Origin: Azorinus chamasolen | Lineage: Eukaryota; Mollusca; Bivalvia; Cardiida; Solecurtidae | DNA: 64,000 bases | Direction of reading: 5' to 3' | Assembly: GCA_963576725.1 (NCBI GenBank) | Contig: OY755247.1 | Location: forward strand, 14,510,526 to 14,574,525 | Shown: positions 1-64,000 of the stretch, one piece after another | Layout of the letters: every line of letters starts with the position of its first letter | How positions within the stretch are numbered: the first letter of the stretch is position 1 | Translations under genes and position numbers: made by a program | The notes under the pieces: generated by a model | The model's input: the letters and a program-made list of their open reading frames with translations, nothing else | Told to the model about the DNA's origin: nothing | The model's database searches: none

Positions 1-109
1 CAGTTCTAGTTTCTCTTTGTTTATACAGGGGGGGGGGGGGAACCGCCTGATTTGGGTATACTCTGTTTATAAAGGAGCTTAAAGGTTTCTCTACGGGGTA
101 AAGGGTTAA
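1..109. mobile_element. T1 MITE, right part only
   Basis: The stretch reads right core arm (CGCCTGATTTGGGTATACTC), then CTGTTTATAAAGGAG, then an AAAGGGTTAA end, matching the right half of complete T1 copies. A run of 12 G sits where the left arm should begin, so the left arm is missing or lies outside the window. Confidence 0.6.
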
Positions 110-300
110 ACCCTTTACTAAAATTAATAGCTTATGTCAAACGTTTTATATCTTAACACTCTCTATGAAACTTTAATTTCTCATTAATCCTTAATATATG
201 GAGGTATTTTGTCACCTTTGGAAACGGTGTAGACCGACATCAGATATCTTCTATAGGTTCGCTAAATTATAATGTGTGGATCACACAATGTTGCTTTATA

Positions 301-715
301 TAGTGAACCCTCATTATACCGGCAGTTTGCATCGAAACAAAATATTACCGTTAAGCCTTTAAAACAACCACTGAATAAATAGGTGCAATGCCAATAAGAC
401 AGGTGATCGTTTAATGCAGAACACAGGAAGTGCAAAAAGCTCCCACAGGGATCTGCAGGAGCTGTCTCATCAGGGTCTGCACTATTTACCAGTTGATTGT
501 GCAACCAGTGCACTCCACAGCAGTGATTGCACAGCGAAATACGTGTACACAGTGAATATATATGTAATTATACAACAAGGCATGAGTAAAGAAGGAGCAA
601 TGTATTTTGAAATTCAGCAAGAGAAGGGTGAAACTCGTTATACATGTAACGGCAACCTCGTTATACCAGCAAAATGTCTGGAAACAAACACCTCCGCTGT
701 AATGAGGGTTCACTG
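301..715. mobile_element. P5 TA-class element with a T4 remnant inside
   Basis: The left end is TAGTGAACCCTCATTATACC preceded by TA at 299-300. The right end is AATGAGGGTTCACTG followed by TA at 716-717. The second copy in this window (6421-6994) aligns with it outside the nested insertions. The interior carries the remnant at 455-628. No transposase is encoded. Confidence 0.75.
455..628. mobile_element. T4 MITE remnant nested in P5
   Basis: It begins at the T4 palindrome centre (CTGCAGGAGCTGTCTCATCA) and runs to an AGAAGGG end, matching the right half of full T4 copies at 50010-50252. The flank after it is TGAAACTCG where the other P5 copy has TTAAACTCG, which fits insertion at a TTAA that later mutated. 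The left arm is lost. Confidence 0.6.
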
Positions 716-1112
716 TAATATATAATATGTATAACCCACGTTTGGATGACAGTAGTCACATGTTTTTAAAGTTGATTTTACGCATTCCCTCAACACAATT
801 ATTTTTCTTTTTCCAACCAAATTGCTGAAGGTACTGGTAGCACGGAGCCCATTTATTATAAACAGAGTGTCTTGTGTTTATGGGTTTATTACATTAGGCA
901 AAATTAATAGCTGTTCAACATCACATATTTTTTCAGCGGCTAGCTGTCTATTTTCACTTTTGTTCTAGTTTTCCACCAATCAGAAACTATGTTGCATTGT
1001 AATTTGCATATGACATACTAGTATTTTGTAGTAAACCGTATTTTCATTAGTTAATACCTTGACTGGCATACAGCCTTTTTATAATGACTCTACACATGGC
1101 CAAACTGAATGT

Positions 1113-1200
1113 AGGACGTTTCGGCCTAGGAAGTTTCGCCCCGGATGTTTCGGCCCAGGACGTTTTGGCCATCTATTTTTTCGGCCTAGGACGTTTCGGC
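1113..1200. repeat. Short tandem repeat of GGACGTTTCGGCC type
   Basis: About five imperfect copies of an 18-bp unit with the core GGACGTTTCGGCCTAG. The run is locally GC-rich compared with its AT-rich surroundings. It has no start or termination signals of a gene. Confidence 0.75.
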
Positions 1201-1266
1201 AAAAATTGAAAATTTGTATTAAAAAGCAAAAATTGAATAATCTAAATCATTAAATAACTATCTATA

Positions 1267-2699
1267 TGTTAAATATTGATATGTGGTTCAATTTGTTTGT
1301 GTTATACAGATCAGGATATTAGCTAAGCAGGTGACATATTCACACTTACTCAACCTTGGGTACAAGGAGTGATAAAGAGGTGCTTTCAAATACAATAGTC
1401 ACACTGTTTAGTCATTAAAACAGCCCCAGGCCACATAACACCTTACTAATGATTTACTATCCCATTCAGTTTTGATTTTGGTCTTGGTCCAAACTGTTTG
1501 CCACTCACTTTATGCTTTTCGTTTTCAGCCAAAATGTTGTTTAGTTCAACTTTTGGTGGATTCAAATACATGTACAATACTGTAGTCACATAGTTGTTTA
1601 TTACCATGACCAGTAAAAAATATGAATTATTTATTACTTTGGTCATTATCAAAACTAGAGTATATAATACATAAACAATATTACTGAGTAAAACTATATA
1701 GATCTATTATCCTCAAAGGGTGTTGATCAATTTTGACTATTCAATTTTTGGTGTGCCATACTTTATATTAGTTCCTAACCCATTATCGTACTTATCACCT
1801 CATGGTAATGATTGCTGAGCATTATTGCCAGTTTGCCAAAACCACTATTAAACTTTTAAACTTTTATTATCATTTTGCTATCAATTTAATACCACATTTG
1901 ATCACGTCCACTTTGACGAACAGGTAGTTTGCCGAAACCACCGTAATTCACAGGCAATGCTATAGGAAATAAAGAAGAAATGTTGTTTAGTATATTAGAG
2001 TAGTGTCATTAATAGTATTAATTACTATCCCCGACCACAGCACCAATAAAGGCTCTGGTTGTTCGCTCTCTGTGATATAAAGCTACTTACTGAAGGCTAT
2101 TGTTACGGCTCTATCACCTGGGGCTTTGGGTCGAGTAGTAGGTTGAGATTGCTAACTATATATTGTTTTAAAAAATACATGTAGGTTCAGTTAATGGTGT
2201 CACTAATGATGATGCACACACGTCGATTAATGCGTTGATCCAGGCTATAGATAAATACCGTTCTTTAAGTAATTACAGACTCTGCACAAACAAAAACTAA
2301 ATTCTGTATGCTTTATTTAAAGTGTATTCAATTAGTTATCTTTATATCAATATAAATATACGTGCTTTCAAGTAAATTTTTATAATAGGTAAAATGAAGA
2401 ACTAACTTCAGATAGTTTTAAAAAAAATACTTTGACATTGTACATTTTAATAGTGATTTCCTATAAAAGTAACTTGATTTTTTCCATAATTGCTTATTCT
2501 ACTCCAAGTCATTTCCATTGCATGCTTCTCTGCTAGTATAATAACAAGCAACCCTTCATAGATCTAGTTCCCTGTATTAACAGAATCTTCAAACATTGAA
2601 ATTAAGTTGGCAGAGATTTAATATCATTATTGTTTTGTACATTATGTCAATATTTGAATGCCGCTGAATATTTTTTTAAAAGATATTTCTTGTTATTAC
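1267..2699. repeat. Left arm of a 1.4 kb inverted repeat
   Basis: This stretch is the reverse complement of 12490-13905, collinear along its length. For example, TGGTGTCACTAATGATGATG near 2193 matches the complement near 12970. A 250-bp stretch compared by eye differs at about 9 positions, so divergence is a few percent. Short reading frames inside do not resemble a known protein. Confidence 0.85.
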
Positions 2700-4030
2700 T
2701 AGTTTAACAGAGAAGAATGAAATGTCTGTTCCTGAAAAGAATCATTACCGTAAAGTCACCTTCACCACACATTCACGTGTTAGGCCCTAGTGAGAGATAT
2801 GTGTTTCCTATTTATGTCAAGCAAAATATAGGGAGCACTGGTGCGGGACCACTTTCGACCCCAGGATTTGAATTAGCTTGGCTGGGATATCGTAGCTATA
2901 GTCCTTTTAATTATGGGGTAGACTTTTAAACCTTTTCCTATGTACGCATAGGAACCCTTAGAACTGTGTCACCTTTGACCCGGGGACTATGATGTGAACA
3001 AGCATGGTAAAGGACTAGAAGACATAGCTGCTAATCAAGTACATACGTTCTATCGTTTTATTGAAGATTGATGTGATTTTACGTTTTCTTACACGTACAT
3101 GTATACACCTCCTTCCCAAGATGCACCCAAACATTACATTTGCCAGTTCTATGCGGGGTATTTCCAAATATTTTTTATATAAGTTATGTATGTACCAAAT
3201 TTGGTAAAGACATCAAAACTGTAATAAAAGTTATCATCCGGAATCGAATTTAACGTCGTCGCCCGTTCTCTTAACGACATTTGCTCATCTAATAATCAGA
3301 ATTTTACTTCGAAACAACTGGTGTCACAAACCAACAGCACTTATAGTACTCTGATTTTAATCCTTTTGTTATAAGTGTATCTCTGCTGTGTATTGGGTAG
3401 ACTTGTCTGGTCAGTTACCTGGGTAGAGTTATTTTAGCAACTATATTAAGGAGGGTCTGAGCGTGTACTCTGGTGCATTCATTCTGCTGCTGATAGTCAA
3501 GGAAAAACGTTGGCTAGGCTGGTTGGAAATGGAGTTAGGCAGGGTGCAACGTACACTCTGAGTTTATCTCTTTCCAGCCCCGTCCCTGTCCTGTTTATGC
3601 TGGCATTTCATTTGTCCGCATGGAATTATTTTATTGCTTTTAATTGTCTGCTTAATTAGTAAAGCCCCCACCCTTTGTTTGGCCTGTGCGTCCTTTGTCT
3701 ATACTTGTTTTGCAGAGTCTAGTCCTTTAACCCTATCCAGTTTGGCATCGTTTATATATGGCCGTTAACGTTTACGGGAACCCATGGCTTATGAGGAGAT
3801 GCATTACTTTGAGGGGGTATTTTAGCGCAGGAGCCAGTAGAATATTTTGACCCGTGTGTAAACTATGTACCATTACTATATTCCACGCACTTCTTGGTAC
3901 ATTTATAGATATAGTAGAAGCAACTTTGTATGTTATGTATGTGCAACCACGTGGCAGTATTTATCCAGAGATCAAAAGTTTAGTTCAACTAGTACAGTGT
4001 CAATATATATCAAAGTACAGTGCCAATATA
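2700..4030. other. No recognisable feature
   Basis: AT-rich sequence with no open frame above about 70 codons, no hairpin MITE and no tandem array that I can support. Confidence 0.5.
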
Positions 4031-4215
4031 CAGTAAAACTTCGATTATCCGAACACTAAAATACGTATTATTATCGATCTTTAAGACAGGTGGCAGCTTA
4101 ATGCATGGTGAAAGTCATGCAGAAAGCTCCTCTTTCACCATGCATTAAGCAGCCACCTGCCTAAAAGGATCTAAATTCTTCTATACCGAAAATTCGAATA
4201 ATCGAGGTTTTACTG
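4031..4215. mobile_element. P1 element with core alpha
   Basis: The left terminus CAGTAAAACTTCGATTATCC follows TA (4029-4030). The right terminus AATCGAGGTTTTACTG precedes TA (4216-4217). The centre is core alpha: GCTTAATGCATGGTGAAAG, GCAGAAAGCTCC, then its complement, shortened at the centre. Non-autonomous. Confidence 0.85.
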
Positions 4216-4384
4216 TATGTACCAATACAAGTAGAATGTTGTATCTATACTGGTCGACTGCATTGGCGAGAAACTAGATAGACCATATAGACTTCGTGCA
4301 GAAAATAGACTGTGTGTCTCAATATGAACTGAGTGGTAACCATTTAGTGTATGTCACCAAAGAACAAAAAGTGGTGTAGTCAGA

Positions 4385-4572
4385 GATAATTAGTCTCTGT
4401 GACATATATCAATTAGTCTGTGTGACATATATTTGATTAGTCTGTGTGACTTACATTTAATTCGTATGTGTTACATATAATTATTTATTCTGTGTGACAT
4501 ATATTTAGTTAGTCTGTGTGACTTACATTTACTTCGTCTGTGTGACGTATCTGACAAGTATGTGTGACTTCA
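4385..4572. repeat. Tandem array, units of about 30 bp
   Basis: About seven or eight degenerate units containing GTCTGTGTGACATATAT or GTCTGTGTGACTTACATTT. No terminal inverted repeats are visible around the array. Confidence 0.75.
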
Positions 4573-5002
4573 GAATAGTTCTGCATAATATCATTGTGGT
4601 GGTGTCCAGATGGTTTCCTGTCATTTAAAGCAGTGTGACCTGAATAGTGTGTGGTATGTTGACCAGTAGAGTTGAGCATGTATCTTAGGGGAGTATTTTA
4701 ACTAGTATATTTTAACAGCTCTGTATTAAAAATGTATATACACATATGTCGTCTATGTCGTTCAGACCTATCCTGTACTTAAAGATAGAATCCGGGAGCA
4801 CAATTTTAATACCTAGGAAAATTGTGACAAATGGTTAAAATAGAAATAATTGACTCCTTCCATTTATTTTTACAAAAGCACATCTGTACCTAAATTAATT
4901 ATTTCTCAGTATAAAACAAAAAATACAGAGAAAACCCCCATGAAAAAAGCACTAAAAATACTGTTCAAACTACGGAAACCCCCAAAGAACCAGATAAACA
5001 CT
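4573..5002. other. No recognisable feature
   Basis: AT-rich single-copy-looking sequence. The 78-codon open frame from 4850 runs into the SINE tail at its end and has no recognisable motif. Confidence 0.4.
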
Positions 5003-5125
5003 GTCGAAAATAAGAGTAGGACATCGCGCCCGGGTTTCTCTGTATCCTCTCCCCATTTTCTCGGGCGTCCAATTAGCCCATATTGATAAAAAAAACCGGA
5101 CGTTAATCAACACAAACAAACAAGT
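5003..5125 (+). mobile_element. SINE 3-prime region, truncated copy
   Basis: The stretch from CTGTCGAAAATAAG through GGGTTTCTCTGTAT to GGACGTTAATCAACAC and an AAACAAACAA tail aligns with 42889-43000, the 3-prime part of a tRNA-derived SINE. The tRNA-like head is absent, consistent with 5-prime truncation. Confidence 0.6.
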
Positions 5126-5138
5126 GTAACCCCAAATA

Positions 5139-5250
5139 CAGTGAACCCCATTAAACCGGAATTCTAATAGAGAATAATTTTGATGCTTTTAGGCAGGTTG
5201 CTGCTTAATACAGGGGAAAAGAAAGTCATGCAGAAAGATCAATCAGCTAA
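5139..5250. mobile_element. P3 element, left half
   Basis: It starts CAGTGAACCCCATTAAACCG after TA, continues GGAATTCTAATAGAG, and enters core alpha (GCTGCTTAATACAGG, GTCATGCAGAAAG). It stops at the hairpin centre and is followed by a T3 element, so the right half is gone. Confidence 0.7.
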
Positions 5251-5254
5251 TTAA

Positions 5255-5474
5255 CCCATTACCGCATAGCCTATTTTTAGATCCTATCTCTGAATAAATC
5301 TACTGAAAAGGAGCATTAACTACAGAAAAGGAAAATTTCAGAATTATCTAGTTTTAAAATCATTGTGATAAATAGAGCATTTGCTCGAATGGAGCAAATG
5401 CTCTATTTATAATAATGATTTCATAAAAATGACTTGTACAAAGGCGCCTATAGGCGTCAGTAGGAAGGAAAGCG
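5255..5474. mobile_element. T3 MITE
   Basis: TTAA at 5251-5254 and 5475-5478. The left end is CCCATTACCGCATAG. The central hairpin has arms AAATAGAGCATTTGCTC around AAT/ATGG. The right terminus is degraded (GGAAAGCG instead of GGGAATGGG). Confidence 0.8.
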
Positions 5475-5554
5475 TTAAAAGCTTGAACGCATCGGATCAA
5501 ATGAAAGTACTGTTTTGTGTCACCTGCCAAGAGGGAGCACTTTTCCGTCGCCTG

Positions 5555-5800
5555 TCTGTCTGTCTGTCTGCTTGTCCGTCTGTCTGTCTGTCGCTCAGTC
5601 CCTCATCGCTGTGGTTGGAATCACGGTCTCGGCATCTGGATTCTACCCGGATGTTGTTCTGTGCACGAACCAATGCAATTTGTTCCATGCACAGAAGAAC
5701 CTCTGGGGTCTTCCTCCACCTGTAATTAGCTGCACGTCGCGATATGACTGAAATACTGTTAAAACGACGTAGTGCCCGATAAAAAAAACCAATCGAAACC
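5555..5800 (+). repeat. (CTGT)n tract and mollusc SINE-like tail
   Basis: Positions 5558-5595 are a CTGT/CCGT microsatellite. Further on, GTCGCGATATGACTG, AATACTGTTAAAACGACG and an A-run resemble the 3-prime tail typical of mollusc SINEs. The resemblance is from memory of the family style, and no head with A and B boxes is visible. Open frames overlapping the microsatellite are artefacts of its simple composition. Confidence 0.4.
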
Positions 5801-6290
5801 AGTTTGTATCATACAACAATATTCGCACCACACCACATTTACCTGCTGGTTTGAACTACTGATCCTTTACTTAATGAATATTCATGATAGACTTCCATGA
5901 TGAAATGTAATTAATTGTGAAAAAGAGAACAGACTGCTGGTGAAAAATAGCATCGAGAGGCACAAGATTACCTATCAAATTTCAAATATCGTTCGATTTC
6001 TATTTTGTGAAAAAATATACTTTTATTGCACGGTGCCATCACGTGTCGAACATACTTTGATGGGATATTCTATGCGCTGCATATCGAACCTGGCGTAGTT
6101 TTTGTGCGACAGTTGAAATAAAACTAATCATATTACGAGCCATCGGCTGGGTCGTTTTTAACTTTTATTGACTTTTAACGATTTTTCATCTTTGACTGTA
6201 CCGTATTGATGTCTTGAGGGTTATTCGCTCGCGTTTTAGACATACTCCATATGCGTTTAAGTACTGTATATGTGGTAACTCCGACTGGTT
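5801..6290. other. No recognisable feature
   Basis: AT-rich sequence without an array, hairpin or convincing open frame. Confidence 0.4.
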
Positions 6291-6291
6291 T

Positions 6292-6358
6292 TCCGGGGTG
6301 TTCCAACTGATTCCGTGTGTGTTTGTCGGGGTGTTCCAACTGATTCCGTGTGTGTTTG
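6292..6358. repeat. 33-bp unit in two tandem copies
   Basis: Two near-identical units beginning GGGGTGTTCCAACTGATTCC and ending GTGTGTTTGT. It is part of open frames on both strands, but there is nothing else to support coding. Confidence 0.8.
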
Positions 6359-6420
6359 TGATATCGCAATATTTTTTGTTCTGGTACAATAACTTGGGTC
6401 TTCATAAAATGGTCCAAATA

Positions 6421-6994
6421 CAGATAACCCTCATTATACCGGCATTCGTTACAATGGCACCCTCCTTATACCGGCAGTATGCATTGAAACAAAATTACCG
6501 TTAACTCCTTGAAACAACCACTGAATAGATATGTGCAATGCCAATAAGACAGGTGATCGCTTAACCCATTACCTCAGAGGCTATTTTTAGATACAACCTC
6601 ATTGAATAAATCTGCCAAAAAGGAGTATTAACTAGAGAAAAGGAAAATTTTAGATTTTGTAGTTTGAAACCGTTGTGATAAATAGAGCATTTGTTCCTAT
6701 AGGAGCAAATGCTCTATTTATCACAATGGTTTCACAAAGCGACTTTTACAGAGTCGTCAAACGTCGTCAATATGAGGAAAAGGGTTAATGCAGAACACAA
6801 GAATTGCACTTCTTGTGTTCTGCATTAAGCGTTCCCCTGTTGGTACTAGTTTCTGCATTAAGCGTTCCCCTGTTGGTACTAGTTTAAAACTGGCCATATC
6901 TTTCCTTTCATATTTAAACTCGTTATAACAGCAACCTCGTTATACCCGCAACATGTCTGGAAACAAACACCTCCGTTATAACGAGGGTTCACTG
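6421..6994. mobile_element. P5 element, complete, carrying a nested T3
   Basis: TA on both sides (6419-6420, 6995-6996). The ends are CAGATAACCCTCATTATACC and TAACGAGGGTTCACTG. The core is a palindrome with arms GCTTAATGCAGAACACAAG and its complement. A segment around TGCATTAAGCGTTCCCCTG is duplicated. T3 sits at the TTAA of the left core arm, and the right core arm preserves the uninterrupted version of the same site. Confidence 0.85.
6565..6784. mobile_element. T3 MITE nested in P5
   Basis: The ends are CCCATTACCTCAGAGGC and GAGGAAAAGGG, flanked by TTAA at 6561-6564 and 6785-6788. The core arms are GATAAATAGAGCATTTG on both sides of TTCCTATAGGAG. Removing the element leaves GCTTAATGCAG, exactly the sequence seen in the opposite arm of the host palindrome. 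Confidence 0.9.
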
Positions 6995-7086
6995 TAGTAT
7001 TTTAATGGTTATGATATTTTGTTTAAAAACACAACGCGTTATTTATATACATCTTTATATACCTTTAATGAAGCTCCAGATCTCAT

Positions 7087-7330
7087 AACCATTTCCCTGT
7101 TATATTTTATTCCAAATTTTAATACCTGCTGAATATTCATAGACAAAATACAATGTAGTTAAAATGAAATATGGAAGGTGGAACATTAATAGCCATTTTA
7201 GAATGTAAAGAAACATTTTTCAAATTCCATTTGCAAGCAGACCCTGATCAGACGGCTCGTATAGGAGCCGTCTGATCTTGGTCTACTCTGTTTGCAAATG
7301 CATGAAAACGCGTTTATGTGATGGAAAGGG
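7087..7330. mobile_element. T1a MITE
   Basis: Left end AACCATTTCCCTGTTATAT, then CTGAATATTCATAGAC, GAAATATGGAAGGTGG, the core GACCCTGATCAGACGGCTC with its complement, TTTGCAAATGCATG and a GGAAAGGG end before TTAA (7331-7334). The left TTAA is degraded. Confidence 0.85.
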
Positions 7331-7412
7331 TTAACCCTTTCTTTCATAGAAACCCTTTTCGACTCCTTTCTAGACTCTGATAAGACGGCCCATGTCTCCT
7401 CTGTTTGCTCAT
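7331..7412. mobile_element. T1 fragment in inverted orientation
   Basis: It starts at the same TTAA that closes the preceding T1 copy, reads CCCTTTCTTTCATAGAAACC, then GACTCTGATAAGACGG and CTCTGTTTGCTCATG. Two T1 ends therefore share one TTAA. Confidence 0.6.
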
Positions 7413-7610
7413 GTTATGATATAGATCAGATTTCGCCGTGTTTGTCTAAGCAAGGCATTCCTTGAAAGTTTTACATTATAAATATTCAACTAAACTTTTA
7501 GTATTGAATACTTCTATTCTTCTAAGAACTCTCCTCATAGGTTATAGATGGCTTATGATTATATTCTACAAGTATATGGCACCGAATACAAATCAGTATT
7601 TATTCTTTTT

Positions 7611-9635
7611 TATGCCCCCAAAGCTAGGCTTTGGCGGCATATAGTGATCGCACCGTGCGTGTGTGTGTGGGTGGGTGGGTGGGTGTGTGGGTGGGTGTGT
7701 GTGTGGGGGGGGGGGTGTGTGTACCTTTTGTCCGGAGTATATTTCCTTTGTCACATCAGCTACGGATACCAAATTTGGTGTGTGAGTTCATCTTGGGATG
7801 GGGGAGTGTCGCGTACCATTTTCATGTCACTGTGACCTTGACCTTGACCTTTGACCTTGATTTTACAAAAAGCTTGTCCGGAGCATATCTCCTTTACCTT
7901 ACCAGCTACAGATTCCAAATTTGGTGTGTGAGTTCATCTTGGGATGGCGGAGTGTCGCGTACCATTTCCAGGTCACTGTGACCTTGACCTTGACCTTTGA
8001 CCTCGATTTTAAAAAAAGCTTATACCTTACCAGCTACAAAAAGCTTGTCCGGAGTATATCTCCTATACCTTACCAGCTAAGGATTCCAAATTTGGTGTGT
8101 GAGTTCATCTTGGGATGGAGGAGTGTCGCATACCATTTTCAGATCACTGTGACCTTGACCATGACCTTTGACCGATTTTACAAAAAGCTTGTCCGGAGCA
8201 TATCTCCTTTACCTTACCAGCTACAGATTCCAAATTTGGTGTGTGAGTTCATCTTGGGATGGCAGAGTGTCGCGTACCATTTCCAGGTCACTGTGACCTT
8301 GACCTTGACCTTGACCTTTGACCTCGATTTTAAAAACAGCTTATACCTTACCAGCTACAAAAAGCTTGTCCGGAGTATATCTCCTATTCCTTACCAGCTA
8401 AGGATTCCAAATTTGGTGTGTGAGTTCATCTTGGGATGGAGGAGTGGTGTACCATTTTCAGATCACTGTGACCTTGACCATGACCTTTGACCGATTTTAC
8501 AAAAAGCTTGTCCGGAGCATATCTCCTTTACCTTACCAGTTACAGATTCCAAATTTGGTGTGTGAGTTCATCTTGGGATGGCGGAGTGTCATGTACCATT
8601 TCCAGGTCACTATGACCTTAACCTTGACCTTTGACCTCGATTTTAAAAAAAGCTTATACCTTACCAGCTACAAAAAGCTTGTCCAGAGTATATCAACTAT
8701 ACCTTACCAGCTAAGGATTCCAAATTTGGTGTGTGAGTTCATATTGGGATGGAGGAGTGTCGCGTACCATTTTCAGATCACTGTGACCTTGACCTTGACC
8801 TTTGACCGATTTTACAAAAAGCTTGTCCAGAGCATATCTCCTATACCTTACCAGATACGGATTCCAAATTTGGTGTGTGAGATCACCTTCAGATGGCGGA
8901 GTGTCGCGTACCATTTTCAGGTCACTGTGACCTTGACCTTGACCTTTGACCTCGATTTTACAAAAAGCTTGTCCGGAGCATATCTCCTATATCTTACCAG
9001 CTACGGATCCAAAATTTGGTATGTGAGTTCATCTTGGAATGATGGAGTGTCGCGTGTCATTTTCAGGTCACTGTGACCTTGACCATTGACCTCGATTTTA
9101 CAAAAAGCTTATACCTTACCAGCTGCAAAAAGCTTGTCCGGAGTATATCTCCTATACTTTACCAGCTACGGATTCCAAATTTGGTGTGTGAGTTCATCTT
9201 GGGATGGAGGAATGTCGCGTACCATTTTCAGGTCACTGTGACCTTGACCTTGACCTTCGACCTCGATTTTACAAAAAAGGTTGTCCAGAGAATATCTCCT
9301 ATACCTTACCAGCTACGGATTCCAAATTTAATGTGTGAGTTTATCTTGGGATGGCGGTGTGTCACGTACCATTTTCAGGTCACTGTGACCTTGACCTTTG
9401 ACCTAGATTTTACACAAAGCTTGTCCGGAGCATTTCTCCTATACCTTACCAGCTACGGATTCCAAATTTGGTTTGTGAGTTCATCTTGGGATGGCGGAGA
9501 GTCGTGTACCATTTTTAGATCACTGACCTTGACCTTGACCTTTGACCTCAATTTTACAGTCCGGAGCATATCTCCTATATCTTACCAGATACAAAAAGTT
9601 TGTCCAGAGCATATCTCCTATACCTTAAACTTTGA
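7611..9635 (+). repeat. 12-unit satellite array behind a short hairpin and GT tract
   Basis: A hairpin TATGCCCCCAAAGC/GGCGGCATA (7611-7640) and a GT-rich tract (7657-7725) precede about 12 units. The anchor AAATTTGGTGTGTGAGTTC recurs at about 7771, 7917, 8088, 8232, 8409, 8551, 8722, 8866, 9012, 9177, 9324 and 9464. Spacings alternate between 140-147 and 165-177 bp, so the higher-order unit is about 315 bp in the middle of the array. Every unit carries TGACCTTGACC-type sequence. Long open frames here (up to 218 codons) arise because units happen to lack stops. I see no gene. Confidence 0.9.
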
Positions 9636-9639
9636 CAAT

Positions 9640-10005
9640 CAACCCAGCGTCCTTTTTAACGTTGAGAATGACTTAGGGTCCTTTTTAACTAAGTTTTGAC
9701 GATTGGCTCTTTTCTTAGCTATCATAATCGTCAAAGGTTCTGTTTCTAATGTTAAGAACTGACTCCTGTGTCATTTTTAACAGCATCAAAATTTCATGTT
9801 ACACCTGCATTACATTGTATTGTTTTTCGGCCAAAATGCATTTCGATGTCAAACACTTTGGGGGCATTTGTCACCCGTGACGACTCTCTTGTTCTCAAGG
9901 TTTCAGTATGCCCTACATTTTATATCTAAAGTATTTATAGAAATCTGCATAATTATGAAAGGCAGGCGGAAAATTGCCTGAGCAGCGTTCTTCAATAGTT
10001 ACATG
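9640..10005. other. No recognisable feature
   Basis: Contains repeated phrases (TCCTTTTTAAC twice, TTGACGATT and ATCGTCAAA), but no element that can be delimited. Confidence 0.4.
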
Positions 10006-10232
10006 TAATTCTTTCGCTGCCAATGTCGCATGTCTTTACATGTACATGTACCTATGCAAACAGTTTGGATCCAGGTGAGACGCCGAGTAACTCGGCGTCT
10101 TATCATGATCCAAACTGTTTGTTACTGTGGATGTGTTTTAAACAAACATGAAGAAATAATAAAAAAAAAGAGTGAAAATTATAGCAGACGATACAATTTG
10201 CAGACGACAATTTTTTTGCAGCGAAATATCTA
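10006..10232. mobile_element. T2a MITE
   Basis: CTTTCGCTGCCAATG at the left and GCAGCGAAATATCTAAC at the right. The core is GGATCCAGGTGAGACGCCGA, then GTAACTCGGCGTC with the complement. Flanking TTAA motifs are degraded. Confidence 0.7.
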
Positions 10233-10239
10233 ACACGCA

Positions 10240-10345
10240 CCTGCTAAGCGCCCCCTAACTGACATTTGCAAACAGCTTGGCTCCAGATGAGACGCCGTGG
10301 ATTCAAGCTGTTTGACACTTTGTCAATAGTTTATCAAAAGCTTTG
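10240..10345. mobile_element. T2c MITE, partial
   Basis: GCTAAGCGCCCCCTAACTG, then GCAAACAGCTTGGCTCCAG, a shortened core (GAGACGCCGTGGATTC), then TTTGACACTTTGTCAATAG as in other T2c copies. Confidence 0.6.
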
Positions 10346-10350
10346 AACAT

Positions 10351-10556
10351 AAAGTAAAACCCCGCTAATGCGACCACCAAAAAGGGGCATAATTCTGGGT
10401 GACAGAGGCAGGTGGTAGCTTAATGCAGAACGAAAGTTATGCAGAAAGCTCCTATAGGAGCTTTCTGCATAACTTTCGTCCTGCATTAAGCAACCACCTG
10501 CTTTAAACGACGCAAGTGGCTGTTTATTAAGTGGTCGCATTAGCGGGGTTGTACTG
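10351..10556. mobile_element. P2 element with core alpha
   Basis: Terminal repeats read GTAAAACCCCGCTAATGCG and CGCATTAGCGGGGTTGTACTG, with TA at 10557-10558. The core has GCTTAATGCAGAACGAAAG and the exact centre GCTCCTATAGGAGC at 10448-10461. The left first bases are mutated. Confidence 0.85.
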
Positions 10557-10635
10557 TATCAGAAGTAAGTGAAAATTATTATATATAAATATATCTAAGA
10601 TTTAGCAGACATCATTTTATAGCAAACAAAGCATT

Positions 10636-10892
10636 ATCCCTTTCCTTGTTCTGTGTTTATCTCAAATTTCAGTATCTACTAAATATTCATGAACAAAATA
10701 ATTACAATGAAATGCGGAAGGTGGAACATTGTAGACATGTTACATGTAGAAACAAGGAAAACCAGATTTGTCAAATGCCATTAGCAAACAGGGCAGACCT
10801 TGATCAGACAGCTCATATAGGAGCTGTCTTACATGTATCTGGGTCTACTCTGTTTGCAAATGCGTGAAAAGGCGTTTATATGAAGGAAAGGG
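10636..10892. mobile_element. T1a MITE
   Basis: CCCTTTCCTTGTTCTGTG at the left and GAAGGAAAGGG before TTAA (10893-10896). The core arms are GATCAGACAGCTC and GAGCTGTCT, with a 9-bp interruption (TACATGTAT) in the right arm. Confidence 0.8.
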
Positions 10893-10963
10893 TTAAATGT
10901 CACTGATTATGTGCTGTTGATCTCGAAAATTAAACTATTCAGTGCGGGAAGTGAGATGTCCTT

Positions 10964-11015
10964 TGAAAACAGTTTAAACCCCAGTTGTGAGGGTTCCTAG
11001 AAGAACCCTCTCATC
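10964..11015. repeat. Small hairpin related to the T6 core
   Basis: TGTGAGGGTTCCTAGAAGAACCCTCTCATCA folds into an arm pair GAGGGTTC/GAACCCTC. It resembles the T6 core, but the outer ends are not recognisable. Confidence 0.4.
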
Positions 11016-11095
11016 AAGGTATGCAATGATGAATGTTTTGCACGTCACACCTTTCTTCAAATCTCTTGACCTGATTGAAATTTGAAACAATCCAT

Positions 11096-11268
11096 TCGAA
11101 AATTTAGCGTTGAATATATCGGATTGCCGGACGGTTCTTACAGCTCTCTATTCGCAGTCGTTTGCCTGGAAATCTCGACATTGAAAATTTAGCGTTGAAT
11201 ATATCGGATTGCCGTACGGTTCGTACAGCTCTATTCGCATTCATTTGTCTGGAAATCTCGACATTCCT
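11096..11268. repeat. Direct duplication of about 87 bp
   Basis: Two adjacent copies containing GAAAATTTAGCGTTGAATAT, ATCGGATTGCCG and CTGGAAATCTCGACATT, with a few substitutions and a short indel between them. Confidence 0.85.
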
Positions 11269-11400
11269 AAATGTAACTTGACGCTCTTCATGTCACGAAA
11301 TGACTAGAATACTATTAAAGTGCCACACAAACCGATACAAAAATAGAATATCTGAAAATGCCACATGACAGTGCACATAAACACCAGCAACACACATTAA

Positions 11401-11623
11401 CACATTCCATCCTAGTGACGCATTTTGGCAATTCTGTAAAAAGTCACATTTTGAAAACATTGTGATAAATAGAGCATTTGCTCCATTGGAGCAAATGCTC
11501 TATTTATCACAATGGTTTCAAAACTACACAATTCTAAAATGTACCTTTTCTCTATTAAATGCTCCTTTTGGGTAGATATATTCGAAGAGGTTGGTTATAA
11601 AAAATAGCAAATGAGGGAACGGG
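11401..11623. mobile_element. T3 MITE, complete
   Basis: TTAA at 11397-11400 and 11624-11627. The ends are CACATTCCATCC and GAGGGAACGGG. The core arms are GATAAATAGAGCATTTGCTC around CATTG. Confidence 0.85.
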
Positions 11624-11925
11624 TTAAATGCGTGTTCAGCACTAATATCATTTACATGTAGGGCACTGCGACAAACAAACACTGAAATTTAATGTGTTTT
11701 TCCTTAATTTAAGACGATTGAACAAGTCTCTTAAAATTCTCATTTAAAGTTAACCTTTAAATACATGAAACGTGTGTGGTTGTATTTGCAAAAAATGTGG
11801 AGCAAGATGAATCCTAATCAGGGTCTTCACTATTTGTCATTCGAATTATTCCTTGAAATATTACCTTTTCATTACGGATTGACTCGTTTAACTAATATGG
11901 ATCAGCACTAATATACCATTACACA
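11624..11925. other. No recognisable feature
   Basis: AT-rich. Contains GACGATTGAACAAG and other phrases, but no delimitable element. Confidence 0.4.
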
Positions 11926-12121
11926 TTAATCTTTAGCCTGGTATGGGCGGATGAGTGAATACCTATGCAAACCGTTTGGATCCAGATGAGACGCCGAGTA
12001 ACTCGGCGTCTCACCTGGATCCAAACTGTTTGACAGCCTGATTGAATTTTTGTAGACAAACTGAAAATGTTGTAGGTGAAAAATTATGTAAAAATAATTT
12101 GTTCAGCAGGCTAAAGGTTGA
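11926..12121. mobile_element. T2b MITE
   Basis: TTAATCTTTAGCCTGGTATG at the left and CAGCAGGCTAAAGGTTGA at the right. The core is GATGAGACGCCGAGTAACTC with its complement, followed by GTTTGACAGCCTGATTG. Confidence 0.8.
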
Positions 12122-12221
12122 AAAGTGAGCATTTAACGAGCTAAAATTTTCCCTTATTAGTTTAACTTATTATCTGCCCTATACAAAAACTGTAGTGTCA
12201 GATCTATATAAGTTATCTATA

Positions 12222-12302
12222 TAACCAAACAGAGCAGACTCTACGGGGACCATCTGGTCGGGGTTTTCTCAGTTTACAAAAGCGTTTATAATAGGGAAAG
12301 GG
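12222..12302. mobile_element. T1 remnant
   Basis: AACAGAGCAGACTCTACGG, then GGACCATCTGGTCGGGG, then TAGGGAAAGGG before TTAA. The core palindrome is collapsed and the left outer part is absent. Confidence 0.5.
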
Positions 12303-12489
12303 TTAAATCACTAACTGCATTTCGCTACTTAATGTTCTCTTAATGCTGACAATGAACTTAACATTCTATTAATAATTTGTAATGAACACGTGTGAAAGAT
12401 TCTTTTGATCACCCTTAAAAGTTGCCATAGAAGGTGAATCAGGCTATATCTGACCGATGTTTCGGCCATTGTTTACGGAACAGCGTAGT

Positions 12490-13905
12490 AACAAGAAATA
12501 TCTTTTAAAAAGATATTCAGCGGCATTCAAATATTGACATAATGTACAAAACAATAATAATATTAAATATCTGCCAACTTAATTTCAATGTTTCGAGATT
12601 CTGTTAGTACAGGGAACTAGATCTATGAAGGGTTGCTTGTAATTATACTAGCAGAGAAGCATGCAATGGAAATGACTTGGAGTAGAATAAGCAATTATGG
12701 AAGAAATCAATTTACTTTTATAGGAAATCACTATTAAAATGTACAATGTCAAAGTATTTTTTTAAAACTATCTGAAGTTAGTTCCTCATTTTACATATTA
12801 TAAAAAATTACTTGAAAGCATGTATATTTATATTGATATGAAGATAACTAATTGAATACACTTTAAATAAAGCATACAGAATTTAGTTTTTGCTTGTGCA
12901 GAGGCTGTAATTACTTAAAGAAAGGCATGGATCAACGCATTAATTGACGTGTGTGCATCATCATTAGTGACACCATCAACTGAATATACATGTATTTTTA
13001 AAACAATATAAAGTTAGCTATCTCAACCTACTACTCGATCCAAAGCGCCAGGTGATAGAGCCGTAACAATAGCCTTCAGTAAGTAGCTTTATATCACAGA
13101 GAGCGAATAACCAGAGCCTTAATTGGTGCTGTGGTCGGGGATAGTAATTAATACTATTATTGCCACTACTCTAATATACTAAACAACATTTCTTCTTTAT
13201 TTCCTATAGCATTGCCTGTGAATTATGGTGGTTTCGGCAAACTGCCTGCTCGTCAAAGTGGATGTGATCAAATGTGGTATTAAATTGATAGCAAAATTAT
13301 AATAAATGTTTAAAAGTTTAATAGTGGTTTTGGCAAACTGGCAATAATGCTCAGCAATCATTACCATGAGGTGATAAGTACGATAATTGGTTAGGAACTG
13401 ATATAAAGTATGACACACCAAAAAATTGAATAGTCAAAATTGATCCACACCTTTTGAGGATAATAGATCTATATAGTTTTATTCAGAAATATTGTTTATG
13501 TATTTATACTCTAGTTTTGATAATGACCAGAGTAAAAAATAATTCATATTGTTTTACCGGTCATGGTAATAAACAACTATGTGACTACAGTATTGTACAT
13601 GTATTTGAATCCACCAAAAGTTGAACTAAACAACATTTTGACTGAAAACAAAAAGCATAAAGTGAGTGGCAAACGGTTTGGACCAAGACTTAAATCAAAA
13701 CTGAATGGGAGAGTAAATCATTAATAATATGTTATGTGGTCTGGGGCTGTTTTAATGACTAAACAATGTGACTATAGTATTTGAAAGCACCTCTTTATCA
13801 CTCATTGTACCCAAGGTTGAGTTAATGTGAATATGTCACCTGCTTAGCTAATATCCTGATCTGTATAAACCAAAAAATGGACCACATATCAACATTTAAT
13901 ATTTT
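12490..13905. repeat. Right arm of the 1.4 kb inverted repeat
   Basis: Reverse complement of 1267-2699. The outer boundary falls at TTTTCCTAGAGG, the centre of a truncated P2 hairpin, and the inner boundary at AACAAGAAATATC. Arms are separated by about 9.8 kb of unrelated repeats. No target-site duplication is evident, so I cannot tell one large transposon from two opposed copies of a dispersed repeat. Confidence 0.85.
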
Positions 13906-13907
13906 CC

Positions 13908-14009
13908 TAGAGGAGCTTTCTGCATTACTTTTGTCCTGCATTAAGCAACCACTTGCTTTTAAATACACTCATGTCTATTCATTAAGTGGTTGCATTAGAG
14001 GGGTTCTAC
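13908..14009. mobile_element. P2 element, right half
   Basis: Begins AGAGGAGCTTTCTGCATTAC at the hairpin centre and ends GAGGGGTTCTACTG before TA. It nearly matches the right half of the complete P2 copy that follows. The left half is replaced by the end of the inverted-repeat arm. Confidence 0.8.
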
Positions 14010-14038
14010 TGTACAATGTATAATAAACATTATGAATA

Positions 14039-14231
14039 CAGTAAAATCCCACCTAAAAGAGGTATAATTATGGGTGTTAGATGCAGGTGGTAGCTTAATG
14101 CAGGACAAAAGTAATGCAGAAAGCTCCTAGAGGAGCTTTCTGCATTACTTTTGTCCTGTATTAAGCTACCACCTGTTTATAAATACACTCATGTCTATTC
14201 ATTAAGTGGTCGCATTAGAGGGGTTCTACTG
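14039..14231. mobile_element. P2 element with core alpha, complete
   Basis: TA at 14037-14038 and 14232-14233. The ends are CAGTAAAATCCCACC and AGAGGGGTTCTACTG. The core arms are GCTTAATGCAGGACAAAAG and ATGCAGAAAGCTCC around TAGAGG. Confidence 0.9.
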
Positions 14232-14362
14232 TACACTGTATTTAGAGACTGACTTTTCAGTATCACAGAAAGCAAATATTCCAATAGACACATTATTTAG
14301 AAATTCTACTTATTCGCATAGAAATGTTTTGAAAGTAGCTCTATGAAATAAAAACAAAACAG

Positions 14363-14583
14363 TCTATTACTCTCCCAATTTGACCTGAGACTCATGCATA
14401 TTCTGTTAATTGTCGTCGGCAATCTTCGGATAAATTTACGAATGTATAAGAATACGCTATAAGAATACAATCCTCGACCAGATTTTGTTTTGCTATTTTT
14501 TGTCACAGACTATTTCGAACAATTCCGATAAACACGCCGAATATTAATCCGAGTCTCCTGTCAAATTGGGAGAGCAATAGAAT
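14363..14583. mobile_element. Unclassified inverted-repeat MITE
   Basis: Terminal repeats of about 30 bp: TCTATTACTCTCCCAATTTG and, in complement, TCTATTGCTCTCCCAATTTG, both continuing to GAGACTC. I could not fix the target duplication. No core palindrome of the T or P type. Confidence 0.7.
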
Positions 14584-14677
14584 CATTTAAAAGACTGTCT
14601 GGTCAGAGTCCTTCATTATTCGCCAACTTCAATAATAGAATGCTAAAAATGTTGACGAATGTCAAAATATGTTGATC

Positions 14678-14810
14678 TAAACCCTTTCGGTGCCAAATTT
14701 CTAATTGTCGTCTGCAAACCACTTTTGAAGCACTTTTGAAGCACATATATAGAAATAGACTTTGAGATAAAAAGTGAAGTTCCTGGTCAGACGCCGTCTT
14801 GTTTTCTTTG
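14678..14810. mobile_element. T5 MITE, left fragment
   Basis: CCCTTTCGGTGCCAAATTTC, CTAATTGTCGTCTGCAA, then GTTCCTGGTCAGACGCCGTC, where it breaks off at the core centre. Confidence 0.65.
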
Positions 14811-14844
14811 TTCGCTGCCTTATATTTCGTGTTATTAACTTAAT

Positions 14845-15455
14845 TAATCCCCCGTCACGGAGTGGGAGGGGATAATAGGAATGGCATCGGTCCGTCTGTC
14901 CGTCCGTCCGTCTCTGTCTGTCCGTAACAATTTCGTGCCCGTTCTACATATATTTCTCCTATACACCTGGAATGATTTTCATGAAACTTGTCTCAAATGT
15001 TAAACAAGTTGAGACGATGTGCAGAACACATGTGTCAGCCATGTTGGCTCAAGGTCAAGGTCACATTTGAAGGTCAAATATTTTAACTTTAATTTCCATT
15101 ACATTTTTGTGTCCGCTCCATATCTTCTAAACCCTTTGAAGGATTTTCATGAAACTTTAGTCAAATGTTAGCGAAATTGAGACGATGTCCAGAACACATG
15201 TGTCATTTATGTCGGATCAAGGTCAAGGTCACATTTGAAGGTTAAGTGTAATTTTGTTTCCGCTCCATATCTCCTATACCCCTGGAAGGATTTTCACGAA
15301 ACTTGCCTTAAATGTAAACCAAGTTGAACCTATGTGCTGAACGCATGTTATAGTCATGTCGGCTCAAGGTCAATGTCACATTTGAAGGTCAAATGCAATG
15401 TCTTAATTTAGGCGGCGGTTGGGGATTTAACTGTCCTTCGGACTGCCTTGTGGTT
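14845..15455 (+). mobile_element. Hairpin-plus-array element (pearl/Helentron-like), copy 1
   Basis: The 5-prime stem is AATCCCCCGTCAC/GTGGGAGGGGATA, then a (TCCG/TCTG)n tract (14890-14930). Three units of about 150-165 bp follow, each with ATATCTCCTATACCCC-like and GATTTTCATGAAACTTG phrases. The 3-prime stem-loop is CTGTCCTTCGGACTGCCTTG. Known pearl and DINE-1-like non-autonomous Helentrons combine hairpins, a microsatellite and tandem units; the assignment here is inference from that architecture. Confidence 0.65.
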
Positions 15456-15488
15456 TTGTTTAAATTCTGCTGATTTAATTAGCATTGC

Positions 15489-16098
15489 TACTAATCCACC
15501 GCTGCGGAACGAGAGGTGGTTACAGGAATCAGAATGACACTCGTGTGTCCATCTGTCTATCCGTAACCATTTCAGTGTCCATTCCATATCTCCTATACCC
15601 CTAGAAGGATTCTCATGAAACTTGCCTCAAATGTTGACCAAGTTGAGACGATGTGCAAAGCACTTGTGGCAGTCATGTCGACTCGAGGTCAATATCACAT
15701 TTAAAGGTCAACAATTTTAACCTTCAATTGCCTTTACATGTGCGTGTTCGCTCTATATCTGCTAAACCCTTTGAAGGATTTTCATAAAACTTGAGTCAAA
15801 TGTTAGCTAAATTGAGACAATGTGTTGACCACATGTGACAGTCATGTCGACTTAATCTCAAGGTCACATTTGAAGGCCATGTGTTCTAACCTTTAATTTC
15901 CATTATATTTTCGTTTTCGCGTCATAACTGGAAGGTTGAGTCAAATGTCGACCACACTGAAATGTCGGCAGAAGCAGTGCAATATCCATTATAGGCAACA
16001 TATCTCCTTTTCGATCACAGCACTGTTTTAAATTAAGTATATGTTATTTTGATTTTTGACGGCGGGGGATATAGCTGTCCTTTGGACTACCTTGTGTA
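15489..16098 (+). mobile_element. Hairpin-plus-array element, copy 2
   Basis: The 5-prime part is CTAATCCACCGCTGCGG then AGAGGTGGTTACAGG, a short TGTC tract, three diverged units like those of the preceding element, and a 3-prime stem-loop CTGTCCTTTGGACTACCTTG. It lies 33 bp after the first element in the same orientation. Confidence 0.65.
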
Positions 16099-16129
16099 TT
16101 TTAATATAACATTTCTTCCCCCACTGAAT

Positions 16130-16278
16130 CCTGTCGTGCTAATCCCAATATCCAAACACCCTGGATCCAGATAAGGCGCATAGTAGCCAGAAGTCTTATC
16201 AGGATCCAAGCTGTCTGGCACTCCATCGGTAGTTGTTAACGATGTGAACGCCTCGGGCGTTAGTCGGTAAAGGGTTAA
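16130..16278. mobile_element. T2-like MITE, degenerate
   Basis: ACCCTGGATCCAGATAAGGC and TCTTATCAGGATCCAAGCTG form an imperfect core. The right end is CGGTAAAGGG before TTAA. Confidence 0.55.
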
Positions 16279-16330
16279 CATATTACTTTCAGACACATTT
16301 CTCAGTGATATCAATCTATTATCTTTTTAA

Positions 16331-16550
16331 CACTTTCGGCACCATACACATTTCATCTGCTAGGAGTATCGTCTGCTTCAGGTTTCAAAGTGGCGTTTGC
16401 TTCAATTTCTATACACACATATAATCATTGTCAAACAGTTGGATCCTGAGGAGACGCCGAGTTACTCAGACGCCGAGTTACTCGGCATCTTATCTGGATC
16501 CAAGCTGTTTGCAAACGTTATCCCGGATTTGCCTTATGGTGGCGAAAAAG
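16331..16550. mobile_element. T2a MITE with a duplicated core segment
   Basis: TTAA at 16327-16330 and 16551-16554. CACTTTCGGCACCATAC at the left and GGTGGCGAAAAAG at the right. GACGCCGAGTTACTC occurs twice in tandem at the centre, giving an asymmetric hairpin. Confidence 0.75.
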
Positions 16551-16574
16551 TTAAGCTGTATAGTGTCGTGTGCA

Positions 16575-16765
16575 ACATTTGTCGTCTGCTACAATTTTCT
16601 CCCGTGTCCTCTTCAAATACATTATCACAATAACAAACAGTTCTTATCGTGACGAGACTCGGAACTAACCGGCGTCTTATCTGGGCCGAATCCGCTTGCA
16701 ATGGTGATCGCAGATTCGCTGTTGGCAAAGAAAATATTTCAGATTCTTGCATTATAACATTGTCT
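16575..16765. mobile_element. T2a MITE, decayed
   Basis: CATTTGTCGTCTGCTACAA, then AACAAACAGTTCTTATCGTG, GGCGTCTTATCTGGGCC, ending CGCTGTTGGCAAAG. Many substitutions in both arms. Confidence 0.5.
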
Positions 16766-16967
16766 GAACACTAATGGTGAGCATTATACATTAGTTCTAA
16801 TTTCTGGCACCAGAAAATATGCTTTTGGATATAATTTCCAGTTTTTTGTGTTTATTTTGAATCATGTTAAAATTTCAGTCTGAGCGTGTCTTTGAATATA
16901 CCTTAATAAATATGGACTGTCTAGCTATACAAAAATATTAGTTTCTACCCTCTTTGTTTTTCCGGTT

Positions 16968-17040
16968 TGCTAGTAAATGCTCCTTTTCGGTAGATTTATT
17001 CAAAGAGGCTAGGTCTAAAAATAGCCTATGAGGGAATGGG
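16968..17040. mobile_element. T3 right end only
   Basis: TGCTAGTAAATGCTCCTTTT, GGTAGATTTATTCAAAGAGG and GAGGGAATGGG match the outer third of T3. The core is absent. Confidence 0.65.
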
Positions 17041-17144
17041 TATTTATAAATGATTTGGGCAACAACTGTATTGAAACGGAAACATACAAGTGTGTATTTA
17101 CCAATATAACATTATTCATTCTTGGCAATTAGTGTATCATTTAA

Positions 17145-17419
17145 CACTTTTAGGCGCCAAATTTCTAATTGTCGTCTGCAATCCAATTGTGTTGAATCAT
17201 TTAGTAAAATAAGGAAATTAACATAGATAAGTAAATGCAATTTTCAAAAGAATAAAGCACAGGTATAGAGATCGAGACAAAAAGGTGTAGTCCCTGATCA
17301 GATGCCGCCTTGAAAAGGCGACGTCTGATCTGGGACTGCACTATTTTTCATGGTGCATTTATGATATGGGACTGCACTATTTGTCGTGGTGTATTTATGC
17401 GACATTGGCGGTGAAAGGG
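17145..17419. mobile_element. T5 MITE
   Basis: TTAA at 17141-17144. Left end CACTTTTAGGCGCCAAATTT, core GTCCCTGATCAGATGCCGCC with the complement, and right end GCGACATTGGCGGTGAAAGG. A 50-bp piece of the right flank (GGGACTGCACTATTT) is duplicated. Confidence 0.8.
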
Positions 17420-17549
17420 TTAGACATTCTTTCATCATATTACACAGACTATTAAAACTATCGCATGTTGGAATAAAGGAACGAAGGCTCTGTATTACGC
17501 TTGCCTTGCATTCAGCCACTACCTGTATTACAGACTGATCAGTGTTTAA

Positions 17550-17782
17550 CCATTTCCCTGTTTAATATTCATGTAAGAATAACGACATCATGAATATTTA
17601 TTAGCTAAATGTTTATAATGTTAACTTTTCAATGTAATATTTTGCTTTAATAAAAGCTATAGAATCATGTATTTGTCATGTCAAAAGAAAACAGCAGATC
17701 CTAATCAGACGACTCCTATAGGAAATATAGAGTCTGGGTCTACTCTGATTGCAAATTCATGAAAAGGCGTATGAGGGAAAAG
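17550..17782. mobile_element. T1b MITE
   Basis: TTAA at 17546-17549, CATTTCCCTGTTTAATATTC, ATGTAAGAATAACGACATCA, then core GATCCTAATCAGACGACTCC with a damaged right arm, and a GAGGGAAAAGG end. Confidence 0.75.
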
Positions 17783-17864
17783 GTTGACTGTTTTACTGTA
17801 CGTGCGCTCATTCTAGAAGAATCATTGTTTCACCCTGACTATTCTAAGCATTGCCTTCTAGTAA

Positions 17865-18000
17865 CATATGCAAACAACTTGGATCCAGATGAGACGCCGA
17901 TAAACTCGGTGTCTCATCGGGATCCAAGCTGTTTGACACTTGGTCAATAGTTTATCAAAAGGCCTGAACAAATCGAAAGTAAATGAAACTTGTAACAAAT
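17865..18000. mobile_element. T2c MITE, partial
   Basis: GCAAACAACTTGGATCCAG, GATGAGACGCCGATAAACTC and complement, then TTTGACACTTGGTCAATAG and TTTATCAAAAGGCCTGAAC, as in the fuller copy at 25215-25409. Confidence 0.65.
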
Positions 18001-18047
18001 CGAACATTAGTCCCTTCCCTGTTGAATAATTATGTAAGATCTATTAA

Positions 18048-18280
18048 CCCTTTCACCGCCAATGTCGCATAAATGTACCACGACAAATAGTGCAGTCCCA
18101 TATCAGTCGCCGCCTTTTTAAGACGGTTTCTGATCAGTGACTTCATTTTTTTTGTTTCAAACTCTAATTCTATGTGCTTTCTTCCTGTGAAATTTGCATT
18201 CATCTTATTTCCTTATTTTACCGAACGATTTAACAAAATTGGATTGCAGACGACAATTAGAAAGTTGGCGCCGAAAGAGT
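18048..18280. mobile_element. T5 MITE, complete
   Basis: TTAA at 18044-18047 and 18281-18284. CCCTTTCACCGCCAATGTCG at the left and GTTGGCGCCGAAAGAG at the right. The core GTCCCATATCAGTCGCCGCC has an imperfect right arm. Confidence 0.8.
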
Positions 18281-18377
18281 TTAACAGTGCGAAAGCACAG
18301 GGCCAAAGTTAGGGGACGATTTTTGGAGATGTATTCATCCTTACCCTGATCATTTGTCCCTATTTTGAACCAATTAA

Positions 18378-18591
18378 CCATTCTCTTGCTGAATTTTAAA
18401 ATACATTTCTCCTTCTTTACTTTACCATGCCCTGTTGTATAATTACGTTTATTTTCAGTGTCTGTAAATATTTCTCTGTGTAATCACTGCTGTTGGGTGC
18501 ACTGGTTTCACAATCAACTTGTAAATAGTTCAGGTGCTGTCTCATCAGGGTCTTCACTATTTACAGGAAGACATATTGACGTGAACAGCAA
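18378..18591. mobile_element. T4 MITE with deleted core centre
   Basis: TTAA at 18374-18377, CATTCTCTTGCTGAATTTTA, CTTTACCATGCCCTG, GCAC/TGGTTTCACAATC, then a right core arm (GGTGCTGTCTCATCAGGGTC) without its partner, ending near GACGTGAACAGCAA. Confidence 0.7.
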
Positions 18592-18737
18592 TTTAGATGT
18601 GTTCCAAATTACATCGAATGTGTCAATGCATACACTGTTCTAATGCAAGATAAATATATACAAGAACAACACCAGTAAAGGTTTATCGATTCAGAAAATG
18701 CTGATGCCTGAGGTATGGTTCTTTTATGTGACATTAT

Positions 18738-18979
18738 CAACCATTTTCTTGTCCAATATTCATGTAAGAAATCATTACATCATGACGATTTATTAGCTTT
18801 TTAATAACGGCATATGTATACTAGCTTTTTAGTATTAGTAGAAATTGAAGACTCAGATCTTTTATAATGTTGTAAGCGAACAGAGCAAACCCTGATCAAA
18901 CTGCTCCAACAAGAACCGTCTAACTTGGGTCTACTCTATTTGCAAATATGTGGAAAGGCATTTATATGAGGGGAAATGA
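18738..18979. mobile_element. T1b MITE, diverged
   Basis: CATTTTCTTGTCCAATATTC, ATGTAAGAAATCATTACATC, core ACCCTGATCAAACTGCTCC with mismatches, and a right end TATGAGGGGAAATGATTAAA. Confidence 0.65.
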
Positions 18980-18997
18980 TTAAAATCAGTGTCCTTT

Positions 18998-19170
18998 CAG
19001 AGGTCCAGATAAGATGCGTAAATTAAAATATTTTCAAAAATAACTCATTTATTTCTCCATTAAACCCTATAGTGTAACCACATGGTCCCAACATAGGGTT
19101 TAGTGGAGAAATGATGATTTTAATATTTGAGTACGCACCTTTATTTCTTGCTCTGTCTCTGGATAATCTG
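18998..19170. mobile_element. P6 element with core beta, shortened
   Basis: It starts CAGAGGTCCAGATAAGATGC. The core retains TTTCTCCATTAAACCCTATA and the complement around a shortened centre, and the element ends near GAGTACGCACC...TTGCTCTG. Confidence 0.65.
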
Positions 19171-19500
19171 GCTCTTACAAATGTTACCAAAGCTGCAAAA
19201 TGGTCTGCTGGAAATTCTCATAATTTGATATCATTTTCACCTGACTGTTATGGAAAAAGGTCCTTACAGTGTACGATGAAATTGTGTATAATTGAGACAT
19301 TATTCCTAGTTATTAGTTTCTTTCTCAAAAATATCTTTTTGCACACGAAGTGATTCTCCTTTAGAAATTCTAACATCCAAAAATGAAAGCGATTTTTCTG
19401 AAACTGTATGGGAAATCTGATATTTTGGTCAAAAGTATTAATGTAATTAATCTGCCTGCGCACCAAATTCTTTTACACAGTTTTCAAAAGTCGAATTTGT
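19171..19500. other. No recognisable feature
   Basis: AT-rich, no array or hairpin. Short open frames on both strands overlap and have no motif. Confidence 0.4.
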
Positions 19501-19504
19501 CTAC

Positions 19505-19623
19505 CAAATTGCAACCAATGTGTCAAACGGTTTGGGTCCTTATGAAACGCCGAGTTACCCGGCTTCTGTTACCCGGATCCAAACTGTTTATAAAGGTAAT
19601 CATAGATCCGCCTGCAGCTGGTT
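19505..19623. mobile_element. T2-like MITE, diverged
   Basis: GTCAAACGGTTTGGGTCC, ATGAAACGCCGAGTTACCC and GGATCCAAACTGTTTATAAA. The core arms are imperfect and outer ends uncertain. Confidence 0.5.
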
Positions 19624-19655
19624 AAATATTAATGAATGTTTGCAGTTCCTCTTAA

Positions 19656-19893
19656 CCCTTTCACCGCCAATGTCTCATAAATGCACCACGACAAATAGTG
19701 CAGTCCCAGATCAGACGCCGCCTTTTCAAGGCGACGTCTGATCAGGGACTACACTTTTTGTCTCATTCTCTATTTCTATATCTGTGTTTTTTCCTTTGAA
19801 ATTTGCATTCATTCATCTCATTTCCTTATTGTACCGGAGGATATTTAACAAAGTTGGATTACAGACGACAATTAGAAATTGGCGTCGAAAAGG
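19656..19893. mobile_element. T5 MITE, complete
   Basis: TTAA at 19652-19655 and 19894-19897. CCCTTTCACCGCCAATGTCT at the left, GGCGTCGAAAAGG at the right, core CCAGATCAGACGCCGCCTTT and complement. Divergence from the copy at 18048 is modest. Confidence 0.85.
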
Positions 19894-20109
19894 TTAAAAG
19901 TAGTCCCATATGAAAACACAGTCACATAGCTGGTTTCAGTTGACGTGTGTTTGAAAGTCTTCCTCGGTGACAGGCAACTGATGACGCCGTCGCATTTTCC
20001 ACTGCCGTGTCCATTTTTTATTAAGTTAATATTCGTCATCAAATTTGGAAAAGATATTTTTGTAAGGCAAGTTTTATTCATACTTTCCGGTATATAAATA
20101 ACTTCTGGC

Positions 20110-20281
20110 ATAATTGGCAAACAGGCGACTGCTATAGGAGCCGTCAGATCAGGGTATGTTTGCTTATGGTATTATACAAATCTGATTCTATAGTTTCTGC
20201 CATGGCCGAAAATACCGGTGTTCATGTATTAAATATTAATGATGTCATTATTTCTAACATGAATATCAATGGGTAAAGGGA
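20110..20281. mobile_element. T1b MITE, inverted, left end truncated
   Basis: Starts inside the core (CTATAGGAGCCGTCAGATCA), then TTTGCTTATGGTATTATAC, TAGTTTCTGCCATGGCC, ATTAATGATGTCATTATTTC, ending GGGTAAAGGG without a clear TTAA. Confidence 0.7.
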
Positions 20282-20364
20282 AAATGTTTCATTACCGTTC
20301 TGTCCACCATTGCATCCTTTATCTGAGGAGTATTTACAAGCATTAACCCACGACCTGCTAAATT

Positions 20365-20560
20365 ATTAAAACTCGCTCCTCTGAATATTAATAATATCCC
20401 AACCGAAGTGGGGACATAATGTGTTTACTCCGCTTCTTCTTCTTCTTCTTTTTCTTGCTTCTTATTCTTCTTTTTCGTCATTAAATTGTCCGACACATTT
20501 CTCGGTAAGTAGTAGTCCGATCCTTATAAACTTCACATGAACATTGCTGGTTATGTGCAG
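20365..20560. repeat. TTC-rich tract with mollusc repeat flanks
   Basis: A CTTCTTCTTCTTCTTC tract follows CAACCGAAGTGGGGACATAA and precedes TTAAATTGTCCGACACATTT, CTCGGTAAGTAG. The order (short stem, TTC microsatellite, then TGTCCGACA) looks like the 5-prime part of another hairpin-plus-array element, here without units. Confidence 0.45.
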
Positions 20561-20649
20561 ATGTGCATTCGACTTTTGTTCGACGAATGTTAGATATTGT
20601 TCTATGGGGACTGTCTAATCAGCGTCTGTTCTGTGTGCTCATAAAAATA

Positions 20650-20853
20650 CAGTAAAACTCCTCTAAACCGGAATTCTAGTAGAGAAGAATTTGGATACTT
20701 TTAGACAGGTGGTTGCTTAATGCAGGGTGGAAGTCATGCAGAAAGCTCCTCTAGGAGCTTTCTGCATGACTTTCACCCTGCTTTAAGCTGCCACCTGTCT
20801 CCAAGACCGATATTTATGCTAAATTTAGCGTCCGGTTTAGAGAGGTTTCACTG
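20650..20853. mobile_element. P3 element with core alpha, complete
   Basis: TA at 20648-20649 and 20854-20855. CAGTAAAACTCCTCTAAACC at the left, GGTTTAGAGAGGTTTCACTG at the right. The core is GCTTAATGCAGGGTGGAAG, then CATGCAGAAAGCTCC around TCTAGG. It differs at about four positions from the copy at 22799. Confidence 0.92.
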
Positions 20854-20879
20854 TATACAGAATATGCTCTAATGTGTGG

Positions 20880-21112
20880 TAGGCTACTGTAGCATGTCTA
20901 GATGAACATTGGGTTAAATTTGGGAAGGATCCACCAAGCGGAACTTGAGTTAGAGATGTTACAGACAGACGGGTAGGTTAACATTTTTGCTAAACGCAAA
21001 TTCTAAGTCCAATTGTCTGACCTTGACCTTGGATATATGAACTGGGACTTGGCAGGCTACAGTGCCATTCCATAATACGTCCCGTTTTTTTCAAACGGGC
21101 GTATAAAAAGAT
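20880..21112 (-). repeat. Rearranged fragment of the CGGGACGTATT element
   Basis: On the minus strand it has the 5-prime stem CCCGTTTGAAAAAAACGGG and ACGTATTATGGAATGGCACT seen at 43945 and 45820. The order of the internal blocks is scrambled: the GGACTTAGAATTTGCG block lies before the TAACATCTCTAACTCAAG block instead of after it. Confidence 0.55.
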
Positions 21113-21118
21113 GTGAAA

Positions 21119-21530
21119 TTGATCGAGAAAATGGCAACATAAAATGTCTAGATTATATCGAAATTTACTTAAAAGTAACTTATTTCTAATATAATTATGT
21201 GAAGATGGTGTGAACATATTTTTTTGAGAATTTGATCCATCTTCGACAGCGTCGGCCATGTCGAATTGATCAAAAAAAGAAATTTCTTCAATCATGGCAA
21301 GTCATATGTCGTTGGAATTGTCGAGATGAGAAGAAATCTGGTTTTAAATTTCAAAAAGGTGTATAACTGATCGAGTTATCGCATTTGAAGGGTGTGAAAA
21401 CCTTCAGTTGGGCTCTATCTTAGAAAATGGCGACATAAAATGTCTAGATTATATCGAAATTTACTTAAAAGTAAATTATCTCGAATATATGTGAAGATGG
21501 TGCGAAACTATTTTTTTGAGAATTTGACTA
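21119..21530. repeat. Two direct copies of a 113-bp segment
   Basis: Copies at 21119-21235 and 21416-21530 share ATAAAATGTCTAGATTATAT, CGAAATTTACTTAAAAGTAA and TTTTTTTGAGAATTTGA, separated by about 180 bp of other sequence. Confidence 0.8.
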
Positions 21531-21840
21531 ATGTTCGATTTACAGTTTCTCAAGAGTTTATTCAGTGAAAAAAGCTCACCAAAGTAAGAGATTGGGCTAA
21601 CATTTTTTTAAAGCCTTAGAAAGGTTAAAATTTAAACATTCACTTGGTAATACATCAAATAAATCTATTGAAACTAAATGTTGGATATAACTCACTTGGT
21701 GCATTCAGCTATTAGTGTATATAATGCATTCATCCATTATTTGATACCTTAACCCGCTATGAAAATGAGCTCTGCTTATATTAACCTCCGATCTGTTGCC
21801 GTCGTCATTTACCTCTGATTCGTTCATGCTTTTGAGATAC
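21531..21840. other. No recognisable feature
   Basis: AT-rich sequence with no array, hairpin or open frame of note. Confidence 0.4.
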
Positions 21841-21849
21841 TATTGACAG

Positions 21850-21955
21850 AGTGTCAAACAGCTTGGATTCTGATGAGATGCCGAGTTACTCGGCGTCTCA
21901 TCTGGATCCAAGCTGTTTGCAAATGTTAGATGGGTCGCGCTTAGCAGGCTAAGGG
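21850..21955. mobile_element. T2 MITE, core and right end
   Basis: GTGTCAAACAGCTTGGATTC, GATGAGATGCCGAGTTACTC with complement, GCTGTTTGCAAATGTTAG, ending GCTTAGCAGGCTAAGGGTAA. Confidence 0.65.
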
Positions 21956-21982
21956 TAAACGTTCATGTTCACTTTACCTTAA

Positions 21983-22188
21983 ACCTGCTGTGGGCGAATG
22001 AATGATTACCTCTGCTAACAGTTTGGATCAAGAAGTGACGCCGAGTAACTCGGTGTCTCATCAGGATCAACACTGTTTGACACCCTTATAACATTTTATA
22101 ATTCGCAAACAAACTTGTTTTAGCTTGAAGTTTGACAATGTATTGGATGACAAATGATATAACATTACTTTTCTCAGCAGGTTAAACG
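21983..22188. mobile_element. T2b MITE
   Basis: TTAA at 21979-21982 and 22189-22192. ACCTGCTGTGGGCGAATGAA at the left, TCTCAGCAGGTTAAACG at the right. The core GTGACGCCGAGTAACTCGGT has a short mismatch. Confidence 0.75.
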
Positions 22189-22231
22189 TTAACTTTGGTT
22201 TATTTCACAACTACTACTTATCACTTATAAG

Positions 22232-22430
22232 CAGAGATACAGATAAAGGTGCAAACCCAAATACTAAAATCGTCATTTCTCCACGAAACCCTATACTGTG
22301 ACCATAGCACTCTTTAGAATCGTCTCGAAGAGACAATTCTAAAGACTGGTTGAAGTATAAGATTAGATGGAGGCATAAAAGGAGCTATTCTTGAAAATGT
22401 TTAAACTTACGCATCTTATCTGGACCTCTG
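22232..22430. mobile_element. P6 element with core beta
   Basis: The ends are CAGAGATACAGATAAAGGTG and, in complement, CAGAGGTCCAGATAAGATGC. The core has CTCTTTAGAATCGTCTCGAA and GACAATTCTAAAGAC, damaged on the right. Confidence 0.75.
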
Positions 22431-22519
22431 TATAAGTATATGCTTTCGGCTTACAATCTTTTTTTTACAGAACAATGATCTTTCAGTTTTGATCACCACA
22501 ACATTGTGATCCCATTCCT

Positions 22520-22755
22520 CCATAAATCAGCCTTTTTTACACCTTTGCAAACAGAGTAGATGAAGATCAGATGGCTTCTGAAGGAGCGTCTGTTCGGGGT
22601 CTGCTCTGTTTGCTTATAATAATTATAATACATATATACAATTCTAGAGTTACTGCCATAGTCAACATTTCATGTGATCATATTCCATTTAAAATCATAT
22701 CTAATTAATATTCATTACATCGTTCCTTCTTACATGAATATTCATGGGATAAAGG
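22520..22755. mobile_element. T1b MITE, inverted
   Basis: CCTCCATAAATCAGCC, TTTGCAAACAGAGTAGA, core AAGATCAGATGGCTTC/GAAGGAGCGTCTGTTC, then CTGCCATAGTCAACA, CTTACATGAATATTCATGGG and a TAAAGGG end. Confidence 0.75.
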
Positions 22756-22798
22756 GTCTGACCCGATCCTTCACTGCTTTTCACTGAAGTTAGCTATA

Positions 22799-23002
22799 CA
22801 GTAAAACTCCTCTAAACCGGAATTCTAGTAGAGAAGAATTTGGATACTTTTAGACAGGTGGTTGCTTAATGCAGGGTGAAAGTCATGCAGAAAGCTCCTC
22901 TAGGAGCTTTCTGCATGACTTTCACCCCGCATTAAGCTGCCACCTGTCTCCAAGACCGATATTTTTGCTAAATTTAGCGTCCGGTTTAGAGAGGTTTCAC
23001 TG
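22799..23002. mobile_element. P3 element with core alpha, complete
   Basis: TA at 22797-22798 and 23003-23004. Same ends as the copy at 20650 and about 98 percent identical by eye over 204 bp, so both are young. The sequence after it (ATCTGATTCTACAGTTTCTG) is T1b interior, so it probably landed inside a T1b copy. Confidence 0.92.
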
Positions 23003-23132
23003 TATATATATATCTGATTCTACAGTTTCTGGCTTGGTCAAAGCAATTCTATGTCACTGATGGCCTTACAAATATTAGTCCCACTGATGTTTATGATATT
23101 TATTATTTCATAAATGAATATTCATTTAGTAA
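23003..23132. mobile_element. T1b right part, interrupted by P3
   Basis: TCTGATTCTACAGTTTCTGG, then CATAAATGAATATTCATTTA, GTAAAGGG and TTAA (23133-23136). The matching left part is not clear upstream. Confidence 0.6.
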
Positions 23133-23204
23133 AGGGTTAAACCATTAAAGTTTCATAAATATAACGTAATTGTACCTAATTAAACCTACTTTATATTTAA
23201 ACAA

Positions 23205-23822
23205 GATGTGTTTGTGAAACACTATGCCCCCTCATATATTTTACCTCTAACCTTGAAGGATGACCTTGACCTTGACATGTCACCCTCAAAATGTGCGGCT
23301 TTGTGAGATACATATGCATGCCAAATATCAAGTCTCTATCTGTACTGGCTCAAAAGTTAAGACCAATGTTAAGGTTGCGTTAAAGTTACAGACAAAGAAA
23401 CAGACAATTTGACCTTTGACCCTGAATGACCAATGTTAAGGTTGCGTTAAAGTTACAGACAAAGAAACAGACAATTTGACCTTTGACCCCTCACAATGTA
23501 CAGCCTCATGAGATACACACGCATGCCAAATATCAAGTCTCTATCTCTACTGGACCAAAAGTTATGGCCAATGTTAAAGTCCGTGATTTGACCCATATAT
23601 TTGACCTCTGACCTTGAAGGATGACCTTGACATTGACATGTTACCCCTCAAAATGTGCAGCTTTATGAGATACATATGCATGCCAAATATCAAGTCTCTA
23701 TGTACTGGCTCAAAAGTTATGACCAATGTTAAAGTTGCTGACAAACAGACAAACGGACAAACAGACAAACAGACAGGGCAAAAACAATATGCCCCATGAC
23801 TATCGTCAATGGGGGCATAAAA
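23205..23822 (+). mobile_element. Hairpin-plus-array element with AAGGTTGCG units
   Basis: Starts ACAAGATGTGTTTGTGAAAC, with stem GTGTTTGTGAAACAC and TATGCCCCCTC. Two to three diverged units carry CCAAATATCAAGTCTCTAT and TGACCTTGACCTTGACATG. An (ACAAACAG)n tract follows, and the 3-prime end GACTATCGTCAATGGGGGCA can pair with the initial TGCCCCC. An internal 66-bp duplication (AAGGTTGCGTTAAAG) is present. Confidence 0.65.
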
Positions 23823-24139
23823 ATACACAAAAAGATATGTAAGGAACACCTTAAGTTACAGTTTATCTCCAGCAAGTAGTTTCCGAAAATACCTCTTTTA
23901 ATCAGTACTATTAGTTTTTTGTTCGTGCACGTCGCATCATTAAACAAGGGAGTGCTGCCAATTACAAATACATGAAATGTTCTATATAGTGCACCGCTCG
24001 AAACGGACTAAAGTACTGGTCAGTCTACCAGTGCTGTTTTGAAAATTCCTCCTTTCATTACAAACACGAAACCGCATCGTTTGTATAACAACTAGTTTGT
24101 AACGCTGAATTTCCAGAGTCGAATGTCCCATCAGTGTTT

Positions 24140-24238
24140 ACCTATAGAGTCCATCCAGTGTGAAACCTGATAGGAGCCATCTGATCTGGGTCTACTCTGT
24201 TTGCAAGTGCGTGAACAGGCGTTTATATGTAGGAAGGG
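24140..24238. mobile_element. T1 remnant, right half
   Basis: It joins foreign sequence at the centre (CTGATAGGAGCCATCTGATC), then GGGTCTACTCTGTTTGCAAG and TGTAGGAAGGGG. The left half is missing. Confidence 0.65.
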
Positions 24239-24377
24239 GCTAAAACGTTAAAACATGCAACTGACAAAAATGAGACTGAAGTAAATTACGTAGGATACTA
24301 ACCCAATTGTGGTTAGTATCAAGTATCCCCTTCGTAATGAAATAGGTACACAGTGTTGAGTTCGTCCAGCGCTCCTT

Positions 24378-24776
24378 AACCCTTTACCTGTTGCATATTA
24401 ATGCAAGGAATAATGGCATCATGAATATTTATTGGCTGAATATAGTACAGTAAAATATCGATTATTAGAACACTAAAACACCTATCATTATCGATCTTTT
24501 AGACAGCCTAATGCATGGTGAAAGTCATGCAGAAAGCTCTTCTAGGAGCTTTCTGCATGACTTTCGCCGTGCATTAAGTACATGTAGCAACCTGCCTAAA
24601 AGTGTCTAAATTCTTCTATACAAAAATTAATCGTGATTTTACTGTTTATGTACACAGGATATTTTTGGTATTTGAGGAAACGGTAGAGCAATATCTGTTA
24701 TAATTTCATAAGCAAACAGAGCAGATCCTGATCAGGCGGCTTCCATTGAAAAATGCGTTTGTATGAGGGAAATGTT
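24378..24776. mobile_element. T1b MITE split by a P1 insertion
   Basis: CTTAACCCTTTACCTGTTGC, ATGGCATCATGAATATTTAT, then P1 at 24448-24644, then TTTATGTACACAGGATATTT, CATAAGCAAACAGAGCAGAT, GATCAGGCGGCTTCC, ending ATGAGGGAAATG. The right core arm is deleted. Confidence 0.75.
24448..24644. mobile_element. P1 element nested in T1b
   Basis: TA at 24446-24447, start CAGTAAAATATCGATTATTA, end TTAATCGTGATTTTACTG. The core arms are TAATGCATGGTGAAAG, CATGCAGAAAGCTC around TTCTAG. The right TA has become TT. Confidence 0.85.
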
Positions 24777-24880
24777 TTAAAGTGAAAATATCTACAATAA
24801 ATGCACATTTTCAATCAAATCATAAAACATTGTGTTGGTTGGGTTAATTTATTCTTATGAAGATTGTAAATTTGAACTTA

Positions 24881-25165
24881 CAGTAAAATCTCGATTATTA
24901 CACATTTCTTGCTCATTTTCTTGTCCGACACATATCTTGCTCACTTTCATATCTAACATATGTCTTGCTCATTTTCTTGTCCGACACATGTATTGCTCAA
25001 TTTCTTGTCTAACACATGTCTTGCTCATTTTCTTGTCTAACACATGTCTTACTCACTTTCTTGTCTAACACTTGTCTTACTCATTTTCTTGTCCGACACA
25101 TGTCTTGCTCATTTTCTTGTCGACACATGTCTTGCTCATTTTCTTGTCCGACACATGTCTTACTT
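24881..25165 (+). repeat. 28-bp tandem array joined to a P1 end
   Basis: Positions 24881-24900 are the left end of P1 (CAGTAAAATCTCGATTATTA). From 24901 about ten 27-28 bp units with TTGCTCATTTTCTTGTCC and GACACATGT follow directly. No right P1 end is seen after the array. Confidence 0.85.
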
Positions 25166-25214
25166 TACCTGGCTAATGGTTATGTCGTGTTTTAGAACAC
25201 GGAAAATGTGTTAA

Positions 25215-25409
25215 CACTTTTCGTGCTAAGTGCGTCTTGACTGGCATTCACGAACAGCTTGGATCCAGATAAGACGCCAAGTAACTCGGCGTCTCATCTT
25301 GATCCAAACTCGTTGACACTCAGCCAATAGATTTTCAAAGGTTTGATCGGATCGGAAACGTTCAGCCAATCTGAGATTAAGCATACATATTTTTTCAGCA
25401 CGAGAAGGA
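25215..25409. mobile_element. T2c MITE, complete
   Basis: TTAA at 25211-25214 and GTAA at 25410. CACTTTTCGTGCTAAGTGCG at the left, TTTTTCAGCACGAGAAGGA at the right. The core GATAAGACGCCAAGTAACTC and complement are well preserved. Confidence 0.85.
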
Positions 25410-25413
25410 GTAA

Positions 25414-25640
25414 CCCTTTCCTTCATATAAACGTGTTTTCACGCATTTGCAAACAGGGTAGACCCAGATCAGACGGCTCATTAGAAATATATGTTACTTT
25501 ACTTTCTAAAATGGCTAAACTGTTACTTTACTTTCTAAAATGGCTACAATGCTCCACCTTCCATATTTCATTATAATTGTTTTGTCCATTACTGTTCAGT
25601 AGATTTTGAAATTTGAAATACATATAGAACACGGAAAATG
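25414..25640. mobile_element. T1a MITE, inverted, one core arm lost
   Basis: CCCTTTCCTTCATATAAACG, TTTGCAAACAGGGTAGACC, GATCAGACGGCTCA, then directly TTAGAAATATATGTTACTTT. A 28-bp piece (CTTTACTTTCTAAAATGGCT) is duplicated, and the end resembles AACACGGAAAATG. Confidence 0.75.
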
Positions 25641-26055
25641 TTAGAAGAGCTTATTTCAACTAGTTTTGATAGCAAAGCAAAATCGTTGTAAAATAATTTT
25701 AGGAAGTCAGTAAAATCAGAAAATTGGATTAGAGTCCCAATATACTGAGTATGTGTATTAAAATGAGATTCGCATTTACGTAGTGTGCCGATAAATGGAG
25801 AAATAAGTGGAGCGCATTGCAGCAATTTGCTAACTAATTTACTTAAATTATGCTTTAATATTGGGCCTGGAAATATGTTTTGAATCAATACTCTGAAAGA
25901 TGTTCTTCTGCGTAATTGGTATCTGCTGTAATTGTTTTTGAGTGTTTAGCTTTATTGTACTTGGATACGGTAGTACTTGAAATGTTTATTGTATCATTTC
26001 TCCACACCGTACACGAGCGGGTAAAATATGCTTTTTGTTGCAATATTCATTGAAT
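25641..26055. other. No recognisable feature
   Basis: AT-rich. A 99-codon minus-strand frame (25589-25888) has no motif I recognise and begins in a T1 element. Confidence 0.4.
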
Positions 26056-26063
26056 TATGTTAA

Positions 26064-26365
26064 CCCTTCTCTTGCTGAATTTTAAAATACATTTCTCCTT
26101 CTTTACCATGACCTGTTGTATATTTACATATATCTTCACTGTGTACAAGTATTTCGCTGTGCAATCACTGCTGTGGAGTGCACTGGTTGCACAATCAACT
26201 TGTAAATAGTGCATACCCTGATGAGACAGCTCCTGCAGGAGCTGTCTCATCTGGGTCTTCACTATTTACAGGTACATGTATATTGACATGAATAGCAAGC
26301 ACTACAGTAAGCTAATAAATATTCATTATGTCATTATTCCTTACATGAATATGGAACAGGACAAG
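26064..26365. mobile_element. T4 MITE with a T1b-type right end
   Basis: TTAA at 26060-26063, CCCTTCTCTTGCTGAATTTT, a full T4 core with centre GCTCCTGCAGGAGC (26229-26242), then TTGACATGAATAGCAAGC. Instead of closing at AAGGGTTAA it continues AATAAATATTCATTATGTC, CCTTACATGAATATGG, the inverted T1b left terminus, ending GGACAAGGG. Confidence 0.7.
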
Positions 26366-26891
26366 GGATAAGAACTTTTAGTATTTATTAAATTCCAAAC
26401 GAAAATCATGACGCATATTTTTATTTGGTATTTTGAATTCAATAGTAGATGATTACAAGGGAAAAAATCAAAAACAAATCTAAACCAGGTCGAGAAATTT
26501 TAGAGAACGCGATTATTTAATATTACGACACGTCACGAGTATGCACATGTCTCCATGGAAATATGAATTATTGATTGCCTGTTAGACACTGGAAAGTTTA
26601 AATATTAATAACTTGTCGGTTGTAAAGTACGCTTCTCACACCTTCACCACAATGTTTGCCAAGATAACGCTACCCAGCAAGATAAAGCGTGTTGTTATTT
26701 TGGGCACGTGCTTATTTATCGGGGGGGGGGGGAGGGGAATGAAAAACAACTTATTGTGTCAGTAATTCTAATGAAATTTAGGTAATGTGAATATTAACAT
26801 GCATTATTAATCAGATGAGATGAAATAAAGCTAATTTGGATCGGGTGTTTTTTTATAATCTTGTTTATACTTGGCTTTGGATTTTTCAGGC
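26366..26891. other. No recognisable feature
   Basis: AT-rich. Contains an interrupted G-run (26720-26735). No gene or array is supported. Confidence 0.4.
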
Positions 26892-26896
26892 ATTAA

Positions 26897-27076
26897 CGCT
26901 TTCGCTGCCAAATGTTGTCGTGACGTCTGCAAAACTTTGTCGTCTGCTTTCTTTAAAAATACAGTCACAGTAACAAACACTTTGGATCCTGATGAGACGC
27001 CGAGTTACTAGCCGTCTCATCCGGATCTACACTGTTTGCAAATGTGATCACAAATGCGACGTTAGCAGCGAAATAG
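26897..27076. mobile_element. T2a MITE, complete
   Basis: TTAA at 26893-26896 and 27077-27080. CGCTTTCGCTGCCAAATG at the left, TTAGCAGCGAAATAG at the right, core CTGATGAGACGCCGAGTTAC with one-base differences in the right arm. Confidence 0.85.
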
Positions 27077-27124
27077 TTAATCACTCGTTTTGTCAAGGAT
27101 TAGTGTCTAAAAATGTATTTAATT

Positions 27125-27200
27125 CAACGATTCTAAAGGAGCCGTCTGATCTGGGTCTACTCTGTTTGCAAAGGCATAGAAAGGTGTATTTATGGAGTAA
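27125..27200. mobile_element. T1 right half
   Basis: Starts at the centre (AAAGGAGCCGTCTGATCTGG), then TCTACTCTGTTTGCAAAGG and TATTTATGGAGTAAATGG. No left arm. Confidence 0.65.
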
Positions 27201-27361
27201 ATGGTTATGATAAATAACGCTTTATCTTGTGATTATGTATGATTCCGTCCATTTTGTATATCCCTTGTTTTAACCAGTTAATTAAATATATAAACTAACG
27301 GTAATTATTGCCATAACAAATAGTAGATCATGTTTGCAAAGAAACCACACAGCGTACCTAT

Positions 27362-27880
27362 CAACCCTTTTCTTCTTATAAAAGCCTTTCCAGGCCTTTG
27401 CAGAGTTGATCCATATCAGACGGTTCTGATCTGGGTCTGCTGGTATGTTTGCTTATGCAATTACATGTATAATAGATCTGACTCTACAGTTTCTACCAAT
27501 ACTAAAACATCTAGGGTACATTATAAAAGTTCAGCTAATAGATATTAATGATGTCATTATTTCTTACATGTACAGTTAAACTTCGATATCTCGAACTCCA
27601 AGGGACTATACAAATTGGTTCGATATAACAGAAGTTCGAGCTATCGAATTTCTAATCTGGACGACTTCTCAAGTTGACAGCTTAGTCGTGCAGGGGCTGT
27701 CAGCATTACTTTACACCTGCATAAAGCTGTCACATGTGTTTCTAGATATCCGTAGTGATACATTTAAGAGCAATCCTGTATTGTAAGTTTTAGAAGGACC
27801 GAACTTTAAGATCGAATTATCTCGAAGTTCGAGTTATCCGAATTCGAGATATCGAAGTCCACCTGTATATTCAACAGGGA
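27362..27880. mobile_element. T1b MITE, inverted, split by P4
   Basis: CCCTTTTCTTCTTATAAAAG, a shortened core (ATATCAGACGGTTCTGATCT), CTCTACAGTTTCTACC, ATTAATGATGTCATTATTTC, TTACATG, then P4 at 27573-27865, then TATATTCAACAGGGAAACG. Confidence 0.75.
27573..27865. mobile_element. P4 element with diverged core alpha, nested
   Basis: TA at 27571-27572 and 27866-27867. CAGTTAAACTTCGATATCTC at the left, GAGATATCGAAGTCCACCTG at the right. The core keeps GCATTACTTTACACCTGC and AAAGCTGTCACATGTG. The left arm is damaged. Confidence 0.85.
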
Positions 27881-28032
27881 AACGTGAATTAGGTAACATA
27901 TCTGTTATATTCACTTGTTTCTTCTTGTTTAACGGTTTTATTGCAGAATGTTTTAATCCAAAACACACCTTCCCATGGGACATATTGTACCACTGCAGAT
28001 GCAAAATGATTCATTTATACTGGAAATTATAT

Positions 28033-28173
28033 CAGAGGACCAGATAAGATGCGCCATTTAAGATATGTTCAAGAAGTCTTTTTGAGACTATTCTAAAGAG
28101 TGGTCACAACATAGGGTTTGGTGGAGAAATGACGAATTCATTATATTAGTACACACCATTATCTGTTGCTCTG
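28033..28173. mobile_element. P6 element, one core beta arm only
   Basis: CAGAGGACCAGATAAGATGC at the left, TTATCTGTTGCTCTG before TA at the right. It has GATTCTAAAG-like ATTCTAAAGAGTGGTCACAA and TAGGGTTTGGTGGAGAAATG but not the opposite arm. Confidence 0.7.
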
Positions 28174-28299
28174 TATTTCATTATTTTGAAGAAGCGATTG
28201 TAAAATTAATTATCAAAATACACAACTAAAGTATGCCTCATAAATTGAAGCTCGCATATCTACTCGTAGCATTCACCTTTACCCCGTTATCTGCAACGG

Positions 28300-28406
28300 G
28301 TGGCAGCTTAATGCACGGTGAAAGGCTTGCAGAAAGCTTTAAGCAGCCACCTGCCTAAAGGGGTCTAAATTATTCTATACAAGAAATTCGAATAATCGAG
28401 ATTTCC
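28300..28406. mobile_element. P1 remnant
   Basis: GGCAGCTTAATGCACGGTG, AAAGCTTTAAGCAGCCACC, TAAATTATTCTATACAAG and AATTCGAATAATCGAGATTT. The left terminus is lost and the core has collapsed. Confidence 0.65.
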
Positions 28407-28429
28407 ATTCTTGAGCGGATATTATTGGT

Positions 28430-29129
28430 TCACTATGGTATACGAATTGAGATGAAAGTGTTTCGGTTCAGATCCATCCGATGTGGTGTAATGTTGGTTG
28501 CAATAAAACTAGATAATGAGTGAGACAGGATCCAACAAGAAAGCCCGCAGCAAACACAGAAGCACTAATAAAAAGTGTAACTATGAAGCCGGTCATGAAT
28601 ATATTCGATGACATTTTCAAAGTCAAAGCTACTGTAGAGAAGGGTACTATCAAAAGAAAAACATCCGTCAGTCTCCATCACCATTGCGTACTATGTCCGT
28701 TTTGTCATCGCACACGCAAAGAGGGAGGTGTTGTGGTCACTTTTATTGTAGAAGGATCGATAAACAAATATGCACTGCGTTGCAATTTCATTGAATTGTG
28801 GCCTTTTTCAGGAATTGCGTTTGCTGAACATACTTTGAAAATGCTTGTTTTCAATGCATGTATCTTACTTTGTAAATCACATCGCCATAAAATTTCGGAT
28901 ACGAATTGCCTCGTTACATTGCATTTGCTAATAAGTGTGTGATTTAGAGAATGTTTAACCAAACTTGTCATACTTGTACCCCTGTTTAAAAGGGGTTTTA
29001 TCAGTAATAACACGATTCCGGATATTGAAATCCACAACGAAGGAACATACACTGGCAAACAAACCTGTAAACCGTTATGATGCACCACGAGGAATAACTC
29101 CATCTAGATGAGTGTAATTAACTAAATCA
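28430..29129. other. Low-repeat segment with overlapping open frames
   Basis: This is one of the few stretches with no repeat partner in the window. A 140-codon frame runs on the plus strand (28520-28942), with a cysteine cluster HHHCVLCPFCHR near residues 53-64. Two minus-strand frames (28705-29103 and 28468-28653) overlap it. The last has a hydrophobic stretch, MTGFIVTLFISASVFAAGFL, that could be a single membrane span. The frames cannot all be real, I recognise none of them, and no splice sites are convincing. It could hold an exon or be plain spacer. Confidence 0.2.
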
Positions 29130-29352
29130 ACCAATTCCCTCATAATCACGCTTCTGTAAAAGTCACTTCTTGATACCATTGTGATAAATACGAGCATTTG
29201 CTCCATAGGAGCAAATGGGAGCAAATGTTCTATTTCTCGCATTGGTTTAAAAACTACACCATTCTAGACTTTCCCCTTTTCTCTAGTAAATGCTCCTTTT
29301 CGGTAGATTAATTCAAAGAGCTTGGGTCTACAATAGCCTTTGGGGGAATGGG
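29130..29352. mobile_element. T3 MITE with a repeated core segment
   Basis: CCAATTCCCTCATAATCACG at the left, GGGGGAATGGG before TTAA (29353-29356). The core GAGCATTTGCTCCATAGGAG is followed by GCAAATGGGAGCAAATG, a 9-bp tandem duplication in the right arm. Confidence 0.8.
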
Positions 29353-29552
29353 TTAAAGTCAAAGTCATGCAGTCTGTCAAAAGTAACCATATTTAACCCT
29401 GCATTAGTTTTATCTCAAAATAGTTCACAAGCCATGGAATCACACAAAAAATAGTAGGCATACTGACAATGACAATTAAATGATATTATGGCAATTCATG
29501 CATATGGCAATGAACTAGTCTTATATTGGCCTTGTTTGTCAGCTATGGTCGT

Positions 29553-29759
29553 TGGCTAGTTTTAGATCCTATCTCTTTCAATAAATCTACCGAAAAGGAG
29601 CATTAATTAGAGAATATGAAAGTTTTAGAAGTTTGAAGTTTGAAACCATTGTGATAATAGAGAATTTGCTCGTATAGGAGCAAATGCTCTATTTATCACA
29701 ATGGTTTCACAAAGTGAATTTTACAGAGTCGTCAAAACTCGTCAATATGAGGAAATGGG
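29553..29759. mobile_element. T3 MITE, left terminus missing
   Basis: TTTTAGATCCTATCTCTTTC, ACCGAAAAGGAGCATTAATT, core with centre CTCGTATAGGAG, GAGTCGTCAAAACTCGTC and ATGAGGAAATGGG before TTAA (29760-29763). Confidence 0.8.
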
Positions 29760-30322
29760 TTAATCAAGATCGGCATTGTTTGCGCCATGAATATTTTTCA
29801 ACGGTCAATTCGGCAAATTGTTGCAGAAACAGTTCTACAAATAAAACAATAGAATCACTTAAAAGTATTAGGATTCCATTACATATACACGGAGCTCTGT
29901 TGAACCGCAAATTTCACGCCACCCATTTTTCACACGTGTGAAATTTGCGGCCCCATTTTTCACATAATTTGTGAAAATTGCGTTTTGCTCCTATACCCCC
30001 CCTTCAAAGCCTGACGCATTTTTCACGTATGTGAAAAATGCGTCGAGAAGATGTGCTCAAATATTCATTTCAAAACCCGCGACGCATTTTTCACTCTTGA
30101 GAATATATTGAAGTTGACCAATTTCTTTGGTCATTTCGGTTATAGATCAAGGTCGCAGGAATCGAAATGCCAGATTTGTAGTACAACTCAGAAGTTGATT
30201 TGGGTGCTTGCTCAACATACTTATTTGATTAAAATATAATTATGGGTCACATGGGTAAAACGTATTTGGAGTTCCTTGTTAATCCTTTAGTGTCCACATA
30301 TTTGATATGCATTTGATGTCCC

Positions 30323-30885
30323 CGTGTTGCGGCACATATTGTCGCCGCTGTACATATTGTCGCCGGCGACCATCTCTGCTGAAACAGATGGAACATATTG
30401 TCGCCGGCGTTAATATGTCCCGAAGTTTTCGGCACATATTAATGCTGAACTGCACAAATTGTCGCCGGCGACAATATGTGACGAAGGTTATGGTGCTTTT
30501 GAGGGTATATTTGGCGACACTATGTCAAACGACTTTAACGACGAACAAGTTGACGACAGAGAACATACATATGGATGAAACAACAGGCAAACAGCCGGAC
30601 GGATATGTAATCCTGTCAAAGCAGTTGACACAATACATAGCTTTTGATTATCATTGGCGCTATTACACTGTTGTGTCGTAAACCACCGAATACTATAATT
30701 TTGATTTCCCGACAAACGAGTCGAACGACAATATGACAATGGCGTAACCCTTGAGCACATATTGTCGCCGATGCCGACAACTTCGGTACATACTGTCGCC
30801 GGCGACAATATGTTCCACTTGTTTCGGCATATATTGTTGCTGGCGACGATATATACACCGTCGACAACATGTGCTGCAACACCCG
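30323..30885. repeat. Inverted cluster of ACATATTGTCGCCGGCG palindromes
   Basis: Nine or so copies of ACATATTGTCGCCGG, several completed to the palindrome GTCGCCGGCGAC, in two clusters (30340-30480, 30757-30870). The clusters are roughly each other's reverse complement, both with GTTGCGGCACAT-like starts. About 270 bp lie between them. Confidence 0.75.
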
Positions 30886-30939
30886 GGATATCGAATATCT
30901 GGGATATTTTGTCCCGATTGGCTGCTTGTCTGTCGCTCT

Positions 30940-32120
30940 GGTCATAAATCTAGAACCGTTTGCATAGTGGGTGTGTACATTTCTTAAGACCTTTTTTACA
31001 GTACGTAGCGTACATCATGCGTATATCTATCGTGCGTTAGTCGTATATCATGTGTATATCTTTCGTGCGAATATGTTATATATCTCACGGTTAATATAAT
31101 GGGTACTATTTCCATTTTATGGGATACTTGATTAATACTTTATGTAATATATGTATTACATGTATCTAATGAAAGAAAGAGTTGTTCTTTACTTAAGGTA
31201 ATGATAATGCAAGGAATCGTTCATAGCGTATCGTATAGTGTACGTATATGTATAGTACGTAAATAGTATATCATACGTGATAATATCGTATATTGTGACA
31301 ACAAATATGCTCACATATGTTGTATCGGACTTGACACGCCATCTTTCGGCAATAATTTGAGAGCGGAGGAAAAATTCTTTCTCCGACTCTGCACTATGTT
31401 TCCAGATCACAACTTTGTTTTAAAAGAGATCAACGCAGAAATGTAAACCGAAAGTAGAAGTTTATTTTAGAATGTTCAGCAATTTAGGAAAACCATTGAA
31501 GAAAAATGCCCGCATTGATTGTTCTGAAAATCCTTATATCCTTTCGACTCATGTAGCGTAATAAAACGTATTGGCGATGTTGGCGTTCCATAACTTGGAT
31601 CTATATGAAGCAAATTGTTTGAATAGTTAGGGTTATAATGACTCTATGCCAGTCTGTAAAGTGGGCCAGTATGATGGTCGTAGGTATATAAATGGGCGTT
31701 TTATCAGCTGCCAAAATCGGCTCAGACACGGGTTTTTTCGGCCCAGAAATAACGCACGCTACCTCTGCTACCTCTACTCGTGTTATGACTGTTATGGTGC
31801 ACCATACATTTGCAGCATCAAACCAATCGCATTATTCATTAGATCTAATGGCAATAGACACGACGCGCAAAAACATGACACCAAAATGTTTAAAAATGGG
31901 CCAAAAATTGGCTTCGTTTTTTTTCGCACAGTGAGTCATGACCTTTTGTGACCTTCTTTAAATATACGCGTACTGCCTATCCGGTTTTGCTTATCTGGCA
32001 CCGAAACAATAACACAAGCAACGTTGTTTAAAGTTAACTGGCTTTAGTCTGACAGTACAATGAGAGTTTACTGAAAGTAATTTGACACATTACTGAGAGT
32101 GAACTGACAGTAACCTGACA
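30940..32120. other. No delimitable feature
   Basis: Contains two similar 30-bp phrases with GTATATCT and CGTGCG (31018-31070), short CTGACAGTAA-type repeats (32040-32115), and no gene. Confidence 0.4.
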
Positions 32121-32324
32121 ATCCAATGATGGAAAATATCATACTTATTACATTGTTTTGTTTTATTATCATTTTTAATAATAATGATAATAATAATAAT
32201 AATAATAATTTATTTCGCCACATCACAGCATTTCAAAAAAATACCATCTTCATTAATTCATTAGTAAGACATTTTACTAAAAGCTATTCTACCGTAGACT
32301 GTCAGTTTACTCTAATTATGTCTC

Positions 32325-33620
32325 CCCCCCATATTTATATGGGGGAGACATATTGTTTTCGTGAGAGTTGTCTGTCTGTCCGTCTGTCCGTCCGTCCGTC
32401 TGTCCGTCTGTCCGTCACACTTTTTGTCCGGACGATAACTTCAATATGCCTGATGCCAGTTGATTGAAACTTCATATATGGAAAGAGCATAATGAGAGGA
32501 AGTGTCATGCACAAGGTCCATAACTCTGGCTTCACTAATATTGGAGTTATTGCCCTTTGTAAAAAAATCACACTTTTTTGTCCGGACGATAACTCCTATA
32601 TGGCTCATGCCATTGGATTGAAACTTCATATATGGAAAGATCATGACGAGAGGAAGTGTCATGCACAAGGTCCATAACTCTGGCTTCACTAATATTGGAG
32701 TTATTGCCCTTTGTAAAAAATATCATAATTTTTTGTCCGGACAATAACTTCAATATGCCTGATGCCAGTTGATTGAAACTTCATATATGGAAAGAGCATA
32801 ATGAGAGGAAGTGTCATGCAGAAGGTACATAACTCTGGCTTCACTAATATAGGAGTTATTGCCCTTTGTAAAAAAAAATCACACTTTTTTGTCCGGACGA
32901 TAACTTCTATATGGCTCATGTCATTGGATTGAAACTTCATATATGGAAAGATCATAACGAGAGGAAGTGTCATGCACAATGTCCATAACTCTGGTTTCAC
33001 TAATATTGGAGTTATTGCCCTTTGTAAAAAATCACAATTTTTTGTCCGGATGATTACTCCTATGTGACACATGCCATTGGAGTGAAACTTCATACATGGA
33101 ACGATCATGATAAGAGAAAGTGTCATGCATAAGATCCTTAACTCGAGCTTCAATAAATTGAGAGTTATTGCCCCTTGTACATTTGTTTAATTCTTTCTTG
33201 TCCGGACGATAACTCCTACATGGCTCTTGCCATCGTATTGAAACTTCATACATGGAAAGAGCATGATGAGAGAAAGTGTCATGAACAAGGGCCATAATTC
33301 TGGCTTCAATACTTTTGGAGTTATTGCCCTTTGTTACATTTTTTCAATAACTCCTGTTCGACTGATGCTATTGGAATGACATTTTATTTTTGGAAAGAGC
33401 ATGATGAAAGTAAGTGTCATGCACAAGGGCCATAAATCTGGTATCAATATTTTTGGAGTTATTAGCTGTTATCATTTTCTTCTTGAAAAATGTAGTGTGG
33501 AAAACGCATAATGAGGGGAAGTATCATTCATCAAGACCATAACATTTTTAGTGATTTCCCTTTACATATTGTTTTTATTAGAGGGGAGACATCCGTTTTT
33601 TTTACAAAAACCTCTAGTTT
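32325..33620 (+). mobile_element. Hairpin-plus-array element with TGTCCGGACGATAACT units
   Basis: The stem TCTCCCCCCCATATT/ATATGGGGGAGA (32321-32351) is followed by (TCTG/TCCG)n (32370-32415). Units starting TGTCCGGACGATAACT lie at about 32425, 32580, 32734, 32890, 33043 and 33200 (period 153-157), with one or two diverged units after them. The end is GAGGGGAGACATCC then AAAACCTCTAGTTT. A (TAA)n tract lies just upstream (32180-32210). Confidence 0.75.
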
Positions 33621-33780
33621 AACCTTGTTTTCATTTCAGTATACTCTCAGTTTATTCTCAGTGCCCTGTCATATTTTATATATGTATATTTACAAAACAT
33701 TCTTATCATCTACGTCGGTTTTAATTTCGGTAAATGGATAATTCCTTAAATCATAATTTCTGTTACCATATACTAAAGCA

Positions 33781-34116
33781 CAGTCGACACTTATTAGCTT
33801 GAACTCTTTGCGAACATCAATATAAGTTCGACTTTAAAGAACTCTGAGATAAATGATCTTTCTACACACAATACACGGGTACCGCATTACTTTTTAAAAT
33901 TTCTTTTTGGTCAAATACACATGCTTCATTTGCATTGTTGAAGAAAACAGAATCCCAAGCAGTTTATATACAGACCAGACGCCGAGTCGCTCTGTATCTG
34001 GTCTGGATCAGAATTGCTTGCAATTCAAATAACAGCTCAATTTGCAGTGACTTTCGTGGATTTCGGCATAAGCAGAAGTTCGACTTACCCAAGTTCGAGA
34101 TAACGAGGGTCGACTC
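33781..34116. mobile_element. P9 element
   Basis: CAGTCGACACTTATTAGCTT at the left and AACGAGGGTCGACTC at the right, with subterminal AAGTTCGACTT/AAGTTCGAGAT. The core has CAGACCAGACGCCGAGTCGC and GTATCTGGTCTGG, a T2-like stem inside TA-class ends. Confidence 0.6.
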
Positions 34117-34494
34117 AGGGGACATTACTGTCATAAATATAATTCAGGGACAAAGCTACCGTATCCGATACTAATTCAATGTCCTGATGTCTGTTTAAGA
34201 TCTCTCGTATCAACAATAGCAAAACCATCTATTGACATATCTGTGAAAAATGCGTTGGTATTAGTAGGTCTTCAGAAAATGGGGTTAAAGTGGTACCGAA
34301 TTTTTCACAGCAGGGTTTTGTGAAAAATGGGGCCGCAAATTTCACGCGTGTGAAAAATGCGTCAACCCATTTTTCACACGTGTGAAAAATGGGTGGCGTG
34401 AAATTTGCGGTTCAACAGAGCTCCGGATAAGGAGTCTCTGGGATATATGGAGAAGTGCCCCTCCGGAGAAGTATCCCTCTTTTCTTACTGGGCG

Positions 34495-35787
34495 CAAAGG
34501 TGCCCGACGCATGCTTGGACTCATCCATGGAACACCCCCCCCCCCCCCAAAAAAAAAAAAAAAAAAAAAAAAAAATTGTGATCGAAGTATGTTCAACTGG
34601 CCTAAAACTATCTATTTGAACCTTAAACCACTCCGAAAAACGAGAAAAACACGACCCGGAAAAAATTTCCTATCGGGTCTATATATGTATTGAAAGGTAC
34701 CTAACTACGACAGGTCAGCGGCGGAAAATACAACAGTCATGTTTTTCAAAGTCTTACAGCAAAGCCAATTCAACACCGATTTCAATCAGTTTGGTCTTGA
34801 TCCGTTCCAAATTCCATATGCTAAGCGGCACAGTTAGTGCTTTCCTTAAATATTGCTCCGTCTTGTCGCTGCAAGACCGCGAATTTGAAAAAACGCTAGA
34901 GCGAAACGATGTGACTCCCGCCAGGATGCATAGACGTATATAGGGGGATCTGTATTCGTTAATCTTTTCAACAAAAACGCGAATTATGGTTAAACACTAT
35001 CTAAAAACATTAAACTCGCCGCAATTAAAACGGTGCTTACTATTTCCAGTCAGCTACGAGGCGCCAGTTTTCTTTCTCCAACTTTCCTTTTGAACGGATG
35101 CGACCATTTTGCTGTGACCCGGCTCATAGACTATTCGATATGCAAATTGACTACTACTTCCGGGCCACAGCGATTTGGCCACCTCCGTTCAAAACGAAAG
35201 TACGAGAAAGAAAACTGGCGTCTGATAGCAGACTACAAATAGCCAGCACCGTTTTAACTGCGGTAAGTTGAATGTTTTTCGAATGTGTTTCAGCATAATT
35301 CGCGTTTTTGCTGAAAAGTTTAACGAATACAGATCCCCCTATATACTTCTATGCATCCTGGCGGGAGTCACATCGTTTCGCTCTAGCGTATTTTCAAATT
35401 CGCGGTCTTGTAGCGACAAGACGGGGCAATATTTAAGGAAAGCACTAATTGTGCCGCTTAGCATATGGAATTTGGAACGGATCAAGACCAAAATGATTAA
35501 AATCGGTGTTGAATTGGCTTTGCTGTAAGACTTTGAAAAACATGACTGTTGTATTTTCCGCAGCTGATCTGTCGTAGTTAGATACCTTTCAATACATATA
35601 TAGACCCGATAGGAAATTTTTTCCGGGTCGTGTTTTTCTTGTTTTTCGGAGTGGTTTAAGGTTCAAATAGATAGTTTTAGGCTAGTTTAACAGACTTCGA
35701 TCACAATTTTTTTTTTTTTTTTTTTTTTTTTTTGGGGGGGGGGGGGGGGTTCCATGGGTGAGTCCAAGCATGCGTCGAGCACCTTTG
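34495..35787. mobile_element. hAT-like giant palindrome, copy 1
   Basis: ACTGGGCG is duplicated at 34487-34494 and 35788-35795. The ends are CAAAGGTGCCCGACGCATGC and GCATGCGTCGAGCACCTTTG. Each end runs into a C-run then A-run (34535-34575) or its complement. The complementarity extends to the middle (about 35135), so nearly the whole 1,293 bp can fold back. An 8-bp duplication and CA...TG ends suggest the hAT superfamily, which is inference. An 86-codon frame (35268-35528) lies in the right arm with no known domain. Confidence 0.85.
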
Positions 35788-35927
35788 ACTGGGCGGAGAA
35801 GTGTCCATCGGTTGTATTTTATGGGGCGGAAAAATGCCCCTTCGCCATAATCGAGGGACCGGAGAAGTGCCCCTCCATGTCATACCAGATGTGCTTCCGA
35901 ATTTCATAGGTTACACGTGTATTATTA

Positions 35928-36696
35928 TACCCCCGCAAACGAAGTTTGAGAGGGGGTAAATAAGAGTCAGTGTGTTGGTCGGTTGATCGGTCGGTCGGTC
36001 GGCTGGTCTGTCTGTCTGTCTGTCTGTCGGTGGCTCAACCTGGCACAATGAACACTCTTGTGGTCACTATTTTAGTCTAATCTTCATGAAACTTGGTCAG
36101 AATTATTGTCTTGATAAATTCTCGGACAAGTTTGAAAGTGGGTCATTCGGGGTCATAAACTAGGTCACTAGGTCAAATGCATGTAGTAGAAAAATCTTGT
36201 GAACACTCTAGAGTTCACGTTTTAGCACAATCTTCATGAAACTTGGTCAGAATGATTGTCCCAATAGTTTCTCAAACAGGTATGAAAGTGGGTCATGTGG
36301 GTTCAAAAACTAAATCACTATGTCAAATAGTAGGAACATTTTGTGAACACTTTTAGCCCAATCTTCTTGAAACTTGGTCAGAATGATTGTTTAAATAAAT
36401 CCTCGTACGAGTTTGAAAGTGGGTCATGTGGGGTCAAAAACTAGGTCACTAGGTCAAATATAAGAAAGACCCCGTGAACACTTTAAAGGACACATTTTTT
36501 GCCGAATCTGCATAAAACTTGGTCAGAATGATTGTTTTAATGAATTCTCTTACGAGTTTGAAAGTGGGGGTCATATATGGGGTGAAAAATTAGGTCACTA
36601 GATCAAACATTAGAAAAACCTGGTATGATTTGCGATCAAAGCAGCTGAGCGGGGTACTCCATCACCCTTAGTGATATTTCTAGTTTGACAGGGGTG
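35928..36696 (+). mobile_element. Hairpin-plus-array element with CATGAAACTTGGTCAG units
   Basis: The stem TACCCCCGCAAAC/GAGAGGGGGTA is followed by (GGTC/TCTG)n (35975-36030). Four to five units of 132-150 bp have CTTCATGAAACTTGGTCAGA and TAGGTCACTAGGTCAAA. The 3-prime stem-loop is CATCACCCTTAGTGAT then TTCTAGTTT. Confidence 0.75.
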
Positions 36697-37150
36697 TCAA
36701 GAAGCAGTTTATAATCCAAGAAATATAAAAATTATAAACATTTAGAGACAAATTTGGCTTAACTCTAACGTTTGTTTTGGTGTTTACAAATGTCTGCAAT
36801 TGCACAAGGGAAGTAATTGTAGTTGCTTTAGATCTGTTTCACAAATATATCCGACGTTGCATAAATAGTGCAGGCAATGGTTTGGAATGTGTCTTTTAGT
36901 GTGGATGTTATTTGTTTACACAGCTTTCGATGACAATTAATGTGATGGGTTTTTTTTTAATAGTGTGAAAATTTGCGCATTAATACTGCCAAACAACGAA
37001 ATAGTTGACTGAAACCGTTGAATTGAGCCTTTGAAGTCACTTCCCTTTGTTTGTCTTTATACAGATTGACGATGGTTCACAGTTAGTCAAACTTTCCGTA
37101 AGACGTACGCCTGTTCAGTGGTTAACTGTCTGTTAATTATGAAAACTGAG
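36697..37150. other. No recognisable feature
   Basis: AT-rich sequence with no array or supported open frame. Confidence 0.4.
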
Positions 37151-37158
37151 ACAGTTAA

Positions 37159-37353
37159 CCCTTACATTGCTGAATTTTCAAATGAACTATTATAAAACGC
37201 TAACAGGTCAAGCTTACGGTAAATATGTAGGTGTTTTTATAGAGAAAAAGTGTAACATGATAAACAGTGCAGTCCCTGATGAGAGGGCTCCTCTCATCTG
37301 GGTATACACTGTTTGCAAATGGCATTAGTGAGTCGTATCCCGCATTGTAGGGG
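37159..37353. mobile_element. T6 MITE, complete
   Basis: TTAA at 37155-37158 and 37354-37357. CCCTTACATTGCTGAATTTT at the left, ATCCCGCATTGTAGGGG at the right. The core is GATGAGAGGGCTCCTCTCAT, its centre shorter than in the copy at 63240. Confidence 0.85.
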
Positions 37354-37413
37354 TTAAAGGTGGATAAATTGATCAAGTGGCTATATAAGTGCAGTCTTAT
37401 CAGGCCCACTTAA

Positions 37414-37901
37414 AGGGGAAGTCCCTACATTCGACGCGTTTCAAAAATACCTAAAATATACAAAACCCATTTGTTTATATGCTGAAAAGTAGTATATAAC
37501 AAGAAAACATATCCAATAAACGTTGAAAATGGCAAAACATCCATGTGTTTGATATCGACGATCCCGGTTTTATTCCCCGATGTTTCAGTTTCATTCGGGT
37601 TGGGGTTTATGTTCGTATCTGTTCGCGCTTTTCGTGTTACTCCGACAACTTCCGAGAAAAGCTGTTACGTAAACAATTGAGGGATTGGGTGATCATCGGC
37701 AAACAAACCCGGAAAAGGCCGATAATACTTTGTTGTAGAACAAAAATTATAAGTATTGATGAAATTGGTTTATTTTGTATCACATGGACATTTTTCGATA
37801 TAGGTTAAAATTGACAATCTTCATAATAATCATTAAGCATAATAAATACCAAGTATTATGATATTATTGAAAACATGCGGTTCATTGTAGGGACTTCCCC
37901 T
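37414..37901. mobile_element. 488-bp TTAA element with 16-bp terminal repeats
   Basis: TTAA at 37410-37413 and 37902-37905. The ends AGGGGAAGTCCCTACA and TGTAGGGACTTCCCCT are perfect complements. The interior lacks the palindromic core of T1-T7. An 87-codon frame inside (37545-37808) has no recognised domain. Confidence 0.85.
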
Positions 37902-37989
37902 TTAAGCTTAAATCGCACTCCAACTAATAAAATAGTTATAACAAATAGTTGACTTCTTTCACTATAAATGCAACAATTCCATCCATGTA

Positions 37990-38350
37990 CAGTGCTCCCT
38001 CTCTACAACGGCCCTCTCAATAACGATTCACTCCTTACAACAACACATGTCACTGTTTCCGAACAACAAGGCTTCAGAAACAACTGTTTTCCATCGTATT
38101 TTCTTTATGCCTCAATCAAACCCTATGTTATGACCACTCTTTAGAATCGTCACTTTGTGACGATTCTAAAGAGTGGTCACAACACAGGGTTTGATAGAGG
38201 CACAACGGTTTTAGTTCTCGAAATACACCTTATCAGGGAATCTGCAATCAAGATAATTATATTTGATTTTCCCTCCCTATAACAACTCCCTCTGAACAAC
38301 ACATACAATCTTCGTATCCCAAAGGGTGTCGTTGTAGAGAGGGAGCACTG
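37990..38350. mobile_element. P7 element with core beta
   Basis: CAGTGCTCCCTCTCTACAAC at the left after TA, TTGTAGAGAGGGAGCACTG at the right. The centre (38106-38200) has CCCTATGTTATGACCACTC, TTTAGAATCGTC and the full complement, the same core as P6 elements with different ends. Confidence 0.85.
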
Positions 38351-38800
38351 ATATCCTATTGTTAACGATTACATTTCTCTTGATCGCTGGTATGATGTCT
38401 GTCGTAGGTTTTCTATTTATGATCTAATCATAAATATTGCGTCTGGCACGATGAAAATAGCTTGTGGGAATAGGTTTCGAGTTTAGTCTGTTCTCATTAC
38501 AAATAAGTATCAAGGTGGGGATTTTTTACTGCACGTACCTAATGTGATATGTTAAACACTAACACATTAGGATAAGCAGATCAAAGAGATGTTTTGCAAG
38601 TATTGTATTTAATACATCTTCAACATGACCAACTAGTAGATATATACAAATGATTATAATCGCCTGTTTAATCAGAAAAAGGCAACACGCTGTGAGTGTT
38701 ACATTTTCCGTGTATAAAGCCACCGCCTGTCTTATAGATAATGTATAAACACTCGTACAGTGAAAGTGACCCTTTTATGAATAAACGTGTAATTCTTTTA
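38351..38800. other. No recognisable feature
   Basis: AT-rich; a short inverted pair CTAATGTGATATG/AACACATTAGGA (38550-38572) is the only structure seen. Confidence 0.4.
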
Positions 38801-38809
38801 AAGCAGGTG

Positions 38810-38892
38810 GTTGCTTAATGCAGGACGAAAGTAATACAGGAAGCTTTTGTAGGAGCTTTTTGCTTAACTTTCGTCCTGCATTAAGCTACCAA
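38810..38892. mobile_element. Core alpha without recognisable ends
   Basis: GGTTGCTTAATGCAGGACG, AATACAGGAAGCTTTTG and TAGGAGCTTTTTGC with the complement. Flanks are too decayed to assign a P family. Confidence 0.65.
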
Positions 38893-40706
38893 TCGTTATT
38901 AATATTCAAGAACAAAGCTGTTTTTAGCTCGCCTGTTCGTAGAACAGTAGAGCTTATGCTATACCCCCGGCGTGAGCATGAGCGTGGCCAAGGTTAAAGT
39001 TTTTTTGGACGGGTTGTTTTAAAGCTGAATATTTGTACTAGGATGCTGAAATTTTGTATGGAAGTTTATTTGAGGTAAAATATTGCTGTTATTAAGTTAA
39101 ACATAAAAAATATTTTTCAATTTTTGACATGTTTTGGACTTAGTCCTTTTGGCCACATGTCATCAGGTTAAAGTTTTTTGGATGGGTTGTTTTAAAGCTT
39201 AATATTTGTACTACATGTAGGATGCTAAAATTTTGATTGGAAGTTTATTTGAGGTAAAATATTGCTGTTATTAAGTTAAACATTAAAAATATTTTTCAAT
39301 TTTATCAATTTTTGACATGTTTTGGACTTAGTCCTTTTGGCCACATGTCATCAGGTTAAAGTTTTTTTGACGGGTTGTTTTAAAGCTGAATATTTGTACT
39401 AGGATGCTGAAATTCTGTATGGAAGTTTATTTGAGGTAAAATATTGCTGTTATTAAGTTAAACATTAAAAATATTTTTCAATTTTTGACATGTTTTGGAC
39501 TTAGTCCTTTTGGCCACATATCATCAGGTTAAAGTTTTTTGGACGGGTTGTTTTAAAGCGTAATATTTGTACTAGGATGCTGAAATTTTGTATGGAAGTT
39601 CATTTGCGGTCAGATATTGCTGTAATGAAGTTAAACATTAAAAATAGTTTTCAATTTTATCAATTTTCGACATGTTTTGGACTTAGTGCTTTTGGCCATA
39701 AATCACCAGGTTAAAGTTTTTTGGACAGGTTGTTTTAAAACTTAATAATTGTGCTAGGATGTTGAAATTTTGTATGGAGGCTCATTTGGGGTCAAATATT
39801 TCTGTTATGAAGTTAAACATTAAAAATGTGTTAAAAATTTTATTCAGTTTTTGACATGTTTTGGACATGTTGGTATAAAGCTTAATAGTTTTGCTATGAT
39901 GCTGAAATTTGGTGAGAAGGTTCATATTGTCGAGACTCTTCCGACCATGCCAACATTTTTGCCCTGCTGATCTTGACCTTGACTTTTGACCTACTTTTGC
40001 AAAAATCTTTAAATACCTATATTATTGTAACCATTTGGCCTAAGGGCTTCCGTACTTGGTATGACCATGCCAATATGTTTGCCTTTCTGACCTTGATCTT
40101 GACCTTTGACCTGCTTTTGCCAATATCAAGCTTCCATACTTGGTATGCAACTTTCTTGTGTTAAGACTTTTCCAATAATATCATTGTTTGCCCTTCTGAC
40201 CTTGACCTTGACTTTCGACATACTTTTGAAAAAATCTTTAAATGCCTATATTATTAGAACCAATAGGCCTAGGACTTCCATACTTGGTATGATCATGCCA
40301 ACATTTTTTGCCCTCCTGACATTGACCTTTGACCTACTTTTGCAAAAATCTTTAAATGCCTATAGCATTTGAACGAATGGGCCTAGGGCTTCCATACCTA
40401 GTATGACCATGCCAACGTGTTTGCCTTTCTGACATTGACCTTCACATTTGACATACTTTTGCAAGTTTTTAAATGCATATACTTCCATACTTGGTTTGCA
40501 TCTTTTCTGTCTGAAGACTTTTTCAAACACACCATTTTTTTTTACCATATGACCTTGACATTTCACTTATTTTTGCAAAAATATGTAAGTTCCTATAACT
40601 TGGAACCAATATACCAAGGACTTCCATACTTGGTATGACCATGCAAACATATTTGCCCTTCTGACCTTGACCTTCGCATTTGACCTACTTTTGCAAAAGC
40701 CTTTAA

Positions 40707-42114
40707 AGACATTACCCAGGTCCATTCAATGATTCCCCCCCATTGTTCTCAATAGGCGTGAAAGTAACAGTAAAAGCATGATACAAGTGTGCAAAATATG
40801 GCAAGCCGTCTCATTCTGTCTAGAGAGGCCCTGACATACAATTAGTCAAGGGGAACACACTCAAAAGACCATTGTTGGTCAGAACCCAATAGAAGTTCAA
40901 CCCTTAAGAAGCCTACCACTAACAAACAAAGGGTCATATGCAAACAGGTTGGATCCAGATGAGACGTCAAGTAACCCGGCATCTTATCTGGATCCAAGCT
41001 ATTTGACAGACATTTTCACAAATCTTTACAAACTATGATGCACTTTCACATTTGAAGCAGACAAGCAATTTAGCAGATGAATATTTTATAAGGATTAAAT
41101 ACATTAAAAAACCTGAGCGCTTATGTATATCAGAGATAAAACTCTGGACATTTGGCTTTTTAAGCTAGGAAAAGTTCATATAAAAGAATTCTGCCCCATA
41201 CACTGGCGGTCATGTTTTTTAGGGTAGGAAAGTTATATTTGATAAAAATAACATGATAAATGGTCTTCCATAGATCATTGGTGTAAAATTATTTACAATT
41301 CTGTCATTCTGATATTTTTCACAAGAAGATTTTTATTTGTGTTCAATCAGTTGCCATAGCAACACCACTTTCGATTGGATGGCTTATATTTGAAGAAAAG
41401 CTGACAGATGAACCAACAAGTAATAATCCTTTGAGGTTTTGATGAAATTGGCCCTGCCGTTTCCAAGAAGTTCTTTAAAATAAATGACGACAGACGGCGA
41501 CAGACCGGGACACAGGGCAAACACAATAGCTCACATTAACTCAAGAAACACTGCAAATAGAGTAATCACCCGTTCTCACAGCATCTCTCGGTAAAGAATT
41601 GCTGAAATATGATTTTTCGTTAGTGTGGGTCAAGTACTTTCAGTGAAAAAAAAGACAGATTACATAGGGCAATATTTCCAAAAGAGATGTCCCACAGAGT
41701 TATTATCCTTGGACACAGCTGCCTTTTCTCCCAACAAGGTCTATCAGAACATGTAAATACTGCTCAGAAAGTTATAATTTAACCCCTGCACCCTGCACTT
41801 GATCTCAATGAGATATATTTGTATGTGGAGTGTCATGAATGTAGGTTGAGCACTTTAGAAGACATTCACAGGCCGAACGGACAAAGCGGGGCCTATATGC
41901 TCCTTCTTATAGTTTCAGGGAGCATAATAAAAAATAAAAACATATACTGCATTAGTGACAATCTAATCATTTCCAAATCATCAAATGTAAGAGACGGGCC
42001 TCACATGGAACGCTCCAGTGGTTCTTGACAGGCAGACTGCTATAGCTCTTACCATGTGCCGCATGCTTTTTCACAGGTTAGCTGTAAAGACCCAAGCCGG
42101 CCAAGGGAATGTCT
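40707..42114. mobile_element. 1.4 kb TTAA element inserted in the array
   Basis: TTAA at 40703-40706 and 42115-42118. The ends are AGACATTACCCAGG and, in complement, AGACATTCCCTTGG. Without it the host reads GCAAAAGCCTTTAAATGC, which agrees with neighbouring units. Inside are a T2 hairpin, an end-like CACAATAGCTCAC segment (41530) and a TATGCTCC/GGGAGCATA hairpin (41898-41930). No transposase. Confidence 0.8.
40937..41005. mobile_element. T2 core inside the 1.4 kb element
   Basis: ATGCAAACAGGTTGGATCC, GATGAGACGTCAAGTAACCC and TCTTATCTGGATCCAAGC. Outer ends are unclear. Confidence 0.6.
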
Positions 42115-42728
42115 TTAAATGCATCTAACATTGGAACCAATAGGCGTAGGGCTTCCATACTTTGTATGTATATTTCCTGTCTTAAGACTCAACCATACAA
42201 ATGGTTTTACCATGTGACCTTGACTTTGACCTTTCACCTTCGTTTGCAAAAATCTTTAAATTCCTATAATATTGGATGCGATGGGCATAGGAATTCTATA
42301 CTTGGTATGACAATGCCAACAATTTTACCCTTCTGACCTTCACCTTTGACCTACTTTTGCAAAAATCTTTAACTGCCTATTACATTGTAACCAATAGACC
42401 TAGGGCTTCCATATTTGGTATCAGGGCTTTCATATTTGGTATGTATCTTTTTTATGTTTGATGAAAATTGGTATTTGGTTGCTTTTTGGTTGTGATATTG
42501 ATGCAGTTAAGTTTAAATTGAAAACAAATTGTGTTCAATATGACACGTTTTAGACAGGCGAGCATCAGGTGGCTTTGACACCATTTCTGGTTGGTGGTAG
42601 CTTTAGAGGGGGTTTGCTATACTTTAAGTGTAATTCAAGTGCTCATAAAACTTTTAGTCTGTGGCTGATTTTATGCATTCGCATCACCTAATTAAAAGAC
42701 TAGCGGGAGTACAATACTTACGTTAAGA

Positions 42729-43000
42729 CCGGCGGACGCAGTCGAGTTGTTAACGCGCTCGATTACAATACCAGGTAACCCGGGTTCGACTCCCCGCAGG
42801 ACCAAGTCCTTCGGGTGAGACTTTATAAACCGAGATCTGGTGTATCAGTGCTTTGCACTGGGCATCTAAAATCACAAAAGAAACTTTGTCGATAATAAGA
42901 CTAGGGCAGCTCGCCAGGGTTTCTCTGTATCTGCTCATCCTCCGCCCTCTCGGAGGCCTCCAGTTGACCAAAACAGATGTTAATCAACATATACAAACCA
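42729..43000 (+). mobile_element. tRNA-derived SINE
   Basis: A tRNA-like head with an A-box-like stretch (GACGCAGTCGAGTTGTTAAC) and an exact B box GGTTCGACTCC (42783-42793). A body containing CTTCGGGTGAGAC, GGGTTTCTCTGTAT and GGAGGCCTCC follows, then a tail ATGTTAATCAAC. The body matches the truncated copy at 5003-5125. The acceptor ends do not pair as a real tRNA requires, so I read it as a SINE rather than a tRNA gene. Confidence 0.7.
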
Positions 43001-43059
43001 ATGGTTCGAGTCCCACAGGCATCTAATTATGCCTGCCCAAGTATACTGGGAAGACAGTT

Positions 43060-43430
43060 TGTTGTGCATGGCGTCCATCTGTCCGCCTGTCCGATTTCAA
43101 AGGCTGTTGTCGGATTTTCATTAAACTTCATAGGAATGATCAGTACAATGCCTGGTTGTGCATATCTCATTCCTGCTCCGGTTCGATGATTTTCTGCAGA
43201 GTTATGGGACTTTCAAATTTTTACATGGAATATTTTGTCCGCACGGTTTCTACAAAACGTATGGTCAGATTTTCATGAAACTTCATAGGATTGATCAGCA
43301 CCATATCTAGGTGTGCATATCCTATTCCTCTTTCGGTTTGATGATTTTCTACAGTTATGGGACTTTGAAAAAAAATAGTTGGGATCAGTTTTTGTATCAA
43401 AAACAATTTTAGTTATTCATTTGTTTTTAT
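43060..43430 (+). repeat. Two tandem units of about 155 bp
   Basis: Both contain GATTTTCATNAAACTTCATA, GGTGTGCATATC-like text, CGGTTYGATGATTTTCT and TATGGGACTTT. A TGTCCGCCTGTCCG tract precedes them, so this may be another short hairpin-plus-array element. Confidence 0.65.
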
Positions 43431-43494
43431 GTAACATGTTTTTGCATTTGTCATAGTTCTCTATCAAACTTTGCTTTATTGTTGATGTTATGTG

Positions 43495-43652
43495 TGATTT
43501 TCGTATGCTGTATGAACAATAGTCATAATGAAATATGGAAGGTGGGCGATTGTAACCATTTTAGAAAGTAAAGAAACAGATATTTCAAATCCTATAGGAG
43601 CCGTTTGATCTTGGTCTACTCTGTTTGCAGATACGTTTATATGAGGGAAGGA
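43495..43652. mobile_element. T1a MITE, left core arm lost
   Basis: CATAATGAAATATGGAAGG, AAAGTAAAGAAACAGATATT, then directly the centre CCTATAGGAGCCGTTTGATC. The end is TATGAGGGAAGGAA before TTAA (43653-43656). Confidence 0.7.
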
Positions 43653-43656
43653 ATTA

Positions 43657-43822
43657 AACTACTTTGGGCGGATACAAACAGTTTGGATCCATATGAGACA
43701 CCGAGTAACTCGGCGTAGGATCCAAGCTGTTTCACATCCTGATTGCATTTGCTAGATAAACTGTTTATAGCTTGAATTTGGAAAATTGTGTAAAAATTAG
43801 TTATTCACCAGACTGATGGTTA
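43657..43822. mobile_element. T2b MITE
   Basis: It shares the TTAA of the preceding T1a. ACTACTTTGGGCGGATACAA at the left, core CATATGAGACACCGAGTAAC with a shortened right arm, then TCACCAGACTGATGGTTAT. Confidence 0.7.
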
Positions 43823-43934
43823 TATACTGCAAACGACAAATGAAAACAATTAAAAGAGGAAACTTATACAGAAATTAATATTGAAACGAAACAACAACAA
43901 GTTCTGTCCTTTCCGTTCGACCCCTTTATCTCCC

Positions 43935-44785
43935 TTTTTATACGCTCGTTTGAAAAAAACGGGACGTATTATGGAATGGCGCTGTCCGTCCGTCTGTCCG
44001 TCCGTTCGTCTGTCCGTCTGTAACATCTCTAACTGAAGTTCCGCTTGGTGGATCCTTCTCAAATTTTTACACAATGTTTAACTAGACATGCTACAGTAGC
44101 CTGCCAACTCCCGGCTCGTTTGTCCAAGGTCAAGGTCTCTTAATTGGACTTTGAATTTGCGTTTAGCATTTGCGTTAAGCAAAAATGTTAACCTCAATTT
44201 ATGTGGAACAAGTCCACTTATTTACATAACACTTTGTGATAAAGCTTTGAAACTTGGAACACTTGTTCACTGTCACAACCTTCACATGTAGGCAAGAGTA
44301 AATAACTCTGTCAAGCATTTTGACCGAATAATGCCCCTTTTTAACTTAGAATTTTTGGTTAAGGCTTTGTTAAAGTCCACTTATTTACATAACCCTTTGA
44401 GATAAAGCTTTTAAACTCGGAACACTTGTTCACCATCACAAGCTTCACCTGTAGGCAAGAGTACATAACTCTGCCTAACATTTATGACGCTTTTTAGCTT
44501 GGAATTTGTGGTTAAGGTTTTGGTAAAAGTCCACTTATTTATATAACCCTTTCAAATAAAGCTATTAAACTTGAAACATTTGTTCACCATCAGAAGCTTC
44601 ATCTGTAGGCAAGAGTAAATACAATGTAACTCTGTCAAGCATTTAGACACAGTTATGGCACTTTTTAATTTAGAGGTTTTGGTTAAGGTTTTTTGTTAAA
44701 GTATGCCTATTTACAACTTTGAAACTTGGTCGCAAAATTGGACTTAGAATTATGTGCCCACTGGCACTCTTGTTATCAAGTATTC
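43935..44785 (+). mobile_element. CGGGACGTATT element, hairpin plus array
   Basis: 5-prime stem CTCGTTTGAAAAAAACGGG, ACGTATTATGGAATGGCG, a (TCCG/TCTG)n tract, a TCTAACTGAAGTTCCGCTTG segment, then about four units of 154-170 bp (44208-44760) with AAGTCCACTTATTTACATAA and TGTAGGCAAGAGTAAAT. 3-prime stem GTGCCCACTGGCAC. Confidence 0.7.
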
Positions 44786-44920
44786 TATCCCCGTTTGTCT
44801 ATCCATTTTGCCATGTAGCTTTATAATCAAACAGACATAACTTACGAACACCTATTTTAACTACAGCTACTCCCCTCTAAAGCGACCACCTACAAGAGAT
44901 ATAATTTACCCATGCATATA

Positions 44921-45124
44921 CAGTAAAACCTCGATTATTCGAATTTTCGGTATAGAAGAATTTAGACCCTTTTAGGCAGGTGGCTGCTTAATGCATGGTG
45001 AAAGTCATGCAGAAAGCTCCTAGAGGAGCTTTCTGCATGACTTTCACCATGCATTAAGCTGCCACCTGTCTTAAAGATCGATAATAATACGTATTTTAGT
45101 GTTCGGATAATCGAAGTTTTACTG
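44921..45124. mobile_element. P1 element with core alpha, complete
   Basis: TA on both sides. CAGTAAAACCTCGATTATTC at the left, GGATAATCGAAGTTTTACTG at the right. The core GCTTAATGCATGGTGAAAG, CATGCAGAAAGCTCC around TAGAGG is a long perfect stem. A P2-like end fragment lies just before it (44865-44905). Confidence 0.92.
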
Positions 45125-45334
45125 TATCTATAAAGACACACGTCAGCTTAATGCAGGTCGCACGTAATGCTGAATGCTCCTACAGGATATGCAAGCTGCT
45201 TCAAGCTTTAACCCCGAAAAACCTACCAGGTTAGGAAGCGGACTGCTTGAACCTGCGTTATTTCGAAGTACTTTGCATGGTTTCTTGAAGTACGAGCTAT
45301 AGCATATCCACTGTATATACATTAGTAACACCCC

Positions 45335-45576
45335 CCCCCCCCTCCATGAATATTCATGTATGAAAAATATGATGTAATAAATATTAATTAGATTTGTTAT
45401 TCAAAAATCACTTGTACATATGCAGTTTTGGCCATAACAGAAACTGTAGCATCATATCTACATTATATCATACGCAAACAGAGCAGACCCTGATCAGACG
45501 GCTCTTCTAGGAGCCGTATGAGCTGGGTCTACTCTGTTTGCAAGTGCGGTGAAATGTGTTTATATTAGGGAAAGGG
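45335..45576. mobile_element. T1b MITE
   Basis: ATGAATATTCATGTATGAAA, GCATCATATCTACATTATAT, CAAACAGAGCAGACCCTG, core GATCAGACGGCTCTTCTAGG and complement, GGGAAAGGG before TTAA (45577-45580). A C-run replaces the left terminus. Confidence 0.8.
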
Positions 45577-45604
45577 TTAAAACACTAAATATGTCTTAAT
45601 CGTT

Positions 45605-45688
45605 TCTACGTCTTTATAAGATCCGTCTGATCTTGGTTTACTCTGTTTGCAAATGTGCAGAAATGCGTATTTATGGAGTAATGGATTA
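45605..45688. mobile_element. T1 right half
   Basis: Joins foreign DNA just past the centre (ATAAGATCCGTCTGATCTTG), then ACTCTGTTTGCAAATGTGC and TGGAGTAATGG before ATTAAA. Confidence 0.6.
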
Positions 45689-45819
45689 AAAGGATATCAC
45701 TGTCTTCCTTACGTTTCAACCTACCTCAAACTATCGAATGATTATATGTATATTTATAATGATATGCAAATGATGTAGTTGCGTCCTTTTGCTCCGACTA
45801 AACTCTGATCATTATACAC

Positions 45820-46475
45820 CCATTTGAAAAAAGCGGAACGTATTATGGAATGGCACTATCTGTCTGTCTGTCCGTCTGTCTGTCTGTCTGTCTGTAACAT
45901 CTCTAACTAAAGATCTGTTTGATGGATTCTTCTCAAATTTCATCACAATGTTTATCTGGACTTGCTACAATATCATGGGCGTGTCCAGCTACGTATATCC
46001 AAGGTCACACAATTGGACTTAGACTTTTCGTTTAGCATTTGCGTTTAGCAAATGTTAAAATGTCTATTTGACTGTGAAATCTGTAACTCAAATTCTGCTT
46101 GGTGGATCCTTTTCCAAATTTAACCAAATGTTTATCTGGACATGCTACAGTAGCATGGGTATTTCCCGGTACGTATATCCAAGGTCAATGTCGCGCGATT
46201 TGACTTAGAACTTGCGTCAAGCATTTGCGTTTAGCAAATACAGTAGAACCCCCCTAATGCGACCACTTAATGAATAATCATGCTAAATGCAGGACAAAGG
46301 TAATGCAGAAAGACCATAGAGGGGCTTTCTGCATTACTTTTGTCCTGCATTAAGCTACCACCTGCATCTATCACCCAGAATTATACCTATTTTAGGTGGT
46401 CGCATTAGCTGTACCTAAATTTATGTTGAACAAGGCATCGACAGGCGTATACTGTGCCCAGTGGCAATCTTGTTT
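45820..46475 (+). mobile_element. CGGGACGTATT element split by P2
   Basis: CCATTTGAAAAAAGCGGAAC, GTATTATGGAATGGCACTAT, (TCTG)n (45858-45895), then two units of about 180 bp with TGGATTCTTCTCAAATTT and TATATCCAAGGTCA, P2 at 46241-46411, and the 3-prime stem TGTGCCCAGTGGCAATC. Confidence 0.7.
46241..46411. mobile_element. P2 element nested in the array element
   Basis: TA at 46239-46240, CAGTAGAACCCCCCTAATGC at the left. The core is AAATGCAGGACAAAGG, ATGCAGAAAGACC around ATAGAGG. The right end (GTGGTCGCATTAGCTGTA) lacks the last CCCC...ACTG bases. Confidence 0.8.
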
Positions 46476-46553
46476 TTGTATGTCTAGTAGATACTGAAAG
46501 TGATAAGATCGCGCGTCGCGATAAATCTACCGGAATTAATTGCATGAAATTAA

Positions 46554-46795
46554 CCCTTCTCTTGCTGATTTTTAAAACACATTTCTCCTTCTTTACCCAT
46601 GCCCTGTTGTATAATTACATATATCTTCACTGTGTACAAGTATTTCGCTGTGCAATCACCGCTGTGGAGTGCACTGGTTGCACAATCAACTTGTAAATAG
46701 TGCAGACCCTGATGAGACAGCTCCTGCAGGAGCTGTCTCATCTTGGTCTTCACTATTTACAGGTAGGTATATTGACGTGAATAGCAAGCGAATGG
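46554..46795. mobile_element. T4 MITE, complete
   Basis: TTAA at 46550-46553 and 46796-46799. CCCTTCTCTTGCTGATTTTT at the left, AATAGCAAGCGAATGG at the right. Centre GCTCCTGCAGGAGC at 46720-46733. A second, shorter inverted pair GTGCAATCACCGCTGTGG/GCACTGGTTGCAC lies in the left flank. Confidence 0.88.
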
Positions 46796-46799
46796 TTAA

Positions 46800-46935
46800 C
46801 TATTGGCGAAAACGAGGTAACTTACACAAACAGCTTGGGTCCTGATGAGATGCCGCATGATGTGACGTCTCATCAGGATCCAAACTATTTGACACGTTGA
46901 CCATATTTTTGAAAGTAATAAGAGAACTTATATTT
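46800..46935. mobile_element. T2-like MITE adjoining T4
   Basis: ACAAACAGCTTGGGTCCTG, ATGAGATGCCGCATGATGTG, ACGTCTCATCAGGATCCAAA and TTTGACACG. It shares the TTAA of the T4 element. The right end is not clear. Confidence 0.55.
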
Positions 46936-47211
46936 TAAGATATAAAGAAGACGACTATTATTGTAGACGAAAAGTTTCTTAGCGTGCAAAGTGTTCCGAA
47001 CAAAACCCTTTTCAATGTCGAGTATATTTTACTAAGGTAATATAAAGGATACTTTTCCTGGAAGTGTTATAATTTCAAGCACTTTAATTAATATTAAAAC
47101 TCTACACTTACGTCTCGCTTTCGGCAAGTCAAATAGAGTTTACTTGTTAAAATGAATGCCCCCTTAACAAGTCAGCGTTTAAACATTCCTACTGTACTGA
47201 ACCGAGATGCA

Positions 47212-47394
47212 GATAATTTTAAGTTCATACCCAAATACTAAAATCATCATTTCTCCACCAAACCCTATTCTATGACCATTCTTTAGAATCGTCGAGGCGA
47301 TTCTAAAAAGTGGTCACAGTGTAGGGATTGGTGGGAGAATTAAAGGAGTTATTCTTGAAAATGCGTAAATTTACACATCTTATCTGGACCTCTG
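47212..47394. mobile_element. P6 element with core beta
   Basis: Left end GAGATGCAGATAATTTTAAG, right end in complement CAGAGGTCCAGATAAGATGT. The centre is CCACCAAACCCTATTCTATG, CATTCTTTAGAATCGTC/GAGGCGATTCTAAAAAG and complement. Confidence 0.8.
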
Positions 47395-47430
47395 TAAAGG
47401 GCTATGTGTATAGTGAGGCATCTATCTTAA

Positions 47431-47688
47431 CCCTTTCCATGTTCTATGTTTATTCCAAGTTTCAATACCTACTGAATATTCATGGGAGAAGATGTTTAGA
47501 TGGAACTTTGAAATATAAACTATAAAAGTTAGAACATTGTAGCCAGTTTAGAAAGTAAGGAAACATATATTTCAAATTCGACTAGCAAACAGAGCTGACC
47601 CTGATAAGACGGCTCCTATAGGAACCGCCTTAATCTGAGTCTACTCTTTTTGCAGATGCGTGAAAAGGCGTTAACATGAAGGAAAAGG
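47431..47688. mobile_element. T1a MITE, complete
   Basis: TTAA at 47427-47430 and 47689-47692. CCCTTTCCATGTTCTATG at the left, AACATGAAGGAAAAGG at the right. Core GACCCTGATAAGACGGCTCC around TATAGG, right arm with an extra base. Confidence 0.85.
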
Positions 47689-47872
47689 TTAAGTAAGTCA
47701 TAAACACAGCTTCTGATCAGAACGTACACTACATGTATTTAAATATTTACCTGATACTATTGTAAGATATACTGACTGGATGAATATAGATCAGCTGATT
47801 TTTATGGCATTATAATTATGGTTTCTATCGCTTTGGCAGAAAAGGTAGAATATCTGTATTATTTAACAAGCA

Positions 47873-48049
47873 GGGTCCATGCTTATAAAGCTTTTTAGCT
47901 GAGTCTGAGTTCGTTCTCAAGCTTGTGATTGGTCAGATTTGAGATCTCAAGTTTTGATTGGTCAGATTTGAGCCAAAGGCTCAAATCTTACCAATCAAAA
48001 ACTTGAGAACTAACTCAGACTCAACTAAAAGTTTTATAAGCATGGACCC
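47873..48049. mobile_element. 177-bp palindromic element
   Basis: GGGTCCATGCTTATAAAGCT at the left and TTATAAGCATGGACCC at the right. Arms continue through AACTCAGACTCA and GATTGGTCAGATTTGAG/CTCAAATCTTACCAATC. A 31-bp block (GATTGGTCAGATTTGAG) is doubled in the left arm. The target duplication is unclear. A core alpha fragment follows (48058-48115). Confidence 0.75.
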
Positions 48050-48119
48050 AGAGGATTGCTTAATGCAGGGCGAAAGTCACATAAAAAGATACTTCCTATA
48101 GAAGTAGTTTTACTATTGA

Positions 48120-49205
48120 TAGTACATTCATCTATCGTACATATGTGTCTTTAAGTGACTTACTTCAGACACACATGGTACATGTATATGTGGACGTATC
48201 CTTCATTTATCTTTTCATATGTGTCTTTAAGTAAGTTGCTACAGAGACACGTGCTATATTCGGACGTGTCCTTCATTTATCGCACATATGTGTCTAAGTG
48301 AGTTGCTACAGAGACACGTGTTATATGCGGACGTGTCCTTCATCTATCGCACATATGTGTCTTTAAGAGACTTGTTACAGAGACATATTTTATATGTGGA
48401 AGTATTCTTCATCTATCTTACATCTGTGTCTTTAAGAGACTTCTTACAGAAACACATGTTATATGCGGAAATGTCCTTCATTTATCGTACATATATGTAT
48501 CTTTAAGAGACTTACTATTGAGACACATTTTATATATGTCTCTAAGAGACTTATTACAGAAACACATGTTGTATGTGGACGTATCCTTCATTTATCGTAC
48601 GTACATGTATGTGTCTTTAAGATACTTATTACAGAAACACATGCTATGTGTAGACGTGCTCTTTATCTATCTTACATCTGTGAGTATAAGTTACATTCAA
48701 CAAACACATGTTATTTGTGGACGCGTCCTTTATCAATCTTACATCTGTAAATTTACGTGACATACGACAGACACATGTTTTTTGTGGACGCGTCCATTAT
48801 ATATCTTATCTATGAGTTTAAGTGACATACACGAATATATGTTATCTGTGGACGTGTCCTTTATCTATCTTACATCTGTGAGTTTAAGTGACATACGCCA
48901 GACACGTATTATTTGTTGACGTGTCCTTTATCCATCTTACACATGTGAGTTTAAGTGACATACAACACTCACATGTTATTTGTGGACGTGTCCTTTATCT
49001 ATCTTATATCTGTGAGTTTAAGTGACATACGACAGACACATGTTAATTTGTGGACGTGCCCTTCATCTACATTGTATCTTACATATGTGAGTTTAAGTGA
49101 CATACAACAGCCATGCTATTTGTGGACGTGCACTTTATCTATCTTATATATGTGAGTTTAAGTGGCATACAACAGACACATTTAATTTGTGGACGTGTCC
49201 TTCAA
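48120..49205 (+). repeat. Satellite array, about 15-16 units of 60-75 bp
   Basis: Units contain GGACGTGTCCTTTATCTATC, TTACATCTGTGAGTTTAAGT and GACATACGACAGACACATG. The first third carries a variant (GTGTCTTTAAGAGACTT, ACAGAAACACATG) and the last two thirds the other, so the array has two homogenised blocks. Open frames through it have no start context or known motif. Confidence 0.88.
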
Positions 49206-49217
49206 TTATGTATTTAA

Positions 49218-49677
49218 CCCTTTACTATATGAATATTCATGTAATAAATAATGACTTCATGGATATTGATTAGATTAATTGTTACAATAGCACATGGGCA
49301 CAGGAATGGTTGGCCATGGTATAAACTGTAGAAGCATATCTACAGTACAGTGAAACCCCGCTAATGCGACCACTTAATAAACAGCCACTGATGTCGTCTA
49401 AAGCAGGTGGTTGCTTAATGCAGGACGAAAGTTATGCAGAAAGCTCCTATAGGAGCTTTCTGCATAACTTTCGTCCTGCATTAAGCTACCACCTGCCTCA
49501 GCCACCCAGAATTGTGCCCCTTTTTGGTGGTCGCATTAGCGGGGTTTTACTGTATACCTTTAGCATGAGTATAAGCATGCAGAGCAGGCCCTAATCGGAC
49601 AGCTCCTATAGGAGCCGTCTGACCTGAGTTTACTCTGTTTGCAAAGAAGTTGAAAAACGTACTTATGGAGTAAAGGG
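49218..49677. mobile_element. T1b MITE split by P2
   Basis: TTAA at 49214-49217 and 49678-49681. CCCTTTACTATATGAATATT, ATAAATAATGACTTCATGG, TAAACTGTAGAAGCATATCT, P2 at 49348-49552, then GCAGAGCAGGCCCTAATCGG, centre GCTCCTATAGGAGC (49602-49615), TTATGGAGTAAAGGG. A further T1b fragment (49682-49764) follows. Confidence 0.88.
49348..49552. mobile_element. P2 element nested in T1b, complete
   Basis: TA at 49346-49347 and 49553-49554. CAGTGAAACCCCGCTAATGC at the left, GCATTAGCGGGGTTTTACTG at the right. Core GCTTAATGCAGGACGAAAG, exact centre GCTCCTATAGGAGC (49443-49456). Confidence 0.93.
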
Positions 49678-49768
49678 TTAATCAGGGTCTGCTCTGTTTG
49701 CTGAATGAATGATATAAATCTGACTCTACATCTTCTTCCATGGCAAAACTTGTTCATATGCCTTTTAA

Positions 49769-49989
49769 CCCATTACCTCATAGGTTATTTTTAGATACAA
49801 CCTATTTGAATAAATCTACCGAAAAGGAGCATTAACTAGAGAAAGGGGACATTTTAGAATTTTGTAGTTTGAAACCATTGTGATAAATAGAGCATTTGCT
49901 CCTATAGGAGCAAATGCTCTATTTATCACAATGGTTTCACAAAGTGGCTTTTACGGAGTCGTCAAAAGTCGTCAATACGAGGGAATGGG
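49769..49989. mobile_element. T3 MITE, complete
   Basis: TTAA at 49765-49768 and 49990-49993. CCCATTACCTCATAGG at the left, ACGAGGGAATGGG at the right, exact centre GCTCCTATAGGAGC (49898-49911). The core stem is about 34 bp per arm without mismatch. Confidence 0.92.
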
Positions 49990-50009
49990 TTAAACAATCA
50001 CCCTGTTAA

Positions 50010-50252
50010 CCCTTCGCTTGCTATTCGCGTCAATACACCTACCTGTAAATAGTGAAGACCCAGATGAGACAGCTCCTGCAGGAGCTGTCTCATCAGGGTC
50101 TGCACTATTTACAAGTTGATTGTGCAACCAGTGCACTCCACAGCAGTGATTGCACTGCGATATGCTTGTACACAGTGGATATATATGTAATTATACAACA
50201 GGGCATGGGTAAAGAAGGAGAAATGTATTTTAAAATTCAGCAAGAGGAAGGG
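50010..50252. mobile_element. T4 MITE, complete, inverted
   Basis: TTAA at 50006-50009 and 50253-50256. CCCTTCGCTTGCTATTCGCG at the left, TTCAGCAAGAGGAAGGG-like end at the right. Centre GCTCCTGCAGGAGC (50072-50085). Confidence 0.9.
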
Positions 50253-50416
50253 TTAATTAATATTCATGGTGTCAATATGTCATACATTAACATTCACGCA
50301 GTAATAGTTAAACAAGAGAAATGAGAAAGTGCCGAATATCTTAATTACGAGGAGAGTAATTTTGTTGGAGATATTGTATTTTCTGAACAAATGAGTCCAT
50401 TGTATTTTAATTAACC

Positions 50417-50540
50417 ATTATGCTGCAGACTGCGATCTAACAAGCGTTTGCAAGATCCCGATGAAACGCTGGCTGCGTAATCTGTCGTCTCATCAGGCTC
50501 CAAACTATTTTTACTTTTGGGCAACAGTTTCTCGAACGCA
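50417..50540. mobile_element. T2 MITE, decayed
   Basis: CCATTATGCTGCAGACTGCG, CCCGATGAAACGCTGGCTG and GTCGTCTCATCAGGCTCC with TTAA at 50413-50416. The right end is not found. Confidence 0.5.
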
Positions 50541-50816
50541 GAAACTAGGCAAATGCTTCAAATCATTGCTCCAGATATAGATTATCAAGCATGATTTTAT
50601 TCAGTGGGAAATAATGTGAGTAAGACATAGTTTATGGCAAGCTGTCTACACAACTAGGTGTTTCATTCATTTCCATCAGCACTTGTAACTCTCGTTTCTT
50701 ACTTATTTTATTAATGCGCGTTATATCATTGCGCAAGGAAGTGTTTCTTTGAAAGACTTGCTTGAAACTTAATTCACCTCAGTATTATTACACCGTGTGT
50801 AATTAACCCTTTCCCT

Positions 50817-50973
50817 GTTCTATGTTTATTCCAAATTTCAATACCTACTGAATATTCGTGAACAAAAAAAGTTATAATGAAATATAGAAGGTAGAACATC
50901 GTATAGGAGCTATCTGATCTGGGTATACTCTGTTTGCAAATGCGCGAAAACACGTTTATATGAGGGAAAGGGT
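50817..50973. mobile_element. T1a MITE, left core arm lost
   Basis: TTAA at 50813-50816 and 50974-50977, both ends intact (CCCTTTCCCTGTTCTATG, ATGAGGGAAAGGG). ATAGAAGGTAGAACATCG joins directly to the centre TATAGGAGCTATCTGATC. Confidence 0.85.
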
Positions 50974-51068
50974 TTAACATTTTGACTGCATGAAACGAGT
51001 GCGTAGTAGAACTTGTCTTAAGCGGCCATTCATTTATTCAACATGAATCTTAAAAAGCAAGTGGATGC

Positions 51069-51215
51069 TTAACCCTTTCGGCGTCAAATTACTAATTGCC
51101 GTATGCAATCCATTTTTTATTAAATAAATTCGGTACAATAAGGACACGAGATAATTAATTGCAAATTTCAAAGGAATAAAGCACAGATATAGAAATAGAG
51201 ATTGATGTCTTACAT
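51069..51215. mobile_element. T5 MITE, left part
   Basis: CTTAACCCTTTCGGCGTCAA, ACTAATTGCCGTATGCAATC, CAAAGGAATAAAGCACAGAT and AGAAATAGAGATTGATG. The core and right end are missing. Confidence 0.65.
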
Positions 51216-51279
51216 TGTTTTCGTAAACGTATTTAAACATGCAAAACATCTCAAAAGCAATTAGTGAAGCAATGACATA

Positions 51280-51599
51280 CAGTTGAACTTCGATATCTCG
51301 AACTTCAAGGGACTATATAAATTAGTTCGAGATATCAGAAGTTCGAGTTATCCGATTTGCAATCTCTACAATTTCTCAATTTCATAGCATAATGCAGGTC
51401 TACAGTTATGCTGAAAGCTCCTGCAGGAGCTTTCAGCATTACTGTAGAACTACATTAAGCTGTGAAATGTGTTTCTAGATATGCGTAGTGATACATTTTA
51501 GAGCAACTCTGTATTGTAAGATTTTGGAAGGATAGAACTTTTAGATTGAGTTATCCCGAAGTTCGAGTTATTCGAGTTCGAGATATCGAAGTTTAACTG
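51280..51599. mobile_element. P4 element with core alpha, complete
   Basis: TA at 51278-51279 and 51600-51601. CAGTTGAACTTCGATATCTC at the left, GATATCGAAGTTTAACTG at the right. The core is ATAATGCAGGTCTACAG, ATGCTGAAAGCTCC with centre GCTCCTGCAGGAGC at 51417-51430, the same centre as in T4. Confidence 0.9.
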
Positions 51600-51601
51600 T
51601 A

Positions 51602-52089
51602 ATTGGCTATGCAAATAGCGACCAGCGACCTTGTCACAGATTCAATAGTTGGTCTGTGTCTTTCTACTGTTTGACACTTGCGACCACCTGTATCGCTTTA
51701 TAAAATCCAACATTGGCCCTAATTAAGTGACACAGCTCTGAGGCAGATATACCGAATCCCTTTGCTTCATATGATACCATATTGGAAGATTTCGTGTATG
51801 ATACCACTACGGACGAACGAAGCCACTCCCAGTGAGGTCTGTTAGTACATGTATTACATTAGTCTTGCATTTTACAACTCTGGTGTGAATTTTTTCCCTT
51901 TGAACTCGTGTTGAAATATGGACCAGCGTAACGCAATTAAAAAAAGTTTTCAACGTGCGTCATCAACTGCAATGCAGTTTGAAAGAAAAAATGCTTTTAA
52001 AATATGTCAAGGTGATTGGTTTGACACAATATAGAAAACATATTAATGTTTAATCACATGTGTTCATGGTAACTTGCAAATTGCTCAGA
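51602..52089. other. No recognisable feature
   Basis: Sequence without an array or hairpin in the window's families. Confidence 0.4.
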
Positions 52090-52325
52090 CGGTATTCAAT
52101 CAGCACCCATTTAGTGGTATGTATGTCATCAAGTATACATTGTTTAAACTGCAGTGTGTAGTTGTCACAACCGTGCCCAGACTTTGTCCCATCACCACCC
52201 ATGGACTGTTCGATGTATCGCCCAGTATACATTGTTTAAACTGCAAAGTAGTGTGATAACCGTGCTCAGACTGTGTTCTATCACCACCCATTGAGTGTTC
52301 GATATGTCATCCAGTATGCATTGAT
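52090..52325. repeat. Tandem units of about 95-105 bp, 2.5 copies
   Basis: Each has GTATACATTGTTTAAACTGC, ACCGTGCNCAGACTNTGT and ATCACCACCCAT, then TGTTCGATATGTC. Confidence 0.8.
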
Positions 52326-52444
52326 TGCATGCTGATTTGTTCAAGCTGATTCCCTGTAACAATATTTGCAATTAATGTTTAACATGATAGTCGTTGGAAG
52401 ACAGTGAATATCAAAACGTAATCGATGCATAGATTTGTGAATAT

Positions 52445-53015
52445 TTTAACCATTTACCCTAGAGACAGACACGCCTTCCGACGCCATTGCAAACGGTGAA
52501 GACCCATATCAGAAGCCCATGTGAAAACTGTCAGTTCAGAGTCTTCTCTTGGTGCTTATGGGATAATATAAATCTAGTTCTATATTTTCAGCCATGGACA
52601 ATAAATTCTGAAGGGAGGTGATCCCCCGAGAGCAAACATTGCAACACAAAAAGAGAAAATTGCAGACTCGGTTTTATTGAGTCTGTTCATGAACTGTAAT
52701 TGAAAGTGCAATACTGCTCACGCCCCCTAGCACCGGCATAAGCGGTATTCAATTTTCAAATTTAACAAGAAGTACTGAAATTCATGATCTCGAAGGATCA
52801 GAAGGTATAACAACACTGAGAATGAAGTACGGGGCGACGTTTTACAGCCGCCACACAAGCACTTAACACCTGCTGTTGTGAAGATTATAAATTCTGAAGG
52901 GAGGTGATCCCCCGAGAGCAAAAATTGCAACACAAAAAGAGAAAATTGCAGTTCCCACATACCATTGTAAAGTGTCATCTAATTAATATTCATGATATCA
53001 TTATTTCATACATGA
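52445..53015. mobile_element. T1b MITE, inverted, with an insertion
   Basis: CATTTACCCTAGAGACAGAC, TTGCAAACGGTGAAGACCCA, TCTATATTTTCAGCCATGG at the left; TCTAATTAATATTCATGATA, TCATTATTTCATACATGA at the right. A foreign segment separates the parts. Confidence 0.65.
52603..52957. repeat. Dispersed repeat with a 66-bp terminal direct repeat
   Basis: ATAAATTCTGAAGGGAGGTG, ATCCCCCGAGAGCAAA and AAAAAGAGAAAATTGCAG occur at about 52608-52674 and again at 52888-52955, nearly identical, like the two ends of an LTR-type or duplicated unit. A third diverged copy of the first half lies at 54630-54800. Confidence 0.7.
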
Positions 53016-53033
53016 CTATGCACCAGAGTTACG

Positions 53034-53157
53034 GTTAACAGTGAGTTTTATAAACAGTGGAGTCCCTGGTCAGACGCCGCCTTGAAAAGACGTCGTCTGA
53101 TCTTGGACTGCACTATTTGTCGTGGTGCATTTATGCGACATTGGCGGTGAAAGGGTT
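53034..53157. mobile_element. T5 MITE, right part
   Basis: Core TCCCTGGTCAGACGCCGCC and complement, GTCGTGGTGCATTTATGCG, ACATTGGCGGTGAAAGGG before TTAA. The left outer part is replaced by TAACAGTGAGTTTTATAAAC. Confidence 0.75.
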
Positions 53158-53159
53158 AA

Positions 53160-53313
53160 AGGTTGGTTTAATTCAATATGAAAGGGTATATTTTGTGAGA
53201 GTAATTGGAATTATAACAGTGTAGACACTGGTCAGAAGGCTCCTCTAGGAGCCCTCTGATGTCGGTATACACTGTTTTAAATGGCAGCCATCGTTCCCCG
53301 CATTCAAATGATT
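53160..53313. mobile_element. T6-like MITE
   Basis: CACTGGTCAGAAGGCTCC around TCTAGG and complement, TACACTGTTTTAAATGGCAG, CCCCGCATTCAAATG before ATTAA. The core is intermediate between T1 and T6. Confidence 0.6.
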
Positions 53314-53379
53314 AAACCATGTAATTAAAAGTTTGAATTAAGAAATTGGAAGACATTGTTTATTATAAGCAATCCTGTT

Positions 53380-53475
53380 TTGTTTGTTGTTGATTTTGGA
53401 TTTTTGTTGTTTTCTGTTGTTTTGTTTTTGTTTTGTTTTGTTGTTGTGTTTTTTTATCGTGTTTGTTTGTTTTTT
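53380..53475. repeat. TG/TTG low-complexity tract
   Basis: Runs of TTTTG and TTGTTG. The 72-codon frame from 53433 starts in it and is not evidence of a gene. Confidence 0.7.
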
Positions 53476-53860
53476 GTTGGGATTATTGTGGGGCGTTTAT
53501 AAGAGCTAGCGGCAATATTTGTTGGTATTTTTGTGTTTTGATTGGGTTTGTTGTTTCTGAGGGGGTTGAAAAGGGGACCAGCTGTTTAGATATGTGTTTG
53601 GACGTTGTATCCTTTCAACAATGTTTTCCAAATTTAATTAATTTTAATTGAAAGATCGCGATCGGTTAGAAAGCTGACGTTCGCATGTTTCCTTGCAAAT
53701 GAGAATCCTTGATTGCCTGATTATTGTAATTATGTCGTGAATTAATTGTAGCTGGTCGACTTGTAATATATCATCCAGATATGATCAGCTCGTTTAAAGT
53801 AAATTTATTTCCAGATAGGATCATCCCATTGGACTTAAAACCGCTTCAAGATAGGATTAT
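53476..53860. other. No recognisable feature
   Basis: No array or hairpin. Confidence 0.35.
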
Positions 53861-54010
53861 ACCCTTAGCCATAAAGCTTGCGTGTCGCATCTCTCTATAC
53901 CTTTAGCCATAAATCTTGCGTGTCGCATCTCTCTATACCCTTAGCCATAAAGCTTGCGTGTCGCATCTCTATGCCCTTAGCCATAAAGCTTGCGTGTCGC
54001 ATCTTTCTTC
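53861..54010. repeat. 36-bp unit, four tandem copies
   Basis: AGCCATAAAGCTTGCGTGTC then GCATCTCTCTATACCCTT, nearly identical copies, so recently expanded. Confidence 0.9.
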
Positions 54011-54089
54011 TAACAAGTTAGGTCGCACCTAACTACATTAAACCCCCTCTAAACCGGACGTTCAAATTAGAATCAGCACTAGTTTTTAA

Positions 54090-54315
54090 CCATTTTCTTC
54101 ATATTAACTCCTGTTCACGCATTTGCAAACAGAGTAGACCCAGATCAGACGGCTCATATGGGCCATCTGATCAGGGTCTGCTCTAATTGCTGATGGAATG
54201 TGATATATCTGTTTCTTTACTTTCTAAAATCGCTACAATGTTCCACCTTCTATGTTTCAGTATAACTATTGTGTCCATGATTGGTATTTGGAATAAACAT
54301 AGAACAAGGGAACAG
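54090..54315. mobile_element. T1a MITE, inverted, complete
   Basis: TTAA at 54086-54089 and 54316-54319. CATTTTCTTCATATTAACTC at the left, AACATAGAACAAGGGAACAG at the right. Core CCAGATCAGACGGCTCATAT, its centre GCTCATATGGGCC. Confidence 0.85.
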
Positions 54316-54347
54316 TTAAGACAAGTGGCAACTTAATTAAGTGTTAA

Positions 54348-54570
54348 CCCTTTCCTCCATAAATGCGCCTTTCTACGCCTCTGTAACAATCACCTATTGA
54401 AACCATTGTGATAAATAGAGCATTTGCTCCTATAGGAGCAAATGCTCTATGTATATCACAATGGTTTCAAACTACAATACTTTTACTTTTTTCTTTTCTC
54501 TAGTTAATGCTCCTTCTCAGTAGATTTATTCAAAGTGGTTGGATCTAAAAATAGCCTATGAGGGAATGGG
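54348..54570. mobile_element. T3 MITE with a T1-like left terminus
   Basis: TTAA at 54344-54347 and 54571-54574. The left end, CCCTTTCCTCCATAAATGCG then CCTTTCTACGCCTCTG, matches the outer end of inverted T1b at 59602. The core (exact centre GCTCCTATAGGAGC, 54426-54439) and the right end (ATGAGGGAATGGG) are T3. Confidence 0.8.
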
Positions 54571-54629
54571 TTAAAATTAAGCAGAAAGCTCTCGTTGGTC
54601 GTAAGAATGTGTCTCCCATCTTTCTTATA

Positions 54630-54800
54630 ACGGAAATTCTGAAAGTGGGAGATCATTCGAAAGCAAAAGCAGCCGTACAAAAAGAGAAAACTGCAGACTC
54701 GCTTTTATTGAATCTGTTCATTGGCAGTTATTAAAAGTGCAACACTACTCATTCCCCCTGGCATCGGCTTAAGCGGTATTCAATTTTTATAACTAATGAC
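54630..54800. repeat. Diverged copy of the 52603 repeat
   Basis: AAATTCTGAAAGTGGGAGAT, AAAAAGAGAAAACTGCAG, ACTCGCTTTTATTGAATCTG, TCCCCCTGGCATCGGCTTAA and GCGGTATTCAATTTT align with 52610-52757. Confidence 0.7.
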
Positions 54801-55101
54801 AAACCAGTTCCTTTTTCATAAATTGTGATATTGTGCAAACATAAAATGGTTTGCATGCATGATTAGATTTATAACTTGTGGCAAACCAAGCTTCATTAGA
54901 ACTAGTATGTTTATAAACGTTTTATACATACATTTGCTCGGATTTCCAATTTTTTTTCGTTTAAAAAACCTTCTCGCCATTATATAAAAGTGTCGAATTA
55001 CAACATATTGTTTAATGTATAAGTGTTGATGAGGGTCTACGCTCCCCATCAAGATTCTGTGATACAGTAAATGCTGGCAATTGCGACCACACATTCAGTA
55101 A

Positions 55102-55343
55102 CCATTCTCTTGCTGAATTTTAAAATATATTTCTCCTTCTTTGCCCATGCCCTGTTGTATAATTACATATATCTTCACTGTGTACACGTATTTCGCTGTG
55201 CAGTCACTGCTGTTGAGTGCACTGGTTGCACAATCCACTTGTTAATAGTGCAGACCCTGATGAGACAGCTCCTGCAGGAGCTGTCTCATCTGGGTCTCCA
55301 CTATTTACAGGTAGGTATATTGACGTGAATAGCAAGCGAAGGG
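55102..55343. mobile_element. T4 MITE, complete
   Basis: GTAA (from TTAA) at 55098 and TTAA at 55344-55347. CATTCTCTTGCTGAATTTTA at the left, AATAGCAAGCGAAGGG at the right. Centre GCTCCTGCAGGAGC (55268-55281). Confidence 0.88.
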
Positions 55344-55359
55344 TTAATATAGGAATCTG

Positions 55360-55447
55360 TAAAACCAGGTTGTTGCTTAATGCATGGCAAAGGTAAAGCA
55401 GAAAGCTCCTATATAGGAGCTTTCTGCATATTTTAACCTGCATTAAT
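55360..55447. mobile_element. Core alpha fragment
   Basis: TGTAAAACCAGGTTGTTGC, TTAATGCATGGCAAAGG, GCAGAAAGCTCCTATATAGG and complement, ending TTTTAACCTGCATTAA. The P family cannot be assigned. Confidence 0.6.
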
Positions 55448-55465
55448 ACGCATATATCCTGCATT

Positions 55466-55677
55466 ATACGCCTTTCTATGCCTTTGGAAACAGAGTTGAC
55501 CCAGATCAGACGGCCCCTGTAGGAGCCGTCTGATCAGGGTCTGCTCTGTTTGCTTATGATATGATATAGATATGAATCAACAGTTTCTACCATGTCCAAA
55601 AGTCCTGTGTACTTTCGCTATGACAACAATTAATATTCATGATGTCATTATTTCTTGAACGTTCGTGGACTAAAGGG
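55466..55677. mobile_element. T1b MITE, inverted
   Basis: ACGCCTTTCTATGCCTTTGG, core CCCAGATCAGACGGCCCC/GGAGCCGTCTGATCAGG, CAGTTTCTACCATGTCC, ATTAATATTCATGATGTCAT, GGACTAAAGGG before TTAA (55678-55681). Confidence 0.82.
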
Positions 55678-55681
55678 TTAA

Positions 55682-56042
55682 GCTACCACCAGTTTTAAAA
55701 ATCGAGAATTTTCTTTCGATTGGTTGTATTAGCGATCTTATTCACTACATGACAGTCTTGACTGGTTACAGGTTGCTCACACACTGACGGGAATGCCTCC
55801 TCTGTTACCAATGGATAAGCACCGGTATCATTGTACTATACATCATGGTCTCCATTGTCGACCATTATTAGAAGCCGTGTTGGAATTGATAGATGGTCTA
55901 TGTCTGCACTGTTCACAATATGATAATGATAGAACTGATGACCTGGTGTATATACCTATGTAACCCGAGACTGCACAGTTTGTCATTCCAGCCTTACGCA
56001 CTGAATGGACTCTGTACTGAAACATTGATGGGCCATTCTACT
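55682..56042. other. No recognisable feature
   Basis: No array, hairpin or recognised open frame. Confidence 0.4.
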
Positions 56043-56046
56043 TTAA

Positions 56047-56265
56047 CCCATTCCCTCATAGGCTATTTTTAGACCTAACATCTTTAAAAAATCTACCGAA
56101 AAGGAGCATTTACTAGAGAAAGGTGATTTTTAGAACTGGGTAGTTTAAAAACCATTGTGATAAACAGACCATTTTACCTATGGGAGCAAATGCTGTATTT
56201 ATCGCAATTGTTTCAAAAAGAGACTTTCACAGAGACGTAAAAAGGCGTGAATATGAAGGAATGGG
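56047..56265. mobile_element. T3 MITE, complete, diverged core
   Basis: TTAA at 56043-56046 and 56266-56269. CCCATTCCCTCATAGGC at the left, GAAGGAATGGG at the right. Core arms AAACAGACCATTTTACC and GGAGCAAATGCTGTATTT no longer pair perfectly. Confidence 0.82.
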
Positions 56266-56394
56266 TTAAAAGGTATTTATTCAAAGGACTAATTGAATAC
56301 AGGATGCAAACCAGTATTAAACCGTCTCCAGCTAGCTTTTGTATATAGTGATCATAAGACTTATACGTTTCAAGCATATTTGATAAGAACATTA

Positions 56395-56490
56395 TTTAAA
56401 CACTTTGAAACCATTGTGATAAATAGACCATGTTCTCCTATAGGTCTAATATGCTTGAAAGGCCGTAAAAGGCATTTTTATGGACTAAAA
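56395..56490. mobile_element. T3 fragment
   Basis: TTTGAAACCATTGTGATAAA, TAGACCATGTTCTCCTATAG, then GGCCGTAAAAGGCATTTTTA and ACTAAAACGGTT. Mostly one arm. Confidence 0.55.
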
Positions 56491-56672
56491 CGGTTCATAC
56501 ATTATTAAAGCTACAGATAAGAAAGCGAAACAAAGAGTTGATAAATCATGATCAGCCATAATTTATGTTCAAATCTAATATTTTCTTATGATATAAAAAG
56601 GCAATCAATAATGCATAAGAAAACAACGGCTCTGATACAAAGTGCGGGATTTTCCTCAAACGGTATCATGAG

Positions 56673-56765
56673 GTGCAAACGGTTTGTTGCCCGCTGAGAC
56701 ACCAGACAGCTCGGTGTCTCATCAGGATCCAAGCTGCTAGACACTCCCCTAATAGTTTCTGAAAA
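56673..56765. mobile_element. T2c MITE, partial
   Basis: GTGCAAACGGTTTGTTGCCC, GCTGAGACACCAGACAGCTC, GTGTCTCATCAGGATCCAAG and CCCTAATAGTTTCTGAAAA. Confidence 0.55.
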
Positions 56766-56944
56766 TCTCGAAAGAACGTAATTTTTTAAACTGGAAAAGT
56801 GTTGGGGTGAATATTTACACTAAGATATTATCCATTTACAATCCAACAAAAAGCAAAACAGCGACATCTGGTGATACGCTCTGGATAATACCCCCAGTGT
56901 GACTAACACGGCAACAGATACACATGTAAAGGTGGATCCTTAGA

Positions 56945-57065
56945 TACCTTAGATACTAAAATCGTCATTTCTCCACCAAACCCTATGCTGTGACCACTCT
57001 TTAGAATCGTCTCTTCGAGGCGATTCTAAAGAGTGGTCACAATATAGGGTTTGGTGGAGAAATAA
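56945..57065. mobile_element. Core beta with decayed P6 ends
   Basis: GATACTAAAATCGTCATTTC, TCCACCAAACCCTATGCTGT, GACCACTCTTTAGAATCGTC, TCTTCGA, then the full complement. It is one of the best-preserved core beta stems (about 45 bp per arm). Confidence 0.8.
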
Positions 57066-57179
57066 AGAAGTCTGTAAAAAAACAGGTCAGCTCAATTTTG
57101 GATGCGGTGCGATTTGACAGCCTATGATTCGATTAAGCTTTTAAAGAACGATTGACCGAGTTGCATAACAAAAACTTTT

Positions 57180-57285
57180 GAGAAACTATTGACCGCTGTG
57201 CCAAACAGCTTGTATCCTGATGAGACGTCGAGTTTGTCGGTGACTGATCTGAATCCAAGTTTGTTTGAAAATGTGATTTGTTTTA
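57180..57285. mobile_element. T2 MITE, decayed
   Basis: GCCAAACAGCTTGTATCCTG, ATGAGACGTCGAGTTTGTCG, GACTGATCTGAATCCAAG and TTTGTTTGAAAATGTG. Confidence 0.5.
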
Positions 57286-57330
57286 AGTTGATGGATGCAG
57301 GATAAATGTCAAGGCAACAAACGTGTTTAA

Positions 57331-57570
57331 CTCGTTCCTTCATATAAACACATATTTACGCATTTGCAAACAGAGAAGACCTAGATCAGACGGCTCTTAG
57401 AGGAGGCGTCTGATCAGGGTCTGCTCTGTTTGCTAATGGAATTTGAAAGATCTGTTTCTTTACTTTCTAAAATGGCTACAATGTTCTACCTTCCATATTT
57501 AGTTGTAACTATTTTTCCGTGAATATTTGGTAGGTATTGAACTTTGGAGTAATGTAGAACAGGGAAAGGG
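57331..57570. mobile_element. T1a MITE, inverted, complete
   Basis: TTAA at 57327-57330 and 57571-57574. CTCGTTCCTTCATATAAACA at the left, AACAGGGAAAGGG at the right. Core CTAGATCAGACGGCTCTTAG around AGGAGG. Confidence 0.88.
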
Positions 57571-57574
57571 TTAA

Positions 57575-57893
57575 GGTAACAAATGTATTTAGTTTTAGAA
57601 TGCTGTTTCAGACAGTCTGAATAAAGTTGTCGGATTAACGTTCAGCCACAAGAGAATGTTGATATTGGACAAAACCTTAAAATGTATCCGTTTTTACACG
57701 TTATTATTTCTTTCTCAATTTCGCTTCAAACACTAATTGAATTTGAAATGCAACAATTCGACAAAACAAAACCTCATGCCTGTAAAAACATTTTCGCTGC
57801 GCACAAGAGAAATGGTTATCTGTCCTTGTAATGGAAGTATAGTATCACTCCGTGACAATTACAAACACTGACACTTAAGTGACTTAACCCTTT
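57575..57893. other. No recognisable feature
   Basis: AT-rich, no element delimited. Confidence 0.4.
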
Positions 57894-57897
57894 CGGC

Positions 57898-57981
57898 GCC
57901 AAATTTCTAATTTTCATCTGTAAACCAGTTGTGTTATATACATCAAAGGTGCCCGACGCATGCTTGGACTCATCCATGGAA

Positions 57982-58012
<31 letters not shown>

Positions 58013-59500
58013 AAAAAAATAATAAAAAAAAAAAATAATAATAATAAATAAATAAATAAAAAAATAAAAAAATTGTGATCGAAGTATGTTCAACTGGCCT
58101 AAAACTATCTATTTGAACCTTAAACCACTCCGAAAAACGAGAAAAACACGACCCGGAAAAAATTTCCTATCGGGTCTATATAATTTTATGTATTGAAAGG
58201 TATCTAACTACGACAGATCAGCTGCGGAAAATACAACAGTCATGTTTTTCAAAGTCTTACAGCAAAGCCAATTCAACACCGATTTCAATCAGTTTGGTCT
58301 TGATCCGTTCCAAATTCCATATGATAAGCGGCACAATTAGTGTTTTCCTTAAATATTGCTCCGTCTTGTCGCTGCAAGACCGCGAATTTGAAAAAACGCT
58401 AGAGCGAAACGATGTGACTCCCGCCAGGATGCATAGACGTATATAGGGGGATCTGTATTCGTTAATCTTTTAAAAACGTGAATTATGGTTAAACACTATC
58501 TAAAAACATTAAACTCGCCGCAATTAAAACGGTGCTTACTATTTCCAGTCAGCTACGAGGCGCCAGTTTTCTTTCTCCAACTTTCCTTTTGAACGGATGC
58601 GACCATTTTGCTGTGACCCGGCTCATAAACTATTCGATATGCAAATTGACTACTACTTCCGGGCCACAGCGATTTGGCCACCTCCGTTCAAAACGAAAGT
58701 AGGAGAAAGAAAACTGGCGTCTCATAGCAGACTACAAATAGCCAGCACCGTTATAACTGCGGTAAGTTGAATGTTTTTCGAATGTGTTTCAGCATAATTC
58801 GCGTTTTTGCTGAAAAGTTTAACGAATACAGATCCCCCTATATACTTCTATGCATCCTGGCGGGAGTCACATCGTTTCGCTCTAGCGTATTTTCAAATTC
58901 GCGGTCTTGCAGCGACAACACGGGGCAATATTTAAGGAAAGCACTAATTGTGCCGCTTAGCATATGGAATTTGGAACGGATCAAGACCAAAATGATTAAA
59001 ATCGGTGTTGAATTGGCTTTGCTGTAAGACTTTGAAAAACATGACTGTTGTATTTTCCGCAGCTGATCTGTCGTAGTTAGTTACCTTTCAATACATATAT
59101 AGACCCGATAGGAAATTTTTTCCGGGTCGTGATTTTCTTGTTTTTCGGAGTGGTTTAAGGTTCAAATAGATAGTTTTAGGCTAGTTTAACATACTTCGAT
59201 CACAATTTAAAAAACAAAATGTTTATTTTTTGGATTTTTTTTTTATTTTGATTTTTTTTTTGGGGGGGGGGGGGGTTCATGGGTGAGTCCAAGCATGCGT
59301 CGATCACCTTTGATATACATGTAATTCGGCGAAATGAGATAAATAAATGCAAATTTCAAAGGAACAAAGCGCAGATATAGAAATAAAGTTTGACCAAAAT
59401 AGTGCAGTCCCAGATCAGACGCCGCCTTGAAATGGCGGCGTCTGATCTGGGACTGCTCTTTTGTCATGGTGTATTTATGCGACATTGGCGGTGAAAGGGT
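57898..59500. mobile_element. T5 MITE interrupted by the hAT-like palindrome
   Basis: TTAA at 57894-57897 and 59501-59504. CCCTTTCGGCGCCAAATTTC at the left, GACATTGGCGGTGAAAGGG at the right, core CCCAGATCAGACGCCGCCTT and complement. The insertion duplicates ATATACAT. Confidence 0.88.
57944..59312. mobile_element. hAT-like giant palindrome, copy 2
   Basis: ATATACAT at 57936-57943 and 59313-59320. Ends and internal sequence match copy 1 at about 97-98 percent by eye. Differences are concentrated in the C/A homopolymers (C-run, then a long A/T-rich tract at 58003-58072). The 86-codon frame (58767-59027) differs by one residue from copy 1. Confidence 0.88.
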
Positions 59501-59601
59501 TTAACGGCGTAACCTTTGTTTGCAAACAGCTGTAGCCAAGATAATGCCCTATTAATGCGACGTCTTGTCAGCATCATCTAATCTGTCTCCCTATCTATTA
59601 A

Positions 59602-59843
59602 CCCTTTCCTCCATAAATACGCCTTTCTACGCTTTTGCAAACATAGTAGACCCAGATCAGACGGCTCCTATAGTAACCGTCTGATCAGGGTCTTCTCTGT
59701 TTACTTATGATATAATATAGATATGATTCTACAGTTTCTGCCATGGCTAAAACATTCCTATACCCATGTGCTATTGCAGCAATTAATCTTATTAATATTC
59801 ATGACGTCATGATTTCTTAAATGAATATTCATGGAGGAAAGGG
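59602..59843. mobile_element. T1b MITE, inverted, nearly complete
   Basis: TTAA at 59598-59601. CCCTTTCCTCCATAAATACG at the left, core CCAGATCAGACGGCTCCTAT with complement, CTACAGTTTCTGCCATGGC, AATGAATATTCATGGAGG and AAAGGG before TTAC. Confidence 0.88.
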
Positions 59844-60264
59844 TTACTGGTCAAAAGATCTAACGAGTCAGAAGCAGGTAAAACTTGTAGCGTATCAGAT
59901 TTCATGCAGACATCTTTTTCCAACCTTATAAGAGTTAATCAACCCTTTCACGTGTTGGTATTCCATGTAAGATATAATGGCATCACGACTATTTATTTCT
60001 ACAAGGAAGCGTTGGCAGGTGCGTAGCATCAATTTGAAAGGTGAAAACATTACTTTGGTCAAAATGGAACAAAATTCGAAGGCTAATTGGGTAAATCGCC
60101 CTATCTTACCATGCACGTTTTAACCAATTCCCTCATATTGACACATTTTAATGCTTGTTGGTGCCTCTGCACAGTTTTGCCACGGTGCGTACATTACCTT
60201 CGGATTCAGCTACGCTACTGGTTGGTATTTGTAGAAATTGTGGAGTCGCGTCTATTATAATGAC

Positions 60265-60372
60265 ATTAGCAAACAGAGCAAACCCTGACCACATGGCTCT
60301 TATATGAACCGTCTCTTCTGGAGCTACTCTATTTACAAAGACGTGAAAAAGCGTTCAAACTAGGGAAGGGAT
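60265..60372. mobile_element. T1 remnant
   Basis: TTAGCAAACAGAGCAAACCC, ACCACATGGCTCTTATATGA, CTACTCTATTTACAAAGACG and AGGGAAGGG before ATTAAG. Confidence 0.65.
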
Positions 60373-60374
60373 TA

Positions 60375-60713
60375 AGAGTGCAAAGTTTATTATGCTTCGA
60401 TATGCTATGAAGCAATACAATCTTAACCAACGAAGCATTCAGATTTATCCTCACGATTCATCAGATTACGGCATACACATGTCGATTGAAAAGCAATCTG
60501 ATCAGAAAGAAAAAAAATACCCGTAATAGTAAATTGCATTGTACTTTATATCAACCATGCTAACTCTATTGCTGGAATTCGGTTATACGTTATCTACAAA
60601 GACGCCGTTTTCTCGAAACCTATTGAATGTTATTTGAAAACAAGGTAGACCTAAACCAGAAGGTTCCTAGTGGAGCCCTTTGATTAGGGTCATTGCAAAA
60701 TCCTCCAGTAAGT
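60375..60713. other. No recognisable feature
   Basis: AT-rich, with a possible degraded T1 core at 60635-60690 (GTAGACCTAAACCAGAAGG, GGAGCCCTTTGATTAGGGTC). Confidence 0.4.
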
Positions 60714-60717
60714 TTAA

Positions 60718-60938
60718 CCCATTTGCGCCCACGATCCCATGTATGGGACTTATGCAAACAGTATAGACTCTGATCAGACGCCGCATAATGCGGCGTCTGA
60801 TCAGAGTCTACACTGTTTGCTGATAGGAATTTCAATATAAAACAAAACAAAATTGAAAATTTTGACCAGGCATCCCTTAGATAAATAATGGACGAATCAA
60901 ATATATTAGCATGGAAGAATCTACTGGGCGCAAATGGG
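60718..60938. mobile_element. T7 MITE, complete
   Basis: TTAA at 60714-60717 and 60939-60942. CCCATTTGCGCCCACGATCC at the left, TACTGGGCGCAAATGGG at the right. Core TCTGATCAGACGCCGCATAA and complement, flanked by GCAAACAGTATAGAC/GTCTACACTGTTTGC. The only copy in the window. Confidence 0.85.
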
Positions 60939-61019
60939 TTAAACCATCCATACAGACTGGTATCTACAGATGATCACTGGTGGGTTATTCAGTGTTGAAA
61001 CCACACAAAATAAAACATG

Positions 61020-61319
61020 CAGTTGAACTTCGATATCTCGAACTCGGATAACTCGAACTTCGGGATAACTCGAACTAAAGGTTCTGTCCTTCCAAAGTTT
61101 ACAACACATAATTGTTCTAAAATGTATCATCGCACATATCTTAGAAACACATGTGACAGCTTAATGCAGGTCGAAAGTAATGCTGAAAGCTCCTACAGGA
61201 CCTGCATTAAGCTGTGAACTTGGGATATTGGTTAGATTATAAATCGGATGAATCGAACCTCTGTTATCTCGAGCTAATTTGTATGGTCCGTTGAAGTTCG
61301 AGATATCGAAGTTCACCTG
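61020..61319. mobile_element. P4 element with a half core alpha
   Basis: CAGTTGAACTTCGATATCTC at the left, GATATCGAAGTTCACCTG before TA (61320-61321). The core GCTTAATGCAGGTCGAAAG, ATGCTGAAAGCTCC jumps to GGACCTGCATTAAGCTG, so most of the right arm is deleted. Confidence 0.85.
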
Positions 61320-61370
61320 TATTTATAGAGCATGCATTATGGTAGTCAGCGCATAATTTCAAAATAAGTG

Positions 61371-61772
61371 CAGAGGTCCAGATAAGATAGGTATATTACA
61401 TGTAACCCTTCTCCGAATTTTGAAATACATTTCTCCCTCTGTACCCATGTCCTGTTGTATAATAACATATATGTTCACTGTGTACACATTTCGCTGTGCA
61501 ATCACTGCTGTGGAATGCACTGGTTGCACAATCAACTTGTAAATAGTGCATATCCTGATGAGACAGGAGCTGTCTCATCTGGGTCTTCACTATTTACAGG
61601 TAAGTATATTGACGTGAATAGCAAGCGAAGAGTTAAAACATTTTCAAGAATAATTCCTTTATTTCTCTACCAAACATTATGTTCTGGCCACTCTTTAGAC
61701 TCATACCGATATAAGGTTTAGTGGAGAAATGACGATTTTAGTATTTGAGTACGCACATTTATCTATTACTCT
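61371..61772. mobile_element. P6 element split by T4
   Basis: CAGAGGTCCAGATAAGATAG at the left, then T4 at 61406-61632, then TTTATTTCTCTACCAAACAT, GGCCACTCTTTAGACTCATA and GTTTAGTGGAGAAATGACGA, ending near TTACTCTA. Confidence 0.75.
61406..61632. mobile_element. T4 MITE nested in P6
   Basis: GTAA at 61402-61405 and TTAA at 61633-61636. CCCTTCTCCGAATTTTG at the left, AATAGCAAGCGAAGAG at the right. The left core arm is almost gone (GATGAGACAGGAGCTGTCTC). Confidence 0.82.
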
Positions 61773-61933
61773 ATTTGTCTTGATTAAATTGCTTAGATCT
61801 TCGTTATCATACTGGTATCTTACATGCCAAGTATTTTACTTCAACTGATTATCTCCGGCTAATAGATGTTTCATAGACAGGAGCTGTATATCAATTATCT
61901 TTTCAGTCTATCAATTTCTGATCGAGTTATGAA

Positions 61934-62092
61934 CAGTAAAACTCCTTTAAATCGGAATTCTAGTAGTGAAGAATGTCGATACTTTTAGGCAGGTGGCTGC
62001 TTGATGCAGGGTGAAAATCATTAAGCAGCCAACTGTCCCCAAGATCGATATTTATACCAAACCGAACGTTCGTTTTTATAGAAGTTTTACTA
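61934..62092. mobile_element. P3 element with collapsed core
   Basis: CAGTAAAACTCCTTTAAATC at the left, TTATAGAAGTTTTACT at the right. GCTTGATGCAGGGTGAAAA joins directly to TCATTAAGCAGCCAACTG, so the hairpin centre is deleted. Confidence 0.8.
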
Positions 62093-62107
62093 TTCTCCTG
62101 ATTTATA

Positions 62108-62279
62108 AACTTTCAGCCTGCTGTCGGTGAATACATGATCACCTTTGTGAACATTCTTGATCTAGATGAGAATAAAAACTGTTTGATACCCTGGTTGTAT
62201 TTTTCGGCAGACAAACAGATTATAGCTGATTTTGGAAAATGTAGGAGACGTAAGAATATTTCGCTCAGCCGGCTAAAGG
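62108..62279. mobile_element. T2b MITE with damaged core
   Basis: AACTTTCAGCCTGCTGTCGG at the left, CTCAGCCGGCTAAAGG before TTAA (62280-62283). GATCTAGATGAGAATAAAAA replaces the palindrome, then TTTGATACCCTGGTTG. Confidence 0.7.
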
Positions 62280-62295
62280 TTAATAAGTCATTAGT

Positions 62296-62299
62296 GCTC

Positions 62300-62371
<72 letters not shown>
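62296..62371. repeat. (CT)n microsatellite
   Basis: About 37 CT dinucleotides with one CTAT interruption. Arginine/glutamate or serine/leucine open frames through it are artefacts. Confidence 0.95.
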
Positions 62372-62374
<3 letters not shown>

Positions 62375-62379
62375 AACGT

Positions 62380-62426
62380 ATCTAAATTCTTTTCTACTAA
62401 AAGTCCGATTTAGAGAGGTTTTACTG
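62380..62426. mobile_element. P3 right end
   Basis: ATCTAAATTCTTTTCTACTA, GTCCGATTTAGAGAGGTTTT, ACTG before TA. The CT microsatellite abuts it where the core should be. Confidence 0.65.
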
Positions 62427-62496
62427 TACTCTTAATGTCTTAATCTTCCATGATATAAGACGAAGGAAGATGGTTAAATTTAACACACAGGAACTA

Positions 62497-62625
62497 CAGT
62501 AAAACCTCTCTTAAGTATCTTCCATCTTGTAAAACCTGGGTCCTAAACGAAAGTGGTAGCTTAATGCAGGATGAACGTTGTGCAGAAAGATCCTGCAGGA
62601 GCTTTATTTTCGTCCTGCATGTATA
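62497..62625. mobile_element. P8 element, left end plus core alpha
   Basis: TA then CAGTAAAACCTCTCTTAAGT, AGTGGTAGCTTAATGCAGGA, GTGCAGAAAGATCCTGCAGG, AGCTTTATTTTCGTCCTGC. No right terminus was found. These ends differ from P1-P4. Confidence 0.6.
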
Positions 62626-62897
62626 CTGACCCAAAATGAAAACTTTACACTTTATTTGTCGGAATATCTGTCTTGTTACCGTACATTTGGATGTAGGATT
62701 TACACACGATTATCACGATTTCGTTGTGGATAACGATCATGCAATTGTTTTCCAAAGCTTGAAAAACGCGTTCCTTACTTTGCACGTGCGCAGGAACAGG
62801 TGTTTCACTTACAGTTTTTTCACCGACAAGTAATCATTTGATGCTCAGCACTGATAATAAAACGTTCATTTGTTTTACAAAACGTCTGCGTTTAGTG

Positions 62898-63531
62898 ATG
62901 CCACGTCTTTCTCAATATCAAAGAAACCAAGCTATTGGTATGCTCAGTGCAGGGTCAATGGCAAATAACGTCGCGCATCATTTTGGCTTCTCTAGACAGA
63001 CTTTTCATAATTTAGTGAATCGGTGAACCGGTACAACATTACCGGGTCTGTCAGAGACCGTGCAAGACCCGATCGCGTACATGCGACAAAGTTACGTACT
63101 GATCGCGTTATCACGTAATCGTCTTTACCAGCAGTCATTGCTGCTCGTCGTTACGGGGTTCTTGCACAGGCGATTATAAACGTTTGAGGCAGAATCAAGT
63201 TCCTATTCGTGCTCTATTAGAATCGCAACGTGTTCTTAACCCTTACAACGCTGAATTTTCAAATGGACTCTTCCAAAATTCAAATAGGTCAAGCTTATAG
63301 TGAATATTTAGGGATGTTTTCTAAAGAAAAGTGTAACATGACAAACAGTGCAGACCCTGATGAGTGGGCTCCCATAGGAGCCCTCTCATCTGGGTCTACA
63401 CTGTTTGCAAAGGACATTAGTGACTCGGGTCCCGCACTATAAGGGTTAACGCGCTCGTACAACGTTACGTAAATTCAATGAGGCAACGTATTCTGCAATG
63501 CATTGGTAAAAATGGAGGTCACACAGGTTAG
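62898..63531 (+). pseudogene. Tc1/mariner-type transposase remnant, split by T6
   Basis: From the ATG at 62898 the frame reads MPRLSQYQRNQAIGMLSAGS, then a helix-turn-helix-like stretch (VAHHFGFSRQTFHNLVNR) and a TGA at 63024. In a shifted frame, YNITGSVRDRARPDR follows, as in the N-terminal DNA-binding part of Tc1 transposases (TGSV...R.R...GRPR), then TAA near 63115. After the T6 element, NSMRQRILQCIGKNGGHTG and a stop (63529-63531) match the characteristic Tc1 C-terminus (MRRR...GGHTRY). The whole catalytic DDE region, roughly 200 or more residues in the family, is missing. The gene is inactive: deletion, frameshift and stops. The identification rests on remembered family motifs. Confidence 0.75.
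63240..63445. mobile_element. T6 MITE nested in the transposase remnant
   Basis: TTAA at 63236-63239 and 63446-63449. CCCTTACAACGCTGAATTTT at the left, CCCGCACTATAAGGG at the right. Core CTGATGAGTGGGCTCCCATA and complement, flanked by AACAGTGCAGACC/GGTCTACACTG. Confidence 0.9.
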
Positions 63532-64000
63532 TGATGATTTTTGCAACATCACTTAAAGTATGCAGTCAGAATTTTCTTGTTTCCAAATGCTGTGTGGTTA
63601 TTTTAATTTTAATAAATTTTCATTTCGACCCCTCTCAACTGAATAATTCTTTAAAAAAATATGCAATATCTGATTTGCATCCAATAAATTACACAGAGAC
63701 ATCAAAGTGGCAGCGAATCCTGGATTACAAAAAAAATAACCCGAATATAAATTTATTATTAAAATGTATACTTTTGAATAATTTTGAAATGTAAAGTTTT
63801 CCTTTTGATTAAGTGTACAGCCACCTGATTTCAAACACATGTATGCTTATGCATAAATGGTCTATTTAGAGTGGTTTTACTATACATTCAACAGTTTGAT
63901 AGTATTATGCAATTGTCACCTTTTCACTTGGTATATTTCAAGATGCATTTTGACAGTTATTATTTTGTCTCTTTTGCGTTTGAGCCATTTCGTAAACGGT
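63532..64000. other. No recognisable feature
   Basis: AT-rich. Overlapping 80-87 codon frames on opposite strands (63531-63840) have no recognised motif. GGTCTATTTAGAGTGGTTTT, ACTATA near 63860 may be a decayed P-type end. Confidence 0.4.

Follow-up and report, generated by a model that had tools for sequence, protein, structure and literature searches.

A palindromic hairpin tip common to TTAA and TA elements of Azorinus chamasolen as the possible core of an internal cis-acting site

Non-autonomous elements in the genome of Azorinus chamasolen carry a 14-base palindrome at the tips of their hairpins, and the tip is present in elements with TTAA ends as well as in elements with TA ends, as the original prediction claimed. 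It therefore spans two transposase superfamilies. In our preferred reading, to which we give a probability of roughly 0.4, the 14-mer forms the core of a palindrome that acts in cis inside the elements, was kept in source copies because it aided amplification, and is perhaps an inner transposase-dimer site in the TTAA elements. The pattern GCTCCTNNAGGAGC occurs at 389,419 places in the 1.72-Gb genome by genome-wide count, against 58 places for its reversed control pattern and 33 for AGGAGCNNGCTCCT, an everted version in which the half-sites are turned outwards. This is far beyond chance, as had been argued, and the matches are by no means confined to a few copies. In the window, by which we mean the whole 64,000-nucleotide stretch analysed, GCTCCTATAGGAGC has 28 matches with up to two mismatches (0.04 expected from shuffles) and GCTCCTGCAGGAGC has 19 (0.01 expected).

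We used a 264-kb sample, consisting of the window and 20 genome stretches of 10 kb, to place the motif relative to the hairpins. Fifty of 58 exact motifs with any central dinucleotide form the dyad of a hairpin, defined by at least 16 complementary positions out of 23 in the arms; the claim that the motif is always at the dyad thus nearly holds. When near-perfect palindromes were collected from the 264 kb without use of the motif, 82 of the 158 carried it near the dyad (at most 2 mismatches and at most 3 bp away) and 76 were without it.

The hairpin arms belong to three families, namely A in T1, T1b, T4 and T6, B in the P elements, and C in T3. The element families had been called unrelated, which is only partly correct, as the arms of T1, T1b, T4 and T6 are homologous. 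In the sample, elements with arm A or C have piggyBac-like ends with TTAA, those with arm B have pogo-like ends with TA, and no crossing of arm family and end type was seen. The P families have TACAGTAAAACC ends and a TA duplication, and we take CAGT.. ends with a TA duplication to be the pogo signature. Among the T3 and T1 copies listed, most have TTAA at both ends, as does the T1, T3 and T4 consensus; the target duplication is judged here from element ends. The T-family ends, TTAACCCTTTCCCT, TTAACCCATTCCCT and TTAACCCTTCTC, fit the piggyBac rule, from which the CCCA of T3 departs slightly; in the published passages on termini, CC[C/T]T denotes piggyBac and 5'-RR denotes Kolobok (PMC2872659, PMC9587614).

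All ten predicted 14-mers were confirmed as exact matches. GCTCCTATAGGAGC is found at 10448 in a P2 hairpin of arm B and TA type (10408–10501; element about 10348–10558), at 49443 in another P2 hairpin (49398–49501; element about 49346–49556), at 49602 in a degenerate arm-A hairpin previously designated T1b (49602–49615), at 49898 in a T3 hairpin with 100% complementary arms (49870–49939; element 49765–49994), and at 54426 in a T3 element on the minus strand (54343–54574). GCTCCTGCAGGAGC is found at 26229, 46720, 50072 and 55268 in T4 hairpins (26198–26273, of arm A and the T4 lineage; 46689–46764; 50041–50116; 55237–55312) and at 51417 in a P4 hairpin of arm B (51379–51468). The predicted one-base variants exist too, at coordinates up to 9 bases from those first given. 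They start at 6693 in a T3 element with TTAA ends and arm C (6561–6789, plus strand; hairpin 6665–6734), at 7255 in a T1 element of TTAA type and arm A (7087–7335, plus strand) that has a decayed left end and the right end ..GGGTTAAC, at 10811, at 29668 in a T3 element (29536–29764, plus strand), and at 63368 in an arm-A T6 hairpin (63368–63381), where the tip is GCTCCCATAGGAGC. A T3 hairpin at 11449–11523 (element 11396–11627, minus strand) has the 13-base centre GCTCCATTGGAGC, and an arm-A hairpin of lineage D1 (60772–60802) bears a different tip, CCGCATAATGCGG, on the same arms. Forms with other central dinucleotides, which had been overlooked, lie at 14123 and 45016 (GCTCCTAGAGGAGC; P hairpins 14077–14182, of arm B, and 44969–45076), at 20745 and 22894 (GCTCCTCTAGGAGC; P2b hairpins 20698–20805, in an element at 20648–20857 with TACAGT.. 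at both ends, and 22847–22954), and at 53239 (GCTCCTCTAGGAGC; degenerate arm-A hairpin 53239–53252).

Whether between-family identity is highest at the centre was the check originally proposed, and it is: the three arm families agree completely at positions 2–7, with a drop at position 8. In both A and B, AGGAGC is followed by TCTG at positions 10–13, and their longer common core, CAGANNGCTCCTNNAGGAGCNNTCTG, is about 26 bp long. Beyond the tip, the arms are otherwise alike in one of six pair tests (p = 0.027; the other five, p = 0.23–0.99). Within arm A, pairs among T1, T4, D1 and D4 have 20–23 of 27 arm positions in common, compared with 6–14 of 27 spacer positions and 5–7 of the first 8 bp, so that the arm is more alike than the spacer and not clearly more alike than the outermost bases. 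Across five arm-A lineages, 10 of 27 arm positions show changes that are matched between the two arms, so that palindromy was preserved.

The dyad lies 69–71 bp from a TTAA end in most arm-A copies while the spacer diverges, and it is at exactly 69.0 bp in 25 of the 40 copies that have arm A, an AGGAGC tip and an exact TTAACC end. The distance is 85 rather than 69 in arm C, and the dyad is elsewhere than 69 in 4/6 ACTCGG copies and 3/4 T6 copies. A putative first palindrome near 24 or 19 has a shuffle p of 0.001–0.002 in seven hand-picked representatives. The sections of the piggyBat study that deal with its ends describe three palindrome units every 44 bp, with P3 at 107–120, to which transposase dimers bind via C-terminal cysteine-rich domains; LE45–88 binds transposase, a dimer of dimers on LE88 gives the best activity, and the inner site P3 restricts activity (PMC11707139), this last point counting against our preferred reading. 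From the 44-bp repeat and the position of P3 in that account, the P2 palindrome would fall at 63–76, exactly where the 14-mer lies if its dyad is at 69. The likeness to the second palindrome of piggyBat is one of expected position. Unlike in the ends described there, the inner palindrome of the present elements sits at the end of a long hairpin and is found in TA elements too. For the TA elements, a piggyBat-type site is not a sufficient explanation on its own.

The genome contains resident transposases of both kinds. An autonomous piggyBac element (L057) has an intact 511-aa frame with PF13843, and its right end matches T1 ends at 14/14 and 22/25 bases, the left end lying outside the 3.8 kb read. 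Within these 3.8 kb, the sole tip matches have 3 mismatches and are inside the coding frame; the tip has collapsed in the T1-like pieces at this locus, and the tips of two further hairpins are of a degenerate ACTCGG type, all of which counts against our preferred reading. The intact resident transposase aligns with piggyBat through the C-terminal cysteines (E = 3.6e-38), and its match to piggyBac is about as good (1.2e-37). For pogo-type DDE_1, at least 151 PF03184 matches were found, many of them in intact frames, as judged from the frames.

Over all copies, the tip takes private mutations at about the same rate as other parts (in P2b, 8/526 site-copies at the tip and 52/4580 in the outer sequence). 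Variation common to several copies is low in the hairpin, and at the tip it is below that of the terminal repeats (p = 0.0026 in T1, 0.023 in T3, 0.0029 in T4 and 0.0048 in P2b). The tip is also below the outer sequence in T1 (p = 0.0019) and P2b (p = 1.9e-7), without significance in T3 (p = 0.08) and T4 (p = 0.071). The arm is below the outer sequence (p = 4.8e-11 in T1, 4.2e-7 in T3, 0.054 in T4 and 1.3e-11 in P2b) and below the terminal repeat in all four families; its values are below those of the tip in T1 and T3, and the tip is thus not in every family the best-conserved part. In T1 and P2b, the two central bases vary freely (shared variation 0.23 and 0.31). Because shared variation is low in the hairpin and private mutation at the tip is ordinary, we favour function over tip exchange, the two explanations originally offered.

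We therefore propose that the palindrome at the hairpin dyad acts in cis inside the non-autonomous elements, and that hairpin and tip would have been retained in source copies because they aided amplification. In the TTAA families, a piggyBat-like transposase dimer may have two binding sites, of which the palindrome would be the inner one, with the C-terminal cysteine-rich domains sitting on it and a second dimer loaded about 45 bp inside the first. With less confidence, we suggest that the TA elements have the same core since the hairpin module was captured once, or else that the same DNA-binding factor helps them too. A broader form of the proposal, which we consider less likely than not, is that one palindromic mobilisation signal serves non-autonomous elements of two unrelated transposase superfamilies, whose amplification would be boosted by a factor that binds CAGANNGCTCCTNNAGGAGCNNTCTG in elements of both the TTAA and the TA type. 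Candidates for this factor are a helper transposase, a DNA-binding domain of piggyBac type that has been domesticated, or a host dimer.

Common descent without function, in which several MITE families, across superfamilies too, captured an ancestral hairpin module whose tip is the part not yet diverged, seems somewhat unlikely. It agrees with the homology of arm A across T1, T4, D1, D2, D4 and T6, with the TCTG that A and B share beyond the 14-mer, and with a possible descent of C from A (distal arm similarity, shuffle p = 0.01–0.017). In the absence of constraint, however, source lineages should have diverged to the same extent in hairpin, spacer and terminal repeats, and these parts diverged unequally; the spacing of about 69 bp was kept in T1, T4, D1 and D4, and the spacer sequence was not. 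As to origin, this account overlaps with our preferred one. A host protein rather than a transposase, binding as a dimer to AGGAGC half-sites with a two-base spacer and aiding expression, replication or repair in both superfamilies, is an unlikely alternative overall, even though it best accounts for the core common to TTAA and TA elements and for the free central two bases, since it leaves unexplained both the 69-bp spacing from the TTAA end and the other tips on arm A.

Those other tips speak for an exchange of tips among families, through recombination or through template switching at extruded hairpins, or for homogenisation by ectopic conversion. Clear other tips (ACTCGG, ATGCGG, AAGGCGG) make up 36/152 of arm A in the sample, showing that tips did change there, and at least four tips occur on arm A, the change starting at the AGGAGC edge. 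The lineages with other tips are multi-copy as well, and TTAA families can consequently do without AGGAGC. Deletions cluster at the dyad, a hot spot with 22 deletions of at least 4 nt over it compared with 36 elsewhere (154 copies, four alignments together), and copies of the autonomous piggyBac element differ by inversion between hairpin halves. In addition, the near-consensus half of the copies has fewer private changes at the tip than outside in T3 (3/225 vs 76/2115) and P2b (3/281 vs 40/2254), with no such deficit in T1 or T4, which makes some homogenisation possible. On the other side, AGGAGC-type tips account for 42/63 of B and 26/32 of C in the sample, the remainder being unclassifiable, and no alternative tip class was present there on either arm; about 100 listed places each, of 115,032 and 64,509 counted genome-wide, give the same picture with few exceptions. 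B also has no long arm homology to A for pairing, and the near-normal rate of private tip mutation over all copies speaks against this account. With clear other tips confined to arm A in the sample, free exchange is unsupported, and we consider this explanation improbable. Structural or mutational convergence, whereby any perfect hairpin tip drifts to the same sequence, is disfavoured and very improbable despite the matched arm changes in the five arm-A lineages, as different tips persist on other hairpins of this sample and the tip is, over all copies, not exempt from private mutation.

Common conserved internal modules in non-autonomous elements are already known. The CMITE elements of Acropora corals are TTAA elements with piggyBac-like CC[C/T]T ends, in which families with different terminal repeats surround a common internal region that is better conserved than the repeats and for which the authors suggest a role in transposition (PMC2872659). 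The main text on CMITE does not use the words palindrome, hairpin or stem-loop, its account does not mention sharing with a TA superfamily, and its estimate is about 1,600 copies, compared with 389,419 motif places here. Highly conserved domains of SINEs, such as the V domain that is also in the MER6 MITE, are likewise modules common to non-autonomous elements, with a retroposon setting and an abstract that describes no palindrome (PMC6887750). KolobokP elements resemble ours in being TTAA elements rich in bivalves, and a semi-palindromic target of a homing nuclease is discussed for them (PMC9587614). Membership in Kolobok or KolobokP was rejected, since the termini described there are 5'-RR and the T-family termini are CCC, of piggyBac type; long terminal direct repeats were not seen in the elements here.

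How a few MITEs come to number in the hundreds of thousands is an open question on which these results bear. One hairpin is singled out by the pattern of conservation, together with its palindromic core, a usual spacing from the end and a candidate binding protein. Should TA elements be served by the same site as well, two transposition systems that are usually treated apart would be linked, and a single signal for both superfamilies would be a common control module of the MITE load of the whole genome.

The original prediction held that one 14-bp palindrome with AGGAGC half-sites sits at the dyad of hairpins in unrelated families of small non-autonomous elements (MITEs), and that chance cannot explain this. 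All ten exact 14-mers were confirmed at the predicted coordinates in the window, where the two 14-mers gave 28 and 19 matches with up to two mismatches compared with 0.04 and 0.01 expected from shuffles. In the genome (1.72 Gb, 137 contigs), GCTCCTNNAGGAGC was found at 389,419 places while the reversed pattern was found at 58; the everted arrangement AGGAGCNNGCTCCT occurred 33 times and its own reversed control 4 times. Since the inward count greatly exceeds the reversed and everted counts, the half-sites, their order and their inward orientation all matter. Chance as the origin of the common tip is rejected, because the shuffle expectations and both controls lie far below the observed numbers. 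The prediction was borne out in this respect, and the matches are not confined to a few copies.

For the structural analysis we used a sample of 264 kb (the window and twenty 10-kb segments of contigs C1-C10), to which 30 overlapping 3-kb loci were added in most later steps, with identical surroundings counted once. A motif-free search of the 264 kb revealed 158 near-perfect palindromes, 82 of which have the motif (up to two mismatches) within 3 bp of the dyad and 76 of which lack it there. The same 264 kb contains 147 motif sites with up to two mismatches, 58 of them exact, and 50 of these 58 are hairpin-borne. The window also holds two inverted repeats, one at 34495-35787 whose 628-nt arms are 93% complementary and separated by 37 nt, the other at 58472-58808 with 150-nt arms, and repeated-peptide open frames (..YQLRIPNLVCEFILGWRSVAYHFQVTVTLTLTF..) at 7861-9699 that resemble a coding minisatellite.

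The hairpin arms in the structural sample fall into three families: arm A (AGGAGC-CGTCTGATCWGGGTCTRCTCTGTTTGC and variants) in T1, T4 and T6, arm B (AGGAGC-TTTCTGCATNACTTTCNNCCTGCATTAAGCNNCCACCTGC) in P, and arm C (AGGAGC-AAATGCTCTATTTATCACAATGGTTTC) in T3. Classified by eye, 58 places with a readable right arm comprised 44 A, 9 B and 5 C, with no fourth kind among them. When the consensus arms from the sample were aligned outward from the dyad without gaps, identity was complete at positions 2-7 and dropped at position 8, as predicted for a common centre; the supposed difference in stems did not hold for T1, T4 and T6, which share one arm. Whole elements are ~210-260 bp long. The T elements carry TTAA with CCCTTTCCCT-, CCCATTCCCT- or CCCTTCTC-like ends, and their identity as Kolobok or KolobokP was rejected on the termini; the P elements carry TA with CAGTAAAACC-like ends, with both ends at about equal distance from the dyad. 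In a fixed-distance test, T-type ends were found at 63 of 144 A and 22 of 28 C hairpins and P-type ends at 27 of 56 B hairpins, while 81 A, 29 B and 6 C hairpins had neither type; 2000 random centres gave a background of 104 T and 7 P. P ends flanked none of these A or C hairpins on both sides, and none of the B hairpins had T ends. Independently mobile hairpins nested in other elements are thus unsupported, as no arm family was associated with ends of the opposite type in this sample, in which many hairpins had neither.

Arms A and B have a longer core in common. When the arms were delimited from their distal portions (342 A, 83 B and 89 C, ungapped), both show AGGAGC and then TCTG at positions 10-13, with the common form CAGANNGCTCCTNNAGGAGCNNTCTG. 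Positions 8-9 are weaker in arm A (0.45 and 0.49 bits), in which position 13 is G in 70%, and position 8 of arm B carries 0.95 bits compared with 1.18-1.47 at positions 9-13. The information at the tip is lower than in parts of the outer arm in these ungapped counts, for which the distal arm had served to find the arms. Arm C has only AGGAGC in common, and its distal-arm likeness to A is weak (shuffle p 0.01-0.017).

When arms were located independently of the tip, 152 A arms carried 87 AGGAGC tips as the 14-mer and one as a 13-mer, 23 ACTCGG, 8 AAGGCGG, 5 ATGCGG and 28 unclassified tips. The 63 B arms carried 42 AGGAGC and 21 unclassified tips, and the 32 C arms 15 14-mers, 11 of the 13-mer form and 6 unclassified tips. 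This 13-bp form of T3, with one base fewer at the dyad, is seen in the window at 11449-11523. Exact A arms, GATCAGACG..CGTCTGATC, occur 90,365 times genome-wide, the matches listed showing three kinds of tip as well as decayed forms; C arms (115,032) and B arms (64,509) have AGGAGC or decayed tips with few exceptions among the ~100 matches listed for each. CCGCATNATGCGG occurs 9,463 times genome-wide and its control twice. The alternative arm-A tips are palindromes as well, and the ATGCGG, ACTCGG and AAGGCGG lineages have amplified without AGGAGC. Free exchange of tips between families is unsupported, as arms B and C in the sample showed no tip class apart from AGGAGC forms and unclassified tips. 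A comparison of five arm-A lineages (T1, 24 copies; T4, 11; D2, 7; D1, 2; D4, 2) found a matched change on both arms at 10 of 27 arm positions; T6 was omitted from the lineage comparisons because the pattern found no copy and its spacing consensus was one copy with the wrong end.

Other hairpins were also observed in the window and in genome stretches outside it. Arm-A hairpins with a CCGCATAATGCGG or CCGAGTTACTCGG tip (window 60772-60802; L031 4501; L033 9516) belong to TTAA families with other outer sequence. Two further families, with TCTAAAGAGTGG arms and GTTACAATAG arms, have the tip CACTTTGTG in common in some copies, with three-base loops (window 38105-38205; L031 7444; L033 5698; L039 617), and may be another instance of a shared tip. 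Another family, GGTCAGATTTGAGCC(AAA)GG(C/T)TCAAATCTGACC, is without the AGGAGC tip (L036 4096; L034 524) and has related arms in the window at 47893-48030.

The nearest precedent is CMITE of Acropora, a group of TTAA elements in which differing terminal repeats flank a conserved 75-bp internal region (PMC2872659). Among the papers listed in searches of open-licence full texts, judged from titles and opening lines of abstracts, we found no report of a palindromic tip common to TTAA and TA elements; the motif strings appeared only in an unrelated leukaemia paper (13-mer) and the arm strings in none. As to spread beyond this genome, scanning IMG/VR for arm-A hairpins turned up six stretches with 6-7-base centres, which were set aside as about the chance number by a rough estimate. 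A protein search with a peptide read across one D1 hairpin gave no match at E 0.001.

The distance from dyad to element end was measured in the 61 arm-A hairpins, out of the 144 found by the same search, that have an exact TTAACC end at 40-130 bp. With an AGGAGC tip, the dyad is exactly 69.0 bp from this end in 25 of 40. It lies at 70.5 in four of five with AAGGCGG, at 68.5 and 69.5 with ATGCGG, and at 68.5 and 70.5 in two of six with ACTCGG, the other four being at 89.5-121.5; eight tips were unclassified. By lineage, it is at 69.0 in 16 of 26 T1 and 9 of 10 T4 copies, and at 71 in one of four T6 copies (the rest at 60, 86 and 109). In the consensus ends of T1, T4, D1 (one copy) and D4 (two copies), the spacer at positions 9-35 is identical at 14 of 27 positions between T1 and T4 and at 6-9 in other pairs; for the arm (positions 36-62) the count is 20-23 of 27, and for the outermost eight positions it is 5-7. 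The dyad of arm C is at 85 (9 of 11 with the 14-mer) and that of arm B at 102 from the TA end (26 of 46 distances).

The genome contains 110 matches to PF13843, the piggyBac transposase family, several of them intact, and at least 151 to DDE_1. In one autonomous piggyBac element (L057, C7:59094400-59098200), a 511-aa frame matches PF13843 over the whole profile and aligns with piggyBat (9c0f; E 3.6e-38, residues 77-506, C-terminal cysteines aligned) and about equally with piggyBac (6x67; E 1.2e-37). Its right end, TTAACCCTTTCCCTGTT, agrees with the two ends of T1 at 14 of 14 bases in one case and 22 of 25 in the other, and related copies are present on C9, C19 and at two more places on C7. This element and the copies at C7:53333732 and C7:51552155 have a T1-like piece upstream of the piggyBac gene, and in two autonomous copies the part of it that matches 904-1069 runs the other way round, as if inverted between the hairpin arms. 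The tip has collapsed in the T1-like pieces inside the L057 element; in the part of the element read, with the left end outside, the best tip matches are three with 3 mismatches, all in the coding frame.

In the piggyBat study, motif pairs recur every 44 bp (motifs at 11-16, 55-60 and 99-104), palindromes start 3 bp beyond with the third at 107-120, and activity is reported to peak when a dimer of dimers occupies the first 88 bp, the third site being restricting (PMC11707139). From the 44-bp repeat and the third palindrome, a second is expected at 63-76, which should be the bases that the 14-mer occupies when its dyad is at 69. On this numerical agreement, we suggest that the tip is perhaps a putative inner transposase site in the TTAA families. 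The lack of any tip match better than 3 mismatches in the part of L057 read, and the amplification of arm-A lineages with other tips, speak against this reading. In the elements here, support is weak for a first palindrome lying at about 24 or 19.

We also compared changes seen once (private, CpG sites excluded from the rates) with those in at least two copies (shared), using aligned copies that cover at least 80% of the query. Over all copies, private changes per site-copies at the tip resemble those in the outer sequence in all four families (T1, 10/533 vs 106/6630; T3, 14/408 vs 100/4150; T4, 5/188 vs 65/2268; the P subfamily P2b, 8/526 vs 52/4580), leaving continuing conversion of the tip unsupported. 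The near-consensus half leaves room for it (T1, 11/294 vs 109/3388; T4, 4/120 vs 38/1336; T3, 3/225 vs 76/2115; P2b, 3/281 vs 40/2254), and the T3 and P2b tip counts there keep a mild protection of young tips in play. Deletions of at least 4 nt covering the dyad numbered 22 in 154 copies, compared with 36 at all other places in the four alignments together, and this cluster in T1, T3, T4 and P2b is a sign of hairpin instability.

Shared variation in tip, arm, outer sequence and terminal repeat was 0.071, 0.055, 0.174 and 0.185 in T1 (50 copies), 0.042, 0.019, 0.093 and 0.151 in T3 (38 copies), 0.000, 0.010, 0.025 and 0.067 in T4 (17 copies), and 0.066, 0.128, 0.366 and 0.165 in P2b (49 copies). 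In site-wise comparisons on alignments of related copies, which are not tree-based rates, the tip varies less than the terminal repeat (p 0.0026 in T1, 0.023 in T3, 0.0029 in T4 and 0.0048 in P2b) and than the outer sequence (p 0.0019, 0.08, 0.071 and 1.9e-7, respectively; not significant in T3 and T4). The two bases at the very centre vary freely in T1 (0.233) and P2b (0.310), not so in T3 (0.032) and T4 (0.000). Relative to the tip, the arm is less variable in T1 and T3 and more variable in T4 and P2b, so the part kept is the whole hairpin including the tip. This pattern of shared variation is evidence that the hairpin with its tip would be functional in the source copies.
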